64,000 bases of DNA from Pseudomonas sp. ACM7 (GTDB taxonomy: Bacteria > Pseudomonadota > Gammaproteobacteria > Pseudomonadales > Pseudomonadaceae), in contig NZ_CP024866.1 in the NCBI RefSeq assembly GCF_004136015.1, positions 6,400,861 to 6,464,860 of the forward strand, given 5' to 3'. Positions within the stretch are counted from its first letter, which is position 1. Every line of letters starts with the position of its first letter. A program made the translations under genes and the position numbers. A model generated the notes under the pieces. That model was not told the origin of the DNA, made no database searches, and was given only the letters and a program-made list of their open reading frames with translations. Of the stretch, positions 1 to 64,000 are shown in pieces.

Positions 1-1
1 C

Positions 2-595
2 ATCCCTGGTCTTGCCTGCATGATCCTGCTGTTCAACGGCATGCAAGGTTCGCTGTCGATGGTCTACGACCGGGAAATGGGCAGCATGCGCGTGCTGCTG
101 ACCAGCCCTCTGCCCCGTACTTTCCTGCTGTGCAGCAAACTGTTGGCCACCTCGTTGATCTCGCTGTTGCAGGTCTACGCCTTTCTGGCGATTGCCTGGG
201 TGTACGGCGTGCAGCCACCGGCCATGGGGCTGTTGATCGCGTTACCGGCATTGCTGCTGGTGGCTTTGATGCTCAGCGCGTTGGGCCTGTTGCTGTCGAA
301 CGCGATCCGTCAGCTGGAGAACTTTGCCGGGGTGATGAATTTCGTGATCTTCCCGCTGTTTTTCCTGTCGTCGGCGCTGTATCCGGTGTGGAAAATGCGC
401 GAGTCCAGCGAGTGGTTGTACTGGTTGTGCGCGTTGAACCCGTTCACCCATGCGGTGGAACTGGTGCGGTTTGCCCTGTATGAACGCTTCAATCCGTTGG
501 CGCTGGCGGTGTGCGTGGGGCTGACGCTGGTATTCGCCCTGCTCGCCGTGTTCACCTTTAACCCGCAACACGCCGCCCTGCGCAAAACCAACTGA
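2..595 (+). CDS. ABC-2 type transporter permease (5' end outside window)
   Basis: Integral membrane permease of an ABC-2 exporter. The frame is open from the window edge, so the N-terminus and the ATPase partner lie upstream. The visible 191+ residues are strongly hydrophobic, with about five membrane segments. The stretch MVYDREMGSMRVLLTSPLPR resembles the cytoplasmic loop of ABC-2 permeases that precedes the membrane core. It sits directly before a PQQ-catabolism CXXCW protein and the PedR1/PedS1 genes. This is the gene order of the P. putida ped region, where an ABC efflux pair is found. The substrate is unknown. Family confidence is high; a role in alcohol catabolism is inferred from context only. 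Confidence 0.85.
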   Translation: MPGLACMILLFNGMQGSLSMVYDREMGSMRVLLTSPLPRTFLLCSKLLATSLISLLQVYAFLAIAWVYGVQPPAMGLLIALPALLLVALMLSALGLLLSNAIRQLENFAGVMNFVIFPLFFLSSALYPVWKMRESSEWLYWLCALNPFTHAVELVRFALYERFNPLALAVCVGLTLVFALLAVFTFNPQHAALRKTN

Positions 596-608
596 CAACA
601 CAGATCCA

Positions 609-700
609 ATGTGGGAGCGGGCTTGCTCGCGAATGCGGCTTCACATTCAACATTTACGTTGACTGACACACCGCCTTCGCGAGCAAGCCCGCTCCCACAT
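609..700. repeat. REP pair (inverted, GGGAGCGGGCTTGCTCGCGA family)
   Basis: Two copies of the Pseudomonas REP core lie in inverted orientation about 50 bases apart (near 611-632 and 675-700). They can form a long hairpin just after the ABC permease stop. Such pairs are dispersed repeats and may also attenuate transcription or protect mRNA 3' ends. Related pairs in this window are at 2109, 6075, 9428, 43221, 45243 and 46491. Confidence 0.9.
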
Positions 701-819
701 AAAGCAACCAGCGATCAGGTGAAATTACTACTTTAGTACTGGTTTCCCTGTCTATCGTCGCATTCCAATCGCACCGAGACTGGCATGTAATAGGTTCATA
801 ACTATAAGGATTGAACCCC

Positions 820-1377
820 ATGCCGCGTGCCCGACGTCGTCTGCTACGCCCTTCTCTCGTTGCGCTGTCGCTGAGCCTGTTACTGGGCGCCGCGCAGGCC
901 GAAACACCGCTGTTCTCCACCGACGGCTATCGCATCGGCCTGTACCGCAGCCCGACCCCGAATCAAGTCCAGGGCGCCGGCATCATCGATACCGCGGCCC
1001 TGCAGACCCTGCTGACCCAGACACCGCGTCCGGTGCTGATCGACGTCTACCGCCGCCAGTGGTTGCAAGGACGTTTCATCGAGGACCAGCCCCACGAAAA
1101 CCTCCCCGGCAGCCATTGGCTGGCCAATACCGGCGACGGTGACCTGACGCCCGACTGGCAGGACTATTTTGCGCGTAAGCTGAACTCATTGACCGCAGGT
1201 GATCTCGCGCAACCGCTGGTCTTTTACTGCCGCTCCGATTGTTGGCTGAGCTGGAACGCCGTGAAGCGCGCCGCCGCCATGGGCTATAAGACTCTGTATT
1301 GGTATCGCGACGGTCTGGACGCCTGGCAGGCCGCCAACCTGCCCGTAACGCCCGCCCAGCCCGAGCCCTTCCCCTGA
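820..1377 (+). CDS. PQQ-dependent catabolism-associated CXXCW-motif protein
   Basis: Exported rhodanese-like protein of about 185 residues. It has an Arg-rich start and a hydrophobic signal segment ending in GAAQA, so it is predicted to be periplasmic. The C-terminal half carries YCRSDCW, the Cys-x3-Cys-Trp signature of the family found beside PQQ-dependent alcohol dehydrogenase loci. The family's biochemical role is not established; handling of a redox or sulfur group is a guess. I chose ATG at 820 because AAGGA at 806-810 is well placed for it. A TTG at 811 directly abuts the ribosome binding site and is less likely. Its neighbours (ABC permease upstream, PedR1-like regulator downstream) support the assignment. 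Confidence 0.88.
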   Translation: MPRARRRLLRPSLVALSLSLLLGAAQAETPLFSTDGYRIGLYRSPTPNQVQGAGIIDTAALQTLLTQTPRPVLIDVYRRQWLQGRFIEDQPHENLPGSHWLANTGDGDLTPDWQDYFARKLNSLTAGDLAQPLVFYCRSDCWLSWNAVKRAAAMGYKTLYWYRDGLDAWQAANLPVTPAQPEPFP

Positions 1378-1432
1378 CCTTATGCGTGCGAGTTGTTGCC
1401 ACACCCTAATCAAAATAATGAGGTGAAAGGCT

Positions 1433-2095
1433 ATGTACAAAATTCTGATTGCCGACGATCACCCGCTGTTTCGCGAAGCCATACATAACGTCATCAGCGA
1501 TGGCTTTCCGGGCAGCGAGGTGATGGAAACCGCCGACCTGGACAGCGCCTTGGTGCTGACACAGGAACACGACGACCTGGACCTGATCCTGCTTGACCTG
1601 AACATGCCCGGCATGCACGGCCTCAACGGCCTGATCAACCTGCGCAACGAGGCGCCGACCATTCCGGTGGTGATCGTCTCGGCCGAACAGGACAAACAAG
1701 TCGTGCTGCAAGCCATCACTTATGGCGCGGTGGGTTTCATCACCAAATCCTCGCCAAGGGTGCAGATGACCGAGGCCATCCAGCAGATCCTTAACGGTAA
1801 TGTCTACTTGCCGCCGGACATCATCCGCACGCAAAAATGCGGTACAAGGCGCATGAACGATGCCCCGAGCTTCCCACCTGAACTGCTCCAGGCCTTGACC
1901 CGCAAGCAGTTGCTGGTGCTCGAACGCATGACCAAGGGCGAGTCGAACAAACAGATCGCCTACACCCTGGAAATCGCCGAAACCACGGTCAAGGCCCACG
2001 TCTCGGCAATCCTGCGCAAACTCAATGTGCACAATCGGGTGCAGGCGATTTTGAGTGCCGGGGATATTGATTTCGGGTCTTACTTACGGCGTTGA
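1433..2095 (+). CDS. pedR1: LuxR/NarL-family response regulator (PedR1/AgmR/ErbR-like)
   Basis: Cytoplasmic response regulator, 220 residues. The receiver domain covers about residues 1-120, with phospho-acceptor Asp55 in LLDLNMPG and the acidic pair D8-D9. A C-terminal LuxR helix-turn-helix follows ([20 protein letters not shown]). Its order relative to the CXXCW gene, the hybrid kinase on the opposite strand and the FIST gene matches P. putida PedR1/AgmR and P. aeruginosa ErbR. These control PQQ-dependent ethanol and broader alcohol/aldehyde metabolism. GAGG lies just upstream of the ATG. The likely partner is the kinase at 2209-4842, convergent with it across a REP pair. Gene identity rests on synteny plus domain structure. 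Confidence 0.88.
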
Positions 2096-2108
2096 GACCG
2101 AGTCGCCC

Positions 2109-2185
2109 CCTTCGCGAGCAAGCCCGCTCCCACATTGGATCTGAGTGAACTCGGTCAAATGTGGGAGCGGGCTTGCTCGCGAAGA
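2109..2185. repeat. REP pair between convergent pedR1 and pedS1
   Basis: Inverted REP cores (TTCGCGAGCAAGCCCGCTCC and its complement) are separated by about 28 bases. They lie exactly between the two convergent stop codons, where they could act as a bidirectional transcription barrier. Confidence 0.9.
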
Positions 2186-2208
2186 GGCCAGTACAGACAC
2201 CAGAAGTC

Positions 2209-4842
2209 TCAAGGCCTGCCGAGCAAGTGACTCATCGCCGTCTTGAGCTTCATCGGCCGCACCGGTTTGTGCATCAGGGTGTGGCCCAGCTCACGAATCT
2301 GCTGCTTGAGTTCATTGCTGTAATTAGCGGTGATCATCATCGCCGGAATCGCCGAACCGCGACGGGCGTTGATCCGGGCCACGGCATCGACGCCGTTCTG
2401 ATCGTCATTCAGGTGATAGTCGGCAATCAGCAAGTCTGCTTCTTCGTGATAGTTGTCCACTTGCCGCGCCAGGTCCTCCTCGGACAGCGCTGTGACCACC
2501 AGACACCCCCACCCTTCGAGCAACGTGCGCATGCCGGCGCAAATGGCCGCGTCGTTGTCCAGCACCCACACCCTCGCCCCACGCAGACGTTCAAGCATCG
2601 GTTCACTCATCAGCAGACTCGGCAGCGTCTTGGGTGCCGTGGCGCTGAGCGGCACTTCGACCGAGAACATCGAGCCTTTGCCCGGCCACGAACGCACATG
2701 AATGCGGTGACCGAGAATCCCGGCAATCTTTTCCACAATCGCCAGACCCAGGCCTAACCCGCGATCCTGATCTGGACGCTGTACATCACCGCGTTTGAAC
2801 TCCTGAAAAATCTCCTCGAGGCGGTTTTCGGCGATACCCATGCCGCTGTCCCAGACCTCGATCGACAGGCGCTGGTGATGACGCCGACAACCGAGCACCA
2901 CACGACCGCTGTAGGTGTAGCGAATGGCGTTGCTCAGCAGATTTCGAAGAATCCGCGCCAGCAACTGAATGTCGCTGCGCACCAGCGCGGAACAAGGGAT
3001 GAAATGCAGCTCCAGGCCTTCGCTGCGGGCCACCTGGGTGTACTCGGCCGAGAGGTTTTCCAGCAATTCGCTCAGGGCAAACGGCGCAATGTCGGCCTTG
3101 ATCACCCCGGCATCCAGCTTGGAGATGTCCACCAGCGTACCCAGCAGGTTCTCCACGTCTTCCAGGGAGTTGCTGACATTACGCACCAAAATCGCATTGG
3201 CCACGGGCTCCCGCCGTTCGAGCAACGCGCTGGTAAACAGCCGCGCGGCGTTGAGCGGTTGCAGCAGGTCATGACTGACGGCAGCAAGAAACTTGGTCTT
3301 CGACAGGTTGGCCTGTTCGGCTTCGAGCTTGGCTTCACGCAGGCGAGATTCCGCCCGCCGACGCTCGTCGATCTCGCGTAGCAACTGGTCATTGAGCGTG
3401 GTCAGTTCTGCCGTCCGTTCACGCACCCGCAACTCAAGATTCTGATAGGCCTGGTGCAGCGCCTCGGCGGTGCGGCGGCGTTCGGTGATGTCGCGGATCA
3501 ACACGAAAATCCCCACCACTTCCCCGGTGGCCAGGCGATTGGGTACGTAGGAGCGCAGCATGTAGCGCTCCTGATTGTTGATGTTGGTTTCGGCGAACTC
3601 GAACGTCACGCTCTCACCGGCCAAGGCCCTGGCCACGTAGGCTTCCAGGCGCTGGTAATGCTGTTCGCTGTGGACTTCGCGCAGGCTCTGACCAAGCATC
3701 ACGCCCCGAGGCCAGCAGTACCATTCTTCATACACCTTGTTGGTGAACTCGTAGACCAGGTCGGCATTCAGATAAGCGATCAGTGCCGGCACATGGTCGG
3801 TGATCAGGCGAATCCAGCGCTCGCTTTCGCTCAGCGCTTCGGCGTGTTGGTAGCGTTCGGTGATGTCGGTGAAGGTGTTGACGAAACCGCCGGTGGGCAA
3901 TGGATGGGTGCGGATTTCCAGCACCCGGCCATCGTAGAGGCGCTGCTCGCATTCCTGCACGTGCCGCCCGTTTAGATCCCGACTGGCCGGGGTCAGCAGG
4001 TTCAACTCGCTGTCGCCGATCACTTCGGCAAACGGTCGATGAGCCGCCACTGGCGCCAAGCCACTCAGTTCGAGGAAACGCCGGTTCCACAACTCCAGAA
4101 TGCCCTCGGCGTTGACCATCGCCACCCCTTGAGACAGGTTGTCGACCGCCCGTTGCAACAAATGGGATTTCTGCGCGACCGCCTGCTCGCGGCGCACGGT
4201 TTCGCTGAGTTTGACGTCGGTAATGTCGGTGAACAGGATCACCCGCCCGCCTTCCTGAGTCGGTCGTTCGCTGACTTGCAACCAGCGACCGTCCTGCAAG
4301 CGATAGAGCAGGTTTTCGTCGGCATGCCCACGCGGCTCTTCAGTGAACAGCCCGGTGGCGGACATCAGCCGCTTGACCTCGGCCAGGCGCATGCCGGCGT
4401 TGATCCGCACCCGGCTGTTGCCCCAGAACGCCTTGAAACGGCTGTTGAACAGCACGATCCGCTGGTCCGCATCGAAGAGCACAAACGCATCGGAAATGCT
4501 CTCGATGGCATCGATCAAATGCTGATGCGCGGTTTCCGCCCGCAGGCGCGCCTCGCTGAGCAAGTGATTGCCCGACTTGAGTTCAGCCATGGCCTGGTTC
4601 AAGGCGTCGGTGCGCTCACGCACCTGCTCGGCCAGCACCACCGAATGCTGGAACGCCGCGTACGGGTCGTTGCCGCGGGTGATGCCGGACTCGATCCGCT
4701 CGATCAGCGCGCCATTGATACGCTGCAGTTTGTGGTTGTCGCGCTGCAGGCTGGCGATCTGTGCCTGAAGCTCAACGGTGTCCAGGGGACCGGCCTCGGG
4801 CAATGGCAACCCCGGTGAAGGTCTGGTTGATGTGCATGCCAT
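2209..4842 (-). CDS. pedS1: Multi-PAS hybrid sensor histidine kinase (PedS1/ErcS'-like)
   Basis: Soluble hybrid kinase of up to 877 residues. A short coiled-coil-like N-terminus is followed by three PAS domains (LIDAIESISDAFVLFDADQ; LQRAVDNLSQGVAMVNAEG; LITDHVPALIAYLNADL). Next come a coiled coil rich in Arg/Glu, a HisKA domain with phospho-accepting His in AAVSHDLLQPLNAA, a HATPase_c domain (GLGLGLAIVEKIAG) and a C-terminal receiver with Asp in LLIADYHLN. No membrane segment is visible, so it senses cytoplasmic signals. It belongs to the NahK/ErcS' group and probably drives the adjacent PedR1-like regulator. The annotated ATG overlaps the 3' end of the FIST gene by 71 bases. A shorter start inside GLPLPEAGPLD is possible, but an overlap remains with either. 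Confidence 0.88.
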   Translation of the reverse strand: MACTSTRPSPGLPLPEAGPLDTVELQAQIASLQRDNHKLQRINGALIERIESGITRGNDPYAAFQHSVVLAEQVRERTDALNQAMAELKSGNHLLSEARLRAETAHQHLIDAIESISDAFVLFDADQRIVLFNSRFKAFWGNSRVRINAGMRLAEVKRLMSATGLFTEEPRGHADENLLYRLQDGRWLQVSERPTQEGGRVILFTDITDVKLSETVRREQAVAQKSHLLQRAVDNLSQGVAMVNAEGILELWNRRFLELSGLAPVAAHRPFAEVIGDSELNLLTPASRDLNGRHVQECEQRLYDGRVLEIRTHPLPTGGFVNTFTDITERYQHAEALSESERWIRLITDHVPALIAYLNADLVYEFTNKVYEEWYCWPRGVMLGQSLREVHSEQHYQRLEAYVARALAGESVTFEFAETNINNQERYMLRSYVPNRLATGEVVGIFVLIRDITERRRTAEALHQAYQNLELRVRERTAELTTLNDQLLREIDERRRAESRLREAKLEAEQANLSKTKFLAAVSHDLLQPLNAARLFTSALLERREPVANAILVRNVSNSLEDVENLLGTLVDISKLDAGVIKADIAPFALSELLENLSAEYTQVARSEGLELHFIPCSALVRSDIQLLARILRNLLSNAIRYTYSGRVVLGCRRHHQRLSIEVWDSGMGIAENRLEEIFQEFKRGDVQRPDQDRGLGLGLAIVEKIAGILGHRIHVRSWPGKGSMFSVEVPLSATAPKTLPSLLMSEPMLERLRGARVWVLDNDAAICAGMRTLLEGWGCLVVTALSEEDLARQVDNYHEEADLLIADYHLNDDQNGVDAVARINARRGSAIPAMMITANYSNELKQQIRELGHTLMHKPVRPMKLKTAMSHLLGRP

Positions 4843-5938
4843 TGAACTGTTCTCCGTAGGTGTTGAAACCCATCACCCGTTGGTCACGCAAAAACGTTCC
4901 GATCTGTTCCAGACTGCCGCCGTCTTCCAGTTCCAGACGCCTGAGAAAGCAGTCGCAGCCGATGGTCAGCAACAGATCGCCGAGGCGCTCCTGCAAGCCC
5001 TCGAACAGGGTTTGCAGGTTCGGCAGCATCGGGCCTGGCGTCATGACCGTGAGGACGATGCCGTTTTCCACCGCGCAGTAGAAACTCAGGCTCAGGTCCG
5101 GATGAACCTGCTGGATGGCGCGCACGTAATACTGATCATTGATCCGCACCGCCAACGGGTGCGCGGCGAAGATCCGATGATCGAGCTCCGCCACTGGCAC
5201 GCCAATGTGCCGGGCGTACTCCTCGGCGGCCGGCTCGGCATTGAGTTCAAAGACCCGGCGTGAGGCGCTGTCGGCCCCGGTGACCACCAGTTTTTCTGCT
5301 CGGGGCAGAATGTGGTGGGTGGTGAAAACTTCGAAATCCAGCCAGGTATTGACCAGCACCACCACCGCCGCGCCGCTGTGGAACTCGCCATTGAAATAGA
5401 CGTGAGTGTGGGTCAGGTAATTGTCATCGCCGGCCGAACCGCCGAAATGCGGAATGTCGCCCAACGCTGCACTGAGGGCCGCGAGGACCATTTCTTCACG
5501 ACTGGACAAACCATCGAGCAGGGTCAACGCAAAGCTGTTGCCCTTGATCGGCGCCTGGGTGTTGCTGCGACAGCCACTGACCAGTCGCTCGACCATTTGC
5601 TGGGCGTCGATCAGGCTGAAACGCTCCATTTCGGAGATCAGTTCGGCGTCGATGGAGAAATGCCGATGGTCGAAGCCCACCGCGGTCACGCAATTGCGGC
5701 CGTAGCCCAAGGGCGTGATTTCCCCGGCGCTGGTGCAACCCACCAGGCGAATGCCGCCGAAGCTTTGTTGCAAGGCCTGGCCCAGCGCCTGCAAGTCGTA
5801 CTCGGCGGAACAGAAGAACAGCACGAAGCCCAAGTGCGGGTGCAACAGTTGTCGCGCCAGCTCCTGGGCCACCTGTTGGGCATCGGTGGCCTGGGACATT
5901 GCGCTGACCACACCTTCATCACTCTGGACCTGCTGCAT
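4772..5938 (-). CDS. FIST-domain sensory protein
   Basis: A 388-residue protein with FIST_N (about residues 30-225, including FGGSAGDDNYL) and FIST_C (about 230-370) domains. FIST proteins are predicted small-ligand sensors linked to two-component systems. No signal peptide or membrane segment is seen, so it is probably cytoplasmic. GGGAGG precedes the ATG. It lies upstream of, and overlaps, the hybrid kinase gene, the same arrangement as the PA1975/PA1976 and PP_2663/PP_2664 neighbourhoods. It probably supplies ligand information to that kinase. The ligand is unknown. Confidence 0.88.
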   Translation of the reverse strand: MQQVQSDEGVVSAMSQATDAQQVAQELARQLLHPHLGFVLFFCSAEYDLQALGQALQQSFGGIRLVGCTSAGEITPLGYGRNCVTAVGFDHRHFSIDAELISEMERFSLIDAQQMVERLVSGCRSNTQAPIKGNSFALTLLDGLSSREEMVLAALSAALGDIPHFGGSAGDDNYLTHTHVYFNGEFHSGAAVVVLVNTWLDFEVFTTHHILPRAEKLVVTGADSASRRVFELNAEPAAEEYARHIGVPVAELDHRIFAAHPLAVRINDQYYVRAIQQVHPDLSLSFYCAVENGIVLTVMTPGPMLPNLQTLFEGLQERLGDLLLTIGCDCFLRRLELEDGGSLEQIGTFLRDQRVMGFNTYGEQFNGMHINQTFTGVAIARGRSPGHR

Positions 5939-6074
5939 CGTCGCCTCCCGCAGGTGCGAATGTATGAGGTTCGAGTGTACGAAGCCTGTGAGCTGCTACG
6001 TATGCTACTTGGGTAGCGGGTAGCCGCTTCGATGGGATTAGAGCGGTGCTCAGGATCTACAACACCACACATCC

Positions 6075-6169
6075 CCTGTGGGAGCGGGCTTGCTCGCGAA
6101 GGCGGCCTTTCAGTCAACTTTGATGTCGCCTGACACTGCGCTTTCGCGAGCAAGCCCGCTCCCACAGGG
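6075..6169. repeat. REP pair
   Basis: Inverted REP cores of the GGGAGCGGGCTTGCTCGCGA family (CTGTGGGAGCGGGC... and ...GCCCGCTCCCACAG) lie between the 5' side of the FIST gene and the 3' end of the porin gene. Confidence 0.88.
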
Positions 6170-6193
6170 ATCTGCATGATGCCAATGACAGGC

Positions 6194-7378
6194 TTACCAG
6201 GTCAGCACCGCCCCCACCGCAAAGGTGTCGGTGTCTTCGTCCTGGGCATTGGTGTCGTGGCCGTTGATTGCAAACTGGTTGTACTCGGCCACCAGCTTGA
6301 GGTTGTCATTGACGTCATGGAACAGCGCAATGCCGCGTGTTTCGTAGTCCGCGCCGCTGCCGACCACGCCATTGCCGTCGTCGTTGGTCTTGCCGTAAGA
6401 CAAGGCCAGCCGGTTCTTGCCCAGTTTGTAGGAGCCCTGCAGCAGGTAACCGTCGCTGTCGACGTTGCGCAGGGTCGGTTCGCCGGCGTTGTTGGTGAAG
6501 AACGGGTTGATGCCCTTGGCCTGGAAGCCGGAGCCGGTGAGGGACAAGCCGCCCATTTTCGCCTGCACGCCATAGCCGACGCCTTTAGAGGTGACGGACT
6601 GGACGCTGGAATCGGTGTTGTCCGACGTCTGGTAGCTGCCGTTGACCCAGCTGTAGATCTTCGCCCCGGCGAGGTCGAACTGATAGGTGATCTCGCTCTC
6701 GGTACGCGGGTTCTCCTGGTAAGCCTTGCCTGTCGGACTGCTGTCGTTGGTGTCCACCGGGTCCATGATCCCCACGGCCACCCTCAAACCTTCCATCACC
6801 GGCGTGCGGTAGGTGATCTGTGAAGTCGGGAACGGATACGGATAACCCGTGCCGATGTTGCCGAACGACACCCCGCCACCGTCCACCAGCCCCAGGGTAT
6901 CGCTGACCTGGCCGTAACCGGCGAGCATTTCATCCAGCAGAATGTTGGAACGGGCGAACAGGCCGAAGTCCTTGCCGATCAGCACTTCGCCCCACTCCGG
7001 GTTGGCCACGGTGCCGTAGAACTGCCGCACATCGATGGCGGTGTCGGTGCCGTTGGTTTGGCTGTCGTTAATGGTCACCCAGAAGGAGGATCGGGCGCCG
7101 AGCTTGAGGTCATCGACCTGCTTGCTCATGTTGAAGCCCAGATAGTTGGGCAGAAACCCCATCTTCACACGCGCCTGTCGCCGGTCGAACTGGTCGCCGG
7201 TACGGTCCACTTTGCTGTTCACATAGAAGGCGTTGATGTAGCCGTCGGTGGAGAACGTAGTCTGGTCCTTGTCGTACAGCATGATCTCGGCTTGGGCCAT
7301 TGAGCTCAAACCGAGGGTCGACAGGCTGGCGATGAAGGCAGGCAAGAAACGATGCTTGAAGTTCTTATTGTTGTGCAT
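6194..7378 (-). CDS. Outer-membrane porin, Gram-negative porin family
   Basis: Secreted beta-barrel protein of 394 residues. The signal peptide ends at MAQA (about residue 27). The mature part opens with a typical strand pattern (IMLYDKDQTTFSTDGYINAF). Alternating beta-strands and turn-rich loops follow, and it ends in a terminal aromatic (AVGAVLTW) as expected for BAM recognition. The start ATG at 7378 was chosen because the signal peptide begins there; in-frame codons upstream are untypical. A porin next to the FIST/PedS1 genes is also found in P. putida, so it may admit alcohol or acid substrates, but specificity cannot be read from sequence. Confidence 0.85.
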   Translation of the reverse strand: MHNNKNFKHRFLPAFIASLSTLGLSSMAQAEIMLYDKDQTTFSTDGYINAFYVNSKVDRTGDQFDRRQARVKMGFLPNYLGFNMSKQVDDLKLGARSSFWVTINDSQTNGTDTAIDVRQFYGTVANPEWGEVLIGKDFGLFARSNILLDEMLAGYGQVSDTLGLVDGGGVSFGNIGTGYPYPFPTSQITYRTPVMEGLRVAVGIMDPVDTNDSSPTGKAYQENPRTESEITYQFDLAGAKIYSWVNGSYQTSDNTDSSVQSVTSKGVGYGVQAKMGGLSLTGSGFQAKGINPFFTNNAGEPTLRNVDSDGYLLQGSYKLGKNRLALSYGKTNDDGNGVVGSGADYETRGIALFHDVNDNLKLVAEYNQFAINGHDTNAQDEDTDTFAVGAVLTW

Positions 7379-7587
7379 GACGCGCTCCGCAGCGGGGGAC
7401 TGGATGTCGGAGGCGATTATCGAAAGCTGACCGGCGGCGTCATACGCTGCCTTGGAGGCGGTTTTGAAGTGCTTTGGAGTGGCCGGTGATACGCGGCAAG
7501 TTCGGTGTAAGACCGTCCGTCGGCGAGGCCCGGAACTTAAGGTGTACGCCTGTGGAACGGACTGGCGTCCACAGGAACCGGTACTGG

Positions 7588-8394
7588 CTAGACGCACGCT
7601 CTAAACAGCATGTAAGCGGCGACCACGACACAGATGCTGGCGAAGCCGATCTGCAACCCCCTGGCCGGTACTCGCGCGCAAAGTCTTCGGCCAATGATCA
7701 TACCGACGATGCTGGCGACGATAAACGCCACGCCCAAACCGTCGATTCGCACCCCGGCCTGAAACGCGCCGATCACGCCGATGGCGGAAATCAGGCTGAT
7801 TACCATCAACGACGTGGCAACAATCCCGCGCATCTGCACATCGGTCAGCTGCTTGAACGCCGGGACGATCAGGAAGCCGCCGCCCACCCCGAGCAGCCCG
7901 GAGACCACACCGGTCACCGCGCCCAATGCCGCGAGGGTCGCGGTGCACTTGGCGGTCCAGGAAAAGCGCCCGGTCTGCTGATCGAGCATGCAGTTCTTCT
8001 GGCCCCAGTTGGCGTGCCCGTGGTCGCTTGGACCTTCGTCCTGGCGCTCACGACGCAGCATCCGCCAGGCCACCATGACCATCAGCAGACTGAACAGAAT
8101 CATCAGGATTTTTTCCGGCAACTGATGGGCGAAGTAGATGCCGATCGGCGAAAAAATCGCCCCCAGCAGGGCGATCAGCAACGCTGCGCGGTAGCGCACC
8201 AGACCATGACGCAACCCGTCAATGGCGCCGACAGCCGCAGCACTGCCCACCGCGAACAGTGCGACCGGTGCAGCCTGGGTCATGGTCAAACCCAGCCCCA
8301 GCACCAAGGCCGGCACCGCAAGAATGCCGCCACCGGCGCCGGTCAAACCGAGTACCAACCCCATCACCACGCCAAAAAAACTCGCCAGGAACAT
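7588..8394 (-). CDS. TSUP/TauE-SafE family membrane transporter
   Basis: About 268 residues with seven to eight hydrophobic segments and the duplicated family motif: GLTGAGGGILAVPAL near the N-terminus and SGLLGVGGGFLIVPAF in the second half. Members export or import sulfite, sulfoacetate and similar anions. ATG 8394 was chosen because the first membrane segment starts there. It is transcribed divergently from an ETHE1-like persulfide dioxygenase, which produces sulfite. Export of sulfite or thiosulfate is therefore the likely role. The long hydrophilic loop between the halves (RRERQDEGPSDHGHANWGQ) is His-containing. Confidence 0.88.
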   Translation of the reverse strand: MFLASFFGVVMGLVLGLTGAGGGILAVPALVLGLGLTMTQAAPVALFAVGSAAAVGAIDGLRHGLVRYRAALLIALLGAIFSPIGIYFAHQLPEKILMILFSLLMVMVAWRMLRRERQDEGPSDHGHANWGQKNCMLDQQTGRFSWTAKCTATLAALGAVTGVVSGLLGVGGGFLIVPAFKQLTDVQMRGIVATSLMVISLISAIGVIGAFQAGVRIDGLGVAFIVASIVGMIIGRRLCARVPARGLQIGFASICVVVAAYMLFRACV

Positions 8395-8555
8395 AAAACA
8401 CTCGTGATCTGCAAAAAAAGCCGGGAGCGCCCAGTATCGATGACTGACAGGATAGAGCCCGCACAACTTTTTTCATTAATTGAATTGATGCGGGCTGGTC
8501 AGCGCAGGGAAAATGAAACTACCCTCATGGCTTGTCCTAAAAGAAAACGGCCACC

Positions 8556-9419
8556 ATGCCCGCCTTAATTGAAGCTTTTTTAGACCCTGCCTCGTCGACC
8601 TTCAGCTACGTCATCTACGAGCACGATGGCGGGCACTGCGCCATCGTCGACCCGGTACTCGACTACGACCCCGCCGCCGGGCGAACCGGCACCACCCAGG
8701 CCGACAAGATCATCGCCTTCGTTCGCCAAAATCAGTTGCAGGTGCAATGGCTGCTGGAAACCCACGCCCATGCCGATCACCTGTCCGCCGCACCGTATCT
8801 GCGTCGGGAACTGGGCGGGAAGATTGCAATTGGTCAGTCGATCAGCAAGGTTCAGGGCGTGTTCAAGACCTTGTTCAACCTTGAGCCGGAATTTCGCAGT
8901 GACGGTTCACAGTTCGACCATCTGTTCGCGCCGGACGAATCGTTCAGGATCGGCAACCTCAAGGCCACGGCCCTGCATGTTCCCGGCCACACGCCAGCGG
9001 ACATGGCCTATCTGATCGACAGCGATGTGATTCTGGTGGGCGATACGCTGTTCATGCCGGATGTGGGCACCGCGCGCTGCGACTTTCCTGGCGGCAATGC
9101 CAACCAGATGTTTGCCTCGATTCGCAAACTGCTGGCTTTCCCTACCGGCGTGAGACTTTATGTCTGCCACGATTACCCGCCCGCAGACCGCGAACCTCAG
9201 TGCATGAGCACGGTGGGCGAGCAGCGCAAAAACAACATTCATATCCATGACGGTATCGACGAAGCCGCGTTCGTCGCCATGCGCACCCAGCGCGATGCGG
9301 GGCTGGGTATGCCGACGCTGTTGCTGCCGGCGATTCAAGTGAATGTGCGGGCGGGGAATTTGCCGCCGGCCGAGGGCAATGGCGTGACCTACCTGAAAAT
9401 CCCCATTAACAAGCTGTAA
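8556..9419 (+). CDS. MBL-fold hydrolase, ETHE1/Blh-like persulfide dioxygenase
   Basis: A 287-residue metallo-beta-lactamase fold protein. The metal ligands are visible in ETHAHADHLSAA, HVPGHTPADMAY, VGDTLFMPDVGTARCDFPGG and YVCHDYPP. The GTARCDF block is characteristic of the ETHE1/Blh persulfide dioxygenase group rather than glyoxalase II. The expected reaction is oxidation of glutathione persulfide to sulfite with one non-haem iron. The divergent TSUP gene fits this as a sulfite exporter. No dedicated regulator is adjacent. Confidence 0.88.
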   Translation: MPALIEAFLDPASSTFSYVIYEHDGGHCAIVDPVLDYDPAAGRTGTTQADKIIAFVRQNQLQVQWLLETHAHADHLSAAPYLRRELGGKIAIGQSISKVQGVFKTLFNLEPEFRSDGSQFDHLFAPDESFRIGNLKATALHVPGHTPADMAYLIDSDVILVGDTLFMPDVGTARCDFPGGNANQMFASIRKLLAFPTGVRLYVCHDYPPADREPQCMSTVGEQRKNNIHIHDGIDEAAFVAMRTQRDAGLGMPTLLLPAIQVNVRAGNLPPAEGNGVTYLKIPINKL

Positions 9420-9427
9420 ACGCAAAA

Positions 9428-9520
9428 CCTGTGGGAGCGAGCTTGCTCGCGATGACGGTGTGTCAGGCAACATCTATTTCGACTGGCACGGCCCCATCGC
9501 GAGCAAGCTCGCTCCCACAG
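9428..9520. repeat. REP pair between convergent genes
   Basis: Inverted cores of the GGGAGCGAGCTTGCTCGCGA variant (9430-9451 and 9497-9520) lie between the MBL-hydrolase stop and the bkdR stop. Confidence 0.88.
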
Positions 9521-9529
9521 GAGTTTCGT

Positions 9530-10018
9530 TTAGCTGCCGAGGGTCAATCCGTTGGCCGGCAACGGCAGCGCGGTTTTATAGCGCACCTGCTTGAGTGCAA
9601 AGCTCGAACGGATGTTGGCGACGCCGGGGACTTTGGTGAGGAAGTCCATCATGAAGCGCTCCAGCGACTGAATGGTCGGCACCAGCACCCGGATCAAATA
9701 GTCCGGGTCGCCGGCCATCAAATAGCATTCCATCACTTCCGGGCGATCCGAGATCGCTTCCTCGAAGTGCTGCAACGCCTCCTCCACTTGTTTTTCCAGG
9801 CTGACGTGAATGAACACGTTCACGTGCAGCCCCAGCAACTCGGCATCCAGCAGCGTCACTTGCTCACGGATCAGGCCCAATTCTTCCATCGCCTTGACCC
9901 GGTTGAAGCACGGGGTTGGCGACAGGTTGACCGAGCGTGCGAGGTCAGCGTTGGTGATGCGCGCGTTCTCCTGAAGGCTGTTCAAAATGCCGATATCGGT
10001 ACGGTCCAGTTTGCGCAT
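9530..10018 (-). CDS. bkdR: Lrp/AsnC-family regulator BkdR
   Basis: A 162-residue Lrp-type activator. The N-terminal helix-turn-helix ([20 protein letters not shown]) is followed by the RAM/AsnC ligand domain ([14 protein letters not shown]). It is transcribed divergently from bkdA1, exactly as in P. putida. There BkdR binds the intergenic DNA and activates the bkd operon in response to branched-chain L-amino acids. Length and context are those of BkdR, so the assignment is firm. Confidence 0.95.
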
Positions 10019-11439
<1,421 letters not shown>

Positions 11440-11440
11440 C

Positions 11441-12499
11441 ATGAACGATCACAACAACAAAATCGAATTGGAAACCGCCATGACCACGACCACCATGACC
11501 ATGATCCAGGCCCTGCGCTCGGCCATGGATGTGATGCTTGAGCGTGACGACAACGTCGTGGTGTTCGGCCAGGACGTGGGCTACTTCGGCGGCGTGTTCC
11601 GTTGCACCGAAGGCCTGCAGAACAAGTACGGCACCTCCCGGGTGTTCGACGCGCCGATCTCCGAAAGTGGGATCGTCGGCGTCGCCGTGGGCATGGGCGC
11701 TTACGGTCTGCGGCCAGTGGCCGAGATCCAGTTCGCCGATTACGTTTACCCGGCGTCGGACCAGATCATTTCCGAAGCCGCCCGCCTGCGTTATCGCTCG
11801 GCCGGCGAGTTCACCGCGCCGATGACCCTGCGCATGCCTTGCGGCGGCGGCATCTACGGCGGCCAGACGCACAGCCAGAGCATCGAAGCGATGTTCACCC
11901 AGGTCTGCGGTTTGCGCACGGTGATGCCGTCCAACCCTTACGACGCCAAAGGCTTGCTGATCGCCTCCATCGAAAACGATGACCCGGTGATCTTCCTCGA
12001 GCCAAAACGCCTGTACAACGGCCCGTTCGACGGTCACCACGAACGCCCGGTTACCCCGTGGTCGAAACACCCGGCCGCGCAAGTGCCGGACGGTTACTAC
12101 ACCGTGCCGCTGGACGTGGCGGCCATCGCGCGTCCCGGCAAGGACGTAACCATCCTGACCTATGGCACCACCGTTTATGTATCGCAAGTGGCGGCTGAAG
12201 AAACCGGCATCGACGCTGAAGTCATCGACCTGCGCAGCCTGTGGCCGCTGGACCTGGAGACCATCGTCAAGTCGGTGAAGAAAACCGGCCGTTGCGTGAT
12301 CGTTCATGAAGCAACCCGCACCTGCGGTTTCGGCGCCGAACTGGTCGCCCTGGTGCAAGAGCACTGCTTCCACTACCTGGAAGCGCCTATCGAGCGTGTC
12401 ACCGGTTGGGACACTCCCTACCCGCACGCACAAGAGTGGGCGTATTTCCCTGGTCCGTCCCGAGTGGGCGCGGCTTTGCATCGGGTTATGGAGGTCTGA
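11441..12499 (+). CDS. bkdA2: Branched-chain 2-oxoacid dehydrogenase E1 beta subunit
   Basis: Transketolase-like beta subunit with the pyrimidine-binding and C-terminal transketolase domains (FGQDVGYFGGVFRCTEGL; MPCGGGIYGGQTHSQS; EATRTCGFGAELV). It forms the E1 heterotetramer with BkdA1. The first ATG at 11441 gives 352 residues. An internal ATG at 11480 (MTTTTMTMIQ) gives 339, the length of the P. putida protein. Translational coupling to bkdA1 favours 11441, but the internal start is equally plausible. It abuts bkdB without a gap. Confidence 0.96.
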   Translation: MNDHNNKIELETAMTTTTMTMIQALRSAMDVMLERDDNVVVFGQDVGYFGGVFRCTEGLQNKYGTSRVFDAPISESGIVGVAVGMGAYGLRPVAEIQFADYVYPASDQIISEAARLRYRSAGEFTAPMTLRMPCGGGIYGGQTHSQSIEAMFTQVCGLRTVMPSNPYDAKGLLIASIENDDPVIFLEPKRLYNGPFDGHHERPVTPWSKHPAAQVPDGYYTVPLDVAAIARPGKDVTILTYGTTVYVSQVAAEETGIDAEVIDLRSLWPLDLETIVKSVKKTGRCVIVHEATRTCGFGAELVALVQEHCFHYLEAPIERVTGWDTPYPHAQEWAYFPGPSRVGAALHRVMEV

Positions 12500-13771
12500 A
12501 TGGGCACGCACGTTATTAAAATGCCGGACATTGGTGAAGGCATTGCAGAAGTTGAATTGTCGGTATGGCACGTCAAAGTCGGCGACATGGTCGTCGAAGA
12601 TCAGGTACTGGCCGATGTCATGACCGACAAGGCGATGGTCGACATCCCTTCGCCGGTGAACGGCAAGGTGATTGCGCTGGGCGGTGTGCCCGGCGAAGTC
12701 ATGGCGGTTGGCAGCATCCTGATCAGCATTGAAGTCGAAGGCGCGGGCAACGTTAAAGAGTCGGCTCAGCCTGCACTTGTTAAAGAAGCGCCGGTTGCGG
12801 CTCCGAAAGTTGCAGCCGCTGTTGAAAGCAAACCGGTTCCCGCTGCAGCGCCGCGAGCTGCCGTATGCCAAGGTCCGATGGTCGCTCGCGAAGCTGATGA
12901 GCGTCCGCTGGCCTCCCCGGCTGTACGCAAACATGCGCTTGACCTCGGCATCCAGTTGCGTCTGGTCCGTGGCACCGGCCCTGCCGGTCGCGTATTGCAC
13001 GAAGACCTCGACGCCTATCTGGCCCAGGGTCAGCAGCCGCAATCCACCGCTGCCGCCGCTTACGCCCAGCGTAACGACGAAGAACAAATCCCGGTCATCG
13101 GCATGCGCCGCAAGATTGCCCAGCGCATGCAGGATGCCACTCAGCGCGCCGCTCACTTCAGTTACGTCGAAGAAATCGACGTCACCGCCGTGGAAGAACT
13201 GCGCGCTCACCTGAACGAAAAACACGGCGCGACCCGCGGCAAGCTGACCTTGCTGCCGTTTCTGGTCCGCGCTCTGGTTGTTGCCCTGCGCGACTTCCCG
13301 CAGATCAACGCCCGTTACGACGACGAAGCCCAGGTCATCACCCGCCTCGGCGCGGTGCATGTGGGCATCGCCACCCAAGCCGACATCGGTTTGATGGTGC
13401 CGGTAGTGCGTCACGCCGAAACCCGCAGCTTGTGGGACAGCGCTCAGGAAATTTCCCGCCTCGCTACCGCTGCCCGTAATGGCAAGGCCAGCCGCGATGA
13501 ATTGTCCGGTTCGACCATCACCCTGACCAGCCTCGGCGCCTTGGGCGGTATCGTCAGCACCCCGGTGCTGAACCTGCCGGAAGTAGCGATCGTGGGCGTC
13601 AACAAAATCGTCGAACGCCCGATGGTCGTCAAAGGCCAGATCGTGATTCGCAAGATGATGAACCTCTCCAGTTCCTTCGATCACCGCGTGGTCGATGGCA
13701 TGGACGCGGCGCAATTCATCCAGGCCATTCGTGGCTTGCTGGAACAACCCGCCACCCTGTTTGTGGACTAA
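12500..13771 (+). CDS. bkdB: Branched-chain 2-oxoacid dehydrogenase E2, dihydrolipoyl acyltransferase
   Basis: A 423-residue core enzyme. The N-terminal lipoyl domain carries its acceptor lysine in [14 protein letters not shown] (about residue 44). An Ala/Pro/Glu-rich linker and a peripheral-subunit-binding domain follow ([19 protein letters not shown], about 136-170). The C-terminal catalytic domain has the [15 protein letters not shown] active-site motif near the end. It transfers the branched acyl group to CoA and holds E1 and E3. The start ATG immediately follows the bkdA2 stop. Confidence 0.97.
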
Positions 13772-13788
13772 TTATTAGTGGAGCAGGC

Positions 13789-15174
13789 ATGCAACAGACT
13801 TTGAACACCACGCTGCTGATCATCGGCGGCGGCCCTGGCGGCTATGTGACGGCGATCCGTGCCGGCCAGCTGGGCATCTCGACCATTCTGGTTGAAGGCG
13901 AATCCCTGGGCGGCACTTGCCTGAACATCGGCTGCATTCCGTCCAAGGCGTTGATCCACGTCGCCGAACAGTTTCACCAGACGCAACACCACAGCCAGCA
14001 TTCGGCGCTGGGCATCAGCGTGTCGGCGCCGACGCTCGATATCAGCAAGAGTGTCGAGTGGAAGGACGGCATCGTTGATCGCCTGACCACGGGCGTTTCG
14101 GCGCTGCTGAAGAAGAACAAAATCCAGGTTATTCAAGGTTTTGCGAAAGTCATTGATGGTAAAACCGTAGAAGTCGGCGACACGCGTATTCAGTGCGAGC
14201 ATCTGGTGCTGGCCACCGGTTCGAAAAGCGTGAACCTGCCAATGCTGCCGATTGGCGGGCCGATCATCTCCTCCACCGAAGCCCTGGCGCCGACCTCCGT
14301 GCCGAAACGGCTGATTGTGGTCGGTGGCGGTTACATCGGTCTGGAGCTGGGGATTGCCTATCGCAAGCTCGGCGCCGACGTCAGCGTGGTCGAGGCCCAG
14401 GATCGCATCCTGCCGGCCTACGACGCCGAACTGACGCAGCCTGTGCATGACGAACTGAAAAAACTCGGCATAAAGCTTTACTTGAAGCACAGCGTTCAAG
14501 GCTTTGATTCTGCAAGTAATACACTGCAAGTGCTTGACCCGAATGGCGACACCCTGAACCTGGAAACCGACCAGGTACTGGTGGCCGTCGGCCGCAAACC
14601 GAATACCCAGGGTTGGAACCTCGAAGGTTTGAACCTGGACATGAACGGCTCGGCGATCAAGATCGACAACCGCTGCCAGACCAGCATGCGCAACGTGTAT
14701 GCCATCGGCGACGTGAGTGGCGAACCGATGCTCGCGCACCGGGCCATGGCTCAGGGCGAGATGGTTGCCGAGCTGATCAGCGGTAAATCCCGCGAATTCA
14801 ACCCGACCGCCATCGCCGCCGTGTGCTTTACCGACCCGGAACTGGTGGTGGTCGGCAAGACCCCGGACGACGTCAAGGCGGCTGGTCTGGACTGCATCGT
14901 TTCCAGCTTCCCGTTTGCGGCCAATGGCCGGGCGATGACGCTGGAATCGAAAAGCGGCTTCGTGCGGGTTGTCGCTCGTCGGGACAATCATGTGATTGTC
15001 GGCTGGCAGGCGGTCGGTGTGGGCGTGTCTGAATTGTCGACGGCGTTTGGCCAGAGCCTGGAAATGGGCGCACGGCTGGAAGACATTGCCGGCACCATCC
15101 ACGCGCATCCGACGTTGGGTGAGGCGGTGCAGGAAGCGGCGTTGCGTGCGCTTGGTCACGCGTTGCATCTGTAA
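13789..15174 (+). CDS. lpdV: Dihydrolipoyl dehydrogenase LPD-Val (E3)
   Basis: A 461-residue FAD disulfide oxidoreductase. It shows an N-terminal [20 protein letters not shown] site, the redox disulfide [13 protein letters not shown], the NAD site [12 protein letters not shown] and the C-terminal catalytic pair in [15 protein letters not shown]. It reoxidises the E2 lipoyl groups. It is the last gene of the bkd operon, 17 bases after bkdB. It is the Val-specific E3 of Pseudomonas rather than the general Lpd, by operon position and length. Confidence 0.96.
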
Positions 15175-15192
15175 AGACGCACACAAAACCCT

Positions 15193-15338
15193 GTAGCAGC
15201 TGTCGAGCAACGCGAGGCAGCGTCCGGCGGCGAAGCCGTCGTATTTCGACTGACTCGGTCAGCCTGAAAGCACTCGGTGGCAGGTTTTGCGACGACTTCG
15301 TCGCCGAACGCTGCCTCGCGTTGCTCGACAGCTGCTAC
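15193..15338. repeat. Long inverted repeat (BIME-like) after the bkd operon
   Basis: GTAGCAGCTGTCGAGCAACG begins at 15193. Its perfect complement ends at 15338, with about 30-base arms and a central region holding further inverted segments (GGCGGCGAAGCCGTCG / CGACGACTTCGTCGCC). This is a different REP class from the GGGAGCG pairs. It lies directly after lpdV and may terminate or stabilise the operon transcript. Confidence 0.88.
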
Positions 15339-15473
15339 ATCGGGTGCATCGATGGTCGCAGAGATTGAATTCCGGCTGCGAAATGGGCCCGGAATGAAGT
15401 ATTGTTGTCCCCATCCAGAAAAACGTCAGAAGCCTTGAACCGTTTCGGCGGTTGTTAAGTGATAGAGGGTGTC

Positions 15474-16493
15474 ATGGGTAACGAAAGCATCAATTGGGAC
15501 AAGTTGGGTTTTGACTACATCAAGACAGACAAGCGCTATCTGTCGCACTGGCGTAATGGCGAGTGGGACAAAGGCACCCTGACCGAAGACAATGTGCTGC
15601 ACATCAGCGAAGGTTCCACTGCCCTTCACTATGGCCAGCAATGCTTCGAAGGGCTGAAGGCCTATCGTTGCAAGGACGGTTCGATCAACCTGTTCCGCCC
15701 GGACCAGAACGCCGCACGCATGCAACGCAGCTGCGCGCGCCTGCTGATGCCACAGGTATCCACCGAGCAGTTCGTCGAAGCCTGCAAGGAAGTGGTCCGC
15801 GCCAACGAGCGTTTCATCCCGCCTTACGGCACCGGCGGCGCGCTGTACCTGCGTCCGTTCGTGATCGGCGTGGGTGACAACATCGGCGTGCGTACCGCCC
15901 CCGAGTTCATCTTCTCGATCTTCGCCATTCCGGTCGGTGCCTACTTCAAGGGCGGCCTGACCCCGCACAACTTCCTGATCTCCAGCTACGACCGCGCCGC
16001 CCCACAAGGCACCGGTGCAGCCAAGGTCGGTGGTAACTACGCGGCCAGCCTGATGCCAGGTTCCCAGGCCAAGAAAGCCCACTTCGCCGACTGCATCTAC
16101 CTGGACCCGATGACCCACACGAAAATCGAAGAAGTCGGTTCGGCCAACTTCTTCGGGATCACCCACGACAACAAGTTCGTGACCCCGAACTCGCCGTCGG
16201 TACTGCCGGGCATCACCCGCCTGTCGTTGATCGAGCTGGCAAAATCGCGTCTGGGCCTGGAAGTGGTCGAAGGCGACGTGTTCATCGACAAGTTGTCCGA
16301 CTTCAAGGAAGCCGGTGCTTGCGGTACTGCCGCGGTGATCACACCGATCGGCGGCATCAGCTACAACGACAAACTCCACGTGTTCCACAGCGAAACCGAA
16401 GTCGGCCCGGTCACCCAGAAGCTCTACAAAGAGCTGACGGGCGTACAGACCGGCGACATCGAAGCGCCAGCGGGCTGGATCGTCAAGGTTTGA
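15474..16493 (+). CDS. ilvE: Branched-chain amino acid aminotransferase
   Basis: A 339-residue class IV PLP aminotransferase that interconverts Val/Leu/Ile with their 2-oxoacids. Those 2-oxoacids are the substrates of the upstream bkd complex. The PLP lysine lies in GAAKVGGNYAAS. Other family blocks are YGQQCFEGLKAY, PYGTGGALYLRP, VLPGITRLS and EAGACGTAAVITPIGG. ATG 15474 is preceded by GAGGG at good spacing; an upstream in-frame start at 15459 is less likely. A strong terminator follows. Confidence 0.95.
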   Translation: MGNESINWDKLGFDYIKTDKRYLSHWRNGEWDKGTLTEDNVLHISEGSTALHYGQQCFEGLKAYRCKDGSINLFRPDQNAARMQRSCARLLMPQVSTEQFVEACKEVVRANERFIPPYGTGGALYLRPFVIGVGDNIGVRTAPEFIFSIFAIPVGAYFKGGLTPHNFLISSYDRAAPQGTGAAKVGGNYAASLMPGSQAKKAHFADCIYLDPMTHTKIEEVGSANFFGITHDNKFVTPNSPSVLPGITRLSLIELAKSRLGLEVVEGDVFIDKLSDFKEAGACGTAAVITPIGGISYNDKLHVFHSETEVGPVTQKLYKELTGVQTGDIEAPAGWIVKV

Positions 16494-16511
16494 TCCAGCG
16501 CTTCAGGCACT

Positions 16512-16555
16512 AAAAAAGCCCACCCCTCGTTAGCGCGCAGGGTGGGTTTTTTTTA
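16512..16555 (+). terminator. Rho-independent terminator of ilvE
   Basis: The A-tract and GCCCACCC (16518-16525) pair with GGGTGGG (16540 onward), followed by a run of nine T's. The symmetric A-tract on the other side could also allow leftward termination. Confidence 0.9.
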
Positions 16556-16570
16556 TGGGAAAAATCAAAA

Positions 16571-16638
16571 GATCGCAGCCTTCGGCAGCTCCTACATTGA
16601 AATGCAATCCCATGTAGGAGCTGCCGAAGGCTGCGATC
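16571..16638. repeat. Near-perfect inverted repeat (GATCGCAGCCTTCGGCAGCT class)
   Basis: Arms of about 27 bases, each reading GATCGCAGCC...CTCCTACA, surround a 16-base loop. This dispersed-repeat class is distinct from the GGGAGCG REP pairs. It lies between the ilvE terminator and the convergent LysR gene. Confidence 0.85.
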
Positions 16639-16652
16639 CTTTGATCTTCAAA

Positions 16653-17567
16653 TCACCCAGCAATCAACCGCCCCACCTGACCGCCATCCTCTTCGATCCG
16701 GGCAAACAACCACTCCACAAACACCCGTGTCTGCACCGTCACGTCCGGCGAAACACCGTAGTAATAACGCGGCAACGGCATCCGCAATTCGGGCAACGGG
16801 CAAATCAGGCGACCGCTCGAGAGGTGGGTGCCCAGCAAAGAGGTCGGGCACAAGGCAATGCCCTGTCCTTCCACGGCGGCCTGAAGAACCAGGTGCATGT
16901 GATCAAACTGCCGCGTGACCTGAGTGGCTGACTGGCCTTGACCAAAATGCAGGGCCCAGTTGTGCCAATCTTCGCGACGCGCCTTGGCAGTCAGTAACGT
17001 GTGCAGGCTCAGGGAGGCGAGGTCTTCAAGGGCCAGGCGGTGGATCAGCGAGGGTGCCGCGACCAGCAACAGTTCGTCTTCGAAAAGCGCTCGCGCCTCA
17101 ATCGCCGGCGCCCAATCGTCACGACCACGGCGAATGACGATGTCGAACCCGTCGCGTGCATGATCCGGTGCCTGGGTTTGGGTAATCACTTGCGGCTTGA
17201 TGTCCGGGTGCTGCGCAATGAAATCCTCCAGCCTGGGCATCAGCCAAAGCATCGCAAAGGACGGACGGACATTAATCTTCACGGTCGGCAGCGAGGCATG
17301 TTGCTTAAGCGCAGCGGCGGCGTTGGCGATCTGCGCCAGCCCGGCACTGACCTGCTCATAAAAACGCTGACCGGCCGGCGTCAGCACCGATTGACGGACA
17401 CGCCGCTCGAACAGCAGCACGCCCAGGTGTTCCTCAAGCAATTTGATATGTCGGCTGACGGCACTGTGACTGACATGCAGCTCTTCGGCCGCCAGGCTGA
17501 AACTTTGATGGCGAGCAGCAACGGCGAAGGCGCGAACAGCATTAAGCGGCGGTAGTGGATTTGTCAT
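16653..17567 (-). CDS. LysR-family regulator, GcvA-like
   Basis: A 304-residue LysR regulator. The N-terminal winged HTH (SFSLAAEELHVSHSAVSRHI, about residues 21-40) is followed by a substrate-binding domain with the GcvA-group pattern (KINVRPSFAMLWLMPRLEDF). It is divergent from a LysE-type exporter 105 bases away. This is the classic arrangement in which the regulator controls its neighbour. The effector cannot be deduced. Confidence 0.88.
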   Translation of the reverse strand: MTNPLPPLNAVRAFAVAARHQSFSLAAEELHVSHSAVSRHIKLLEEHLGVLLFERRVRQSVLTPAGQRFYEQVSAGLAQIANAAAALKQHASLPTVKINVRPSFAMLWLMPRLEDFIAQHPDIKPQVITQTQAPDHARDGFDIVIRRGRDDWAPAIEARALFEDELLLVAAPSLIHRLALEDLASLSLHTLLTAKARREDWHNWALHFGQGQSATQVTRQFDHMHLVLQAAVEGQGIALCPTSLLGTHLSSGRLICPLPELRMPLPRYYYGVSPDVTVQTRVFVEWLFARIEEDGGQVGRLIAG

Positions 17568-17672
17568 GCGTCTAATTTAGTCACATATGCACCGCAATTA
17601 AAGCGTTTGTCACGCTCATGTCGCCACGCCAATCTGCCAGCACGCAGCCAGCGCCACCTGACGGAGCAAGAC

Positions 17673-18281
17673 ATGAACAGCTATGGACTCTTTCTACTTT
17701 TCGCCACCCTGACCATTTTGAGTCCAGGGCCTGGCGTGGTGCTGACCCTGTCCAACGCGGTGCGCCACGGCTGGACGGGGGCCGTGCCGGGCATTCTGGG
17801 GATCGCGTCGGGTGCGTTTATCGTCGCCGCCATCAGCGCCACCAGTGTCGGCCTGATCCTCAGCACCTCCGCCAACGCCTTTACCGCGTTGAAATCCGCA
17901 GGGGCCGCCTATTTGTTGTACCTGGGTTACAGAAGCTGGCGCTCGGCTGGTTTCAACACACTGCTTGAAACGCGCCCCTCAAGCCCGGGCTACCGCTTCC
18001 TTGAAGCGGCTTCGATCCAGTTTTTGAACCCCAAGGCCGTGTTTTTCTTTCTGGCGGTGTTCCCGCAATTCATCGACACTTCAGCGCACTTCTCCACCCA
18101 GTTTTTCAAGCTGGTCGCCTCCTATGGCGTACTGGTGATCCTCGTGCATGGCAGCTATGCCTTGCTCGCCAATGCCGCCAAAGGCTGGTTGTCGAGCCCG
18201 AAGGGTTCCTGGCTGGCGGCGAAAGTCTCGGGCGTAACCTTCGCCGGTTTCGGCGTGCTGATGGCCTCGGCCAGTCGCTAA
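17673..18281 (+). CDS. LysE/RhtB-family amino acid exporter
   Basis: A 202-residue inner-membrane translocator with about six membrane segments. The family signature SPGPGVVLTLSNAVRHGWTG lies near the N-terminus and FLNPKAVFFFLAVFPQFI in the middle. It exports amino acids or homoserine-lactone-like solutes. GGAGC precedes ATG 17673. It is divergent from a LysR regulator and overlaps the convergent ArsR-type gene by four bases at the 3' end. Confidence 0.9.
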   Translation: MNSYGLFLLFATLTILSPGPGVVLTLSNAVRHGWTGAVPGILGIASGAFIVAAISATSVGLILSTSANAFTALKSAGAAYLLYLGYRSWRSAGFNTLLETRPSSPGYRFLEAASIQFLNPKAVFFFLAVFPQFIDTSAHFSTQFFKLVASYGVLVILVHGSYALLANAAKGWLSSPKGSWLAAKVSGVTFAGFGVLMASASR

Positions 18282-19042
18282 GGCACAGAACTGGCGTTCG
18301 CGCGACGCCGGGGCTCGGTGAATGCGGGTTGTGCTGTCGATACCTGAACCGGCAGTTCAACAGCGAACCGCCTGCTGAGTTCCTTTCGCCCCGTCGCAGT
18401 CAACGCCAGCGCGCGGCTGTCCAGGTCCTGAGTCACCCATTTGCGCTTGATCGCCGTTTGCAACAACGCCGCCCCTAACGAACCGCCCAGATGCGGCCGA
18501 CGCATGCTCCAGTCCAGGCATGGGCAGGCGAAGCGGCGGCGCAGCGTGCTCAAGTCCTTGACCTCGATACCCAACCCTTCAAACAACGCCTCGCCGCTGT
18601 CGCTCAGCTGATAGACCTGTTCATCGGTTTCCAGCAGCCACCCCGCTTCGATCATCCGGTCATGCAGCAGCACCGCCAACGTGCCGGCCATGTGGTCGTA
18701 GCACGTGCGGGCGAATTGCAGGCGATCCGGGGTGCGCGAACTGAAGGTCGGCGCGGCGTTCTGGCCGATCACCATCAACGCTTCCAGCGCCTGGGCGACG
18801 CGCTTGTCCGTCAGGCTGTAATAGCGATGGCGGCCCTGAACATGCAAACGCACCAACGCCAGTTCCTTGAGTTTGGCCAGGTGCGCGCTGGCGGTGGAGG
18901 CGCTGACTTCGGCAATCGCTGCCAACTCGGTGCTGGTGCGGGCGTGGCCGTCCATCAGCGAACAGAGGATTTTCGTCCGGGCCGGTTCCGCGATGGCCGC
19001 GGCCACTTGAGAGACGCCGAAATCGTGCTGTTTTACGTTCAT
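18278..19042 (-). CDS. ArsR-type HTH regulator with long C-terminal domain
   Basis: A 254-residue regulator. A winged HTH of the ArsR type (about residues 15-90; STELAAIAEVSASTASAHLA, with GRHRYYSL in the wing) is followed by an extended C-terminal region that includes a CPCLDW motif. That length is more than double a minimal ArsR, and the extra part is probably a ligand or thiol-sensing module. It is transcribed divergently from the cytochrome P450 gene 82 bases away, which it probably represses. Its effector is unknown. Confidence 0.85.
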   Translation of the reverse strand: MNVKQHDFGVSQVAAAIAEPARTKILCSLMDGHARTSTELAAIAEVSASTASAHLAKLKELALVRLHVQGRHRYYSLTDKRVAQALEALMVIGQNAAPTFSSRTPDRLQFARTCYDHMAGTLAVLLHDRMIEAGWLLETDEQVYQLSDSGEALFEGLGIEVKDLSTLRRRFACPCLDWSMRRPHLGGSLGAALLQTAIKRKWVTQDLDSRALALTATGRKELSRRFAVELPVQVSTAQPAFTEPRRRANASSVP

Positions 19043-19124
19043 ATTTCGCTCCCGGACGAATCAAGGCCCTTTCGGACTGGAGATAGTAGCAACACTTTTC
19101 CAACCACGAACAAGGCTGCGACCC

Positions 19125-20246
19125 ATGGACCCAATTATCGCTGCGACTCATGCCAATCCTTATCCCTATTACGCGCAACTGCGCTTGGAGGGCGGGCTGG
19201 TTTTTCACCAAGGACTGAAAGTGTGGGTGGCGAGTAGCGCCCGAGCCGTTGCGGCCGTGCTGGCGCATCCTGACTGTCATGTCCGGCCGTCCCACGAACC
19301 GGTGCCCAAGGCGATTGTTGGCGGGATGGCCGGCAAGGTCTTTGGTCAGTTGATGCGGATGAATGAGGGCGAACGGCAGCGTTGCCCGAGGTCGGCGGTT
19401 CAACCGGAGCTGGCGTTGATTGATGTCGCTGAAGTCAATGCGCTGGTCGGCGCGCGTCTGATCACTCCGGGCGCCGATGGGTTGCACAAGGCGATGTTCC
19501 GCGGGCCGGTGTGCGTGGTGGCTGCATTGCTGGGGTTCTCTCCGGCTCAGGGCCGGACTATCAGCGAGCTAACCGGGGACTTCGTCGCGTGCCTGTCGCC
19601 CCTCGGCGATCAGGCGCAACGGGATGCAGCGCACGTTGCGGCGGAACACTTGAGCGGCTACTTCGTTGAGCTACTGGATGACCGGGGCAATCAGAGCACC
19701 CTGCTCGCCGGGATCCGCCAGCGCTTCGCGGCAACCTCTGGCGACTCTGAAACGTTGATCGCCAACCTGATCGGGCTGTTTTCCCAGACCTATGAAACCA
19801 CCGCTGGGCTGATCGGCAATGCGCTGTTGGCATTGATTCGAAACCCCTCGTTGCACAGCGAATCGACACGCGTTGATGACTTGATCGCTGAAGTTCAGCG
19901 CTTCGATCCGTCGGTGCAGAACACCCGCCGGTTTGTCGCTGCGCCGTGTGTAATCGACGGGGTAAGCCTCAATTCGGGCGACTTGATTCTGGTGCTGCTG
20001 GCTTCGGCCAATCGCGATCCACAGGTCAATGACCATCCCGACGTCTTTTTTCTTGATCGTCCGGACCGGCGTAGCTTCACCTTTGGGGCTGGGCGGCATC
20101 AATGCCCGGGACAGACATTGGCCCTAAGCATTGCCAGCGCTACGTTGAAGGAGATCCTGACGATAAAGCCTGCTTTGGATCGCCTGACCTGGCATTACCG
20201 GCCTTCGCTGAACGGGCGTATTCCGCTGTTTAGCGATTTGCCGTAA
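19125..20246 (+). CDS. Cytochrome P450
   Basis: A 373-residue soluble bacterial P450. The haem-thiolate loop FTFGAGRHQCPGQ lies near residue 330, the K-helix ExxR is EVQR and the I-helix reads LFSQTYETTAGL. The usual Ala-Gly of the I-helix (AGxET) is replaced by Gln-Thr, while the acid-Thr pair is kept. The redox partner and substrate are not evident. It is divergent from an ArsR-type regulator. At 373 residues it is slightly shorter than typical bacterial P450s (about 400), mostly at the N-terminus. Confidence 0.9.
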   Translation: MDPIIAATHANPYPYYAQLRLEGGLVFHQGLKVWVASSARAVAAVLAHPDCHVRPSHEPVPKAIVGGMAGKVFGQLMRMNEGERQRCPRSAVQPELALIDVAEVNALVGARLITPGADGLHKAMFRGPVCVVAALLGFSPAQGRTISELTGDFVACLSPLGDQAQRDAAHVAAEHLSGYFVELLDDRGNQSTLLAGIRQRFAATSGDSETLIANLIGLFSQTYETTAGLIGNALLALIRNPSLHSESTRVDDLIAEVQRFDPSVQNTRRFVAAPCVIDGVSLNSGDLILVLLASANRDPQVNDHPDVFFLDRPDRRSFTFGAGRHQCPGQTLALSIASATLKEILTIKPALDRLTWHYRPSLNGRIPLFSDLP

Positions 20247-20251
20247 GCCCG

Positions 20252-20282
20252 ATCATTCCCACGCAGAGCGTGGGAATGATCA
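20252..20282. repeat. Palindromic dispersed repeat (CATTCCCACGCAGAGCGTGG class)
   Basis: GATCATTCCCACGC and GCGTGGGAATGATC form a near-perfect hairpin immediately after the P450 stop codon. A degenerate relative is at 52299-52323. It is a dispersed Pseudomonas element and may act as a terminator-like hairpin, though no T-tract follows. Confidence 0.8.
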
Positions 20283-20293
20283 ACACGCAACAC

Positions 20294-20455
20294 TCACGCC
20301 AGTCGCTGCGCAACAAAATTGATAAAGGCTTTCAATTTTGGCAGTGATTTTCTCGAGCGTGGATACACCATCTGTACCGGCTTGGGCGGCGGCGCGTAGG
20401 CGTCCAGGATCCGCACGAGTTCACCTTTGGCCAACGCGGCCGACACCAGAAAATC
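20294..20455 (-). pseudogene. 3' remnant of a LysR-family regulator
   Basis: The leftward frame ends with a typical LysR substrate-binding C-terminus (PDFLVSAALAKGELVRILDA, then PVQMVYPRSRKSLPKLKAF). About the last 55 residues match. Everything upstream, including the HTH, is missing, and the frame runs into sequence that codes for another protein on the opposite strand. The fragment is clearly truncated rather than a short gene. Confidence 0.8.
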
Positions 20456-20899
20456 GGGCTCGTGGTGCCCAACGGCAGCGCCGGCACCCACGCCGGGCTC
20501 GCGGCGGGTTTCCAGTTGCTGGGCCGAGGCACCTCGATCGTCAAGTCCTATTCGGTTTTATCCGATCGAGACACTTCAGCGGCCAGAACCCGGCAATTGA
20601 CCCAGGACGCGTTGGCGCTGTTGGGCAGTAGCGCCATTGTGCAGGCTGAAGAGATCGCCATCGACGGCAGTCAGTTGGGCGACGGTTACGGTCTGCCGAC
20701 GCCAGCCATGCAGGAAGCAGTGCGCCTGATGGCTCGCGCCGAAGGCCTGTTGATCGACCCTGTGTACTCCGGCAAAGCGTTTGCCGGGCTGTTGGCCGAT
20801 CTCAGGCAAGGACGCTACCGTTCCGGGGACAACGTGCTGTTCGTGATGACCGGTGGAACACCGGGCCTCTATGCCTACCGGGAGACCTTTCAGTCATAG
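20456..20899 (+). pseudogene. 3' remnant of a D-cysteine desulfhydrase/ACC-deaminase family gene
   Basis: The rightward frame encodes about 146 residues matching the C-terminal part of PLP-dependent D-cysteine desulfhydrases. The phosphate-binding loop region is VVPNGSAGTHAGLAAG and the family end is VLFVMTGGTPGLYAYRETF. The N-terminal half with the PLP lysine is absent, so it cannot be active. It is joined head to head with the LysR remnant. Transcription would rely on an unrelated start such as the GTG at 20462. Confidence 0.8.
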
Positions 20900-21111
20900 C
20901 GGTTAATCGTCGCGGGTCAGTACTTCCTGCCATTGACTTCTCTCGATTGATTTTCCTATTGAGAGAAACACGTGCATTTGTAACAACAAGACGAGTTTCA
21001 GACCCGTCCTACAGCCATAGGATGCAATCCTGAGTTCTCACCAAGATATGAAAAATGCTCTGATTAAAGCTAAAAAAATCGATAACAAGGGCAACGTTCC
21101 AGGAGTAAAAA

Positions 21112-21447
21112 GTGGGCCTTCTCTACCAGGATCCATCAATGAGCCACGAGGAAGCGACGAGGCTCCTTGCTAGCGATGTAGAAACGAACGTTATTGCAGC
21201 ATTGGTTTCAATAGGCCTGAATGAACAGGACAAAACCTGGGCTCAGAACACTTGCCTCAAGTACCTCGCAAGTGAGATCGAATCGATTGCAGCAACCGCC
21301 ATCACCGCGCTTGGTCACATAGCCCGCAGGCATGGCGATCAGGATACGAAAATGGTGCTCCCGGCACTCGAAAGTGTGAAGTACAAATTCCCCTTCTTGG
21401 AAGGAGTTGTTATGGACACCCTTGACGACATCGACGCATTCACCTGA
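21112..21447 (+). CDS. Small HEAT-repeat protein, possible immunity protein
   Basis: A 111-residue, mainly alpha-helical acidic protein with two to three HEAT-like repeats (HEEATRLLASDVETNVIAAL; AATAITALGHIARRHG; LPALESVKYKFPFLEGVVMD). The start is GTG at 21112 with AGGAG six bases upstream. A leader of about 100 AT-rich bases precedes it. Small HEAT proteins of this type are often found beside polymorphic toxins as putative immunity proteins. No toxin gene is adjacent here, so that role is inference. A terminator follows. Confidence 0.75.
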   Translation: MGLLYQDPSMSHEEATRLLASDVETNVIAALVSIGLNEQDKTWAQNTCLKYLASEIESIAATAITALGHIARRHGDQDTKMVLPALESVKYKFPFLEGVVMDTLDDIDAFT

Positions 21448-21481
21448 ATCACCGTGGCGTGGTGACTTGATCAATGTTCCA

Positions 21482-21520
21482 AAAAAACCGCCCTTTCTGC
21501 GAGCAGATAGGGCGGTTTTT
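21482..21520. terminator. Bidirectional rho-independent terminator
   Basis: AAAAACCGCCCT and AGGGCGGTTTTT flank a 12-base loop. A-tract and T-tract on the two sides allow termination of the HEAT gene (rightward) and the FKBP gene (leftward). Confidence 0.88.
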
Positions 21521-21542
21521 GTCATTTCAGCTCATCCGCCAA

Positions 21543-21881
21543 TCAATCATCACGCGTCAGCACTTCCAGCAATTCAATCTCAAAGATCAGGTTCGAATTC
21601 GGCCTAATCGCACCCATAGTCCGCTCGCCATAGGCCAAATGCGCTGGTACCACCAGCTTGCGCTTGCCGCCGACCTGCATCCCCGTAATCCCCTGATCCC
21701 AACCTTTGATCACCCGACCAGTGCCGATTACGCACTGAAAAGGTTTACCACGGCTGTAGGAAGAATCGAATTCAGTGCCGTCTTCCAGCCAGCCACGGTA
21801 CTGCGTGGTGATCAGCGCGCCTTTGACGGCGGCTTTGCCGTCGCCCACCTGGATATCGATTACCTGAAGCTCGTCATTCAT
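21543..21881 (-). CDS. FKBP-type peptidyl-prolyl cis-trans isomerase
   Basis: A compact 112-residue FKBP domain without signal peptide, hence cytoplasmic. Active-site blocks are YRGWLEDGTEFDSSYSRGKP, VIGTGRVIKGWDQGITGM, LAYGERTMGAI and LIFEIELLEV. It catalyses prolyl bond isomerisation during folding. ATG 21881 was taken as start because the domain begins there; an in-frame GTG at 21890 is possible. Nothing ties it functionally to its neighbours. Confidence 0.92.
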   Translation of the reverse strand: MNDELQVIDIQVGDGKAAVKGALITTQYRGWLEDGTEFDSSYSRGKPFQCVIGTGRVIKGWDQGITGMQVGGKRKLVVPAHLAYGERTMGAIRPNSNLIFEIELLEVLTRDD

Positions 21882-21997
21882 TGCTTGCACTCGTGTGTTC
21901 GTTTGCCCGATAGGCTGGTTAATTGCATCGACTTGAGGAGTTCAGGACTCTGACGTTGAGCCAGCCAACGGTATCTTGAGGTCCAGGACTGCCATGA

Positions 21998-22651
21998 CTA
22001 TTTCCGACTCATAAAGTCAGCGCTAAAGTCTTGTGTATTCACAAAACCAAGCGCATGTGGTTTTTTATCATTCTCGCCAAATAACATGAATAGCGAAGAG
22101 GTATAGGGTGGTTTTTCAGGTGCATGCACATTCAAATTTTTTTCGATTTGCCGAATGCAACTGCTGTGCGTAACCAGGATCAGGTTGTGTCCTTTACGCT
22201 TAGTTTCAACCGACTTTTGCAGCATGATACCTCTGCAGGACGCAAGCCACTCCTGATCTTCAATTTCATGGTTAAACATAAAGGTGGCTGTCTGCTTGGT
22301 CCTCGTCAGGGGGCTGGTAAAAATATCTGTCTTATCAAGACCGAGCTTTTGATATTGCTCGCCCAACTCCACTGCAACGTCCTTACCCCTTGTGGTAATG
22401 CCATCTGGGGCATTCAGGCAGGGAGCACTCGATTGATCGCAGCGCTCCGCGTGGCGAATCAGGACAATAACTTCTCCACTGGCCCATGCCGATTTTAGAT
22501 TGGTAATTTCCAAGGACGTACTGTGAGCAAGATTGGGCAGTCGAGGCGTTCTGAATAGAAAGTAGGCTCCTGTTATACAAAGCACGATGGCGAGCGCGGC
22601 CAAAAGCACTTTTTTGCTGCGCCAATTCAACCCAGTGAAAGACAACGACAT
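21998..22651 (-). CDS. Histidine phosphatase, Ais/PmrG-like (LPS heptose phosphatase type)
   Basis: About 217 residues. A membrane anchor or uncleaved signal at about residues 15-33 is followed by a histidine-phosphatase domain. The phospho-His motif is VLIRHAERCD, and SPLTRTKQTATFMF and LVTHSSCIRQIE supply the other catalytic residues. It resembles the Ais/PmrG group, which removes phosphate from LPS core heptose in the periplasm of enterobacteria. A second in-frame ATG at 22666 would add five residues. It is divergent from the retropepsin-like protease gene. Confidence 0.82.
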   Translation of the reverse strand: MSLSFTGLNWRSKKVLLAALAIVLCITGAYFLFRTPRLPNLAHSTSLEITNLKSAWASGEVIVLIRHAERCDQSSAPCLNAPDGITTRGKDVAVELGEQYQKLGLDKTDIFTSPLTRTKQTATFMFNHEIEDQEWLASCRGIMLQKSVETKRKGHNLILVTHSSCIRQIEKNLNVHAPEKPPYTSSLFMLFGENDKKPHALGFVNTQDFSADFMSRK

Positions 22652-22814
22652 AATGCTAGACCCCATCCAAAGCGTGGCTGATTAAGTCGAAAGCTTGCCC
22701 GACGGACCGTGAAGAAGTCGTTGGTTTGGTCACTGGCAATCAAGAAGTGCGTGTTAACGGATTCTTGACGGTACTTTATGCAGACTGATGCTTCGAATCC
22801 TGGAGGAGCTTCAT

Positions 22815-23348
22815 ATGGCACGCTCAATAGCAAAATGGCTCGCAGCATCCGTTCTTGGACTATTACTGATACAGCCGGCATTCTCCGCGAATAAAAGCCC
22901 ATCGAAGGTCTTTGGCTGGGTTGAGGAAGGTGTGTTGATGCCCGAAAACATTTCGGTGAAGGTCAAGCTCGACACAGGGGCATTGACTTCCTCAATGGAT
23001 GCCAAGGACATCGCGCCTTTCCGGAAAGACGGTGAAAAGTGGGTTCGCTTCAATGTTGAAGTGAAAGACAGCAACACGGGAAAGCTGGTCACTGCTCCGT
23101 TCGAGCGTAAGGTTGAGCGTAATGTGAAAGTCCGGGGGGCCGGTGGTGCCGAGCACCGACCTGTGGTGCAAATGACAATATGCATTGGCGACCAGATTTA
23201 TAACGAGCAGTTTTCCTTGAAGGATCGAGGCAAGATGAATTATCCCGTGCTTATTGGGCGGCGTACCTTAGAAAATCTGGGGTTGGTGGATGTTTCCCAT
23301 ACCTTCACCATGGAACCTAAGTGCAGCAAAGAAGCTTCTGCCAAGTAG
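22815..23348 (+). CDS. Secreted retropepsin-like protease (RimB/'ATP-dependent zinc protease' family)
   Basis: A 177-residue protein. The cleavable signal peptide ends near QPAFSA and is followed by the family core FGWVEEGVL and VKLDTGALTSSMDAKDI. The LDTGA motif is the aspartyl-protease-like active site of this family. The later blocks GRRTLENLGLVDV are also typical. The start at 22815 has GGAGGAG upstream. It probably acts in the periplasm. It heads a rightward unit with the two-component genes downstream (112-base gap), so it may be their target or partner. Confidence 0.85.
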   Translation: MARSIAKWLAASVLGLLLIQPAFSANKSPSKVFGWVEEGVLMPENISVKVKLDTGALTSSMDAKDIAPFRKDGEKWVRFNVEVKDSNTGKLVTAPFERKVERNVKVRGAGGAEHRPVVQMTICIGDQIYNEQFSLKDRGKMNYPVLIGRRTLENLGLVDVSHTFTMEPKCSKEASAK

Positions 23349-23460
23349 TCCTCGATGGCGACCCGAGCGGGTCATGCAAAAAGGTTGTCGCTACGGGCGC
23401 TGCTTTCGCTCAAGTGGCGGCCGCATCGGCTCACCGATTTCCATGTATGAATGAGGTTAT

Positions 23461-24165
23461 TTGAGCCAAACCATGCGAATTTTGATTATTGAAGACAACT
23501 CGGACATCGTGGCCAACCTCTACGAGTATTTCGAGCCCCTCGGACACGAACTCGACAATGCCCGCACGGGACAGGGTGGACTGGCTCGGGTGGCTGAGCA
23601 GCGTTTCGACGTGATCGTGCTGGATGGCATGCTGCCAGGTCTGGATGGGTTGGAAGTGTGCCGACGGTTACGTGAAGAGCAGCAATGCAATACGCCAGTG
23701 CTGATGCTCACGGCACGAGACACGGTTCATGACAAGGTGAAAGGATTACAGGCGGGAGCCGATGACTACCTGGTCAAGCCCTATTCGCTGATTGAACTGG
23801 AAGCGCGGCTTCATGCGTTGGTGAGGCGAGCAAGTACACTAAGAACCGATCAGGTGCTGCGTTTTGGTGATCTGGAATTTGACCCCGGAACCTTTGAAGC
23901 GCGCCGCGCAGGACAGCGGGTCGAGCTGACGCCGTTCGGTTACAAGATGTTGGTGGCACTGTTGCGTGCAGCCCCAAGTCTGGTAACCCGTGAGGAGCTT
24001 GAACAAGAACTCTGGAAAGACGATCCGCCACTCAGCGATGCCTTACGAAGCCATATCCACGCCCTACGGCTGGCAATAGATAAATCCTTCCCTCAATCCC
24101 CTCCAATGCTTTTCACCGTGTCAGGGGTAGGTTATCGACTGGTCGACCACAATGTTTCAAAGTGA
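23461..24165 (+). CDS. OmpR-family response regulator
   Basis: A 234-residue regulator. The receiver domain has acidic E11-D12, phosphorylation Asp55 (VIVLDGMLPG) and the KP switch residue in YLVKPYS. A C-terminal winged helix follows (SDALRSHIHALRLAIDKS). A TTG start at 23461 fits GAGG five bases upstream; ATG 23473 (MRILIIEDN) is the alternative. Its 3' end overlaps the kinase start by 14 bases, so the pair is translationally coupled. Confidence 0.9.
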   Translation: MSQTMRILIIEDNSDIVANLYEYFEPLGHELDNARTGQGGLARVAEQRFDVIVLDGMLPGLDGLEVCRRLREEQQCNTPVLMLTARDTVHDKVKGLQAGADDYLVKPYSLIELEARLHALVRRASTLRTDQVLRFGDLEFDPGTFEARRAGQRVELTPFGYKMLVALLRAAPSLVTREELEQELWKDDPPLSDALRSHIHALRLAIDKSFPQSPPMLFTVSGVGYRLVDHNVSK

Positions 24166-25390
24166 CTCGTTACGCGGTCGCATGGTCGCTGCCTATGTGT
24201 TGCTGGCAGTCATCATCGTTGGCTTTTTCACGGGCTCCGCTTTCTTTGTCGTCGCGAAGATCGAGAAGGAGCTTATCGATAACCGACTCGTGCGCGCAGC
24301 CGATCTTTGGGCCGCAGATTCTTTTCATGTGGTGCAGTCACAAACCCTCGATCTCAGCTTTTTCAAAGGTCCGCTGATTCCGCAACCTCTGCAAACGTTA
24401 GGGCTTGGCACTCACGAAATGAAGTTGAACGGACGGGGACTGCACGTTCTGATCGGTGAGGCCAATGGTGAGCGCTATGCCGTGGTGGATGACCAAAGTG
24501 ACTTTGAGTCGATCGAATCCTCCTCCTACATTACCTTGGGCATTGCGTTCCTGGGGGGCATTGGATTAGCCATCTTGATTGGTAGAGTCAGCGCAAACCG
24601 GGTGATCCTGCCGCTGACCAAGCTGGCTTCTTCGGTTCAGGACAAGCATACGACAGGCAGGCTTCCCGGCCTCGATGCCACTGACGAGCTTGGTGTACTG
24701 GCGAGGGCTATCGATGATCGAACCAACCAGTTGAGCTATGCCTTGCAGCGCGAACGCTGGTTCACTGCCGACGTCAGCCACGAGCTTCGTACCCCTCTGA
24801 CGATCATGCTCGGCGCAGCGGAAGTGCTCACCAGCCGTTTGCAGGATCGCCCGGACCTTCTGGTCATGACCGAACGTATTCGACGTAATGCCGCGGAAAC
24901 CGCGCAGCAGGTCGGGGCCCTGCTGCAACTGGCCCGAGTGCCGGAAATTACCGACCTCGTCTTGATCAACCTGCGTCCCCTGATTGAACGTGAGCTGGAG
25001 CGTTGCCAGCCACTGCTCCGTGGAAAGGCCCTGACACTCAACCTCTTCTGCACTGAGGAGGTTTCGGTACGAGCCATTCCTGAGCTGGTCACTATCGCGG
25101 TCAGCAATCTGCTACGTAATGCTTGTCAGCACACGGAGCAAGGCATCATCACCATTTACTTGAACTCATCTCAAATTGTTGTGGAGGACAGCGGTACGGG
25201 TTTACCCGATGCGGTACAAGCCCGCCTCTTTGATCGGTTTGTTCGAGGCGATGATGATTTCACGGGTGGTTCGGGTTTGGGCTTATCAATCGTCAAACGT
25301 GTTGTAGATCACCTTGGATGGAGAATTCGACATGAGCCCAACCCGAATGGCGGCAGCCGTTTCACCTTGCAGCTTCCCGATGTTGTGTAG
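24152..25390 (+). CDS. Membrane sensor histidine kinase
   Basis: A 412-residue kinase with two membrane segments (about 11-33 and 127-145) around a short periplasmic domain of about 90 residues. A HAMP-like linker and a HisKA domain follow, with His210 in FTADVSHELRTPL. The HATPase_c domain shows NLLRNACQHT, VEDSGTGLP and GGSGLGLSIVKRV. It is the partner of the overlapping response regulator. The signal is unknown; the small sensor domain suggests a periplasmic ion or envelope cue. Confidence 0.9.
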   Translation: MFQSDSLRGRMVAAYVLLAVIIVGFFTGSAFFVVAKIEKELIDNRLVRAADLWAADSFHVVQSQTLDLSFFKGPLIPQPLQTLGLGTHEMKLNGRGLHVLIGEANGERYAVVDDQSDFESIESSSYITLGIAFLGGIGLAILIGRVSANRVILPLTKLASSVQDKHTTGRLPGLDATDELGVLARAIDDRTNQLSYALQRERWFTADVSHELRTPLTIMLGAAEVLTSRLQDRPDLLVMTERIRRNAAETAQQVGALLQLARVPEITDLVLINLRPLIERELERCQPLLRGKALTLNLFCTEEVSVRAIPELVTIAVSNLLRNACQHTEQGIITIYLNSSQIVVEDSGTGLPDAVQARLFDRFVRGDDDFTGGSGLGLSIVKRVVDHLGWRIRHEPNPNGGSRFTLQLPDVV

Positions 25391-25483
25391 TTTTCCAGCG
25401 ACCGCAAAATTGACACACCGCACGCATACAGATTGATCCGTCAGAAATCGACCCGCACTCCCTACCATAAGCAAGAGCACCGA

Positions 25484-25873
25484 ATGAAAGGCATCCTTGA
25501 ACACCTACGTCGCTGGGCTAAAAATCTCAAGCGACAAACCATGGTTCTGTGGTTTTGTTATCAGCATCCACAAACCCCATGGCTGCCCAAGTGGATCTCA
25601 GTTTTTGTGGTGGCTTACGCACTGAGTCCAATCGACCTCATTCCAGATTTCATCCCGGTATTGGGCTATTTGGACGACGTAATCATTCTGCCGCTCGGCA
25701 TTCTGCTCGCTATCCGATTGATGCCACCGCTTGTGCTTGAGGAGTGCCAGCTAAAGGCTAGCGAGTGGGAGGAAAGCCATGTGAAGCGCCCAGTGAGTAA
25801 AGTGGCGGCGGTGCTCATCGTTTTGATCTGGCTCGCTGTTGTTGCAGGTGTGTGGTGGGTTTACTTTCGTTGA
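25484..25873 (+). CDS. DUF1232 (YkvA-like) membrane protein
   Basis: A 129-residue protein with the YkvA signature YALSPIDLIPDFIPVLGYLDD in the middle, two hydrophobic segments there and a C-terminal membrane helix. ATG 25484 follows AAGAG. It lies 93 bases after the kinase and is probably co-transcribed. DUF1232 proteins have no established activity. They often sit near envelope or metal-stress genes. Confidence 0.85.
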   Translation: MKGILEHLRRWAKNLKRQTMVLWFCYQHPQTPWLPKWISVFVVAYALSPIDLIPDFIPVLGYLDDVIILPLGILLAIRLMPPLVLEECQLKASEWEESHVKRPVSKVAAVLIVLIWLAVVAGVWWVYFR

Positions 25874-25927
25874 GTATAAAGCGGTACTTTTCATTGCATT
25901 TACGTACAACAAGCTAAAGCACTGGTC

Positions 25928-25962
25928 GAGGTAGGAGGTAGGAGGTAGGAGGTAGGAGGTAG
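25928..25962. repeat. Tandem 7-base repeat, five copies of GAGGTAG
   Basis: Five perfect head-to-tail copies lie in the 98-base gap between two convergent genes. On the leftward strand it reads CTACCTC. It could vary by slipped-strand mispairing but lies outside coding sequence. Confidence 0.95.
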
Positions 25963-25971
25963 GTAAGACGA

Positions 25972-27607
25972 TCATCGGATTTGACGACAGGCCATGGACA
26001 GCACAATCGCACGACCATCCGTCCAGAATGGGTCTCCCGCAGCATTCATTCCTCGTAGCGGCTGTGCCACGTGAACGCTTCCTTCCTGCTTTGCCCCAAC
26101 ACGCGTGAGATCGGTCACGATGAGCGCGCGCTCATGATCGATAGCGGGGTCAATGTGGTGCGTCGGGAGATGGAGGCTCGGCGAGATTTCTATACCCATG
26201 TCAAAGCTGGCGGTTGCTACCCACACAGGACGACAACTAGGCGCAAGGCAATATGACGTCTGCCACAGGCGGGTGTGATGCCGCCGTTGTATGCTTGGGG
26301 AACCTGTATCCGGTTTCTCAAATGTGAGGTCTTGTGGGCGGTCCGAAAAAAAGGCCGGCGTAGCTGGACCGGTTGGATCGGGAAGGTTTCGAAGCGCAGC
26401 GAGGCCTTCCTTGACCACCCGCAGTGGGGTTGGTGAATCGGCACGTGCCCATCCGGCGCGCGTAAAGGCATTCAAAATGCTCTTCCTCATCCCCGACAAA
26501 GACAAGAGAAATAGGCTCCATTTTTCCTCCGACCAAGTCCTCCGACCAACGAGGAAGTTCGGGTGGAAAAAAGGTTCGCAGCGCGTGGATGTCAAGCAAA
26601 TGCGTGGCTGAATGAGGCTTATTCGGGATGGTTTCGGTCTGACTCATGAGTAGGACTGTGGCCCCCACTGCAAGAATTAGGACACTTTTGCCACCCATAG
26701 AAAGGGCGTTGGCGCTGAGGGGCACGTGAAGTGTGTCGACCCACCGAATAGAATGGTTGTAATGGAGGAAAAACAGTAGTGATGCGAGAAGGATGAGCGC
26801 CAAACCGAGGCTGCCAAGGAGATCGGAAGGCCAGTGCACGCCAAGATAGAGGCGAGAAAGACCAATACCTACGATGACCAGGAGCAGCAGCGTGATACCA
26901 AGCGCTCGCGCACCGCGACGTACTTGGCTGCTCAACAGCAGCGCGGCGAGCAACCCATACACGACAGTGCCCGAGAGCATATGCCCTGAGGGGAAGCCCG
27001 GCTCATGCACCCGGACAATGGCATCCATTGGCCGCGCGTAGCTGAAGAGCGCTTTCAGAATGGTCGAGATGAGGCCCGAGCCGGCGAGAGCGAGCATGAA
27101 GGTGGCTGCGAGTCGCGGCTGATCTCGCGCAAGAGCAAGCAAGGCAAGGCCGGAACACAGCAGGGATAACACCGTAGTGCTTCCCAGCTCTGTGAGAGCG
27201 AGCATGAGCCAAGTCATTCCTGTTGAGCGGAAGAGCGGGACCGTGTTGTGCAAGCGGATGTCGAGAATCACAAGGGGGTCATTTGCCACGATTTCCTGCA
27301 ACACGCTAAGGAAGACCCACAAACCTAGAAGCATGCCAAGGCCGGCAGTGGTTGCCCGCAGGCCCCAAGGACTCTGCGGATTGAGGCGGTGCTCCAGGAA
27401 CACGGCAGTGCCAGGGAAGCGCTGCCGAAGACCAGCAATAACAGGCCTTTGTGCCAACTTTGCGCCAATAGAGCTAATAATTGCTGCCATGGGTTGCCAG
27501 AGTTGACGCCGGCGATCCAGAAAGAGCAGCACAATAAGAATCAAACCTGCAGGGACAACAACCAGTGCCAAAAACAAAAATGTGTAAAAAATGGCTGCGG
27601 AGAGCAT
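25972..27607 (-). pseudogene. PAP2 phosphatase with LssY_C domain, interrupted by a frameshift
   Basis: The first about 380 residues encode a membrane PAP2 phosphatase: KALFSYARP, FPSGHMLSGT and SRLYLGVHWPSD give all three motifs. An LssY_C domain starts after the last membrane helix. At about 26455-26461 the reading frame breaks within GCGCGC. Removing one base joins ECLYA to AGWARADSPTP and restores the LssY_C domain (RPQDLTFEKPDTGSPSIQRR; THHIDPAIDHERALIVTD) down to the stop at 25972. It is thus a recent one-base lesion or a sequencing error. The PAP2 part could still be made. It is the last gene of the leftward cluster and overlaps the gene upstream. Confidence 0.82.
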
Positions 27608-29684
27608 GATTCTGGCCTCGCAAGTGGCTGATCTGAAGTTCTGAGTATTTCTGTGTCTTACCCTGGCGAGCTAACAGGACTTTTCCATCCCAATCCCCAT
27701 CTGCCGTTCCTTCGGTTCGAGATAGCTGCCGCCCATCGTCAAAAGCAGTAGCTAGCGTGCTTCGTGGTGCATTCACATCGGGCTGTGTCGACGTTAACGT
27801 GACGAGGGATAGGGGATGATAGAAACGCTCCTCCACAACTGAACCCATCCACAGCGGTGAAGTACGCCCGTTCGTGAGCTCGAAATCGACGACCCACACT
27901 CGAAGCACGAGGCGCGAGCTGGTAAGTGCGCCATCACTATTCGGTCGAACGAGCGTCATACTGGGGAGGCGACCACTGGCGAAAAATGGAATAACCGGAA
28001 GGCCTGCAGGATCGGTTTGGACGGTAAGCCAGTTCAGGGCATTCAACGGTGTCCAGTCCGCCGAGTCGCGCCACCCGTTGTTCTGCAGGACATCTTGCAA
28101 GTCCTTCAGATCACCGGCCCACTGGAACGTCAGTGGTTCATTCGTCTCGCCAGTCAGATCAATACGCCGCGCCGGCAGTTGCTGCCAACCCGACGCCCAC
28201 CAATCGGTGGCGGCCATGGTCGGCGTCCCCACCTTGACGGCATAGCGGTCGCTGTCGGTCGCATGGCTACGATAGATATTGAGTCCTCCGGCGAGAATCA
28301 GCGCTGAACATCCGGCGGCGAGTAGGCCCTTTGGTTCAATGCGTCCGGCTTGGCGCCCCAGGTAGGCCAGTCCGAGCAGCGCTAGCCACGCCGACCCGAA
28401 TGCCAGTCCCCCGAGCACATCGGAAAGCCAATGCGCACCGAGGTAGAGGCGCGAGAATGCAATCAGAAATATCAGGCTTGCTGCGCCAAGAGCGACCGCG
28501 AGACGCCATGCCGGGCGGATCTCACGCGCGATGAGGAAGGCGAGGAAACCGTATAGCACCACATTGACCGTGCTATGGCCGCTGGGGAAGGAAAACGCGC
28601 TCCACCCGGAGTAGAGAAGCTCGCCGGGTCGAGCTCGATGCAGCGCAACTTTTATGACCGTGTTGAGCGCCGAAGCGCCGGCGATCGCCACCAGCCAATA
28701 GACAGCTGTACGCCAGGCGCGCTTCCACATGAGCCACAGCAAGACAACAATCGTTACCGCCACCACGACCTTGGTGTCGCCAAGCTCTGTGATGGCGATC
28801 ATCACCGCATTGCCTGGCGTTGTGCGAAGATCCTGGAGGGCGCGGTATATCGCGCTGTCTGCGAGCAGCAACGGGTCACCGCTGACGACGTCTTCAAGAA
28901 CACCGAAGAAAAGCCAGGCGGCACCGACGAGAAGCACGGCCGACAGTGTGAGAGGCCACGCTTCGGGCCGTGAAGGATCGAGCAACCGGGTGAGACTGCG
29001 GCTCAGCCAAGTGTCGTGGGTGCCGGCCCAGCTCCGCAGCCGCTCCACTGCGACGATGAGGTAGGGGATGCCTCGACGCAACGTCCAGCGCACGAGATGC
29101 AGGCCCGCCCAGCCCGTCGCGACTAGTACGACCAGCAGGATCGCGAGCGGCTTTGCAGCCGCACCGAGAAAGCTGAACGTTGCGCCGACGAGCACACCGG
29201 GCAGGATATGCGACGGCGCCCAAGCGAGCGCCGAGACAACATTGACGGCATAGAACCGACTGACCGCCATTCCCATCATGCCGGCGAGGAGCGGGATGAA
29301 GGCGCGGACGCCCGGTACGAAGCGCGCGAGAAACACACTCTTGGCGCCGTGACGCTCGAAAAAGGCCTCGCTGTGCTGAATCAGTTCAGGGTGGCGGTTC
29401 AATGGCCAGAAACCAAGAATCTCGCGGTGGTATCGATGCCCGAGCCAGAACGAAAGACCATCACCCGCGATGGCACCTAACGTGGCGGCGACCAGCAACG
29501 GCCAGAGCAATAATACGCCGCTTGGCACCAGGGCACTGAGCGCGAGGATCACGGCTGTGCCTGGAACGACGGCGCCGATAATCGGGACTGACTCGGAAAG
29601 CGCCAGAAGAAACACCGCCAGATAGGCGACATGCGGATGCGCCGTCAGGAACTCGATGACCGATGAGACCAGGGACGTCATCAT
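27474..29684 (-). CDS. DedA-PAP2-LssY_C fusion membrane protein
   Basis: A 736-residue fusion. Residues about 1-200 are a DedA/SNARE-associated domain (IIGAVVPGTAVILALSA; FLARFVPGVRAFIPLLAGMM). About 245-450 form a PAP2 domain (KVALHRARPG, FSFPSGHSTVN, SRLYLGAHWLSD). The C-terminus is LssY_C (PVIPFFASGRLPSMTLVRPN; VEERFYHPLSLV). DedA proteins include undecaprenyl-phosphate flippases and PAP2 enzymes remove lipid-pyrophosphate groups, so coupled carrier dephosphorylation and recycling is plausible. The last about 50 residues read across the start of the next gene and look unlike LssY_C. The native stop may have been lost near 27660. Confidence 0.85.
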   Translation of the reverse strand: MMTSLVSSVIEFLTAHPHVAYLAVFLLALSESVPIIGAVVPGTAVILALSALVPSGVLLLWPLLVAATLGAIAGDGLSFWLGHRYHREILGFWPLNRHPELIQHSEAFFERHGAKSVFLARFVPGVRAFIPLLAGMMGMAVSRFYAVNVVSALAWAPSHILPGVLVGATFSFLGAAAKPLAILLVVLVATGWAGLHLVRWTLRRGIPYLIVAVERLRSWAGTHDTWLSRSLTRLLDPSRPEAWPLTLSAVLLVGAAWLFFGVLEDVVSGDPLLLADSAIYRALQDLRTTPGNAVMIAITELGDTKVVVAVTIVVLLWLMWKRAWRTAVYWLVAIAGASALNTVIKVALHRARPGELLYSGWSAFSFPSGHSTVNVVLYGFLAFLIAREIRPAWRLAVALGAASLIFLIAFSRLYLGAHWLSDVLGGLAFGSAWLALLGLAYLGRQAGRIEPKGLLAAGCSALILAGGLNIYRSHATDSDRYAVKVGTPTMAATDWWASGWQQLPARRIDLTGETNEPLTFQWAGDLKDLQDVLQNNGWRDSADWTPLNALNWLTVQTDPAGLPVIPFFASGRLPSMTLVRPNSDGALTSSRLVLRVWVVDFELTNGRTSPLWMGSVVEERFYHPLSLVTLTSTQPDVNAPRSTLATAFDDGRQLSRTEGTADGDWDGKVLLARQGKTQKYSELQISHLRGQNHALRSHFLHIFVFGTGCCPCRFDSYCAALSGSPASTLATHGSNY

Positions 29685-29756
29685 TCGTGGGCTGCCTATA
29701 GAGTACCGGTGATGAAGCGATCAAAGTGCGTACCTTCCCGAGAGGTCGCACAACCG

Positions 29757-32700
29757 TTATGAAGCAGGTGCCACGGCAGTGGGAAACTCCTCGGTGCGCT
29801 TTTCAAAGCGTCCAAAGTGCAAAGCCAAGGTTGGTAGCACCAATAGATTGAGTGCTGTCGAGGTCACTAAGCCACCCAGGATAACTATAGCCATAGGCCC
29901 TTCGATTTCATTGCCAGCAGCGCCACTGGCGAGCGCCAGAGGTAGCAGTCCCAAAGCGGTCACCACGGCCGTCATCAGGATCGGCACCAGTCGCTCGGCG
30001 GCACCCCTTCGAGCCGCATCCGACCCCCATGTCATACCTTCTTCATTCACCAGATGTGAGTAGTGCGAGATGAGCATGATGGAGTTTCGCAGCGTGATAC
30101 CAAACAGGGTGACAAACCCGACAAGCGATCCCAATGACAAATTTCCACCGCACACCAACACGGTCAACACGCCACCTACCAGGGCGAAAGGCAGGTTCAC
30201 GAGGACTAAGACCAACGCACGCATGCTTTTGAGGGCGAGGAACAAAAGCAGCATGATCCCAATGATGGCAACCGCTGTGTAAACCAGTAAGTCTTGTTGT
30301 GATTGCACACGTGCTTGCTCTTCTCCAGCAAACAAGACATAGGTTCCCTTGGGTAGGGTGACCTCCTTGTTAATTAACCGTTGAGCCTCCTGAACGAAGT
30401 CACTCACCGCCCGGCCATGTACTGCGGTCGAGACTGTTTGTAGACGTTGGCCGCCGCTGTGCATGATTTGGTAACGGCTGGTGGTTTGAGTGATCAGGGC
30501 TAGTTGATCGAGAGGCACCGTTGTTCCGGCTCTGTTACGTAGCAGCAGTGAACCGACAGTCGCGATGCTGTGATGGGCCGTGGGAGTCAACGAGACGGCG
30601 ACGTCATAAGTCTGATTCCCCTGATAGATTTGGCTGGCGGTCACTCCGTCGTAAGCCACTTGAATCGCGTCCATCACATCAACCGGCTCGAACCCCCAAT
30701 GTGTCAATTGCTCAGGCCGCAGCCTAATGGTCAATTGCGGCACATGCTGGGCGGACTCGACTCTCAGGCCGATGGTGCCAGGGATTCGACCTATCACCTG
30801 GGCGATTTCCTGGGCTTTGCTGTCCAGCACATCCAGGTCAGGGCCAAAGACATTGATAACGACCGGCGCGGTGACGCCCGAGATGCTTTCGTCCACCCGC
30901 TCAGTCAGGAAGGTGTTCACCGACGTCGTCAGCCCTGGAAAACTGGCCAATACTTGTTGAATACGCGCCACGGCCTGGGTTTCTTCAGCAGCAGACAAGG
31001 TATTCAAATCCACTTCGAACTCACTGACGTGGACGCCGGTCGGGTCGACCACTTCACTGGCTCGCCCTGCGCGCTGCGATACCAGTCGCACGCCGGGGAC
31101 TGTACTCAGCTCCTGCGCTACACGGTCGCCCACACGCATGGATTCGGTCAAAGAGGAGCCTGGGGCCAACGCCATATGGATGAGGTAATGCCCCTCCTTC
31201 AATTCTGGTATGAAGTTACCGCCAAAAAACGGCAGCGCGGTGATCGCCACCGTGCAGAGAATGACGATCATCCAGACTATTGATCGAGAGTGCGACTCGA
31301 TACTGGCGAGTAACTTCAGATAACGAGCCTTCAGTCGCTGCACCAACTTTGGCTCTTCCGATTGAAGTGGCCTGGTGGTCAACAACATAAACGCCAGCGC
31401 TGGCGTGACCGTTAGGGCCACCACAAGGGATGCCAAAATCGCCAGGATGTAGGCGAGACCCAAGGGCGCAAAGAGTTTCCCGGCGATCCCTGACAGCGCC
31501 AGAACGGGCAGGAAAATCAATGCAACAACCAAGGTGGCATATACCACCGCACTACGGACTTCGAATGAGGCGCGCAATACAACCAGGGCCGGTGATATGG
31601 GGTTCTTCAGCGCTTGATTTTGGCGCAGCCGACGGAAGATGTTCTCCACATCGACCACCGCATCGTCCACGACCTCTCCCAAGGCAATGGCCAGGCCGCC
31701 CAAGGTCATGGTGTTGAGGCTCACACCGAAGTGATGGAGCACGATCACCGCCGTTAACAAGGAAAGCGGAATCGCCGTAGCGGAGATGATTGCAGTGCGG
31801 ATATTGAGCAAGAACAGAAACAGCACCAGGACAACTAACACGCCTCCCAATAACAGTGCCGTTTGCAAGTGACCAATCGCGGTTTCGATAAACCTGGCTG
31901 GGCGGAAGATGTCTGGATGCAGGCTCACCTGTTCTGCTTCGAGCGCAGGTTTCAAACTGTCCAGGGCGCTTTCCACATGACTGGAAACGCTCATCATGTC
32001 GGCGCCGTATTGGCTTTCCACCATCAGCGACACCGCCGGCTTACCCTCGATTGCCGCAGCGCCGACTGCGGGAGCAGGCCCATAGGCCACCGTGGCGACA
32101 TCGCCCAAGCGTACGGCGACACCACTCTGGTAGTTGAGCACCGTTTGAGCCAACTGCTCGGGTGTTACGGTCTGACCCTCGGTATTCAAGACGATGCGCT
32201 GGTTAGCGGTTTCCAGAAAACCCGCGCCTCCAACCCCCGTTGCGCGCTGGGCAGCGCTCAACACGTCTTGAAGAGAGAAACCGTATTGCACCAGCTTTTT
32301 GGGATCCGCCTGAATCTGAAACTGTTTTAGATCGCCACCGAATACGATCACGTCCGCCACGCCGGGCACGCGCAACAATTGCGGTTTTATCGTCCACTCC
32401 GCGAGTGTGCGCATCTCCATCAGCGAGCGGGTGTCGGAGGTAATACCCGCGACAAGAGTGATGCTGGTCGATGACGTTAATGGCAATAGCGCGGGCGTTT
32501 TGACGCCGTGCGGGAGAATACCGGTGAGCGTACTGAGTCGCTCCGCAGCCAGTTGTCTGGCTCGGTATATGTCAGCTCCATCCTTGAAGGTCAGCGTCAC
32601 CATGGACAGCCCTGGTAACGATTTGGATCGCATGCTCGCCAGCCCCAGGGTGCCACCCATTGCGTTTTCGACCGGCTGGGTGACCAACATTTCAACCTGC

Positions 32701-32876
32701 TCGGACGATAACCCGGGAGCTTCGGTTTGAATCACCGCTAACGGTGGAGCGAACTCGGGGAAAACATCTTGCCGGGCCTGAGTCAGAGTGTAGATGCCAT
32801 AACCTGCCAGCAGACAAGCGAGGGCGATAACGACCCCTCGGAAGCGCACAGCGAATCGGATAATTGAATTCAACAT
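29757..32876 (-). CDS. RND efflux pump, HME-like (CusA/CzcA type)
   Basis: A 1039-residue inner-membrane proton antiporter with two halves of six membrane helices and large periplasmic loops. TM4 contains ALGEVVDDAVVDVEN, giving acidic residues D404, D405, D409 and E411 of the proton relay as in heavy-metal RND pumps. It forms a tripartite system with the adaptor and TolC protein upstream, 21 bases from the adaptor. Heavy-metal efflux is the default expectation, but the company of lipid phosphatases points to an envelope-active compound instead. Substrate undetermined. Confidence 0.9.
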   Translation of the reverse strand: MLNSIIRFAVRFRGVVIALACLLAGYGIYTLTQARQDVFPEFAPPLAVIQTEAPGLSSEQVEMLVTQPVENAMGGTLGLASMRSKSLPGLSMVTLTFKDGADIYRARQLAAERLSTLTGILPHGVKTPALLPLTSSTSITLVAGITSDTRSLMEMRTLAEWTIKPQLLRVPGVADVIVFGGDLKQFQIQADPKKLVQYGFSLQDVLSAAQRATGVGGAGFLETANQRIVLNTEGQTVTPEQLAQTVLNYQSGVAVRLGDVATVAYGPAPAVGAAAIEGKPAVSLMVESQYGADMMSVSSHVESALDSLKPALEAEQVSLHPDIFRPARFIETAIGHLQTALLLGGVLVVLVLFLFLLNIRTAIISATAIPLSLLTAVIVLHHFGVSLNTMTLGGLAIALGEVVDDAVVDVENIFRRLRQNQALKNPISPALVVLRASFEVRSAVVYATLVVALIFLPVLALSGIAGKLFAPLGLAYILAILASLVVALTVTPALAFMLLTTRPLQSEEPKLVQRLKARYLKLLASIESHSRSIVWMIVILCTVAITALPFFGGNFIPELKEGHYLIHMALAPGSSLTESMRVGDRVAQELSTVPGVRLVSQRAGRASEVVDPTGVHVSEFEVDLNTLSAAEETQAVARIQQVLASFPGLTTSVNTFLTERVDESISGVTAPVVINVFGPDLDVLDSKAQEIAQVIGRIPGTIGLRVESAQHVPQLTIRLRPEQLTHWGFEPVDVMDAIQVAYDGVTASQIYQGNQTYDVAVSLTPTAHHSIATVGSLLLRNRAGTTVPLDQLALITQTTSRYQIMHSGGQRLQTVSTAVHGRAVSDFVQEAQRLINKEVTLPKGTYVLFAGEEQARVQSQQDLLVYTAVAIIGIMLLLFLALKSMRALVLVLVNLPFALVGGVLTVLVCGGNLSLGSLVGFVTLFGITLRNSIMLISHYSHLVNEEGMTWGSDAARRGAAERLVPILMTAVVTALGLLPLALASGAAGNEIEGPMAIVILGGLVTSTALNLLVLPTLALHFGRFEKRTEEFPTAVAPAS

Positions 32877-32897
32877 GATGTATTCGCTGCCGTCTGG

Positions 32898-33962
32898 TTA
32901 GTCGTCACATTCGGGGTCTTTGCAAGCCGATGCGGTGATTGGCGGACGCTGCTCTTCGGATAACAGCAGTTGCGCACCATGCACCACGACACGATCACCG
33001 GACTCAAACCCGGTGCTGACCAGGTACCCATTGTTGTAGGGGGTTTGGTCTGCGACAGGACGGCGGGTAAACCGGTCGTTTGCAATTTGCACATACGCCC
33101 ACGGCTGCCCACCAAACCATAGGATGGCGGCCTCAGGTATGACGAGACTGGTGCTGGTTGGCGTGGGTAATGGCAAATAGGCAACCACTTTGCTACCGAC
33201 TGGAAGGGTCGCCGCCGCTCGGTAAAGGTATGCACGGCCTTCAGTCGAAGGGTCGACTTGGGGCGAGACTGAAATGAGGTGAGCCGTTTCCCGACGATGT
33301 TCGCTGGACTCTACCGCAATCAGTTCTGGAGCGGCCAAATCAACACCGAGGGGGAGGACAACGCGCAAAAGCATGTCCTCGCGGTTCAACAGTCTGCGCA
33401 ATAGCGGAGCGTCTTGCGCTCCGATCACGCCGGCCAATGGCGCACCAAACTGTTGGAGCGCACTATTGCGTACCGACTGAATGTTGGCACTCGTTGCTTG
33501 TAGCTTGGTCTTGTCTGTATTCCATGTGACTTGCGAGGCTTGCAGCACCTTCAAGGACACGCTCTGGTTAGCTTTGTACAGCGCGAGGTTGCGCTCATAT
33601 TCTTGACCCGAGGCCGAAGCGGCAGACTGTGCCGCCTCTGAGTCTGCTTGAGCCATAGAGTAACGAGTGCTCAGATCATTAAGCCCCTGCACATCAAGCA
33701 CACTGCCGTAAGCAAGATGTTCCACTTGATTCTTGGATGCAGTTATCGGCTCACTCTGGATACCACTGATTGTCTGGGTCGTTTCATCCAGCGTGACGAT
33801 GGTTAAACCTCCTTCGGTTGTGACCCGTGTAGGGGGCGCTACCGCAGTTACAGGTGCAACCTGCATGGCTTGATAAGAGAAGAAACCTAAAGCGCCTAAC
33901 CCGGCAGCGGCTATCACCGCCAGGGCGATCCGCGAGGTTTTGCTACGAAAGGGTGTGTTCAT
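32898..33962 (-). CDS. RND periplasmic adaptor (membrane-fusion protein), atypical
   Basis: A 354-residue protein with an N-terminal membrane anchor (about 12-30), an alpha-hairpin-like Ala/Gln-rich region (about 95-165) and beta-barrel/membrane-proximal parts (DPSTEGRAYLYRAAATLPVG; IPEAAILWFGGQPWAYVQ). A clear lipoyl-domain half-motif pair flanking the hairpin is not visible. The C-terminus ends ACKDPECDD, with two cysteines that could bind metal. Its ATG overlaps the upstream TolC-type gene stop by four bases (ATGA). It links the pump to the outer-membrane factor. Confidence 0.82.
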   Translation of the reverse strand: MNTPFRSKTSRIALAVIAAAGLGALGFFSYQAMQVAPVTAVAPPTRVTTEGGLTIVTLDETTQTISGIQSEPITASKNQVEHLAYGSVLDVQGLNDLSTRYSMAQADSEAAQSAASASGQEYERNLALYKANQSVSLKVLQASQVTWNTDKTKLQATSANIQSVRNSALQQFGAPLAGVIGAQDAPLLRRLLNREDMLLRVVLPLGVDLAAPELIAVESSEHRRETAHLISVSPQVDPSTEGRAYLYRAAATLPVGSKVVAYLPLPTPTSTSLVIPEAAILWFGGQPWAYVQIANDRFTRRPVADQTPYNNGYLVSTGFESGDRVVVHGAQLLLSEEQRPPITASACKDPECDD

Positions 33963-35335
33963 TTTCGAATGACAGCCTCTGTTGACTGGGCTTGCAGTGA
34001 GATTCCATCGAGCGGTTGCTGAATGGCATTTTCAAGTTGACTGATGGCTTGCTGAACTTGAACCACTGCATCAACGTGGGTCATTGCATCGACATTCACG
34101 GCACGGCGTGACCGCGATAGCGCCAGTCGGTCTATCGCGCCTAAATCAAAGGAGCGTTGGTCAGATTGAAAGGCGGCTGTTCGAGTCGCCCCCTGGGTGT
34201 CGATGAGCGCCAGGTTTTGCGTAGCCAGGCGATAGTGCTGTAGAGCGCTGTCTGTCTGATTGATCGCTTGGTCTTGAAGTGCTTCGACGTGGATGGCAGC
34301 TTCCTTGCGGTGCGCTTCGGCTTCCGCGATAGGCCCTTCATTACGGTTGAATAGGGGGAGCGTGATGCCTGCGGGTGTCACGCTGTACTTGTTCACCCCT
34401 TGGTCGAACGAGTACCCGAGCCCGAGTGACAGGTTCGGATATTGCCGTGCAACTTCCAGTTGGAGAGCGGCTTGGCTCGCTTCGTACTCGGCCAGGGCGC
34501 CCAGGATGTCAGTGCGATTCAGAATGGTTTGACGGCGGGCGGTGTTATCAGGGATCTGCGGAGTCAGGCTCTCGAAATCGCTCAGATCTATCTTGATGGG
34601 CTCAAGAGACCTGAGAGGAACCCCAATGGTCTGAGCAATCAATGCTTTGGCGTCCAGCATCAGTTTTTCGCTATTCGCCAAGTTGCTACGATCACGCTCC
34701 AGGATGATCTGCTCCTGGCTCAATTCGAACGTCGAGGCCGACCCCAACGAAAGTTGCTTCTCCAGCATGGTCACTATGTTCTGCTGGATGTCGACCTGGC
34801 GCTCGATAATCGCGTGGTGCTGGCTGGCGGCGTAAAAGTCGAGCAACGCGCTGCGAAGACGACTTCTGATCTGCCAGGCGATTTGAGCGATATTCAAACG
34901 GGCAGCGTCTGAGAGCTGTTGCGCTTGCGCCACTCGATACCCACGCTTACCGGCAGTCTCAATCGGAATGTCGAGGGCCAATCCATACGTCCACGGCTTT
35001 ATCGGCTGATCTGCGTACTGCAGTGGCAACGACAAGGACGGATTGGGTCGTTGATTAGCCGTTTCTGTCGCCGCCTCACCGCTGGCAAACATGGCGCGCA
35101 CCGCGTCCAGCTCAGGACTGTAGTAGTAAGCGGCCAGAGTTAAGGTGTTCAGACTCCAGAGAGGGGTAGTGTTGGGGCGGTGTGCAGTGATAAAGCGCTG
35201 AAGCTCTGGGTTAGTCAGTGTCCGCTCTTCATAGGCAGCCATCATTTTCAGGGGCGCCAGTGGTTGTGGTTGATAACTCGCACAGCCGGTGAGCAGCATT
35301 ACCACCGTGATAAAACAAAGTTTATGCATTCGCAT
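33959..35335 (-). CDS. TolC-family outer-membrane efflux lipoprotein
   Basis: About 458 residues with a lipoprotein signal (VVMLLTGCAS lipobox) and two OEP-type repeats rich in long helices (AYYYSPELDAVRAMFASGEA; YPNLSLGLGYSFDQGVNKYS). It is the exit duct of the tripartite pump. ATG 35335 was chosen so that the signal peptide starts at the N-terminus; ATG 35329 is two residues further on. The stop overlaps the adaptor start. The nearest family is that of CzcC-like factors. Confidence 0.88.
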   Translation of the reverse strand: MRMHKLCFITVVMLLTGCASYQPQPLAPLKMMAAYEERTLTNPELQRFITAHRPNTTPLWSLNTLTLAAYYYSPELDAVRAMFASGEAATETANQRPNPSLSLPLQYADQPIKPWTYGLALDIPIETAGKRGYRVAQAQQLSDAARLNIAQIAWQIRSRLRSALLDFYAASQHHAIIERQVDIQQNIVTMLEKQLSLGSASTFELSQEQIILERDRSNLANSEKLMLDAKALIAQTIGVPLRSLEPIKIDLSDFESLTPQIPDNTARRQTILNRTDILGALAEYEASQAALQLEVARQYPNLSLGLGYSFDQGVNKYSVTPAGITLPLFNRNEGPIAEAEAHRKEAAIHVEALQDQAINQTDSALQHYRLATQNLALIDTQGATRTAAFQSDQRSFDLGAIDRLALSRSRRAVNVDAMTHVDAVVQVQQAISQLENAIQQPLDGISLQAQSTEAVIRK

Positions 35336-35397
35336 TTTCTTTGAGACCAAAGTGGCGGAGTACACAGAAACTCGCGAATCAAGCATTGCCTCTCCCC

Positions 35398-35994
35398 CTA
35401 TTGATGAGTGTTGCGGCGAGCCGCTGGTGGAAAAACTCGTTGGTATAGGCCCTCAAGAACGTCGAGCAAATGCTCGCTAAGATGTCTCCAACTCAGCACC
35501 TGTGGTACCAACCACGCGCTTATCAAAGAGACCAGCAATGACCCGGCAATATCGAATGGAAAATGCACGCCTAAATAGATACGTGCCCAGCCGACTAATG
35601 TACCCAGTAGCAAAATCAGCACGCCAAGTTTGCGCAGCGATACCAGCATCAGAGCCATGGCTAACGTGAACATCACAGTGGCGTGATCGCTGGGGAAAGA
35701 GGACTCAGGGGCGTGCTCCAGGAAGTTTTGTCCTAACCCCAGCATGAAGGGACGCGGATGGAACCAAAGGCTACTGATCAGCAGATTGCACCCAAGCGCG
35801 AACACGATGCTCAGCGTGGCAGTTACCGCAGCAGCTCGGTATTGGCGTGTACCTCGCAGCCACAATCCGATCAGCAATAGCGGTACCCCGGTGATGAGCC
35901 ACTGCGCCAGAAAAGTCGCACATAGGCGCATTTCCGCCAAGGAGTGCACGCTGGCGTTGATAGCCAAGAACAGAGTGCGATTGAGCTCTTCCAT
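35398..35994 (-). CDS. PAP2 phosphatase, BcrC-like undecaprenyl-diphosphatase
   Basis: A 198-residue membrane protein with about five to six helices. PAP2 motifs are LWFHPRPFM, SFPSDHATV and ARIYLGVHFPFDIAG, giving the catalytic histidines. The first-motif lysine is not at its usual place, as also seen in some BcrC-type enzymes. It dephosphorylates undecaprenyl diphosphate at the periplasmic face and can confer bacitracin tolerance. It is the first gene of the leftward efflux cluster, 79 bases downstream of a PmrA/QseB-type box. Confidence 0.88.
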   Translation of the reverse strand: MEELNRTLFLAINASVHSLAEMRLCATFLAQWLITGVPLLLIGLWLRGTRQYRAAAVTATLSIVFALGCNLLISSLWFHPRPFMLGLGQNFLEHAPESSFPSDHATVMFTLAMALMLVSLRKLGVLILLLGTLVGWARIYLGVHFPFDIAGSLLVSLISAWLVPQVLSWRHLSEHLLDVLEGLYQRVFPPAARRNTHQ

Positions 35995-36072
35995 GGGGAG
36001 ACCCGTTCAGGAGACTAGGAAGCACCACGTTGTGATCACGGTGCGAGTGATACGCACCATAGTGGTTGCTTC

Positions 36073-36089
36073 CTTAAGTCCACCTTAAG
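36073..36089 (-). promoter_or_regulatory. PmrA/QseB-type response-regulator box
   Basis: Perfect direct repeat CTTAAG-N5-CTTAAG, itself palindromic within each half. This is the known binding pattern of PmrA and QseB response regulators. It lies in the 282-base gap between the divergent PAP2/efflux genes and the QseB/PmrA-like regulator gene. A TATGGT element about 11 bases downstream on the leftward strand could be the -10. Regulation of the efflux cluster, and possibly autoregulation, is inferred. Confidence 0.75.
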
Positions 36090-36276
36090 GTTGACGCTGG
36101 CAGTCTTATCGTCCGTGTAGGCCCAAGGGGTCGCGGGGTTGAGTTAAGAATGCTGATAGGCCGAGTGGGGTCAGAATCATCTATGACATGGGCGCGATAT
36201 GCGCGGAGTCAAGACTTCGGCACACTGTGTGGTACTCCAGTGAAGCGCTGACTGATGTGAGAAGAGGGATCAGGCG

Positions 36277-36939
36277 ATGCGAATATTACTTGCAGAAGAT
36301 GACCCGATGATCGGCAGCGGCTTGCAAAAAGGGCTGCGCCAGGGAGGGTACACAGTGGATTGGGTCACGGACGGCAAAGCTGCCGTCCTCGCTTTGGAAA
36401 CCAACCCATATGCGTTGCTTCTACTCGACCTGGGACTTCCGCGCCAGGATGGCATGGAGGTGCTCACGGTTCTGCGTCAACACGATGAGAGCTTACCGGT
36501 AATCATAATCACCGCCCGCGACTCGCTACCAGATCGGATTGCTGGCCTTGATCATGGTGCTGACGATTACCTGGTTAAACCGTTTGCCATCGAGGAATTG
36601 GTTGCACGCATTCGCGCCGTCAGCCGCCGTCAATCCGGGCGTGTGCAGACGGAGCTTCGGGGTGGCCCGTTGCGACTTGATCCGGTACGACACCTGCTGT
36701 GGTTACGCAACGAGCCTGTCAGCCTGTCGGCCAAAGAATATGCGTTGCTGCACGAGCTGATGAAGGAGCCGGATGCGGTGATATCCCGCGAGCAGTTAGA
36801 GGATCGCCTGTACGGTTGGGGAGATGAAGTGGGCAGCAATGCCGTGGAAGTTCACATCCATAATCTTCGCAAAAAACTCGGGGCCGAGGTCATCCGTACT
36901 GTTCGAGGTGTCGGATATCACATTGGAGAGGACGCATGA
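36277..36939 (+). CDS. OmpR-family response regulator, QseB/PmrA type
   Basis: A 220-residue regulator. The receiver has D8-D9, phosphorylation Asp51 (LLLDLGLPRQDG) and K in YLVKPFAIEE. The winged helix contains YGWGDEVGSNAVEVHIHNLR, a block characteristic of the QseB/PmrA/TctD group. Consistently, a CTTAAG-N5-CTTAAG box lies upstream. Its stop overlaps the kinase ATG by four bases. It is most likely the activator of the divergent phosphatase/RND cluster. Confidence 0.92.
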   Translation: MRILLAEDDPMIGSGLQKGLRQGGYTVDWVTDGKAAVLALETNPYALLLLDLGLPRQDGMEVLTVLRQHDESLPVIIITARDSLPDRIAGLDHGADDYLVKPFAIEELVARIRAVSRRQSGRVQTELRGGPLRLDPVRHLLWLRNEPVSLSAKEYALLHELMKEPDAVISREQLEDRLYGWGDEVGSNAVEVHIHNLRKKLGAEVIRTVRGVGYHIGEDA

Positions 36940-38267
36940 GTTCGCTCCGTCGGCGTCTACTGTTATGGCTGCTACCAGCCACTTTTCTGGCTGGACTGCT
37001 GGCAAGTATCGGCACCTATTGGGGGGCTGTCCTTGAACTGGATGATCTGCTCAACGACCAAATGCGTTACCTCGCAGAACACATCAATGTGGATCCTGGT
37101 GAGCGTGTTGTACTGACGGATACAGGCAATAAACCCAGTGCATTGCGTGATGATAATGCTGACGAAGTGCTGCTTCAGGTTTGGAGCGCAGGGGTTTTGA
37201 ACTTTACGACCGACTCCGCGCTCTTACTCCCTCCACCGCAGCAAACTGGACTGAGTGATGTTCAGGTCGGGGATCAAACTTGGCACACGTTCGTGAGCCA
37301 GCGCGGTGATAAGGTTTTCCGGGTGGCTCAAGCTCAAAATAGGCGTTGGGAAAAGCTCGCGGGTTTAGCCGTGCACCTATTGTGGCCAGTGGTATCAATG
37401 ATTCCCTTGTTAGCTCTGTTCTTGTGGTTTGGTATCAGCTACGGGCTAAAACCACTGCGAACAGTGGCGACAGAACTGTCGGAGCGCAACGTGAATAGCC
37501 TGCAGCCTATCGCTTCGAAAGAGTTGCCTGGAGAAGTCAAACCTCTGGTCGATGCCCTCAACGATTTGCTGGAACGGCTGGCAAATGCTTTCACCATGCA
37601 AAAATACTTCATCGCTGATGCAGCGCACGAGCTACGCACTCCAGTGGCAGCACTCAGCATTCAAGTGGAGTTGGCACAGCGGGCCACTCAGGAAGAAGAC
37701 CGACAGGTATCGCTGTCTGAGGTACAGGCGGGTGTCACGCGCCTTACTCACTTGACACAACAGCTATTGACCTTGGCGCGCCTGGAGCCTGATGTGCAGT
37801 CGCCAGTCATGCAGAACATCGAACTGTCCACTCTATGCAAGTCGGTGATCACTGATCAGGTTCGCAGGGCTGAAGCCTCAGGCATCGATCTGGGGCTGAG
37901 CGAGCATGCCGCATCCAGCATTTCGGGGGATCCTGAAACGCTGCGTATCCTGCTCAATAACCTGATCGACAACGCCATTCGTTACGCGGGGGCCCACGCA
38001 AAGATTGACTTGGCAGTGCGCGATACCGACCAAGGGGTCGTGCTTGAGGTGTGCGACAACGGCCCAGGAATAAATGCGTCGGAGCGTGAGCGGGTGCTTG
38101 AGCGATTCTATCGAGGCAACAATCAAAGCGGCTCTGGTAGCGGTCTGGGGCTTTCAATTGTTAAAGCGATTGCAGAGCAACACGGAGCTCAAGTGTTACT
38201 CGATATCGGAGCAAATGGCTTGGGACTGCGGGTACAGATCATTTTTCCGTCTATATCGGGAAAATAG
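36936..38267 (+). CDS. Sensor histidine kinase, QseC/PmrB type
   Basis: A 443-residue membrane kinase. TM1 is at about 8-28 and TM2 at about 145-168, around a periplasmic domain of about 110 residues. It has a HAMP-like linker, a HisKA domain with His231 in IADAAHELRTPVAALS, and a HATPase_c domain (NNLIDNAIRYAG; VCDNGPGIN; GSGSGLGLSIVKA). It is coupled to its regulator by an ATGA overlap. Several acidic residues in the sensor domain (DDLLNDQ, RDDNADE) could bind cations, as in PmrB, but no ExxE motif was identified. Confidence 0.92.
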   Translation: MSSLRRRLLLWLLPATFLAGLLASIGTYWGAVLELDDLLNDQMRYLAEHINVDPGERVVLTDTGNKPSALRDDNADEVLLQVWSAGVLNFTTDSALLLPPPQQTGLSDVQVGDQTWHTFVSQRGDKVFRVAQAQNRRWEKLAGLAVHLLWPVVSMIPLLALFLWFGISYGLKPLRTVATELSERNVNSLQPIASKELPGEVKPLVDALNDLLERLANAFTMQKYFIADAAHELRTPVAALSIQVELAQRATQEEDRQVSLSEVQAGVTRLTHLTQQLLTLARLEPDVQSPVMQNIELSTLCKSVITDQVRRAEASGIDLGLSEHAASSISGDPETLRILLNNLIDNAIRYAGAHAKIDLAVRDTDQGVVLEVCDNGPGINASERERVLERFYRGNNQSGSGSGLGLSIVKAIAEQHGAQVLLDIGANGLGLRVQIIFPSISGK

Positions 38268-38520
38268 GCAGAGTAGAAAAGCACTCTCTAAAAGGCTCAG
38301 TGCGATGAGATAACTCCTCAGCTATTTGTGGTCAGTGCGAATGCAATCGGGTGGTCAAGTCAATGCAATTATCAAATAGGCGTAATGGGGGTAATGGGCG
38401 CCGTTTTCCCAGAAATGCGCCCAATTGGCAACCGATTCGATCTGTTTCTGGCATTGACCGTGAACTAAGATATGCAACACCTAACCCCACGGATCAATAC
38501 GCCATGATGGCAACCCCTGA

Positions 38521-39594
38521 ATGAATTTCGTCTGGACCAGCGCAACCATCGGTTCACTGATGCTTGCCCTGATCGTCGCGTTGATCTGCCGCGAACGCTC
38601 GCTGCAAAAGCAGCTGGCCGAGTATCGCGTGCTGATCACCAGCCTGACTGACGGACAAAACATCCGTCAGGACGGTGACGCCGAACGCTTCAAGCGCAGC
38701 CAGTACTTCGCCCGCATCGGCACGTGGGACTGGGATGTCGACACCGACAAGCTCTACTGGTCGGACGCGATCTACGGCATGTTTGGCTTCAAGATCGACG
38801 AAGTAACGCCCTCCTACGCACTGTTTTGCTCATGTGTTCACCCGGACGACCGGGCCAAGGTCCGGGCCGGGGAATTGCGTTGCCTGGAAACCGGCGACAA
38901 CCATGACGAGGAATATCGGGTGGTCTGGCCCGACGGCACGATCCGCTGGCTTCGGGAAACCGGCAATGTGGTCAAGAACGACCACGATGCAACGATCAAG
39001 ATGATGGGCGTGGTACGCGATATCACCGAGGAAAAAGCCTCCGCCAGCTACCTGCAACACTTGGCCCACTTCGACCCGCTGACCGGTCTGCCCAATCGTC
39101 TGGTGCTCGAGGAGCGTCTGTCCGAGGCGCTGGAACAGGCGCGCATCAGCGCCACGAGGGTTGCGCTGGTGTTTGTCGACCTCAACGGCTTCAAGGCAAT
39201 CAACGACCATTACGGCCATGCCGCCGGCGACCGGGTACTGATCACCACCGCCACCCGCCTGAAGAAAATCCTGCGTTCAACCGATACCGTCGCCCGGATC
39301 GGTGGCGACGAATTTGTGGTCATCCTTCAAGGCCTGCCCCAGGGCAACAGCCTGCAAGACGAAGCCCGCAGCATCTGCCAGAAAATCTTCGTCGAACTGT
39401 CGCCACCGGTGACCATCGGTAATGATCAACGACACATCGGCACCAGCCTGGGGGTCGCGGTGTTCCCGGACCATGCGCCGAGCATGGACCGGTTGATCCA
39501 TATTGCGGATCTGGCGATGTATGAGGCGAAGCGCAGTGGGAATAATCAGTATCGGTTGGGCACTGAAAGCCCCGTACGCGCTCACAGCGAATAG
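38521..39594 (+). CDS. Diguanylate cyclase with PAS domain
   Basis: A 357-residue protein with an N-terminal membrane segment (5-23) and a PAS/PAC domain (about 65-172, IGTWDWDVDTDKLYWSDAIY). The GGDEF domain starts near 183 (HFDPLTGLPNRL). The active-site GGDEF is at 261-265 and is intact. An inhibitory RxxD site (RSTD, 252-255) lies five residues before it. It should make cyclic di-GMP under product inhibition. It stands alone, without a strong ribosome binding site visible upstream. Confidence 0.92.
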   Translation: MNFVWTSATIGSLMLALIVALICRERSLQKQLAEYRVLITSLTDGQNIRQDGDAERFKRSQYFARIGTWDWDVDTDKLYWSDAIYGMFGFKIDEVTPSYALFCSCVHPDDRAKVRAGELRCLETGDNHDEEYRVVWPDGTIRWLRETGNVVKNDHDATIKMMGVVRDITEEKASASYLQHLAHFDPLTGLPNRLVLEERLSEALEQARISATRVALVFVDLNGFKAINDHYGHAAGDRVLITTATRLKKILRSTDTVARIGGDEFVVILQGLPQGNSLQDEARSICQKIFVELSPPVTIGNDQRHIGTSLGVAVFPDHAPSMDRLIHIADLAMYEAKRSGNNQYRLGTESPVRAHSE

Positions 39595-39606
39595 CCCTTC
39601 GACGGT

Positions 39607-39915
39607 TTAACGCTCCACTGGCGTGATATCCACAATCGTCCCGTTGGTAATCATCACCATCATGTACTTGTCATTGATCTGCACCCACTGCGCCTGGCTT
39701 TTCGGGGCTTTCAGGCCTTTCTGCTTCCAGTTGGTCAGGGCTTTTTCACTGCGCTGGTAAACGTCGGGGGCACGATCACCCTTCACCAGTTGGCGGGAAT
39801 TGTTAACCCCCGGCTGGACGGTTTTTTGCGGTGGGTCATCCGCTTGAACAATGGGACTGATACCGGCAACGCCGGCGGCAATGGCCAAGGCGGCGATGAG
39901 GGATTTGCTGTTCAT
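39607..39915 (-). CDS. RcnB-like small periplasmic protein
   Basis: A 102-residue exported protein. The signal peptide ends near IVQADD, followed by a short domain with the RcnB pattern: KGDRAPDVYQRSEKALTNWK, GLKAPKSQAQWVQINDKYMM and a closing TNGTIVDI. RcnB in enterobacteria tunes nickel/cobalt homeostasis in the periplasm. ATG 39915 has AGGAGG upstream. Family is likely; a metal role is only by homology. Confidence 0.82.
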   Translation of the reverse strand: MNSKSLIAALAIAAGVAGISPIVQADDPPQKTVQPGVNNSRQLVKGDRAPDVYQRSEKALTNWKQKGLKAPKSQAQWVQINDKYMMVMITNGTIVDITPVER

Positions 39916-40126
39916 GGGGTGATCCTCCTGTGATGTCGCGGTACCAGAACTCCGACTGCACATGCAGCGAATCATTCCTTACGGGCTACATTGATCCGTT
40001 TCAAACATCAATGCATGCCAACAATGCAATTAACTTATCGTTCACCCTGCTCCACTATCCGCCCCAATAAGAACCGTGCGCCGCGTCCAGGCGGTGCACG
40101 TCATAAAAGCGGTGGAGTACACGTCT

Positions 40127-41440
40127 ATGACAGCATCAACCCAACGGCCCGCGACTTCCGGTCGCTCCCGGGCCAGTGCGATTTTCCGGGTCACCTCGGG
40201 CAACTTCCTCGAACAATTCGACTTCTTCCTTTTCGGCTTTTACGCCACGCAGATTGCTGCCGTGTTCTTCCCGGCCAGCAGCGAGTTCGCCTCGCTGATG
40301 ATGACCTTCGCGGTGTTCGGCGCAGCCTTCCTGATGCGACCGTTGGGCGCCGTGGTGCTGGGTGCCTACATCGATGATGTGGGCCGGCGCAAAGGGTTGA
40401 TCGTCACCCTGTCGATCATGGCCAGCGGCACGATTTTGATTGTGCTGGTGCCCGGTTACGAAACCATCGGGCTGTTCGCCCCGGCCATCGTCTTGATCGG
40501 CCGCTTGTTGCAAGGCTTCTCGGCCGGCGCAGAAATGGGTGGCGTCTCGGTGTATCTCTCGGAAATCGCCACGCCCGGCAACAAAGGCTTCTTCACCAGT
40601 TGGCAGTCGGCCAGCCAGCAAGTGGCGATCATTGTCGCGGCAGCGTTGGGCTATGGCCTGAACCAATGGATGGCGCCGGCGATGATTGCCGACTGGGGCT
40701 GGCGGATTCCGTTTTTCGTTGGCTGCATGATCGTGCCGTTCATTTTTTTCCTGCGTCGCAACCTTGAGGAAACCGAAGAATTCGCCGCCCGCAAACACCG
40801 TCCGAGCATGGGCGATGTGTTCCGCACGTTGGCGCAGAACTGGGTGATCGTGTTCGCCGGGATGATGATGGTCGCCCTGACCACCACCGCGTTTTACCTG
40901 ATCACCGTTTACGCACCGACCTTTGGCAAAACCGTGCTGCACCTGAGTACATCTGATGCGCTGCTGGTGACTTTGCTGGTGGGCGTTTCGAACTTCTTCT
41001 GGCTGCCGATTGGCGGTGCACTGTCGGATCGCATCGGCCGTCGCCCGGTGCTGATTGCCATGGCCCTGCTGACCTTGGCCACGGCGTATCCGGCGCTGAC
41101 GTATCTGGTGCAGGCGCCGAGCTTCATCAACATGCTGTTGGTGCTGCTGTGGTTGTCATTCATTTACGGGTTGTACAACGGCGCGATGATTGCAGCGCTG
41201 ACGGAAATCATGCCGGTCGAAGTGCGGGTCGCCGGGTTCTCCCTGGCTTACAGCCTGGCCACGGCGGTGTTCGGTGGTTTTACGCCGGCGATATCGACCT
41301 TCCTGATCCAGTACACCGGCGACAAGGCTGCGCCCGGCTACTGGATGAGTTTTGCCGCGTTCTGTGCGTTGTGCGCGACGCTGTATCTCTATCGCCGTTC
41401 GACCGATCGCTTGCAACCGGCGATGTCCCGAACCCTTTGA
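40127..41440 (+). CDS. MFS proton symporter, citrate/tricarballylate type
   Basis: A 437-residue metabolite:H+ symporter with 12 predicted helices. MHS-family blocks are [41 protein letters not shown] and [19 protein letters not shown]. The closest described group is the tricarboxylate (citrate/tricarballylate) symporters. GGAG precedes ATG 40127. It is followed after six bases by a periplasmic binding protein gene and a convergent LysR regulator. A di- or tricarboxylate substrate is plausible but unproven. Confidence 0.85.
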
Positions 41441-41446
41441 GAGCAC

Positions 41447-42229
41447 ATGACCATGAAAAAGCTATACAATTTTGCGGCCCTGACTTTGCTGGTCAGCCTG
41501 GGTCTGAGCACCGTCGCCCAGGCCGAAGAGATCCGCGTGATGACCTCCGGCGGTTTCACCGCCGCCTATAAAATCCTCGGCCCGAAATTCGCCGCCTCCA
41601 CGGGCAACACACTGGACACAGCCCTCGGCCCCTCGATGGGCAAGGCGCCGGAAGCGATCCCCAATCGCCTGGCTCGCGGTGAAAAAGCCGACGTGGTGAT
41701 CATGGTCGGCTACGCCCTCGATGACCTGATCAAGCAAGGCAAAGTCGATCCCGCCTCACGGGTAGAGCTGGCTGACTCGCGGATCGGTCTGGTGGTACGT
41801 GAAGGCGCGCCGAAGCCGGACATCCGCTCTGTCGACGGCCTGAAAAAGACCTTGCTCGACGCGAAGTCCGTGGCCTATTCCGACAGCGCCAGTGGGGTGT
41901 ACATCGAGGATCAGTTGTTCAAGCGTCTGGGCATCGAAGATCAGCTCAAACCCAAGTCGACGATGGTCCCGAAAATCCCGGTGGCATCGGTGGTTGCCAC
42001 CGGTGACTATCAACTGGGCTTTCAGCAGGTCAGCGAGTTGCTGCCGTTGCCGGGCGTGAGTTTTGTGGCAAAGATTCCAGAGTCGGTGCAGTCGGTGACG
42101 CGTTTTGCTGCCGGTATACCGGTGGGCGCGCAACACCCGGCGCAGGCCAAGGCATTGCTGGATTACCTGGCCTCCACCGCCGCTCAGCCGGATGTCAAAG
42201 CCACGGGGCTGGACTCGGTCAGTCGCTGA
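41447..42229 (+). CDS. ModA-like periplasmic substrate-binding protein
   Basis: A 260-residue exported protein. The signal peptide ends at VAQA and the body is a type II solute-binding fold of the molybdate-binding group (IRVMTSGGFTAAYKILGPKF; ADVVIMVGYALDDLIKQGKV; VAYSDSASGVYIEDQLFKRL). No ABC permease or ATPase is nearby. It may serve a sensing or scavenging role with the MFS symporter upstream. The ATGs at 41447 and 41453 are both possible. Its stop overlaps the convergent LysR gene by 11 bases. Confidence 0.85.
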   Translation: MTMKKLYNFAALTLLVSLGLSTVAQAEEIRVMTSGGFTAAYKILGPKFAASTGNTLDTALGPSMGKAPEAIPNRLARGEKADVVIMVGYALDDLIKQGKVDPASRVELADSRIGLVVREGAPKPDIRSVDGLKKTLLDAKSVAYSDSASGVYIEDQLFKRLGIEDQLKPKSTMVPKIPVASVVATGDYQLGFQQVSELLPLPGVSFVAKIPESVQSVTRFAAGIPVGAQHPAQAKALLDYLASTAAQPDVKATGLDSVSR

Positions 42230-43124
42230 CCTGGACTTTCATTTCCACCACCAGCCGTTCCAGTTCCAGTGCCGCCGGGGTCAATGTGCGACCCCGGCGC
42301 TTGATCAAACCGACACTGCGCATCACCTGCGGATCGGTCAGCGGCACCCGTGTCAGGATCGGGTGATCCGCCGCCGGCATCGCCATCAACGGCACCGCTG
42401 CCACGCCCAACCCCGCTTCGACCAAACCAATCATCGTCGTCACATGCCGGGTTTCGCAGATGCTCGGCCGCTGCGGCACGATGCCCGTGAGCGCCTGATC
42501 CAGCAGAAAGCGATTGCCCGACGTCTTATCCAGCGAGATGTAGTCCTGCTGATAAAACTCATCCCACGTCACGCTACTGCGCCCGGCCAACGGATGATCG
42601 CGCCGGCACGCCACCACATAACCTTCCTGTACCAGCGGCTCGAACTCTACTTCCGCCTCCAGGGTGCCCATGAAACTCAGGCCGAAATCCGCCTCGCCGT
42701 TGACCACCGCACTCAGCACTTCGTGGGCGCTGGAGTCGAGGACCTTGACCTTGATCCGTGGAAACTGCCGGTGGTAGTGGGCGATCACTCGCGGCATGAA
42801 GTAGTAAGCCGCTGAAGGTACGCAGGCGACGGTGACGTGGCCGAGGCGGGTCGAGGCGACTTCGCTGATGCCCAATAGCGCCACGTCCAGGTCGTCCAAC
42901 AGACGCTCGACGCTCGGCATAAAACCGCGTCCGGCCTGGGTCAGGCTGACCTTGCGAGTGGTGCGCTCGAACAACCTCACACCGAGGGCGTCTTCGAGCT
43001 TTTCAATGCGCCGGCTCAGCGCCGGTTGGGAAATACGCACCGTGTCAGCCGCCTTGCGAAAGCTGCCCTGCTCCACCACGGCGCGAAAGGCTTGCAAGTC
43101 GTTAAGGTCGAAGTTGATGGCCAT
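42219..43124 (-). CDS. LysR-family regulator
   Basis: About 301 residues. The HTH (SFRKAADTVRISQPALSRRI) at about 20-40 is followed by a substrate-binding domain (VACVPSAAYYFMPRVIAHYH; LVEAGLGVAAVPLMAMP). It is convergent with the MFS/binding-protein pair and probably controls it, as TcuR-type regulators do for tricarboxylate symporters. ATG 43124 was preferred to 43133 because the domain begins at NFDLNDLQAF. Confidence 0.87.
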   Translation of the reverse strand: MAINFDLNDLQAFRAVVEQGSFRKAADTVRISQPALSRRIEKLEDALGVRLFERTTRKVSLTQAGRGFMPSVERLLDDLDVALLGISEVASTRLGHVTVACVPSAAYYFMPRVIAHYHRQFPRIKVKVLDSSAHEVLSAVVNGEADFGLSFMGTLEAEVEFEPLVQEGYVVACRRDHPLAGRSSVTWDEFYQQDYISLDKTSGNRFLLDQALTGIVPQRPSICETRHVTTMIGLVEAGLGVAAVPLMAMPAADHPILTRVPLTDPQVMRSVGLIKRRGRTLTPAALELERLVVEMKVQVSD

Positions 43125-43220
43125 GGCGCGCACTCGGGAACGGGACAGATTGATCAGCTTATCCTATGAATGTAACCAATTGATGCAACATGTAACGAAA
43201 TCTATGTCGACTGCAAGGCA

Positions 43221-43320
43221 GCTATCGCGAGCAAGCTCGCTCCCATTAATGGATCTCCAGCAAGCATGGAACTCGTGGGCGACGCTGATCAAATGTGGGA
43301 GCGAGCTTGCTCGCGATAGC
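43221..43320. repeat. REP pair
   Basis: GCTATCGCGAGCAAGCTCGC at 43221 and its complement ending at 43320 enclose about 50 bases. They sit in the intergenic space upstream of the Kef-type antiporter, between two gene 5' ends, which is less usual for REPs than gene 3' ends. Confidence 0.88.
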
Positions 43321-43416
43321 GGTGGGTCAGGCAACATCGTTGTATGTCATGGCTGACGCATGAAGCATCACCCTTTATTCTTGTCGCCCCCGCCGTACCG
43401 AGTTCTGGAGTAAGCC

Positions 43417-45225
43417 ATGCCCCATGAAGGCAACCTGTTGCAAGCCGCTGTCGTGTTTCTGTTCGCAGCGGTGCTCACCGTTCCCTTGGCCAAGCGTCTG
43501 CAACTGGGGGCGGTGCTGGGTTATCTGTTTGCCGGCGTGATCATCGGCCCATCGGTGCTGGGCTTGATCGGCAATCCGCAAAGCGTCAGCCACATTTCCG
43601 AACTCGGGGTGGTGTTGCTGCTGTTCATCATTGGTCTTGAGCTGTCGCCGCGACGTTTGTGGGTGATGCGCAAATCGGTGTTCGGCGTCGGCCTGGCGCA
43701 GGTGCTGCTGACCGGGTCGGTGATTGGTGTACTGGCGTTGTTCGTGTTCGGCCAACCGTTGAACAGCGCGATCGTGCTGGGCTTGGGCCTGGCGCTGTCG
43801 TCCACGGCGTTCGGTTTGCAAAGCCTGGCCGAGCGCAAGGAACTGACCAGCCCCCACGGACGGTTGGCGTTCGCGATTCTGCTGTTCCAGGACATCGCCG
43901 CTATCCCGTTGATCGCCATGGTGCCGTTGCTGGCGGGCGGCGATCACACCAGCAGCGCTGGCGAAGGCCTCAATCACGGCTTGCGCGTGCTGGGCAGCAT
44001 CGCGGTGGTGGTGATCGGTGGACGGTATCTGCTGCGCCCAGTGTTCCGGGTGGTGGCCAAGACCGGTTTGCCGGAAGTCTCCACCGCCACCGCGTTGCTG
44101 GTGGTGATCGGTACGGCGTGGCTGATGGACCTGGTCGGCGTGTCCATGGCGCTGGGGGCGTTTCTTGCCGGGTTGCTGCTGGCGGACTCCGAATACCGCC
44201 ACGAACTGGAAGCGCAAATCGAACCGTTCAAGGGATTGCTGCTGGGGCTGTTTTTCATCAGTGTCGGCATGGGCGCCAATTTGAGTCTGCTACTGAGTGC
44301 GCCGATCACGGTGCTGGGTCTGACCTTATTGCTGATCGCAATCAAATTACCGCTGCTGTTTGCTGTCGGTCGGCTGGCCGGTGGCTTGGGCAAGGTCAGT
44401 GCCATTCGCCTCGGCATCGTGCTGGCGGCCGGTGGTGAATTTGCGTTTGTAGTGTTCAAGATCGGCCGCGACCAGGGACTGTTCGAGCCGCGCCTGTACG
44501 ACTTGCTGGTGCTGACCATCACCTTGTCCATGGCGGTGACGCCGCTGCTGTTGCTGGTGTGCGCACGACTGGTCAGCCCCAAGGTTCAACCGGTGGTTGT
44601 GCCGGAGAAATTCCGCGAGATCCATACCGACACGCCGCGCGTGGTGATCGCCGGCATGGGCCGTATGGGGCAGATCGTTGCGCGGATTTTGCGCGCGCAA
44701 AACATCAAGTTCGTCGCCCTCGACACCTCGGTGGAAACCATCGAACTGTCGCGCAGCTTCGGCGGTGTGCCGGTGTTCTACGGCGACCCGATGCGCCCGG
44801 AGATCCTCAGCGCGGCCAAGGTCGAGCAGGCGGAATACTTTGTCATCGCCACCGACGACCCGGACACCAATATCAAGACCGCCGAGTTGGTGCACAAACT
44901 CTACCCGCACATCAAAATCATTGCCCGGGCGCGTAACCGTCAGCATGTGCATCGCTTGGTGGACCTTGGCGCCGAGGCCATTCGGGAAACCTATTATTCG
45001 AGTCTGGAAATGAGCCGGCGCACCCTGGTCGGCCTGGGGCTGACCCAGGCCCAGGCCGATGCGCGGATCAAACGCTTCAAGCATCACGACGAGCAGGTGC
45101 TGGAAGCCCAGCATGCGATTTATGACGATGCGGCGAAGGTATTGCAGACGGCGCAGGAAGCCCGGGCAGAACTGGCGAGGTTGTTTGAGGCGGATCAGTT
45201 GGAAGAAGAATCAGGTAAGCGTTGA
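43417..45225 (+). CDS. CPA2 monovalent cation:proton antiporter, Kef type
   Basis: A 602-residue membrane antiporter with 12-13 helices (FAGVIIGPSVLGLIG; LLFIIGLELSPRRLW; LLFQDIAAIPLIAM). A cytoplasmic RCK/TrkA-N domain from about residue 405 carries the nucleotide-binding loop IAGMGRMGQIVARIL. It probably exports K+ in exchange for H+ during electrophile or pH stress. The KefF/KefG ancillary oxidoreductase is not adjacent. The C-terminal tail is Glu-rich. It is flanked by REP pairs on both sides. Confidence 0.93.
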   Translation: MPHEGNLLQAAVVFLFAAVLTVPLAKRLQLGAVLGYLFAGVIIGPSVLGLIGNPQSVSHISELGVVLLLFIIGLELSPRRLWVMRKSVFGVGLAQVLLTGSVIGVLALFVFGQPLNSAIVLGLGLALSSTAFGLQSLAERKELTSPHGRLAFAILLFQDIAAIPLIAMVPLLAGGDHTSSAGEGLNHGLRVLGSIAVVVIGGRYLLRPVFRVVAKTGLPEVSTATALLVVIGTAWLMDLVGVSMALGAFLAGLLLADSEYRHELEAQIEPFKGLLLGLFFISVGMGANLSLLLSAPITVLGLTLLLIAIKLPLLFAVGRLAGGLGKVSAIRLGIVLAAGGEFAFVVFKIGRDQGLFEPRLYDLLVLTITLSMAVTPLLLLVCARLVSPKVQPVVVPEKFREIHTDTPRVVIAGMGRMGQIVARILRAQNIKFVALDTSVETIELSRSFGGVPVFYGDPMRPEILSAAKVEQAEYFVIATDDPDTNIKTAELVHKLYPHIKIIARARNRQHVHRLVDLGAEAIRETYYSSLEMSRRTLVGLGLTQAQADARIKRFKHHDEQVLEAQHAIYDDAAKVLQTAQEARAELARLFEADQLEEESGKR

Positions 45226-45242
45226 GGCGACTGTTAGGGCCT

Positions 45243-45337
45243 CATCGCGGGCAAGTCCGCTCCCACATTGGTTCTTTAGTGAACACAGAATGTGTGTACG
45301 ACTGAGATCAAGTGTGGGAGCGGGCTTGCTCGCGAAG
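45243..45337. repeat. REP pair (one core degenerate)
   Basis: CATCGCGGGCAAGTCCGCTC (with G and T substitutions) is followed by the canonical GTGGGAGCGGGCTTGCTCGC copy ending at 45337. They lie between the antiporter and alkC. Confidence 0.85.
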
Positions 45338-45386
45338 AACGATAACGCGGTATTTCAGGCAAACCAGAATTTCCAAGGAACTCACT

Positions 45387-46481
45387 ATGGCTGACCAACC
45401 CCCCGCCCTAAAAGAAATCTTCAACGCCGAACGCCTCAAACACATCGCCACCGAGATGACCGCGGTCTACCCCGCGTTCAACGCCAAGGCCTTCCTGAAG
45501 CTGACCAACGACGGGCTTGCCGAGTTATCGATCATGCAGCGCATGGCCCGGGTCAGCGAGTGCCTGCACGCGGTCCTGCCGTTGAGCTATGAAGAAACGC
45601 TGGAGGTGCTGCGCGCCCTCGCCCCGCGGCTGAACAGCGGCTTCGTCAGCATTTCATTACCTCATTACGTCGCGACGTACGGCGCGCATGCCTTCGAACA
45701 GTCCATGGACGCCCTCAAGTACTTCACCACCTTCGGCTCCTCGGAGTTCGCAATCCGCCATTTCATGCGCAGCGACATCGAACGCTCACTGGCGGTCATG
45801 CACGAGTGGTCCCTGGACGAAAACGAACACGTCCGCCGCCTGGCCAGCGAAGGCAGCCGACCGCGCCTGCCGTGGTCGTTTCGACTGGAACAGATTCAGG
45901 CTGACCCAACATTGGCGGCGGCGATCCTCGACAACCTCAAGGCCGACGACAGCCTTTACGTGCGCAAGTCCGTGGCCAACCACCTCAACGACATCACCAA
46001 GGATCATCCCGAGTGGGTGCTGGGCCTGATCGAAGGCTGGTCGCTGGACAACAAACACACCGCATGGATCGCCAAACACGCCCTGCGCAGCCTGATCAAA
46101 CAGGGCAATCAACGCGCGCTGGCGATCATTGGCGCGGGCCGCAAGCCTGAGGTCGAGATCATCGATGTGAAGGTGGAACCGGCGGTGATTCGCCTGGGTG
46201 AAAAAATCACCCTGTCCTTCGCCGTGAAATCCACGGTCCAGGACAGTCAGCGACTGGTGATCGACTACGCCATCGATTACGTAAAAGCCAACGGCAGCAC
46301 GTCGGCGAAGGTGTTCAAGCTCAAGGTGCTGACGCTTCCCGGCAAGGCGACCGAGACCATCGCCCGTAGCCAGCAGATCAAGGAACTCACCACCCGCAAA
46401 CACTACGTGGGCAAACACGCCGTACACGTGCTGGTGAATGGAGAGCGCCTGGCCAGTACCGCATTCGAAATTATCCCTTGA
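45387..46481 (+). CDS. alkC: DNA-3-methylpurine/3-methylcytosine glycosylase, AlkC type
   Basis: A 364-residue HEAT-like-repeat DNA glycosylase. Repeats cover about residues 40-260 (SMDALKYFTTFGSSEFAIRH; RRLASEGSRPRLPWSFRL; VRKSVANHLNDITKDHPEW). The C-terminal about 100 residues form an Ig-like beta domain (EVEIIDVKVEPAVIRLGEKI), which distinguishes AlkC from AlkD. AlkC of P. fluorescens excises 3-methyladenine and 3-methylcytosine without base flipping. ATG 45387 has AAGGAA upstream. No other repair gene is adjacent. Confidence 0.87.
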   Translation: MADQPPALKEIFNAERLKHIATEMTAVYPAFNAKAFLKLTNDGLAELSIMQRMARVSECLHAVLPLSYEETLEVLRALAPRLNSGFVSISLPHYVATYGAHAFEQSMDALKYFTTFGSSEFAIRHFMRSDIERSLAVMHEWSLDENEHVRRLASEGSRPRLPWSFRLEQIQADPTLAAAILDNLKADDSLYVRKSVANHLNDITKDHPEWVLGLIEGWSLDNKHTAWIAKHALRSLIKQGNQRALAIIGAGRKPEVEIIDVKVEPAVIRLGEKITLSFAVKSTVQDSQRLVIDYAIDYVKANGSTSAKVFKLKVLTLPGKATETIARSQQIKELTTRKHYVGKHAVHVLVNGERLASTAFEIIP

Positions 46482-46490
46482 AACACGAAC

Positions 46491-46579
46491 CCCTGTAGGA
46501 GCAAAGCTTGCTCGCGATGAACGAAAACGCTGTGTGTCAGACCTGACGCCATCGCGAGCAAGCTCTGCTCCTACAGGGG
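46491..46579. repeat. REP pair (CCTGTAGGAGCAAAGCTTGC variant)
   Basis: Inverted cores carry the TGTAGGAGC outer arm. The right arm (CTCCTACAGGGG) extends into the 3' end of the convergent LysR gene and supplies its stop codon. Confidence 0.88.
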
Positions 46580-47467
46580 ATTGGGGCCCAGCAATAAATC
46601 CTGCTCGCTCTCACAAAGCTGCACCACGTAATCCCACAACACCCGCAACCGCACGGATTTGTGCAGCTCACGCCGCGTGCTGATCCAATAGCTGCGCTGA
46701 ATGCTCTCATCCGGCAGCAACGGGACCAGGCCGGGATCGGCGCTGGCCATGTAACAAGGCAGCACGGCGATCCCCAACCCGGAACGCGCGGCCTGTTGCT
46801 GGGCGATGACGCTGGTGCTGTGAAACACCACCTGCGGATTGCGACAGAAGCTGTTGAGGAACATCAACTCCTGGCTGAACAGCAAGTCATCGACATAGCC
46901 AATCCAAGCGTGGCGACCGAGGTCTTCGCGGCTGCGCAGCGGTGGCGAACGATCCAGATACTCCTGGCTGGCGTACAGCGCCAATCGATAGTCAGTCAGT
47001 TTGCGGGTGACCAACATGTCGGCGGCCGGGCGTTCCAGGTGGATGCTGATCTCGGCCTCGCGATTGAGAATGCTGACAAAGCGCGGCACCGCCACCAGTT
47101 CCACTTCCAGCCCCGGATAACGTTCGAACAGCCCATTCATGCGGCTGGCGAGGAACATGATGCCCAACCCTTCAGTCACGCCGACGCGGATCTTGCCCAG
47201 CGGCGCCGTGGACTGAGTGATTTCTTCCTGCGCCAGCAACGCGACGTTTTCCATCGCTTCGGCATGTTTGAGCAACGCTTCGCCGGCCGGGGTCAGCTCA
47301 TAACCCTGCGCATGCTGAACAAACAACGCGGTGCCGAGGCTCTTTTCGATGGCCTCGATGTGCCGGGCCACGGTGGCGTGGGTAGTGTTCAAACGGCGGG
47401 CAGCGGTTAGCAAACGCCCGCTGCGCTGCAACTCGAGAAAAAACCGCAGGTCATTCCAGTCGAACAT
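46571..47467 (-). CDS. LysR-family regulator
   Basis: A 298-residue regulator with HTH RLLTAARRLNTTHATVARHI at about 18-37 and a LysR substrate domain (LGKIRVGVTEGLGIMFLAS; SGLGIAVLPCYMASADPG). It is divergent from the GMC oxidoreductase/MHS transporter pair, with about 120 bases between start codons, and is their probable regulator. The TAG stop at 46571-46573 is contributed by a REP arm. The last residues may therefore be non-ancestral. Confidence 0.87.
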   Translation of the reverse strand: MFDWNDLRFFLELQRSGRLLTAARRLNTTHATVARHIEAIEKSLGTALFVQHAQGYELTPAGEALLKHAEAMENVALLAQEEITQSTAPLGKIRVGVTEGLGIMFLASRMNGLFERYPGLEVELVAVPRFVSILNREAEISIHLERPAADMLVTRKLTDYRLALYASQEYLDRSPPLRSREDLGRHAWIGYVDDLLFSQELMFLNSFCRNPQVVFHSTSVIAQQQAARSGLGIAVLPCYMASADPGLVPLLPDESIQRSYWISTRRELHKSVRLRVLWDYVVQLCESEQDLLLGPNPL

Positions 47468-47588
47468 GAACCGTCCTTGAGGTAGGGCTGTTTAAAAACG
47501 CACAGCGGCTGCGCAAAAACTAACATTCTTTTGACGAAAGCTAACAACTAGGATGACCGACAACAAGAACAACAACATGAGGTCACGG

Positions 47589-49274
47589 ATGCAGACTTCC
47601 CTGGATGAATACGACTACATCGTGGTCGGGGCCGGCCCAGCCGGTTGTTTGTTGGCCAATCGGTTGTCGGCCGACCCGCAGAATCGGGTGTTGCTGCTCG
47701 AAGCCGGCGGCCGCGATAACTATGCGTGGATTCACATCCCCGTGGGTTACCTGTTCTGCATCGGCAACCCGCGCACCGACTGGTGCTTCAAGACCGAAGC
47801 GCAACCCGGCCTGCAAGGTCGCGCCTTGAGTTACCCGCGTGGCAAGGTGCTCGGCGGCTGTTCCTCGATCAACGGCATGATCTACATGCGCGGCCAGGCC
47901 GGCGACTACGACGGCTGGGCGGCTCAGGGCAATCCCGGCTGGAGCTGGCAAGACGTCCTGCCATTGTTCAAAAAGAGCGAAAACCACTTTGCCGGCGACT
48001 CGGAGTTTCACGGCGCCGCCGGGGAATGGCGGATCGAACGTCAGCGACTGTCGTGGCCGATTCTCGATGCCTTCCAAAGGGCCGCCGAGCAAACCGGCAT
48101 CGCCAGCATCGATGACTTCAACCAGGGCGACAACGAAGGCTGCGGCTACTTCCAGGTCAACCAGAAAGCCGGTATTCGCTGGAACGCGGCCAAAGCGTTT
48201 CTCAAACCGATCCGCAATCGCCCCAATCTCACCGTGCTGACCAACGTCGAAGTCGACCGTGTGCTGCTGGAAAACGGCCGTGCGTCAGCGGTCAACGCGC
48301 GTTGGCAGGGTCAGGCGAAAACCTTCAAGGCGCGCAAGGAAATCGTGCTGTGCGCCGGATCCGTCGGCTCACCAAGCATCCTGCAACGTTCCGGGATCGG
48401 CCCTCGCCCGCTGCTGCAACGATTGGGGATCGGCGTTGCCCATGAACTGCCCGGCGTGGGTGCCAATCTGCAGGATCACCTGCAACTGCGCCTGATCTAT
48501 AAACTGGAAAACGCCCGCACCCTTAACCAGATTGCCGGCAGCCTGTGGGGCAAGATGGGCATGGGCCTGCGTTACCTGTATGACCGCAGCGGTCCGTTGT
48601 CCATGGCGCCGAGCCAACTCGGAGCCTTCGCCCGTTCGGGACCGGAGCAGACATCGGCGAATCTCGAGTATCACGTTCAGCCGCTGTCGCTGGAACGTTT
48701 TGGTGAGCCATTGCATGCCTTCCCTGCCTTCACGGCGTCGGTGTGCGATCTGCGCCCGCAAAGCCGTGGCCGCGTCGAGATTCGCTCCACCGATCCGCAG
48801 GAAGCACCACTGATTCAGCCCAATTACTTGAGCCATCCGGAGGACTTGCGGGTGGCAGCGGATGCCATTCGCCTGACCCGGCGCATCGTCGCGGCACCGG
48901 CCCTGCAAGCATTCAAACCGGTGGAGTACTTGCCCGGCGACAGCTTGCAGAGTGAAGAACAACTGCACGAAGCCGCCGCCCGCATCGGCACCACCATCTT
49001 CCATCCGGTCGGCACCTGCCGCATGGGCAACGACGCGGACGCCGTGGTCGATGCCGAGCTGCGCGTTCACGGCATCCCAGGCCTGCGCATCGCCGACGCC
49101 TCGATCATGCCGCGCATCACCTCGGGCAACACCTGTTCGCCTACGCTGATGATTGCCGAAAAGGCAGCACAGTTGATCCTTAACCCCAACACAAGGAGCA
49201 TCGCCGCGCAGAAGGAACTGACCACCAACGCCAGCTCCTACAGGGAGCCAGTACGCCCGATACATCGACAGTAG
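47589..49274 (+). CDS. GMC-family FAD oxidoreductase (choline/alcohol dehydrogenase-like)
   Basis: About 561 residues. The N-terminal FAD site is YIVVGAGPAGCLLANRLSAD. GMC signatures PRGKVLGGCSSINGMIYMRG and GSVGSPSILQRSGIGP are present. The C-terminal catalytic His region is TIFHPVGTCRMGNDADAVVD. It oxidises an alcohol to an aldehyde, with electrons passing to a quinone or other acceptor. ATG 47589 is favoured by GAGG six bases upstream; ATG 47553 and 47577 are alternatives. It is followed by an MHS transporter and an L-lactate dehydrogenase, suggesting a hydroxy-compound catabolic unit. Confidence 0.9.
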   Translation: MQTSLDEYDYIVVGAGPAGCLLANRLSADPQNRVLLLEAGGRDNYAWIHIPVGYLFCIGNPRTDWCFKTEAQPGLQGRALSYPRGKVLGGCSSINGMIYMRGQAGDYDGWAAQGNPGWSWQDVLPLFKKSENHFAGDSEFHGAAGEWRIERQRLSWPILDAFQRAAEQTGIASIDDFNQGDNEGCGYFQVNQKAGIRWNAAKAFLKPIRNRPNLTVLTNVEVDRVLLENGRASAVNARWQGQAKTFKARKEIVLCAGSVGSPSILQRSGIGPRPLLQRLGIGVAHELPGVGANLQDHLQLRLIYKLENARTLNQIAGSLWGKMGMGLRYLYDRSGPLSMAPSQLGAFARSGPEQTSANLEYHVQPLSLERFGEPLHAFPAFTASVCDLRPQSRGRVEIRSTDPQEAPLIQPNYLSHPEDLRVAADAIRLTRRIVAAPALQAFKPVEYLPGDSLQSEEQLHEAAARIGTTIFHPVGTCRMGNDADAVVDAELRVHGIPGLRIADASIMPRITSGNTCSPTLMIAEKAAQLILNPNTRSIAAQKELTTNASSYREPVRPIHRQ

Positions 49275-49342
49275 CGACGCCAGCCCATAAGGCCGGCGCC
49301 GACAGTGGAACAAAAAAAACAATCACTGTGAGGGATACCGAT

Positions 49343-50965
49343 ATGTCAGAACATGTTCAGCCTCTGGAAGCCGTGCGCAGCGCGGGCACCAGCAAGGAAA
49401 CCCAAAAAGTCATCTTCGCCTCGTCGCTCGGGACGGTCTTCGAGTGGTACGACTTTTTCCTCTATGGCGCCCTCGCGGCGGTGATCAGCAAACAGTTTTT
49501 CGCCGGGGTCAACGACACCACGGCGTTCATCTTTGCGCTGATGGCCTTCGCTGCCGGCTTCATCGTGCGGCCGTTCGGCGCCTTGGTGTTCGGCCGGTTG
49601 GGGGACATGATCGGGCGTAAATACACGTTCCTTGCGACCATCATCCTCATGGGCCTGGCGACCTTCTGCGTCGGGTTGCTGCCGACCTACTCGAGCATCG
49701 GCATTGCCGCGCCGATCATCCTCGTGCTGCTGCGCATGCTTCAGGGCCTGGCCCTGGGCGGTGAATACGGCGGTGCTGCCACGTATGTTGCGGAACACGC
49801 GCCGATGGGTAAACGCGGCTTCCACACCAGCTGGATTCAGTCCACCGCGACCCTAGGCTTGCTGCTGTCGCTGCTGGTGGTGCTCGGTTGCCGTTACTTC
49901 ACCGGTGACCAGTTCGAAGTCTGGGGCTGGCGGATTCCGTTCCTGTTTTCGATCATTCTGCTGGGCATCTCGACCTGGATTCGCATGAGCCTGCACGAGT
50001 CGCCAGCGTTCGTGAAAATGAAAGAAGAAGGCAAGCTCTGCAAGTCGCCGCTGCGCGATTCCTTCGGCAAATGGGAAAACCTTAAAGTCGTCCTGATCGC
50101 CCTGTTCAGCATCAACGCCGGGCAAGCCGTGACCTTCTACGCGGCGCAGTTCTACGTGCTGTTCTTCCTCACTCAGTTCCTGAAAATGGACCCGGCGCTC
50201 GCCAACAGTCTGTTGATCGTCAGCGTGATCATCGGTGCACCGTTCTTTATTTTCTTCGGCTGGCTGTCGGATAAAGTCGGGCGCAAACCGGTACTGATGA
50301 TCGGCCTGCTGCTGGCGACTGCACTGTACTTCCCGATCTTCAAGTCCATCGCCCACTACGCCAACCCGGCCATCGACCTGGCCAGCCGTCAGGCACCGAT
50401 CACCGTGCTGGCTGACCCGGCCACCTGCACCTTCCAGTTCGACCCGGTGGGCAAGGCGAAATTTGACAGCCCTTGCGACAAGGTCAAAACCTTCCTGGTG
50501 AAACAGGGCCTTCCCTACAACAGCGAAGCTCTACCTGCCGGCAGCGCCGTGCAGGTCAGCGTCGGCGAAGTGAAACTCGATGGTTACGATGAAGCGGCCC
50601 TGCGTGGCGCCGTGACCCTGGCCGGGTATCCGTCAAAAGCCGACACTCAGTTGATCAACAAACCGATGATCGTGGCGCTGATCGTCGCGCTGATCATCAT
50701 CTCCGCCATGTGCTACGGCCCGCTGGCAGCATTGATGGTCGAACTGTTCCCGACCCGCATCCGCTACACCTCGATGTCCCTGCCTTACCACATTGGTAAC
50801 GGCTGGTTCGGTGGTTTCCTGCCGACAGTGTCGTTTGCCTTGGTGGTGTACACCGGGGACATCTTCTACGGGCTGTGGTACCCGGTGCTGATTACCGGGG
50901 TGAGCCTGGTCGTCGGGATGATCTGTTTGCGTGAGACCAAGAACGTGGATCTGGATACCAACTGA
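49343..50965 (+). CDS. MHS-family MFS transporter with large inserted loop
   Basis: A 540-residue metabolite:H+ symporter. MHS motifs include [40 protein letters not shown] and [21 protein letters not shown] roughly 100-residue hydrophilic insertion (about 340-438) with two cysteines (C362, C378) interrupts the second half between two membrane helices. GAGGGA precedes ATG 49343. It lies 68 bases after the GMC dehydrogenase gene, so uptake of that enzyme's substrate or of lactate-like acids is inferred. Confidence 0.88.
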
Positions 50966-50975
50966 CAGCACGGGC

Positions 50976-51005
50976 AAAAAAACGCCCCGCAATGCGGGGC
51001 GTTTT
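50976..51005 (+). terminator. Rho-independent terminator of the MHS transporter gene
   Basis: An A-run and ACGCCCCGC pair with GCGGGGCGT across a three-base AAT loop and end in TTTT. Confidence 0.9.
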
Positions 51006-51066
51006 CGTTAATCTGACCCGACGCTCGACGCAACCATCGCCCCGCCACTCACCAGACCGAGGCACC

Positions 51067-52209
51067 ATGATCATTTCATCCGCATCCGACTATCGCGAGG
51101 CAGCACGTCGCAAACTCCCGCGTTTTTTGTTTGATTACATTGATGGCGGTGCTTATGCAGAGCACACGCTGAGGGCCAATAGCGCTGATCTGACGGGCAT
51201 CAGCCTGCGTCAGCGCATTCTGAAAAACGTCGAAACCCTGAGCCTTGAAACCACCCTCTTCGACCAACCGCTTTCAATGCCGATCATATTGGCCCCGGTC
51301 GGCCTGACGGGCATGTTCGCCCGCCGTGGTGAAGTGCAGGCGGTTAAAGCGGCGGAAAACAAAGGCATTCCACTGTGTCTATCAACGGTTTCGGTATGCT
51401 CGATCGAAGAGGTCTCGGCACAAAGCCAACAGTCCATCTGGTTTCAGCTGTATGTGTTGAAGGACAGAGGCTTCATGAAAAATGCACTGGAGCGGGCGAA
51501 GGCCGCCGGTGTGAAAAACCTGGTGTTTACCGTGGACATGCCCACGCCCGGCGCCCGATACAGGGACGCACACTCGGGCATGTCAGGTCCTTTTGCGGCA
51601 TCGCGGCGAATGCTTCAGGCCATGACCAAACCCGACTGGGCATTCAACGTCGGCGTCATGGGGCGTCCACACGACCTGGGCAATATCTCGAAGTACCTTG
51701 GCAAAGCCGTAACCCTCGAAGACTACATGGGCTGGTTGGCCAACAACTTCGACCCTTCGATCAGCTGGAGCGATCTGGAGTGGATTCGTGAGTTCTGGAA
51801 AGGCCCGATGATCATCAAAGGCATTCTCGATCCTCAGGATGCCAGAGACGCGGTCAGCTTTGGCGCGGATGGCATTGTCGTGTCGAACCACGGCGGGAGA
51901 CAGCTGGACGGCGTGCTCTCCACCACCAAGGCATTGCCGCCCATCATGCAAGCCATCGGTAATGATTTGACGGTGCTGGTCGACTCGGGAATCCGCTCGG
52001 GGCTTGATGTCGTACGGATGTTGGCGCTGGGCGCAAAAGGCGTATTGCTGGGGCGTTCCATGGCTTATGCACTGGCCGCCGATGGTCAACGCGGGGTGGA
52101 GAATATGCTGGATATCTTCGCCAAGGAAATGCGCGTCGCCATGACCTTGACCGGGGTGACGTCGATTAGCCAGATTGATGAATCCACGCTGGTGGATGCT
52201 GTTCGATGA
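51067..52209 (+). CDS. lldD: FMN-dependent L-lactate dehydrogenase
   Basis: A 380-residue alpha-hydroxy-acid oxidase family enzyme. Family blocks are [35 protein letters not shown] and the catalytic-base and FMN region [14 protein letters not shown] (His-Gly-Gly-Arg). It oxidises L-lactate to pyruvate, passing electrons to the quinone pool. Length and sequence fit LldD, but the usual lldP-lldD-dld order is absent. This may be a second copy, perhaps acting on a related 2-hydroxy acid. A terminator separates it from the transporter upstream. Confidence 0.92.
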
Positions 52210-52296
52210 GCTGAACACCTGCTCTTAAAAACGCCCCGCCCCTGCGCAGGGCTCGAGTCGTGTGTCGACAGCGGAACGCGGAGCGTCCCCGGCGGC

Positions 52297-52327
52297 ATTC
52301 CCACGCAGAGCGAGGGAACGATCAATA
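52297..52327. repeat. Degenerate palindrome of the CATTCCCACGCAGAGCGTGG class
   Basis: GCATTCCCACGCAGAGCGAG is followed by GGAACGATCAAT. It is a decayed copy of the hairpin at 20252-20282, where T replaces the A in the right arm. Confidence 0.7.
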
Positions 52328-52339
52328 CGCGCAGGCGTT

Positions 52340-52645
52340 GAGAAAACAGGCCGGCCGGTAGGCCGCCTCGCTTTGGCTTTTGCGGTGCACGCCCCCCTCG
52401 AGAGGCCGAGTGGAGGTTCTGCGCAGTGGGCAACCCGGCATGGATGCCGGGTTAGCCGCCCCCGGCCATGGATGGCCGATGGCGGCGGGCCCACGGAGCA
52501 GGACCGGAACGAGGGCACCCTGAGCCTAGGCGAAGGGCCGAACGAAAGGGGCAAGAGCCTTTGGTTACTTGGGCTTTTCCAAGTGACCCGCCGTAAGGGC
52601 GGAACCCTAAGCCGCCGTGACCGCAGAAACGGATATGCACACGAT
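52340..52645. repeat. About 300-base dispersed non-coding repeat with tandem hairpins
   Basis: This GC-rich block between lldD and the DUF427 gene shows no convincing reading frame. It contains several hairpins: 52432-52453 (AACCCGGCAT / ATGCCGGGTT), 52463-52478 (CGGCCAT / ATGGCCG), 52567-52584 (ACTTGG / CCAAGT) and CCGCC / GGCGG near 52590-52602. Similar text ending in a conserved CGCAGAAACGGATATG is known to recur many times in fluorescent-pseudomonad genomes. No transposase or terminal repeats were seen. Confidence 0.7.
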
Positions 52646-52727
52646 CAACAAAAGACAGATCGGCCGCCTCGCTCTTGCTCTTGATCCTCCGCCCTCTCGC
52701 TACGCATGTGTGCCTGGAAAGCGACCC

Positions 52728-53096
52728 TCACTCAACGTCTTTGAGAACTTCAAAGGTCACTTGATCGGGATAGAACGCCATGTAGCCGCGAATCTGATCG
52801 ACCGACACTTTAGGGTCTTCATAGCTCCACACCGCGTTAGCGCCCTCATGTCCCGGGACTTGCAGACTGAAATAGCTGGCATCGCCCTTATAGGGGCAAT
52901 AACTCGTGTGATCGGTGCGGGCAAAGTACTTTTCATCAATGTCCTCCCGCGGTACGTAATACACCGGAGGATAGTTGGCCTCGAGCAACACCAGCGCCCG
53001 TGAGGACGCGGCCACCTGGATACCGTGAAACTTTACCAGCAGGCAGCCCGGCTGCTCTGCGATGGTGATGACAGGACTAGGACCGGAGCTTTTCAT
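52728..53096 (-). CDS. DUF427-domain protein
   Basis: A 122-residue soluble protein with the DUF427 pattern: VYYVPREDIDEKYFARTDHT, YCPYKGDASYFSLQV and a closing YMAFYPDQVTFEVL. These blocks are conserved through the family, whose function is unknown; a small-molecule-binding beta fold has been suggested. ATG 53096 was taken because the domain begins there. It is a single gene between the dispersed repeat and a gap with a degenerate REP. Confidence 0.85.
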   Translation of the reverse strand: MKSSGPSPVITIAEQPGCLLVKFHGIQVAASSRALVLLEANYPPVYYVPREDIDEKYFARTDHTSYCPYKGDASYFSLQVPGHEGANAVWSYEDPKVSVDQIRGYMAFYPDQVTFEVLKDVE

Positions 53097-53443
53097 GGAA
53101 TACGTTTCTCCTGACGCTGATGAACCTGTGAGAGCGAGGCTTGCCCGCGGTGGGCGGCGCAGCAGCCCCAAAACCTGAGAACACGACTTTCAGGTATAAC
53201 CCAGATTTTGCACTCATGACGGCTTCGCAGCCGAACGGGACGGTGCGGCGTTCCGACGAGCCTCCTCGACGGCATAGGTAATGCCAAGTCCCTGCACGGA
53301 GAGGTCCTTGGTCCTTCCACCGAATTGAATATTCGAAGTCGGCGAAACATCGACTACGATCAATAGCACCGTTGTCACCCCTACTGCGCAGTCAGGCAGT
53401 CGTGGCGTGGGGGTTCGAGTCTCAGAAACTTGAGGGTCCCCAC
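53097..53443. other. Intergenic region, 347 bases
   Basis: It contains a degenerate single REP core (GAGCGAGGCTTGCCCGCGGT near 53131) and a possible 54-codon leftward frame with a GTG start (53378 down to 53214). That frame has protein-like composition but no recognised family. No terminator or RNA gene is seen. Confidence 0.5.
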
Positions 53444-55675
53444 ATGCCCGCCACGAAGTTTTCTCTCGATCAGAAAATCATCACCCTGGATGCCCGTCCC
53501 GATCGCCTCGACCTGCGTGATCGGATCTTCACCCCACGGGTCCAGTCACTGCCGCCCTCCTGGCCCGCCGACAAAGACATCGCCACCGAACTCTCTGCCT
53601 ACCTGGGTAAGGGCCTGGTGCTCTACCAAGGCAACGAAGGTGCGTGCACAGGGTTCGGGCTGGCGGCGGTGGTCAACTATTTGTTGTGGCTGCGGGACCG
53701 GGCGTCCATCAAGACGAGCCCGCGTCAGCTTTATCATTTGGCCAAACTCTATGACGAATGGCCAGGAGAGGACTACACCGGTTCCAGTTGTCGCGGCGCG
53801 TTGAAGGGATGGCATAAGCACGGAGTCTGCGCGGAGGAACTGTGGCCCTATACCGTCAAGCCCGACGGATCGGTTCCGGCGTTTGAAGCGCCCGCCGAAA
53901 ATTGGGCAACAGACGCCGTGACCCGGCCGCTGGGGGTTTACTACCGCGTCGAGAAAGACGACATCACCGCCATGATGGCGGCGCTGTACGAAGCGGGTGC
54001 GCTTTACGTTTCCGCCAATGTGCATCAGGGCTGGGCACTGATCCAGCCCAAAGGCAAAAAACGTCCGCCGGCGGTGTTCCAGAGCATGTCTCAGCTGCCC
54101 GTCATCAAATGGCCGACAACCAGCCAGGGCGGTCACGCCTTTGCCTTGATCGGCTACACCCATCAGGGGTTCATCGTGCAGAATTCCTGGTCAACCGACT
54201 GGGGATTCTCGGGCTTCGCCATCCTGACGTTCGAGGACTGGCTGGCCAACGGCACCGACGCCTGGACCGTGGCCCTCGGTGTGCCGATTGAACACGGCGC
54301 GTTATCGCACAACGCGCGGCCTTCACGTTCCCGGGCCGATGTTCAATCAGCGTTTCGCAACGCGCTGTCGAGCTCCAGCGCCAAGCGTGAAGGTTTCTCG
54401 CTGTTCACCGCCGGTGCCCGCGATACCGGTCGCAAAGGACCTCCCCTGTTGACCATGGATCAGGCGTATGGCCTGACCATCGTGATGGAAAACAACGGCA
54501 GTATCGGCCCCCGCCTCACCGACGTCGAAAACGTCCGCGCGGGCGTCAAGCGAATCGTCTACGAGTCACCGCGCGCCTGGTACGACAAGCTCTCGGCAGC
54601 CAACAAACCCGCCGTGCTGCGCATCGCCGTCATCGCCCATGGCGGGCTCAACTCCGAGCAGGACTCCATCAATCGAATCTGTGCGATGGCGCCGTACTTT
54701 CTTGAAAACGGCATCTATCCATTGTTTGTCACCTGGCGAACCGGGGCGCTGGAGACATTTGCCGACATCGTCAAGGACGCCCTCCCGGGGCTGTTTCCCG
54801 AGGCTGGCGGCATCAGCGATGTGTTGAAGACCCTCAAGGACAAGGCCCTGGAAGGTTTTGATCGCACGGTGGAACTGGCCACCAAAAAACTCGGCGGCGA
54901 TCAGTGGAGTCAGATGAAGCAGAACGCCGAAGCGGCCTCAGTCGCAGGCTTTACCCCGCGCGGGCTGGTGGAAATGGCGGAGAACCTGAAAAAACTGGTC
55001 GCCGACATGGGCAAGAAGAACGTCGAACTTCATCTGATCGGTCATTCTGCGGGGTCCTTGATCAATGGCCACTTGGCTCAACTGCTGTCGGCCAGAGGCT
55101 TGGCCATCGAAACGTCGACGCTGATGGCCCCGGCCTGTACCCTCGATTTCGCCAACCAGACCTACCGCAAAGTCATCGAAGGTGGAGGCCTCAAACGCAA
55201 GGACTTCCACATTTACATGATGTCCGACAACCGCGAACAGGATGACAACGTCATCGGCGTGTACCACAAGTCACTGCTGTACCTTGTTTCCCGTGCCTAT
55301 GAAGAACTGCAACGCATGCCGCTGCTGGGCATGGCCAAGAGCCTGGACAAGAACTTCCAGGACTTCAGCAACCCCGATGTGGCGCAGTGGAACATTGCCG
55401 CCAAGAACATGACCGAGCAGTGGAACCAGTTTTACTGGGGAAAAACCATTCCGGCCGGTTTCGCCGCCACAGGCCGTGGGCTTCCCGAGGCGTTCGCGAA
55501 AACCCTGCATATCTTCAACGATTCGCAAATGAACTACGGCGCGGGCACCAAAGCGGACACCTCCCACGGCGGGTTCGACCATGATGTGAACGTCATTACC
55601 GCCGCCTTGCTGACCATTCTCAGACGAGAGCCGGACGCGAAGCTGGACCAACCGGTGGTTAACCTGAACTACTGA
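53444..55675 (+). CDS. Papain-like (C1) peptidase fused to an alpha/beta hydrolase
   Basis: A 743-residue two-enzyme fusion. Residues about 20-285 are a C1A papain-like domain with Gln62 and nucleophile Cys68 (YQGNEGACTGFGLA), His231 (QGGHAFALIGYT) and Asn247 (VQNSWSTDWGFSG). After a linker, about 385-743 form an alpha/beta hydrolase with oxyanion HGG (399-401), nucleophile Ser535 in LIGHSAGSLING and a likely His in SHGGFDHDV near the end. No signal peptide, prodomain or membrane segment is present. ATG 53444 has GAGGG upstream. It is monocistronic. A secreted effector or a cytoplasmic processing enzyme are both possible. Confidence 0.85.
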   Translation: MPATKFSLDQKIITLDARPDRLDLRDRIFTPRVQSLPPSWPADKDIATELSAYLGKGLVLYQGNEGACTGFGLAAVVNYLLWLRDRASIKTSPRQLYHLAKLYDEWPGEDYTGSSCRGALKGWHKHGVCAEELWPYTVKPDGSVPAFEAPAENWATDAVTRPLGVYYRVEKDDITAMMAALYEAGALYVSANVHQGWALIQPKGKKRPPAVFQSMSQLPVIKWPTTSQGGHAFALIGYTHQGFIVQNSWSTDWGFSGFAILTFEDWLANGTDAWTVALGVPIEHGALSHNARPSRSRADVQSAFRNALSSSSAKREGFSLFTAGARDTGRKGPPLLTMDQAYGLTIVMENNGSIGPRLTDVENVRAGVKRIVYESPRAWYDKLSAANKPAVLRIAVIAHGGLNSEQDSINRICAMAPYFLENGIYPLFVTWRTGALETFADIVKDALPGLFPEAGGISDVLKTLKDKALEGFDRTVELATKKLGGDQWSQMKQNAEAASVAGFTPRGLVEMAENLKKLVADMGKKNVELHLIGHSAGSLINGHLAQLLSARGLAIETSTLMAPACTLDFANQTYRKVIEGGGLKRKDFHIYMMSDNREQDDNVIGVYHKSLLYLVSRAYEELQRMPLLGMAKSLDKNFQDFSNPDVAQWNIAAKNMTEQWNQFYWGKTIPAGFAATGRGLPEAFAKTLHIFNDSQMNYGAGTKADTSHGGFDHDVNVITAALLTILRREPDAKLDQPVVNLNY

Positions 55676-55793
55676 GGCGTCTGTGCAATGAATCGCAACG
55701 CACCGACTGTACATCCATACAGATAAAGATTGCCCCATCGCTCATCAGCCGCCATTCTGTCCGCCTCTCGACAGTTGATGAGCGATGGTGGTT

Positions 55794-57743
55794 ATGCGGC
55801 TGTACCTCTGTGAAAAACCTTCCCAGGCCAAAGACATTGCGGCCGTCCTCGGCGCCAGGCGTCGTGGCGACGGCTGCTGGCTGGGAACGGACGTCACGGT
55901 GACCTGGTGCATCGGCCATCTGTTGGAAACCGCGCCGCCGGACGCCTATGACGCGCGTTACAAGCGCTGGGTGCTGGCGGATCTGCCGATCATTCCAGAG
56001 AAGTGGAAGATGACCGTCAAACCACGCACGGCCAGCCAGTACAAAGCGGTCAAGCGGCTGCTCGGCGAGGCCGATGAATTGGTGATCGCCACCGACGCCG
56101 ACCGTGAAGGCGAGATGATCGCCCGGGAACTGGTCGAGCATTGCCGTTATCGCGGGCCGATCCAGCGGCTATGGCTGTCGGCGCTGGACGATGCGTCAAT
56201 CCGCAAGGCGTTGGCAGCCCTGAAGCCGGGGGCCGAGACCTTTAGCCTGTACCATTCGGCACTCGGGCGCTCGCGGGCCGACTGGTTGATCGGGATGAAC
56301 ATGAGTCGGCTATTCACGCTGCTAGGGCGTCAGTCGGGTTATCAGGGCGTATTGCCGGTCGGTCGGGTGCAAACGCCGACCCTGCGCCTGGTGGTGGATC
56401 GCGACCGCAGCATCGCCGATTTCGTGCCGGTCGCCTATTGGGCCATCGATGTGCAACTGCTGCACGACGGCACCTCGTTCACCGCCCAGTGGCGTGCAGC
56501 CTCCGAGGTTTGCGACGATCAGGATCGCTGCCTGAATCAGGCGTTGGCGCAAAATGCAGCGGCAGCCATTGGCAGTGCGGCGAGTGCCCGGGTGATCAAA
56601 CTGCGTACCGAGCGAATGCGCGAAGTGGCCCCCCTGCCCTTCGATCTGGGCACCTTGCAGGAAGTCTGCTCGAAGAAGCTCGGGCTCGGCGCCCAGGAAA
56701 CCCTCGATATCGCCCAGGCCCTGTACGAAACCCACAAGGTCATCACCTATCCCCGCAGCGACTGCGGTTACCTGCCCGTGAGTCAGCACAGCGAAGCACC
56801 GGGCATTCTGGCCGCGCTGAGGCAGGCTGATCCGGCACTGAATGCCTTGAACGATTTCCTGGAGCCTCAGCGCCGCTCACGGGCCTGGAACGACGCCAAG
56901 GTCAGCGCTCACCACGGCATCATCCCCACCGCTGCGGCGAAAAACCTCGAGCGGCTGGTGGGCAAGCAGCGGGCCGTCTATACCCTGATCCGCGCGCGTT
57001 ATCTGGCGCAGTTTCTGCCCAACCATGAATACGACCGGAGCCAGGCCGACTTCGACTGCGCCGGTGAAGCCTTGCGTGCCGTCGGCAAGCAGATCTTCGA
57101 GCCCGGCTGGAAACGCGCTCTGCCCGAGGCCCTCGCCCCGGCCAAGGGCCGCGAAGCACCGGCGCCGCAAACGCTGCCGGCATTGGCCGAAGGACGTGAC
57201 TGCGCGGTGGCCGACGTGAAGCTCAAGGACCTCTGGACGCAACCGCCCAAACCGTTCACCGAAGGCGATCTGATCAAGGCGATGAAGAACGTCGCCAAAC
57301 TGGTGGAAGATCCCCTGCTCAAGCAGAAACTCAAGGACACCACCGGCATCGGCACTGAAGCGACCCGCGCCTCGATCATCCAGGGCCTGCTCGACCGTGG
57401 TTATCTGATCAAGAACGGCAAGGCGCTCGCCGCCACCCCGGCCGCTTTCAGCCTGATCGATGCCGTGCCGCGTGCCATCGCCGACCCCGGGACCACGGCG
57501 ATTTGGGAGCAGGCGCTGGACATGGTGCAGAGTGGCGAGATGAGCCTGGAAGAATTCGTCACGAAACAGGCCGCGTGGATGAGCAAACAGGTCGCCCGTT
57601 GCGCCGGCCTGAGCCTGACCATCAGTGGACCGGCAAGCCCCGCCGGGCGCGGTGCCACACCGTGGAAAAACAAACGCAAGCCCGCCAAACGCAAGCCCTC
57701 GACCGGCACCAAACGCGCGGCAAAACCAGCGAGCAAGGCTTGA
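55794..57743 (+). CDS. topB: DNA topoisomerase III
   Basis: A 649-residue type IA topoisomerase. The TOPRIM domain starts at the N-terminus (RLYLCEKPSQAKDIA) with acidic DADREGE at 101-107. The catalytic Tyr319 lies in VITYPRSDCGY. Further family blocks are GRVQTPTL (190-197) and GIGTEATRASIIQGL. A Lys/Arg-rich tail of about 30 residues replaces the zinc-finger region of some relatives and may bind DNA. It decatenates replication intermediates. The start MRLYLCEKPS at 55794 was preferred to the upstream ATG at 55785. Confidence 0.95.
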   Translation: MRLYLCEKPSQAKDIAAVLGARRRGDGCWLGTDVTVTWCIGHLLETAPPDAYDARYKRWVLADLPIIPEKWKMTVKPRTASQYKAVKRLLGEADELVIATDADREGEMIARELVEHCRYRGPIQRLWLSALDDASIRKALAALKPGAETFSLYHSALGRSRADWLIGMNMSRLFTLLGRQSGYQGVLPVGRVQTPTLRLVVDRDRSIADFVPVAYWAIDVQLLHDGTSFTAQWRAASEVCDDQDRCLNQALAQNAAAAIGSAASARVIKLRTERMREVAPLPFDLGTLQEVCSKKLGLGAQETLDIAQALYETHKVITYPRSDCGYLPVSQHSEAPGILAALRQADPALNALNDFLEPQRRSRAWNDAKVSAHHGIIPTAAAKNLERLVGKQRAVYTLIRARYLAQFLPNHEYDRSQADFDCAGEALRAVGKQIFEPGWKRALPEALAPAKGREAPAPQTLPALAEGRDCAVADVKLKDLWTQPPKPFTEGDLIKAMKNVAKLVEDPLLKQKLKDTTGIGTEATRASIIQGLLDRGYLIKNGKALAATPAAFSLIDAVPRAIADPGTTAIWEQALDMVQSGEMSLEEFVTKQAAWMSKQVARCAGLSLTISGPASPAGRGATPWKNKRKPAKRKPSTGTKRAAKPASKA

Positions 57744-57821
57744 GGGCACTTCGGGCGAGCCAAAAGGGTCTAGTGTTCTTCAAGCCCAGCGACAGCCCCA
57801 TTTTCTGAGAAGGCATCGACC

Positions 57822-58451
57822 ATGATTATCGTGCATCACCTGAACAACTCCCGTTCCCAGCGGATTCTCTGGTTGCTGGAAGAACTGGCCATCCCTTACG
57901 AGCTGAAATGCTATCAGCGCGACCCGAAGACCAACCTGGCACCGCCGGAATTGAAAGCGATCAATGCCCTGGGTAAATCACCGGTCATCGAAGACGGCGC
58001 GCAGAAGCTGATCGAGTCCTCCGCGATCATCGACTACCTGATTCGACGTCATGGCGACGGTCGCCTGCAACCCGATCCGTCCACCCCCGCCTATGACGAA
58101 TACGTGCAGTGGCTGCATTTCGCCGAAGGGTCAGCGATGTTGCCGCTGATGTTGAACCTGTATGTGGGACGCCTCGGTGAAGCCGGTGCGCCGTTGCATC
58201 CGCGGATCAATTCGGAGGTGGCCAACTACCTGGGCTACCTCGACACGGCTTTGAGCCAGTCCGATTACCTGTTGGGCGATGAGTTCAGCGCCGCCGACAT
58301 CCAGATGAGTTTTATCGGCGAGATCGCCAGAGCCCAAGGCAAGCTCGGTGACTATCCTCATATAGCGGCCTGGATTGAACGCTTTCAGGCTCGTCCGGCC
58401 TATCAAGCCGCACTGAAAAAAGGTGGGAAATACGATTTCGCCCCCCACTGA
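57822..58451 (+). CDS. Glutathione S-transferase
   Basis: A 209-residue GST. The N-terminal thioredoxin-like domain (HHLNNSRSQRILWLLEELAI; the SxxR near residue 10-13 is the likely glutathione-activating site) includes ALGKSPVIEDGAQKLIESSA, with cis-Pro and ES contacts. An all-helical C-terminal domain follows (LLGDEFSAADIQMSF). It conjugates or reduces electrophiles with glutathione. GAGAAGG lies upstream of the ATG. It is close to the GNAT gene and possibly co-transcribed. Confidence 0.92.
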   Translation: MIIVHHLNNSRSQRILWLLEELAIPYELKCYQRDPKTNLAPPELKAINALGKSPVIEDGAQKLIESSAIIDYLIRRHGDGRLQPDPSTPAYDEYVQWLHFAEGSAMLPLMLNLYVGRLGEAGAPLHPRINSEVANYLGYLDTALSQSDYLLGDEFSAADIQMSFIGEIARAQGKLGDYPHIAAWIERFQARPAYQAALKKGGKYDFAPH

Positions 58452-58499
58452 GTGATCATGCCGGGGCCAGGGATGGCCTGCACCTCAGGAGCTATCAAC

Positions 58500-59003
58500 A
58501 TGCCCTTGATCGAACTGCACACCGCCCAGCGCGACGAACTGGAAACGATTGAAAACCTGATGCAGTTCTACATGTATGAATTCAGCGAGTGGCTGCCGCT
58601 TAAGCTCGGTGAGCACGGTTTCTTCAACGCCCAGCCCAAACCGGGTTACTGGCGCAACCCCGCAACCCGGCCGTTTCTGATCAAGGTCGACGGAGAATTG
58701 GCCGGCTTCGTGACTGTGGATGACGAAACCCATCTGCACGGCGCCGAGTACAACATCGGCTACTTCTTTGTCAGTCGACGCTTTCGCGGCCAAGGCGTCG
58801 CGAAGTTTGTCGTTTCCACCCTCTTGAGCCGGTTCCCCGGTCAATGGCAAATTTTCCACCTCGACGTGAATCAGCCTGCGCAGCGGTTCTGGGCCCGGGT
58901 CCTGGCTGATCTCACCCATGGCGAGTTCACCCTGCATCAGCTGCCGGTAGACGGTTATCCCTGCACCGTTTACCGATTCCAAACATCGCTGCCATCGTCC
59001 TGA
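58500..59003 (+). CDS. GNAT-family N-acetyltransferase
   Basis: A 167-residue acetyltransferase. The acetyl-CoA loop is seen in VSRRFRGQGVAKFVV (about residues 92-106) and the later WQIFHLDVNQPAQRFW block is typical. ATG 58500 has AGGAG at good spacing. It begins 48 bases after the GST stop. The acceptor substrate is unknown. Confidence 0.87.
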   Translation: MPLIELHTAQRDELETIENLMQFYMYEFSEWLPLKLGEHGFFNAQPKPGYWRNPATRPFLIKVDGELAGFVTVDDETHLHGAEYNIGYFFVSRRFRGQGVAKFVVSTLLSRFPGQWQIFHLDVNQPAQRFWARVLADLTHGEFTLHQLPVDGYPCTVYRFQTSLPSS

Positions 59004-59523
59004 CTGGCGCTTTCCCATTCCGATTTTTAATTCCAAACGACTTTGTCCGACAATATGTAGTGACCAAAAATAATCACTACAAAACCGTTGACGCCTCCGA
59101 TTTGCCCTTGCATGATGCAGACGTCTCCCCGATCGGGAGAACAGGCAACACGTTTGAGCAAGCTCGTCTGACCGCCGAGCTGTTTTTCCCGGATACACGC
59201 TGCCCACAAGGCAGATTGAAGAAGCTGACCTGGCCTGAACGTCCAGTACAAGGACGAGAAGCGCTGGCGATCAATCCTCATGAAGCTTGTGACCGACCCT
59301 GAAAATGTCGGCAGTGGCCAGAAGGTTTTCGCCGCTTCTCCTCGTTGTGACGCTATTGCGTAGCAGTTATTCAACACGACTACATGCAACAGACGCGGGA
59401 CCCCGTCATTTTGGCGGCCGACCGCTGACGTCCTGGTTTCGGTGCCAGGGATCAACTAACCGATGGGCTACCTGTATTAGCGAATCAACTTTGAAAGATC
59501 ACAAAATGGTCAAGGGGCTTACT
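59004..59523. other. Intergenic region of 520 bases, no convincing gene
   Basis: It starts AT-rich and contains a hairpin GTAGTGA / TCACTAC at 59057-59080 with a ten-base loop. Short frames on both strands lack ribosome binding sites and family features. AAGGGG at its right end serves the next gene. Confidence 0.55.
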
Positions 59524-59853
59524 ATGAATCTGAACAATCAACCCACTATCGATGAACTGGCTCATCTGTTCGCTGCGCAAAAAGACAGCCATGACAGCCA
59601 TATTCTGTGGATCAGCAAGTCGGGTCAGGTGCAAATCGACTGCCTGTCGCCTCACGCCCATGAAGCGGAGTTCGACAAGAACAACCAGAACCTGCTCGCC
59701 CGACTGAAGATGTACCGTCGCGGCCAAGGCTATGTCGGCAAGAAAGCCGCGGCTGACAAGGACTTCATCGGTAATGTTCTGCAAACGCTGAAACAGGCAT
59801 GGGCCTCGATGCAGAACCAGAACGACGTTCGGGTGATTGACCGGTTCTCCTGA
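59524..59853 (+). CDS. Conserved-looking hypothetical protein, 109 residues
   Basis: A small soluble protein starting MNLNNQPTIDELAHLFAAQK. It is predicted alpha/beta, with ILWISKSGQVQIDCLSP and a Lys-rich middle (KMYRRGQGYVGKKAAADKDF). There is no signal peptide. The strong AAGGGG ribosome binding site and a following terminator indicate a real, probably well-translated single gene. I do not recognise the family. Confidence 0.8.
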   Translation: MNLNNQPTIDELAHLFAAQKDSHDSHILWISKSGQVQIDCLSPHAHEAEFDKNNQNLLARLKMYRRGQGYVGKKAAADKDFIGNVLQTLKQAWASMQNQNDVRVIDRFS

Positions 59854-59873
59854 TACCTCCACACCCCATCCAT

Positions 59874-59911
59874 AAAAAGGCCCCGCTCGTCACATCGAGC
59901 GGGGCCTTTTT
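59874..59911 (+). terminator. Rho-independent terminator
   Basis: AAAAAGGCCCCGCTCG and CGAGCGGGGCCTTTTT form a 16-base stem with a TCACAT loop. It is symmetric and can act in both directions. Confidence 0.93.
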
Positions 59912-59977
59912 GTTTGTCTCGTGCGCACCAAACAACGCTATCGTTAACCGTGTGCACTGGATCATTGGAGGATTGTG

Positions 59978-60280
59978 ATGAACATACAACTGACAGGCTT
60001 GCTGTTGCTCGTAATGGCCAGTGCTGCCCATGCAAACAGCATCATCGGCGTTCCGTTGTTCGATGCGGACTGCCCCGGCAAAATCATCGTCCACGCGGAT
60101 CAGGACGGGCCGGTATTGATCAACGGCAAGGAAGCCGAGACCAAAGCCATTGACGATCGCCGATTCGAAGCCAAGGGTTCGGGCGTCGTCATCTCGATCC
60201 TCCTCTCCGATGACGACTCGGTCACGGTGTCTTCCACGGGCAAAGCGCCTAATGGTGTGTGCCAATTAATAGAAGATTGA
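59978..60280 (+). CDS. Small exported hypothetical protein, 100 residues
   Basis: The signal peptide is LLLLVMASAAHA. The mature part is beta-rich and acidic with two cysteines (DADCPGKI and NGVCQLIED) likely to form a disulfide. GGAGG precedes the start. Probably periplasmic. No family recognised. The 3' end overlaps the convergent cynR gene by 15 bases. Confidence 0.82.
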   Translation: MNIQLTGLLLLVMASAAHANSIIGVPLFDADCPGKIIVHADQDGPVLINGKEAETKAIDDRRFEAKGSGVVISILLSDDDSVTVSSTGKAPNGVCQLIED

Positions 60281-61171
60281 CGTCGTCGACTCACCTGCAG
60301 CCGCACCCAACACCAGCTCCATAAAAGCCACCGACGCAGCGCTGTGATAGTTGTTTTTGCGTCGAAGCAGCGCGGCCCCTCGTTTGGGCGACTCCCCCAA
60401 CAACGGGATTTTACGCAACGCGCGGTCCTCGGTGGCAATGGGCTCAGGAAGGATGGTGGCGATGGCCGTGTGCCGAATGACTTCCAGCAAGGTGCTCACC
60501 GAGTTGACCTCGATTACCACCTTCGGCGTGATCTGCTCCTGGGCAAAATACTCATCGATGCGGGTGCGGGTAACGAAGTCGGGGGCCAGCAGCGCAAATT
60601 CCAGCTGCGCAACCTCTTGCGCGGACAACCCGACCTGGCTTTCGTATAACGGGTGATCGCGTCCCACCATGACACCCAAGGTCTCGGTAAACGCCGGGAT
60701 CGACTCGATGTCGGCATTTCTGACCTGGGTAAAGGCGATGGCGATGTCCAGTGAGTCATCCACCAGACCGGCCTCGATGTCATCCATCGACAGCTCAAAA
60801 ATCTGTAGATGGATGTTCGGATACCGCGCCACGTAATCGCGCACCAGCGGCCCCACCAGGTACGCCATGAACGTTGGCGTCATAGCCAGCCGCAAGGTGC
60901 CGCGGGACAAGTCCTTTACGTCATGCAGCGCACGTTTGCCTGCCTCCAGTTCCACCAGCACCCGACGAGCACATTCGATGTAGGCCTCGCCCGCATCGGT
61001 GGGTTTGACCGTGCGCGAGGTTCGGTCGAACAGGCTGACACCCAGGGTTTCTTCCAGTTGCCGGATCTGTTGGGACAGGGTCGGCTGCGAGACGTGAAGC
61101 GCCTCGGCGGCGCGGGTGAAACCGCCGTGGTCGGCGACCGCCAGCAAATAGCGCAAATGTCGGAGCAGCAT
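60266..61171 (-). CDS. cynR: LysR-family regulator CynR
   Basis: A 301-residue LysR regulator with HTH GFTRAAEALHVSQPTLSQQI (about 17-36) and an effector domain (LSRGTLRLAMTPTFMAYLVG). It is divergent from cyanase, 124 bases from cynS. This matches the E. coli cyn arrangement, where CynR activates in the presence of cyanate. The last residues (GESTTSIFY) extend over the 3' end of the small exported protein gene. Confidence 0.92.
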   Translation of the reverse strand: MLLRHLRYLLAVADHGGFTRAAEALHVSQPTLSQQIRQLEETLGVSLFDRTSRTVKPTDAGEAYIECARRVLVELEAGKRALHDVKDLSRGTLRLAMTPTFMAYLVGPLVRDYVARYPNIHLQIFELSMDDIEAGLVDDSLDIAIAFTQVRNADIESIPAFTETLGVMVGRDHPLYESQVGLSAQEVAQLEFALLAPDFVTRTRIDEYFAQEQITPKVVIEVNSVSTLLEVIRHTAIATILPEPIATEDRALRKIPLLGESPKRGAALLRRKNNYHSAASVAFMELVLGAAAGESTTSIFY

Positions 61172-61185
61172 GGGGAATCACCATC

Positions 61186-61202
61186 TATAGGCTGTGCTTA
61201 TG
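61186..61202. promoter_or_regulatory. Candidate CynR operator in the cynR-cynS gap
   Basis: TATAG-N7-TTATG is an imperfect dyad with the T-N11-A form of LysR sites, 15 bases upstream of cynR. Position fits autoregulation. The assignment is a weak pattern match only. Confidence 0.35.
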
Positions 61203-61295
61203 CGCTGCATTGTATATCGGTCTTGGACGCTATGGATCGATCAGCAGAAGATTGCTCCACACCCAAGCAACATCACTCCCGACAGGAGAAACACC

Positions 61296-61763
61296 ATGCA
61301 ACAGTCCCACGCTTACAACGACCCAAGCCTGGCCCTGACCACATCGATCATCGATGCAAAAGCGCGTAAAAACCTGTCCTGGCAGGACCTGACCGACGGC
61401 ACCGGCCTCGGTCTGGCCTACGTCACTGCCGCCCTGCTCGGTCAGCACCCGCTGCCGGAAAGCGCCGCCAAAGTGATTGGCGAGAAACTGGACCTGGACG
61501 CCGACACCGTGGCCCGCCTGCAGATCATCCCGTTGCGCGGCAGCCTCTCAGGTGTCCCGACCGACCCGACCATCTACCGCTTCTACGAAATGATCCAGAT
61601 TTACGGCACCACCTTGAAAGCCCTGGTTCATGAACAATTCGGCGACGGCATCATCAGTGCGATCAACTTCAAGCTCGACATGAAGAAAGTCGAAGACCCG
61701 GAAGGCGGCTCCCGCGCGGTGATCACCCTCGACGGCAAGTTCCTGCCACTGCGTCCTTTCTAA
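61296..61763 (+). CDS. cynS: Cyanate hydratase (cyanase)
   Basis: A 155-residue enzyme with an N-terminal helical domain and the C-terminal catalytic domain. Active-site residues Arg95, Glu98 and Ser121 lie in [12 protein letters not shown] and [10 protein letters not shown]; they correspond to E. coli R96, E99 and S122. It decomposes cyanate with bicarbonate to ammonia and CO2. CAGGAG precedes ATG 61296. The partner carbonic anhydrase follows. Confidence 0.97.
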
Positions 61764-61794
61764 GTGGATGCCGGCCCTGCGAGGACTTCGGTAG

Positions 61795-61842
61795 AGCGCG
61801 ACCCCGGCTCGGACGCAGCCTCGCGGGCTCGGCAGCTGCTAC
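61795..61842. repeat. Single degenerate REP/BIME arm between cynS and cynT
   Basis: GCGCGACCCCGGCTCGGACG and GCAGCCTCGCGGGCTCGGCAGCTGCTAC resemble the right arm of the 15193-15338 repeat (GCCTCGCGTTGCTCGACAGC). They lie between two genes expected to be co-transcribed. Confidence 0.6.
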
Positions 61843-61878
61843 AAAATAATCATTCGTCTCACGCATGAGGACATCACC

Positions 61879-62541
61879 ATGAAAGCGCTCATCGAAGGTT
61901 TTTTGAAGTTCCAGAAAGACGCCTTTCCGCAACGGACCGACCTGTTCAAGCACCTGGCCACTACCCAGCATCCGGGCACGCTGTTCATCACCTGCTCCGA
62001 CAGCCGTGTCGTGCCGGAGCTGCTGACCCAACAAGAACCCGGTGAACTGTTTGTGATCCGCAATGCCGGCAACATCGTGCCCTCCTACAGCCCCCACCCC
62101 GGCGGTGTGTCGGCCACGGTCGAATATGCGGTCGCAGTGCTCGGCGTCACCGATATTGTGATCTGCGGGCACTCGGACTGCGGCGCCATGACCGCCGTCG
62201 CCAAGTGCACATGCATGGACCACCTGCCCGCCGTCAGCGGCTGGTTGCAGCACGCCGAGTCAGCGAAAGTCATTAACGAATCCCGCCCTCACGCTAATGA
62301 AGCGGCGAAGGTGAGTTCAATGGTTCGGGAGAATGTCATCGCGCAACTGGCCAATATTCAGACGCATCCGAGCGTGCGCCTGGCTCAGGAGAAAGGCCTG
62401 CTGAATTTGCATGGTTGGGTTTACGACATCGAGACTGGTTCGGTCGACGCCCTGGATGCCAACAACCACCGTTTTGTGGCGCTCGCCGAGTATCCGGACA
62501 CCTGCGCCCTTCAAGCCCGATCCATAGAAGCAGCAGCCTGA
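61879..62541 (+). CDS. cynT: Beta-class carbonic anhydrase
   Basis: A 220-residue enzyme. Zinc ligands are Cys39 (FITCSDSRV), His98 and Cys101 (CGHSDCGAM), with the Asp41-Arg43 dyad intact. It converts CO2 to bicarbonate, which cyanase consumes, preventing bicarbonate depletion. Gene order is cynS-cynT, the reverse of E. coli cynTS, with a 115-base gap holding a REP arm. Confidence 0.94.
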
Positions 62542-62619
62542 AGTGTGTATCCACTGGCAGAGACGATCGACGCAGCGCTCCCGGCTCACGGGCGCGCTGC
62601 ACTGACACGATCGACCGGG

Positions 62620-62970
62620 TTATTTATCGTCCATCTTTGCTGAAGATTGTGGCCGAATTTCAGCGCTCTCTTCGGCGTTGGGGGGTTCTGGAATACTGCC
62701 GGGCGTGAACACGTGAGTCAGCAAGTCTTTGGCATCGATGTCGACGACCCCCTGAACCGAACGGGCCAGAGCTACAGCCTGCTCACACTGTTTATGGGTG
62801 TTGACGCGACCGCTCAATGCCACCGTGCCCCCGTGGGTTTTGACATGGATTTGCAGCCCAAGGCTTGGTTCAGCCATTGCCAGGGCTGACTTCACCCTCG
62901 CGGTAATCCACGTGTCGTGAACGCCCCTTTCCAGATCATGAGAGTATTGTTGAAAGGAATGAAGTTTCAT
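62620..62970 (-). CDS. BON-domain protein
   Basis: A 116-residue protein with one BON domain (about 20-85: WITARVKSALAMAEPSLGLQ, GGTVALSGRVNTHKQCEQAV, VVDIDAKDL) and a disordered Pro/Ser/Glu tail. BON domains bind phospholipid membranes, but there is no signal peptide here, unlike OsmY. GAGAGGG precedes the ATG. It is convergent with cynT. Confidence 0.86.
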   Translation of the reverse strand: MKLHSFQQYSHDLERGVHDTWITARVKSALAMAEPSLGLQIHVKTHGGTVALSGRVNTHKQCEQAVALARSVQGVVDIDAKDLLTHVFTPGSIPEPPNAEESAEIRPQSSAKMDDK

Positions 62971-63139
62971 GGTGTAACCCTCTCTCCGTCATCAGATGCA
63001 CGGCCCGTCCATTGGCTGTGCAGCCTTCTGACTCTCAGGCGAGCGTTATGGACATCTGATTCGTTTTGGAGTGCTCGCCGCGCCCCTACAGACGCACATT
63101 AAGTATAGTGCGGCCGTTGGCTGGGGTCGTGGTGCTGGA

Positions 63140-64000
63140 TCAGCGTTTGACCGACAGATCCGTCTGGGTCATGCGACTGCGGATCGTGAACACCCCATCT
63201 CCCGAGAGAATCGCGCTGCGAGCAAACAGACGACCGCTCTCCCAGTTCGAAAGACCCAGTTCCGGCTTGTTCAGCGCGTACTGTCCATCGACCCAGCGGG
63301 TCATCCCATTGCCGACAAAAGGTGCGTTGACCGCGTTGTAGAAGCGTTCCTGAGCCTCGGCATCTTCACTGATCAATGACACGGTGAACTGCGGGCTATG
63401 GCGATTGAACAACGCGATGGCGCTGTCCAGGTCATGGACAATCTTCAGGCTGACTTCCGGGGTTTCTTCCCATTCCCACTCGCGGCCCAACTGATCCTCG
63501 GGCAGCGGTTCGGCCAACGCTTCGGTTTGATAGCCTTCGGCGCGGTACACCTCAACGCTGGCAGTCTGCCAATCGGTCGGCAAGTACGGCTCGCTGCCTT
63601 CGACGATGTGCAATTTGCAGCCCTGCCCCCGTGCGGTGCCGGCTTGTTGCAACGCGTCGAGGAACAGCGGTAGCAGTTCTGCGACACGGTCACGGTGAAT
63701 CAGGCAGACGTTCATCGTGTTGCAGACTTTGCGATCCAGCGAGTTGCGCACTACAGCGGCAAAGCGTTTGGCATCGGCGTCCTTGTCGGCGATCAGCCAG
63801 GCACCACCGGTGCCGTGCAGGCTGACGGCGGTGCCGGCCTGTTGGGCGATGCTGCCCAATTGACTGACGGCGCGCCCCGAACCACGGGCCACCGCCAACG
63901 ACAGGCGCCGGTCGGCGAACATCGCCCAGCCGGCGGCGTGATTGACGCTGTCCACCAGCGACACCGCGCCGGTCGGCAACCCGGCGTCGCTCAGTGCCGG
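63140..64000 (-). CDS. ProA-like aldehyde dehydrogenase (5' end outside window)
   Basis: The C-terminal about 287 residues of a gamma-glutamyl-phosphate reductase-like enzyme. The catalytic Cys lies in KVCNTMNVCLIHRDRV, and later blocks are VSLKIVHDLDSAIALFNRHS and FTVSLISEDAEAQERFYNAV. The frame is open to the window edge. ProA proper has related blocks but the flanks differ, and no proB is near. This is probably a secondary ProA-type dehydrogenase of unknown substrate. Confidence 0.8.
   Translation of the reverse strand, partial: PALSDAGLPTGAVSLVDSVNHAAGWAMFADRRLSLAVARGSGRAVSQLGSIAQQAGTAVSLHGTGGAWLIADKDADAKRFAAVVRNSLDRKVCNTMNVCLIHRDRVAELLPLFLDALQQAGTARGQGCKLHIVEGSEPYLPTDWQTASVEVYRAEGYQTEALAEPLPEDQLGREWEWEETPEVSLKIVHDLDSAIALFNRHSPQFTVSLISEDAEAQERFYNAVNAPFVGNGMTRWVDGQYALNKPELGLSNWESGRLFARSAILSGDGVFTIRSRMTQTDLSVKR

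Follow-up and report, generated by a model that had tools for sequence, protein, structure and literature searches.

The recycling of undecaprenyl phosphate (C55-P) is a current question centred on DedA proteins and PAP2 phosphatases, which have mostly been studied as core genes (PMC12893004, available part). In the same part of that paper, the DedA protein PA4029 is described as an undecaprenyl-phosphate flippase required for Ara4N-based colistin resistance, and Pseudomonas aeruginosa PA4011, which has an N-terminal DedA and a C-terminal PAP2 domain, is judged likely not to be involved in C55-P flip-back. PA4011 is placed in the PhoP regulon (available parts of PMC12893004 and PMC7916210). 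In Rhodanobacter, a DedA protein was reported to be needed for indium resistance (PMC8679861, excerpt), and the operator of the BqsR regulator was given as TTAAG(N)6TTAAG (PMC4682146, excerpt).

DedA and PAP2 domains and a BqsR-type operator-like repeat are found together in Pseudomonas sp. ACM7, in a window (the whole stretch of DNA analysed) of 64,000 nucleotides from contig NZ_CP024866.1. With a probability of roughly 0.5, the part that we call module B would be a horizontally moving cassette for cation-induced efflux and undecaprenyl-phosphate recycling, with a metal as putative substrate. It has the layout PAP2a-TolC-adaptor-RND-DedA/PAP2/LssY_C, divergent from a PmrA/BasR-type two-component system, and lies among the following features, in window positions:

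21901..38392: accessory insertion (island) of about 16.5 kb, between native fkbp and PAS-GGDEF genes, from empty sites and low GC3
21998..22666, minus strand: PmrG/Ais-like histidine phosphatase; PmrG LPS heptose phosphatase model NF052369, 211 bits, cut-off 170
22788..23348, plus strand: RloA3-type retropepsin-like peptidase; NF052264, 248 bits, cut-off 210
23461..25390, plus strand: two-component system 1 (TCS1), RR1/HK1; Pfam Response_reg/Trans_reg_C and HisKA/HATPase_c
25433..25873, plus strand: DUF1232 protein; PF06803
25972..27607, minus strand: PAP2b gene; PAP2 in ORF 26318-27607, LssY_C in a different frame, ORF 25972-26595
27474..29684, minus strand: DedA (VTT)-PAP2-LssY_C three-domain membrane protein; Pfam, intact PAP2 motifs, 15-row alignment
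29757..32876, minus strand: RND permease, HME (CusA/CzcA/ZneA)-like; ACR_tran 796 bits, TIGR00914 677 bits, ZneA the best solved relative
32898..33962, minus strand: divergent periplasmic adaptor; zero Pfam matches, weak RND_mfp/CzcB and weak MexJ matches
33959..35386, minus strand: TolC-family outer-membrane factor; OEP 101 bits
35398..35994, minus strand: PAP2a, undecaprenyl-diphosphate phosphatase-like (YbjG/BcrC type); PRK11837 163 bits, PSDH and ARx5Hx3D present
36073..36089, plus strand: CTTAAG-N5-CTTAAG operator-like repeat (PmrA/BqsR type), between the PAP2a operon and divergent RR2/HK2
36277..36939, plus strand: RR2, PmrA/QseB-type response regulator; PmrA model 247 bits, BasR/PmrA the best solved relative, 207 bits
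36936..38267, plus strand: HK2, QseC/PmrB-type sensor kinase; QseC model 241 bits, cut-off 475

The genes named in the original prediction (both two-component systems, efflux, phosphatases, retropepsin and DUF1232) were all recovered, as were its three PAP2 domains, one DedA domain and one histidine phosphatase. The block is a real insertion, acquired by this Pseudomonas. Positions of about 21901-38392 are extra DNA, because the fkbp and GGDEF genes adjoin directly in two relatives: in G005 the matches end at 21900 and start again at 38393, their two ends lying 18 bp apart in that genome, and in G011 106 bp lie between the matches. The native fkbp gene (21543-21890) is outside the island, so the extent first proposed, 20900-38300, needs correction. 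The description of the block as more AT-rich and codon-diverse held: G+C is 0.525-0.567 against 0.60 in the flanks, the DedA-PAP2-LssY_C gene being the exception at 0.612, GC3 is 0.596 in 12 block ORFs against 0.728 in 37 flank ORFs, and codon usage of the block ORFs is more distant from the flank mean. No direct repeat of at least 16 nt joins the two island ends (the search for shorter ones covered each end by itself), and the ORFs scanned showed no integrase. Nothing close to the block at the DNA level turned up on plasmids, where the matches were three stretches of 80-106 bp, all within RND genes. A phage-defence assignment was rejected after PADLOC gave zero matches for 6 proteins.

The island holds two modules, A (PmrG, RloA3, TCS1 and DUF1232) and B (26.3-38.3 kb). 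It had been proposed that the entire block, these four included, forms one envelope-defence module, and all of the genes do share a single insertion and a similarly low GC3; moreover, an envelope role of the PmrG and RloA3 families is indicated by NCBIfam family names and by the Rlo phenotypes described with the RloA3 family in the available part of PMC12239564. The comparison of gene neighbourhoods suggested with that proposal divided it. Module B genes co-occur at related loci, where the efflux and predicted undecaprenyl-phosphate cassette (PAP2a, pump, DedA-PAP2-LssY_C, TCS2) recurs with a conserved repeat, but PmrG, RloA3 and DUF1232 were detected within 9 kb at 0/21 other pump-clade loci. 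Of 149 genus genomes, two besides this one, G076 and G129, carry close HK1 relatives (at least 54%), and neither is among the strong DedA-PAP2-LssY_C matches or the three pump matches. A DUF1232 gene lies downstream of HK1 in G076 (L059) also. PmrG-like genes are present in 107 of the 149 (E<=1e-25), and in at least 11 genus genomes one adjoins another HK1-like kinase (32-34%). A single module of 16.5 kb is therefore very improbable; module A has no link to module B at the loci seen, its genes look like unrelated passengers, and it may simply have landed beside module B and belong to another regulon.

In module B, the DedA part of the three-domain protein has a VTT domain (PF09335) with the conserved E, D, R and R of DedA C55-P flippases. 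These are E31, D75, R121 and R127, which we take to be functional residues, and they are invariant in 15 aligned sequences. The protein differs from the flippases UptA and PA4029 in that flippase-like and phosphatase domains are fused in one chain, with LssY_C in addition; PA4011 has the same order of DedA and PAP2, and a likeness in low-Mg2+/PhoP-linked regulation, but no LssY_C. An AlphaFold model was mediocre (pLDDT 68), its only significant structural match being the PAP2 phosphatase 5jki, and none was found for the LssY_C domain. Close relatives end near residue 680, while the frame here continues into PAP2b; internal TGA flags are these natural ends, and a conserved in-frame stop was rejected. 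PAP2b itself has both of the domains first assigned to it, PAP2 and LssY_C, but not in one open frame, and the gene is probably broken in its 3' part. At E<=1e-40 it matched nothing but itself in 149 genus genomes, and the plasmid collection gave no match at E<=1e-25. PAP2a is nearest by model to UppP-type PAP2 phosphatases (YbjG, BcrC), with scores below cut-offs: PRK11837 is its best match, and that of four Burkholderia/Rhizobium/G212 counterparts, at 163 bits against an equivalog cut-off of 229. It has the PAP2 active-site motifs HPRP, PSDH and ARx5Hx3D, presumably in the BcrC-type form, and would be a putative C55-PP phosphatase.

The pump is like ZneCAB, CusCBA and CzcCBA in its tripartite layout; by gene order and gaps, the adaptor and outer-membrane factor genes share a predicted operon with the RND gene. 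TIGR00914 (HME-RND CusA/CzcA) is the best model of the permease, at 677 bits just under the cut-off of 701.45, so formal membership is narrowly missed, and the protein is predicted to work like HME-RND efflux. Residues aligned with the CusA Met triad, which we take to be positions 573/623/672, are H, V and E. ZneA D602 and E610, presumably functional sites, align with acidic residues, and the TM4 motif is ALGEVVDDAVVDVEN here, DFGIIVDGAIVVMEN in ZneA and AVGAMVDAAIVMIEN in CusA. Unlike CusB of HME-RND systems, the adaptor has no Pfam domain, and thus no CusB-type HMBD; a relative of it adjoins the RND gene in 22/22 loci. Built-in lipid-carrier phosphatases are a further difference from the three metal systems.

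Among PmrAB, QseBC and BqsRS, RR2 is nearest to BasR/PmrA, and its score of 247 bits lies below the PmrA equivalog cut-off of 330, as HK2 lies below that of QseC. A motif scan of HK2 residues 26-160 found neither ExxE nor ExxxE, in contrast to the iron-sensing BqsS/PmrB. The tandem TTAAG half-sites are spaced as in the BqsR operator, and TTAAG-N6-TTAAG at 36074-36089 is a putative operator. Module B differs from the known systems in that CTTAAG-N5-CTTAAG has its only exact copy in the 6.6-Mb genome here; with 1 mismatch allowed, the expected number in the window is 0.04. The repeat is kept upstream of PAP2a in 5/5 Pseudomonas loci found, and was not found in G212, on the Burkholderia plasmids or at a further six loci with RR2 relatives (L016, L023, L025, L026, L036, L041).

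In the reading that we favour, HK2 would sense envelope or cation stress and RR2 would bind the repeat, switching on the divergent operon and probably RR2/HK2 too. The pump would export a toxic cation, which is most likely a metal. At the same time PAP2a and DedA-PAP2-LssY_C would remove a phosphate from undecaprenyl-PP on the periplasmic side and bring the monophosphate back, so that the carrier pool would be kept up under the stress. Several points count against this reading: the residues at the CusA Met positions, the lack of ExxE in HK2, the RR2 and HK2 scores under the PmrA and QseC cut-offs, the related loci where the repeat was not found, and the verdict on PA4011.

The partnership of pump and phosphatases recurs. 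In P. mandelii OWC5 (L019) the gene order is identical, at 85-97% identity, and in G078 (L115) the pump, PAP2a and two-component system are the same; of the three pump carriers in 249 genus genomes, ACM7 included, all have PAP2a and RR2/HK2 and two have DedA-PAP2-LssY_C. It is rearranged in G212, a genome of another class, on the Burkholderia plasmids pBCEN1232 and pB1701 (two loci) and on a Massilia plasmid; the Burkholderia ZCC plasmid has the pump with UppP and MFS only, and a Bradyrhizobium plasmid has it with PAP2 only. PAP2 or DedA-PAP2-LssY_C lies within 9 kb at 10/22 pump-clade loci against 0/10 loci with RNDs of about 40% (10 of 22 such matches); the counts exclude DedA-PAP2-LssY_C loci that are broken or partial (L018, L035, L038-L048) as well as places present twice (L014, L028, L037), and the plasmid loci, 6/9 linked, were picked from top matches, one by its DedA-PAP2-LssY_C. 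Only 1/10 of the closest pump loci (at least 46% identity) in an even phylum sample is linked, which makes the linkage a feature of a sub-clade. In the 397 other genomes of that sample, one had both, 10 a close pump and 15 DedA-PAP2-LssY_C; this per-genome co-occurrence is not significant on its own, and the evidence is adjacency.

The phosphatases could instead be passengers accreted by chance on metal islands, with the pump working alone. Phosphatase-free pump-clade loci are indeed common (12/22, and 9/10 in the even sample), as are DedA-PAP2-LssY_C loci with no such pump within 9 kb (38/45); the 15 such loci of the even sample had MFS at 0, a small PAP2 at 2 and a pump at 1. We nevertheless hold this to be quite unlikely: the RND tree has about four changes of linkage label, three forced by starred branches, with differing gene orders, the gaps from PAP2a to DedA-PAP2-LssY_C are short (-4 to 72 bp), and one conserved repeat stands upstream of PAP2a. 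On MAG contig L020 (= L152), where assembly error is possible, both phosphatase genes are retained around a 78-bp pump remnant, which argues that the pump was lost and the pair outlived it. Pump-less PAP2a/DedA-PAP2-LssY_C sets also occur in rhizobia. That such sets are the older form was considered; the remnant speaks against it for the sole Pseudomonas contig so arranged, while in the family at large either order of events may hold. None of the 20 genus control loci that carry a DedA-PAP2-type relative showed a small UppP, an MFS partner or a pump-clade RND within about 20 kb.

A literature search, with most subscription journals beyond its reach, returned no publication on the pump and phosphatase combination. 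With fused DedA-PAP2-LssY_C, UppP and a metal-like pump behind one repeat, the mobile cassette is a natural experiment on which stress demands both, and a probably dispensable system for studying the LssY_C domain. A bolder version, which we regard as speculative and rather unlikely, is that a dedicated mobile machine for recycling undecaprenyl phosphate, made up of UppP and a single-chain phosphatase-flippase that includes LssY_C, was recruited several times as a partner by one RND sub-clade whose substrate would poison the lipid-carrier cycle, for instance as metal-pyrophosphate complexes of C55-PP. If true, efflux and carrier regeneration as one unit would be a new resistance type.

Module B might instead defend against cationic peptides, polymyxin or bacitracin-type drugs, with a PmrA-like regulator answering peptides or low Mg2+, phosphatases providing undecaprenyl phosphate to lipid A glycosylation and the pump removing the drug. 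The PmrA/BasR-type regulator and repeat would fit, as would the BcrC/YbjG-like PAP2a and the requirement for PA4029 in colistin resistance (PMC12893004, available part); on a Rhodanobacter plasmid, a relative of the pump adjoins genes for an ArnT-like protein and for a glycosyltransferase of family GT2 (best models PgfS and ArnC), all of these matches being below cut-off. Yet the cassette lacks arn genes, and LPS/antibiotic defence is not the best-supported role, because the best models make the pump metal-like rather than drug-like and a number of its relatives have metal genes around them; we judge it a possible but somewhat unlikely account. Metal markers were near 9/42 relatives against 0/20 DedA-PAP2 control loci (p 0.047), a weak contrast confounded by island versus core location, and the count drops to 5/42 without ChrB; it includes P-type ATPases of about 40% and leaves out CusA matches of 25-28% (pump-clade RNDs; another RND in L036) and the loci that supplied markers (L065, L105, L106). 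Copper, dmeF or chromate genes are near several relatives, and ACM7's own second DedA-PAP2-LssY_C copy sits between CopCD and CusCBAF, in a cop/cus copper island.

The genes named in the original prediction were all confirmed at their positions, and the island that holds them is real, accessory and well bounded. In G005, a genome with an empty site, homology to the fkbp gene ends at window position 21900 and homology to the PAS-GGDEF gene resumes at 38393, leaving 18 bp between the two ends; G011 has 106 bp between its matches to these genes. Since the two genes are nearly contiguous in both genomes, the island spans about 21901-38392. Its GC3 is low and its codon use divergent (12 island ORFs compared with 37 flank ORFs). 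The island ends share no direct repeat of at least 16 nt, and the ORFs scanned included no integrase. Five of 249 genus genomes (G000, the window's own genome; G006; G078; G134; G622) have DNA of PAP2a (a small undecaprenyl-diphosphate-phosphatase-like gene) and of the two-component system TCS2, in surroundings that differ between the loci read; three of the 249 have the pump. Left of the island lie an apparently truncated PLP-dependent-enzyme gene (20285-20899), whose remaining PALP match is confined to the C-terminal part of that profile and whose region in G005 has about 1.4 kb extra between matching pieces, and a strong terminator-like inverted repeat (21483-21520; 18-nt arms, 94%) between a 111-aa ORF and fkbp. 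G005, the genome with the empty site, carries a broken DedA-PAP2-LssY_C copy (G005:C1:1069658-1070595).

The block had been proposed to form one envelope-defence unit, covering efflux, phosphatases and both two-component systems. Half of this holds: the pump-phosphatase-repeat cassette (module B, 26.3-38.3 kb; PAP2a, TolC, adaptor, RND pump, DedA-PAP2-LssY_C and the divergent TCS2) stands, while the genes of module A at the left end (PmrG-like phosphatase, RloA3, TCS1 and DUF1232) show no link to the pump at the loci examined. Module B has an identical gene order in Pseudomonas mandelii OWC5 at 85-97% identity, without PAP2b, the second PAP2 gene, which adjoins DedA-PAP2-LssY_C. G078 has PAP2a, TolC, adaptor, RND and TCS2 without DedA-PAP2-LssY_C, and G006 has only PAP2a and TCS2 of the module. 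The MAG contig L020 (G622, also L152) looks as if it had lost the pump and retained the phosphatase pair, because a 78-bp remnant of an RND gene sits between PAP2a and DedA-PAP2-LssY_C. Close relatives of HK1, the TCS1 kinase (77% and 54%), were found among the matches listed in 2 of 148 other genus genomes, G076 and G129, and DUF1232 adjoins HK1 in G076 too. Both genomes are absent from the strong DedA-PAP2-LssY_C hits and, among the matches listed from 249 genomes searched, from the pump hits. PmrG-like genes occur in 107 of 149 genus genomes (E<=1e-25), and coordinates place one next to an HK1-like kinase (32-34%) in at least 11 of these 149, including G000 at another place; the pairing of PmrG with a sensor kinase is thus a habit of the genus, independent of the pump. 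At G000:C1:5717924-5720077 an ArnT-like gene (33%) adjoins a PmrG-like phosphatase that lies beside an HK1-like kinase.

The closest model for the RND permease is the metal-type TIGR00914 (677 bits, just below the 701 cut-off), and its closest solved structure is ZneA. In printed alignments, D602 and E610 of ZneA correspond to D and E in the window permease, and the methionine positions of CusA to H, V and E; we take these residues to be functional sites of those pumps. The adaptor gave weak RND_mfp/CzcB matches and no match in the Pfam search. PAP2a and its counterparts best match the YbjG undecaprenyl-diphosphate phosphatase model, with scores below its cut-off, and DedA-PAP2-LssY_C has the PAP2 motifs KX6RP, PSGH and SRX5HX3D. 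The open frame of PAP2b exits before LssY_C is complete, and LssY_C continues in a different frame. Our guess is a frameshift, in preference to an assembly error or a programmed shift; comparison does not separate the three, because PAP2b had no other match in 149 genus genomes (E<=1e-40) and none in the plasmid collection (E<=1e-25).

The pump-phosphatase partnership recurs elsewhere. A PAP2 or DedA-PAP2-LssY_C gene lies within 9 kb at 10 of 22 pump-clade loci, compared with 0 of 10 RND loci of about 40% identity (Fisher p 0.013); the linked loci comprise 3/3 from the genus, 1/10 from an even phylum sample and 6/9 from plasmid records, the latter picked from top hits and one of the six linked retrieved through its DedA-PAP2-LssY_C. 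The RND tree, a quick one with some long branches, requires four changes of the linkage label, three of them forced by starred branches; the label also clusters on it, with as low a value in 1 of 500 shuffles. From the plasmid collection, 8 of the best 15 RND records listed (196 matching) were inspected, as were 7 of 30 DedA-PAP2-LssY_C records, one of these via its pump hit. Burkholderia cenocepacia pBCEN1232 and B. contaminans pB1701 share the order TCS-TolC-adaptor-RND-DedA/PAP2/LssY_C-small protein-MFS-PAP2, and at a second pB1701 locus RND and DedA/PAP2/LssY_C are separated by a P-type ATPase that carries fused PAP2 and LssY_C domains. This fusion (L062:12135-15908) is 1257 aa long and has the pump and the DedA-PAP2-LssY_C gene as neighbours. 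On the ZCC plasmid the order is TCS-TolC-adaptor-RND-DUF2127-MFS-UppP beside chrBA, without DedA-PAP2-LssY_C, and Massilia has MFS-DedA/PAP2-TCS divergent from TolC-RND. In G212, from another class, DedA-PAP2-LssY_C (60%)-PAP2-HK2 (65%)-RR2 (77%) is divergent from adaptor-RND (80%); TolC was not detected on its 14.5-kb contig. A related pump operon on a Rhodanobacter thiooxydans plasmid (L064:3688-15791) lies between Tn3-family transposases; genes for a GT2 glycosyltransferase, for ArnT-like and GtrA proteins and for the MFS relative flank it.

Across 45 DedA-PAP2-LssY_C loci, an uneven sample, the same MFS was found at 16, a small UppP-like PAP2 at 15, a response regulator at 20, the pump at 7 and a ChrB-like gene at 6; at DedA-PAP2 (PA4011-like) control loci, MFS, small PAP2 and pump were each found at 0 of 20 and a regulator at 2 of 20. 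The even phylum sample contributed fifteen of the 45 (G212, L089-L102), mostly 32-51% identical; these gave MFS 0/15, small PAP2 2/15 and pump 1/15. A rhizobial set (including L027 and L030-L032) has ChrB-MFS-PAP2-DedA/PAP2/LssY_C. ChrB-like genes are present where no TCS was found (L069, L071, L109, L065, L110), at both pump loci and MFS-PAP2-DedA/PAP2/LssY_C loci. G000 itself has a relative of the MFS partner (G000:C1:4321899-4323044; 59% to the P. mandelii and 74% to the Rhizobium MFS), with no other block genes in the 17 kb read.

A metal context is also seen. The window's genome has a second DedA-PAP2-LssY_C (86-87%; G000:C1:5517001-5537000), with CopC-CopD on one side and an outer-membrane factor, CusB, CusA and CusF on the other. 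The cop/cus copper-resistance island around it includes a multicopper oxidase and a P-type ATPase of the heavy-metal type. Of 42 other relatives, 9 have metal markers nearby, compared with 0 of 20 controls (p 0.047), a comparison confounded by island location; without ChrB the count is 5 of 42, three of them by P-type ATPases of about 40%. Plasmid relatives have annotated copper, dmeF and chromate genes in their neighbourhood. We read the cassette as a new form of HME-type efflux; the literature searches listed no paper that describes such a pump together with lipid-carrier phosphatases. Indium resistance in a Rhodanobacter has been reported to require the DedA protein YqaA (PMC8679861).

DedA proteins have been reported to be C55-P flippases; PA4029, a DedA protein, is described as binding C55-P, and its loss is reported to reduce the MIC of fosmidomycin and to leave no detectable aminoarabinosylated lipid A in a strain that overexpresses arn (PMC12893004). 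PA4010-PA4011 is reported to be regulated by PhoP (PMC7916210). We infer that PAP2a and DedA-PAP2-LssY_C would produce and return C55-P, and that the pump would meanwhile clear the stressor.

One repeat accompanies PAP2a and the TCS2 regulator RR2:

36073-36089: CTTAAG-TCCAC-CTTAAG repeat between PAP2a and RR2; distance to the start of PAP2a 78 bp, to that of RR2 187 bp

It is the sole window match at one mismatch or fewer (0.04 expected) and the sole exact match in the genome, where four one-mismatch sites elsewhere do not exceed the control pattern count. The repeat fits the PmrA box, and the closest solved structure to RR2 is BasR/PmrA. In sequence, the repeat also fits the operator reported for BqsR, TTAAG(N)6TTAAG (PMC4682146). 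The ExxE motif, discussed for BqsS and PmrB (PMC12666569), was absent from a motif scan of HK2 residues 26-160, so the HK2 signal is not readable from it. G212, the Burkholderia loci and L016, L023, L025, L026, L036 and L041, these six likewise with RR2 relatives, gave no such repeat. The repeat lies upstream of PAP2a in 5 of 5 Pseudomonas loci (window, L019 of P. mandelii, L115 of G078, L053 and L020), and L102 has a related one, 42 bp upstream of an RR2 relative (53%).
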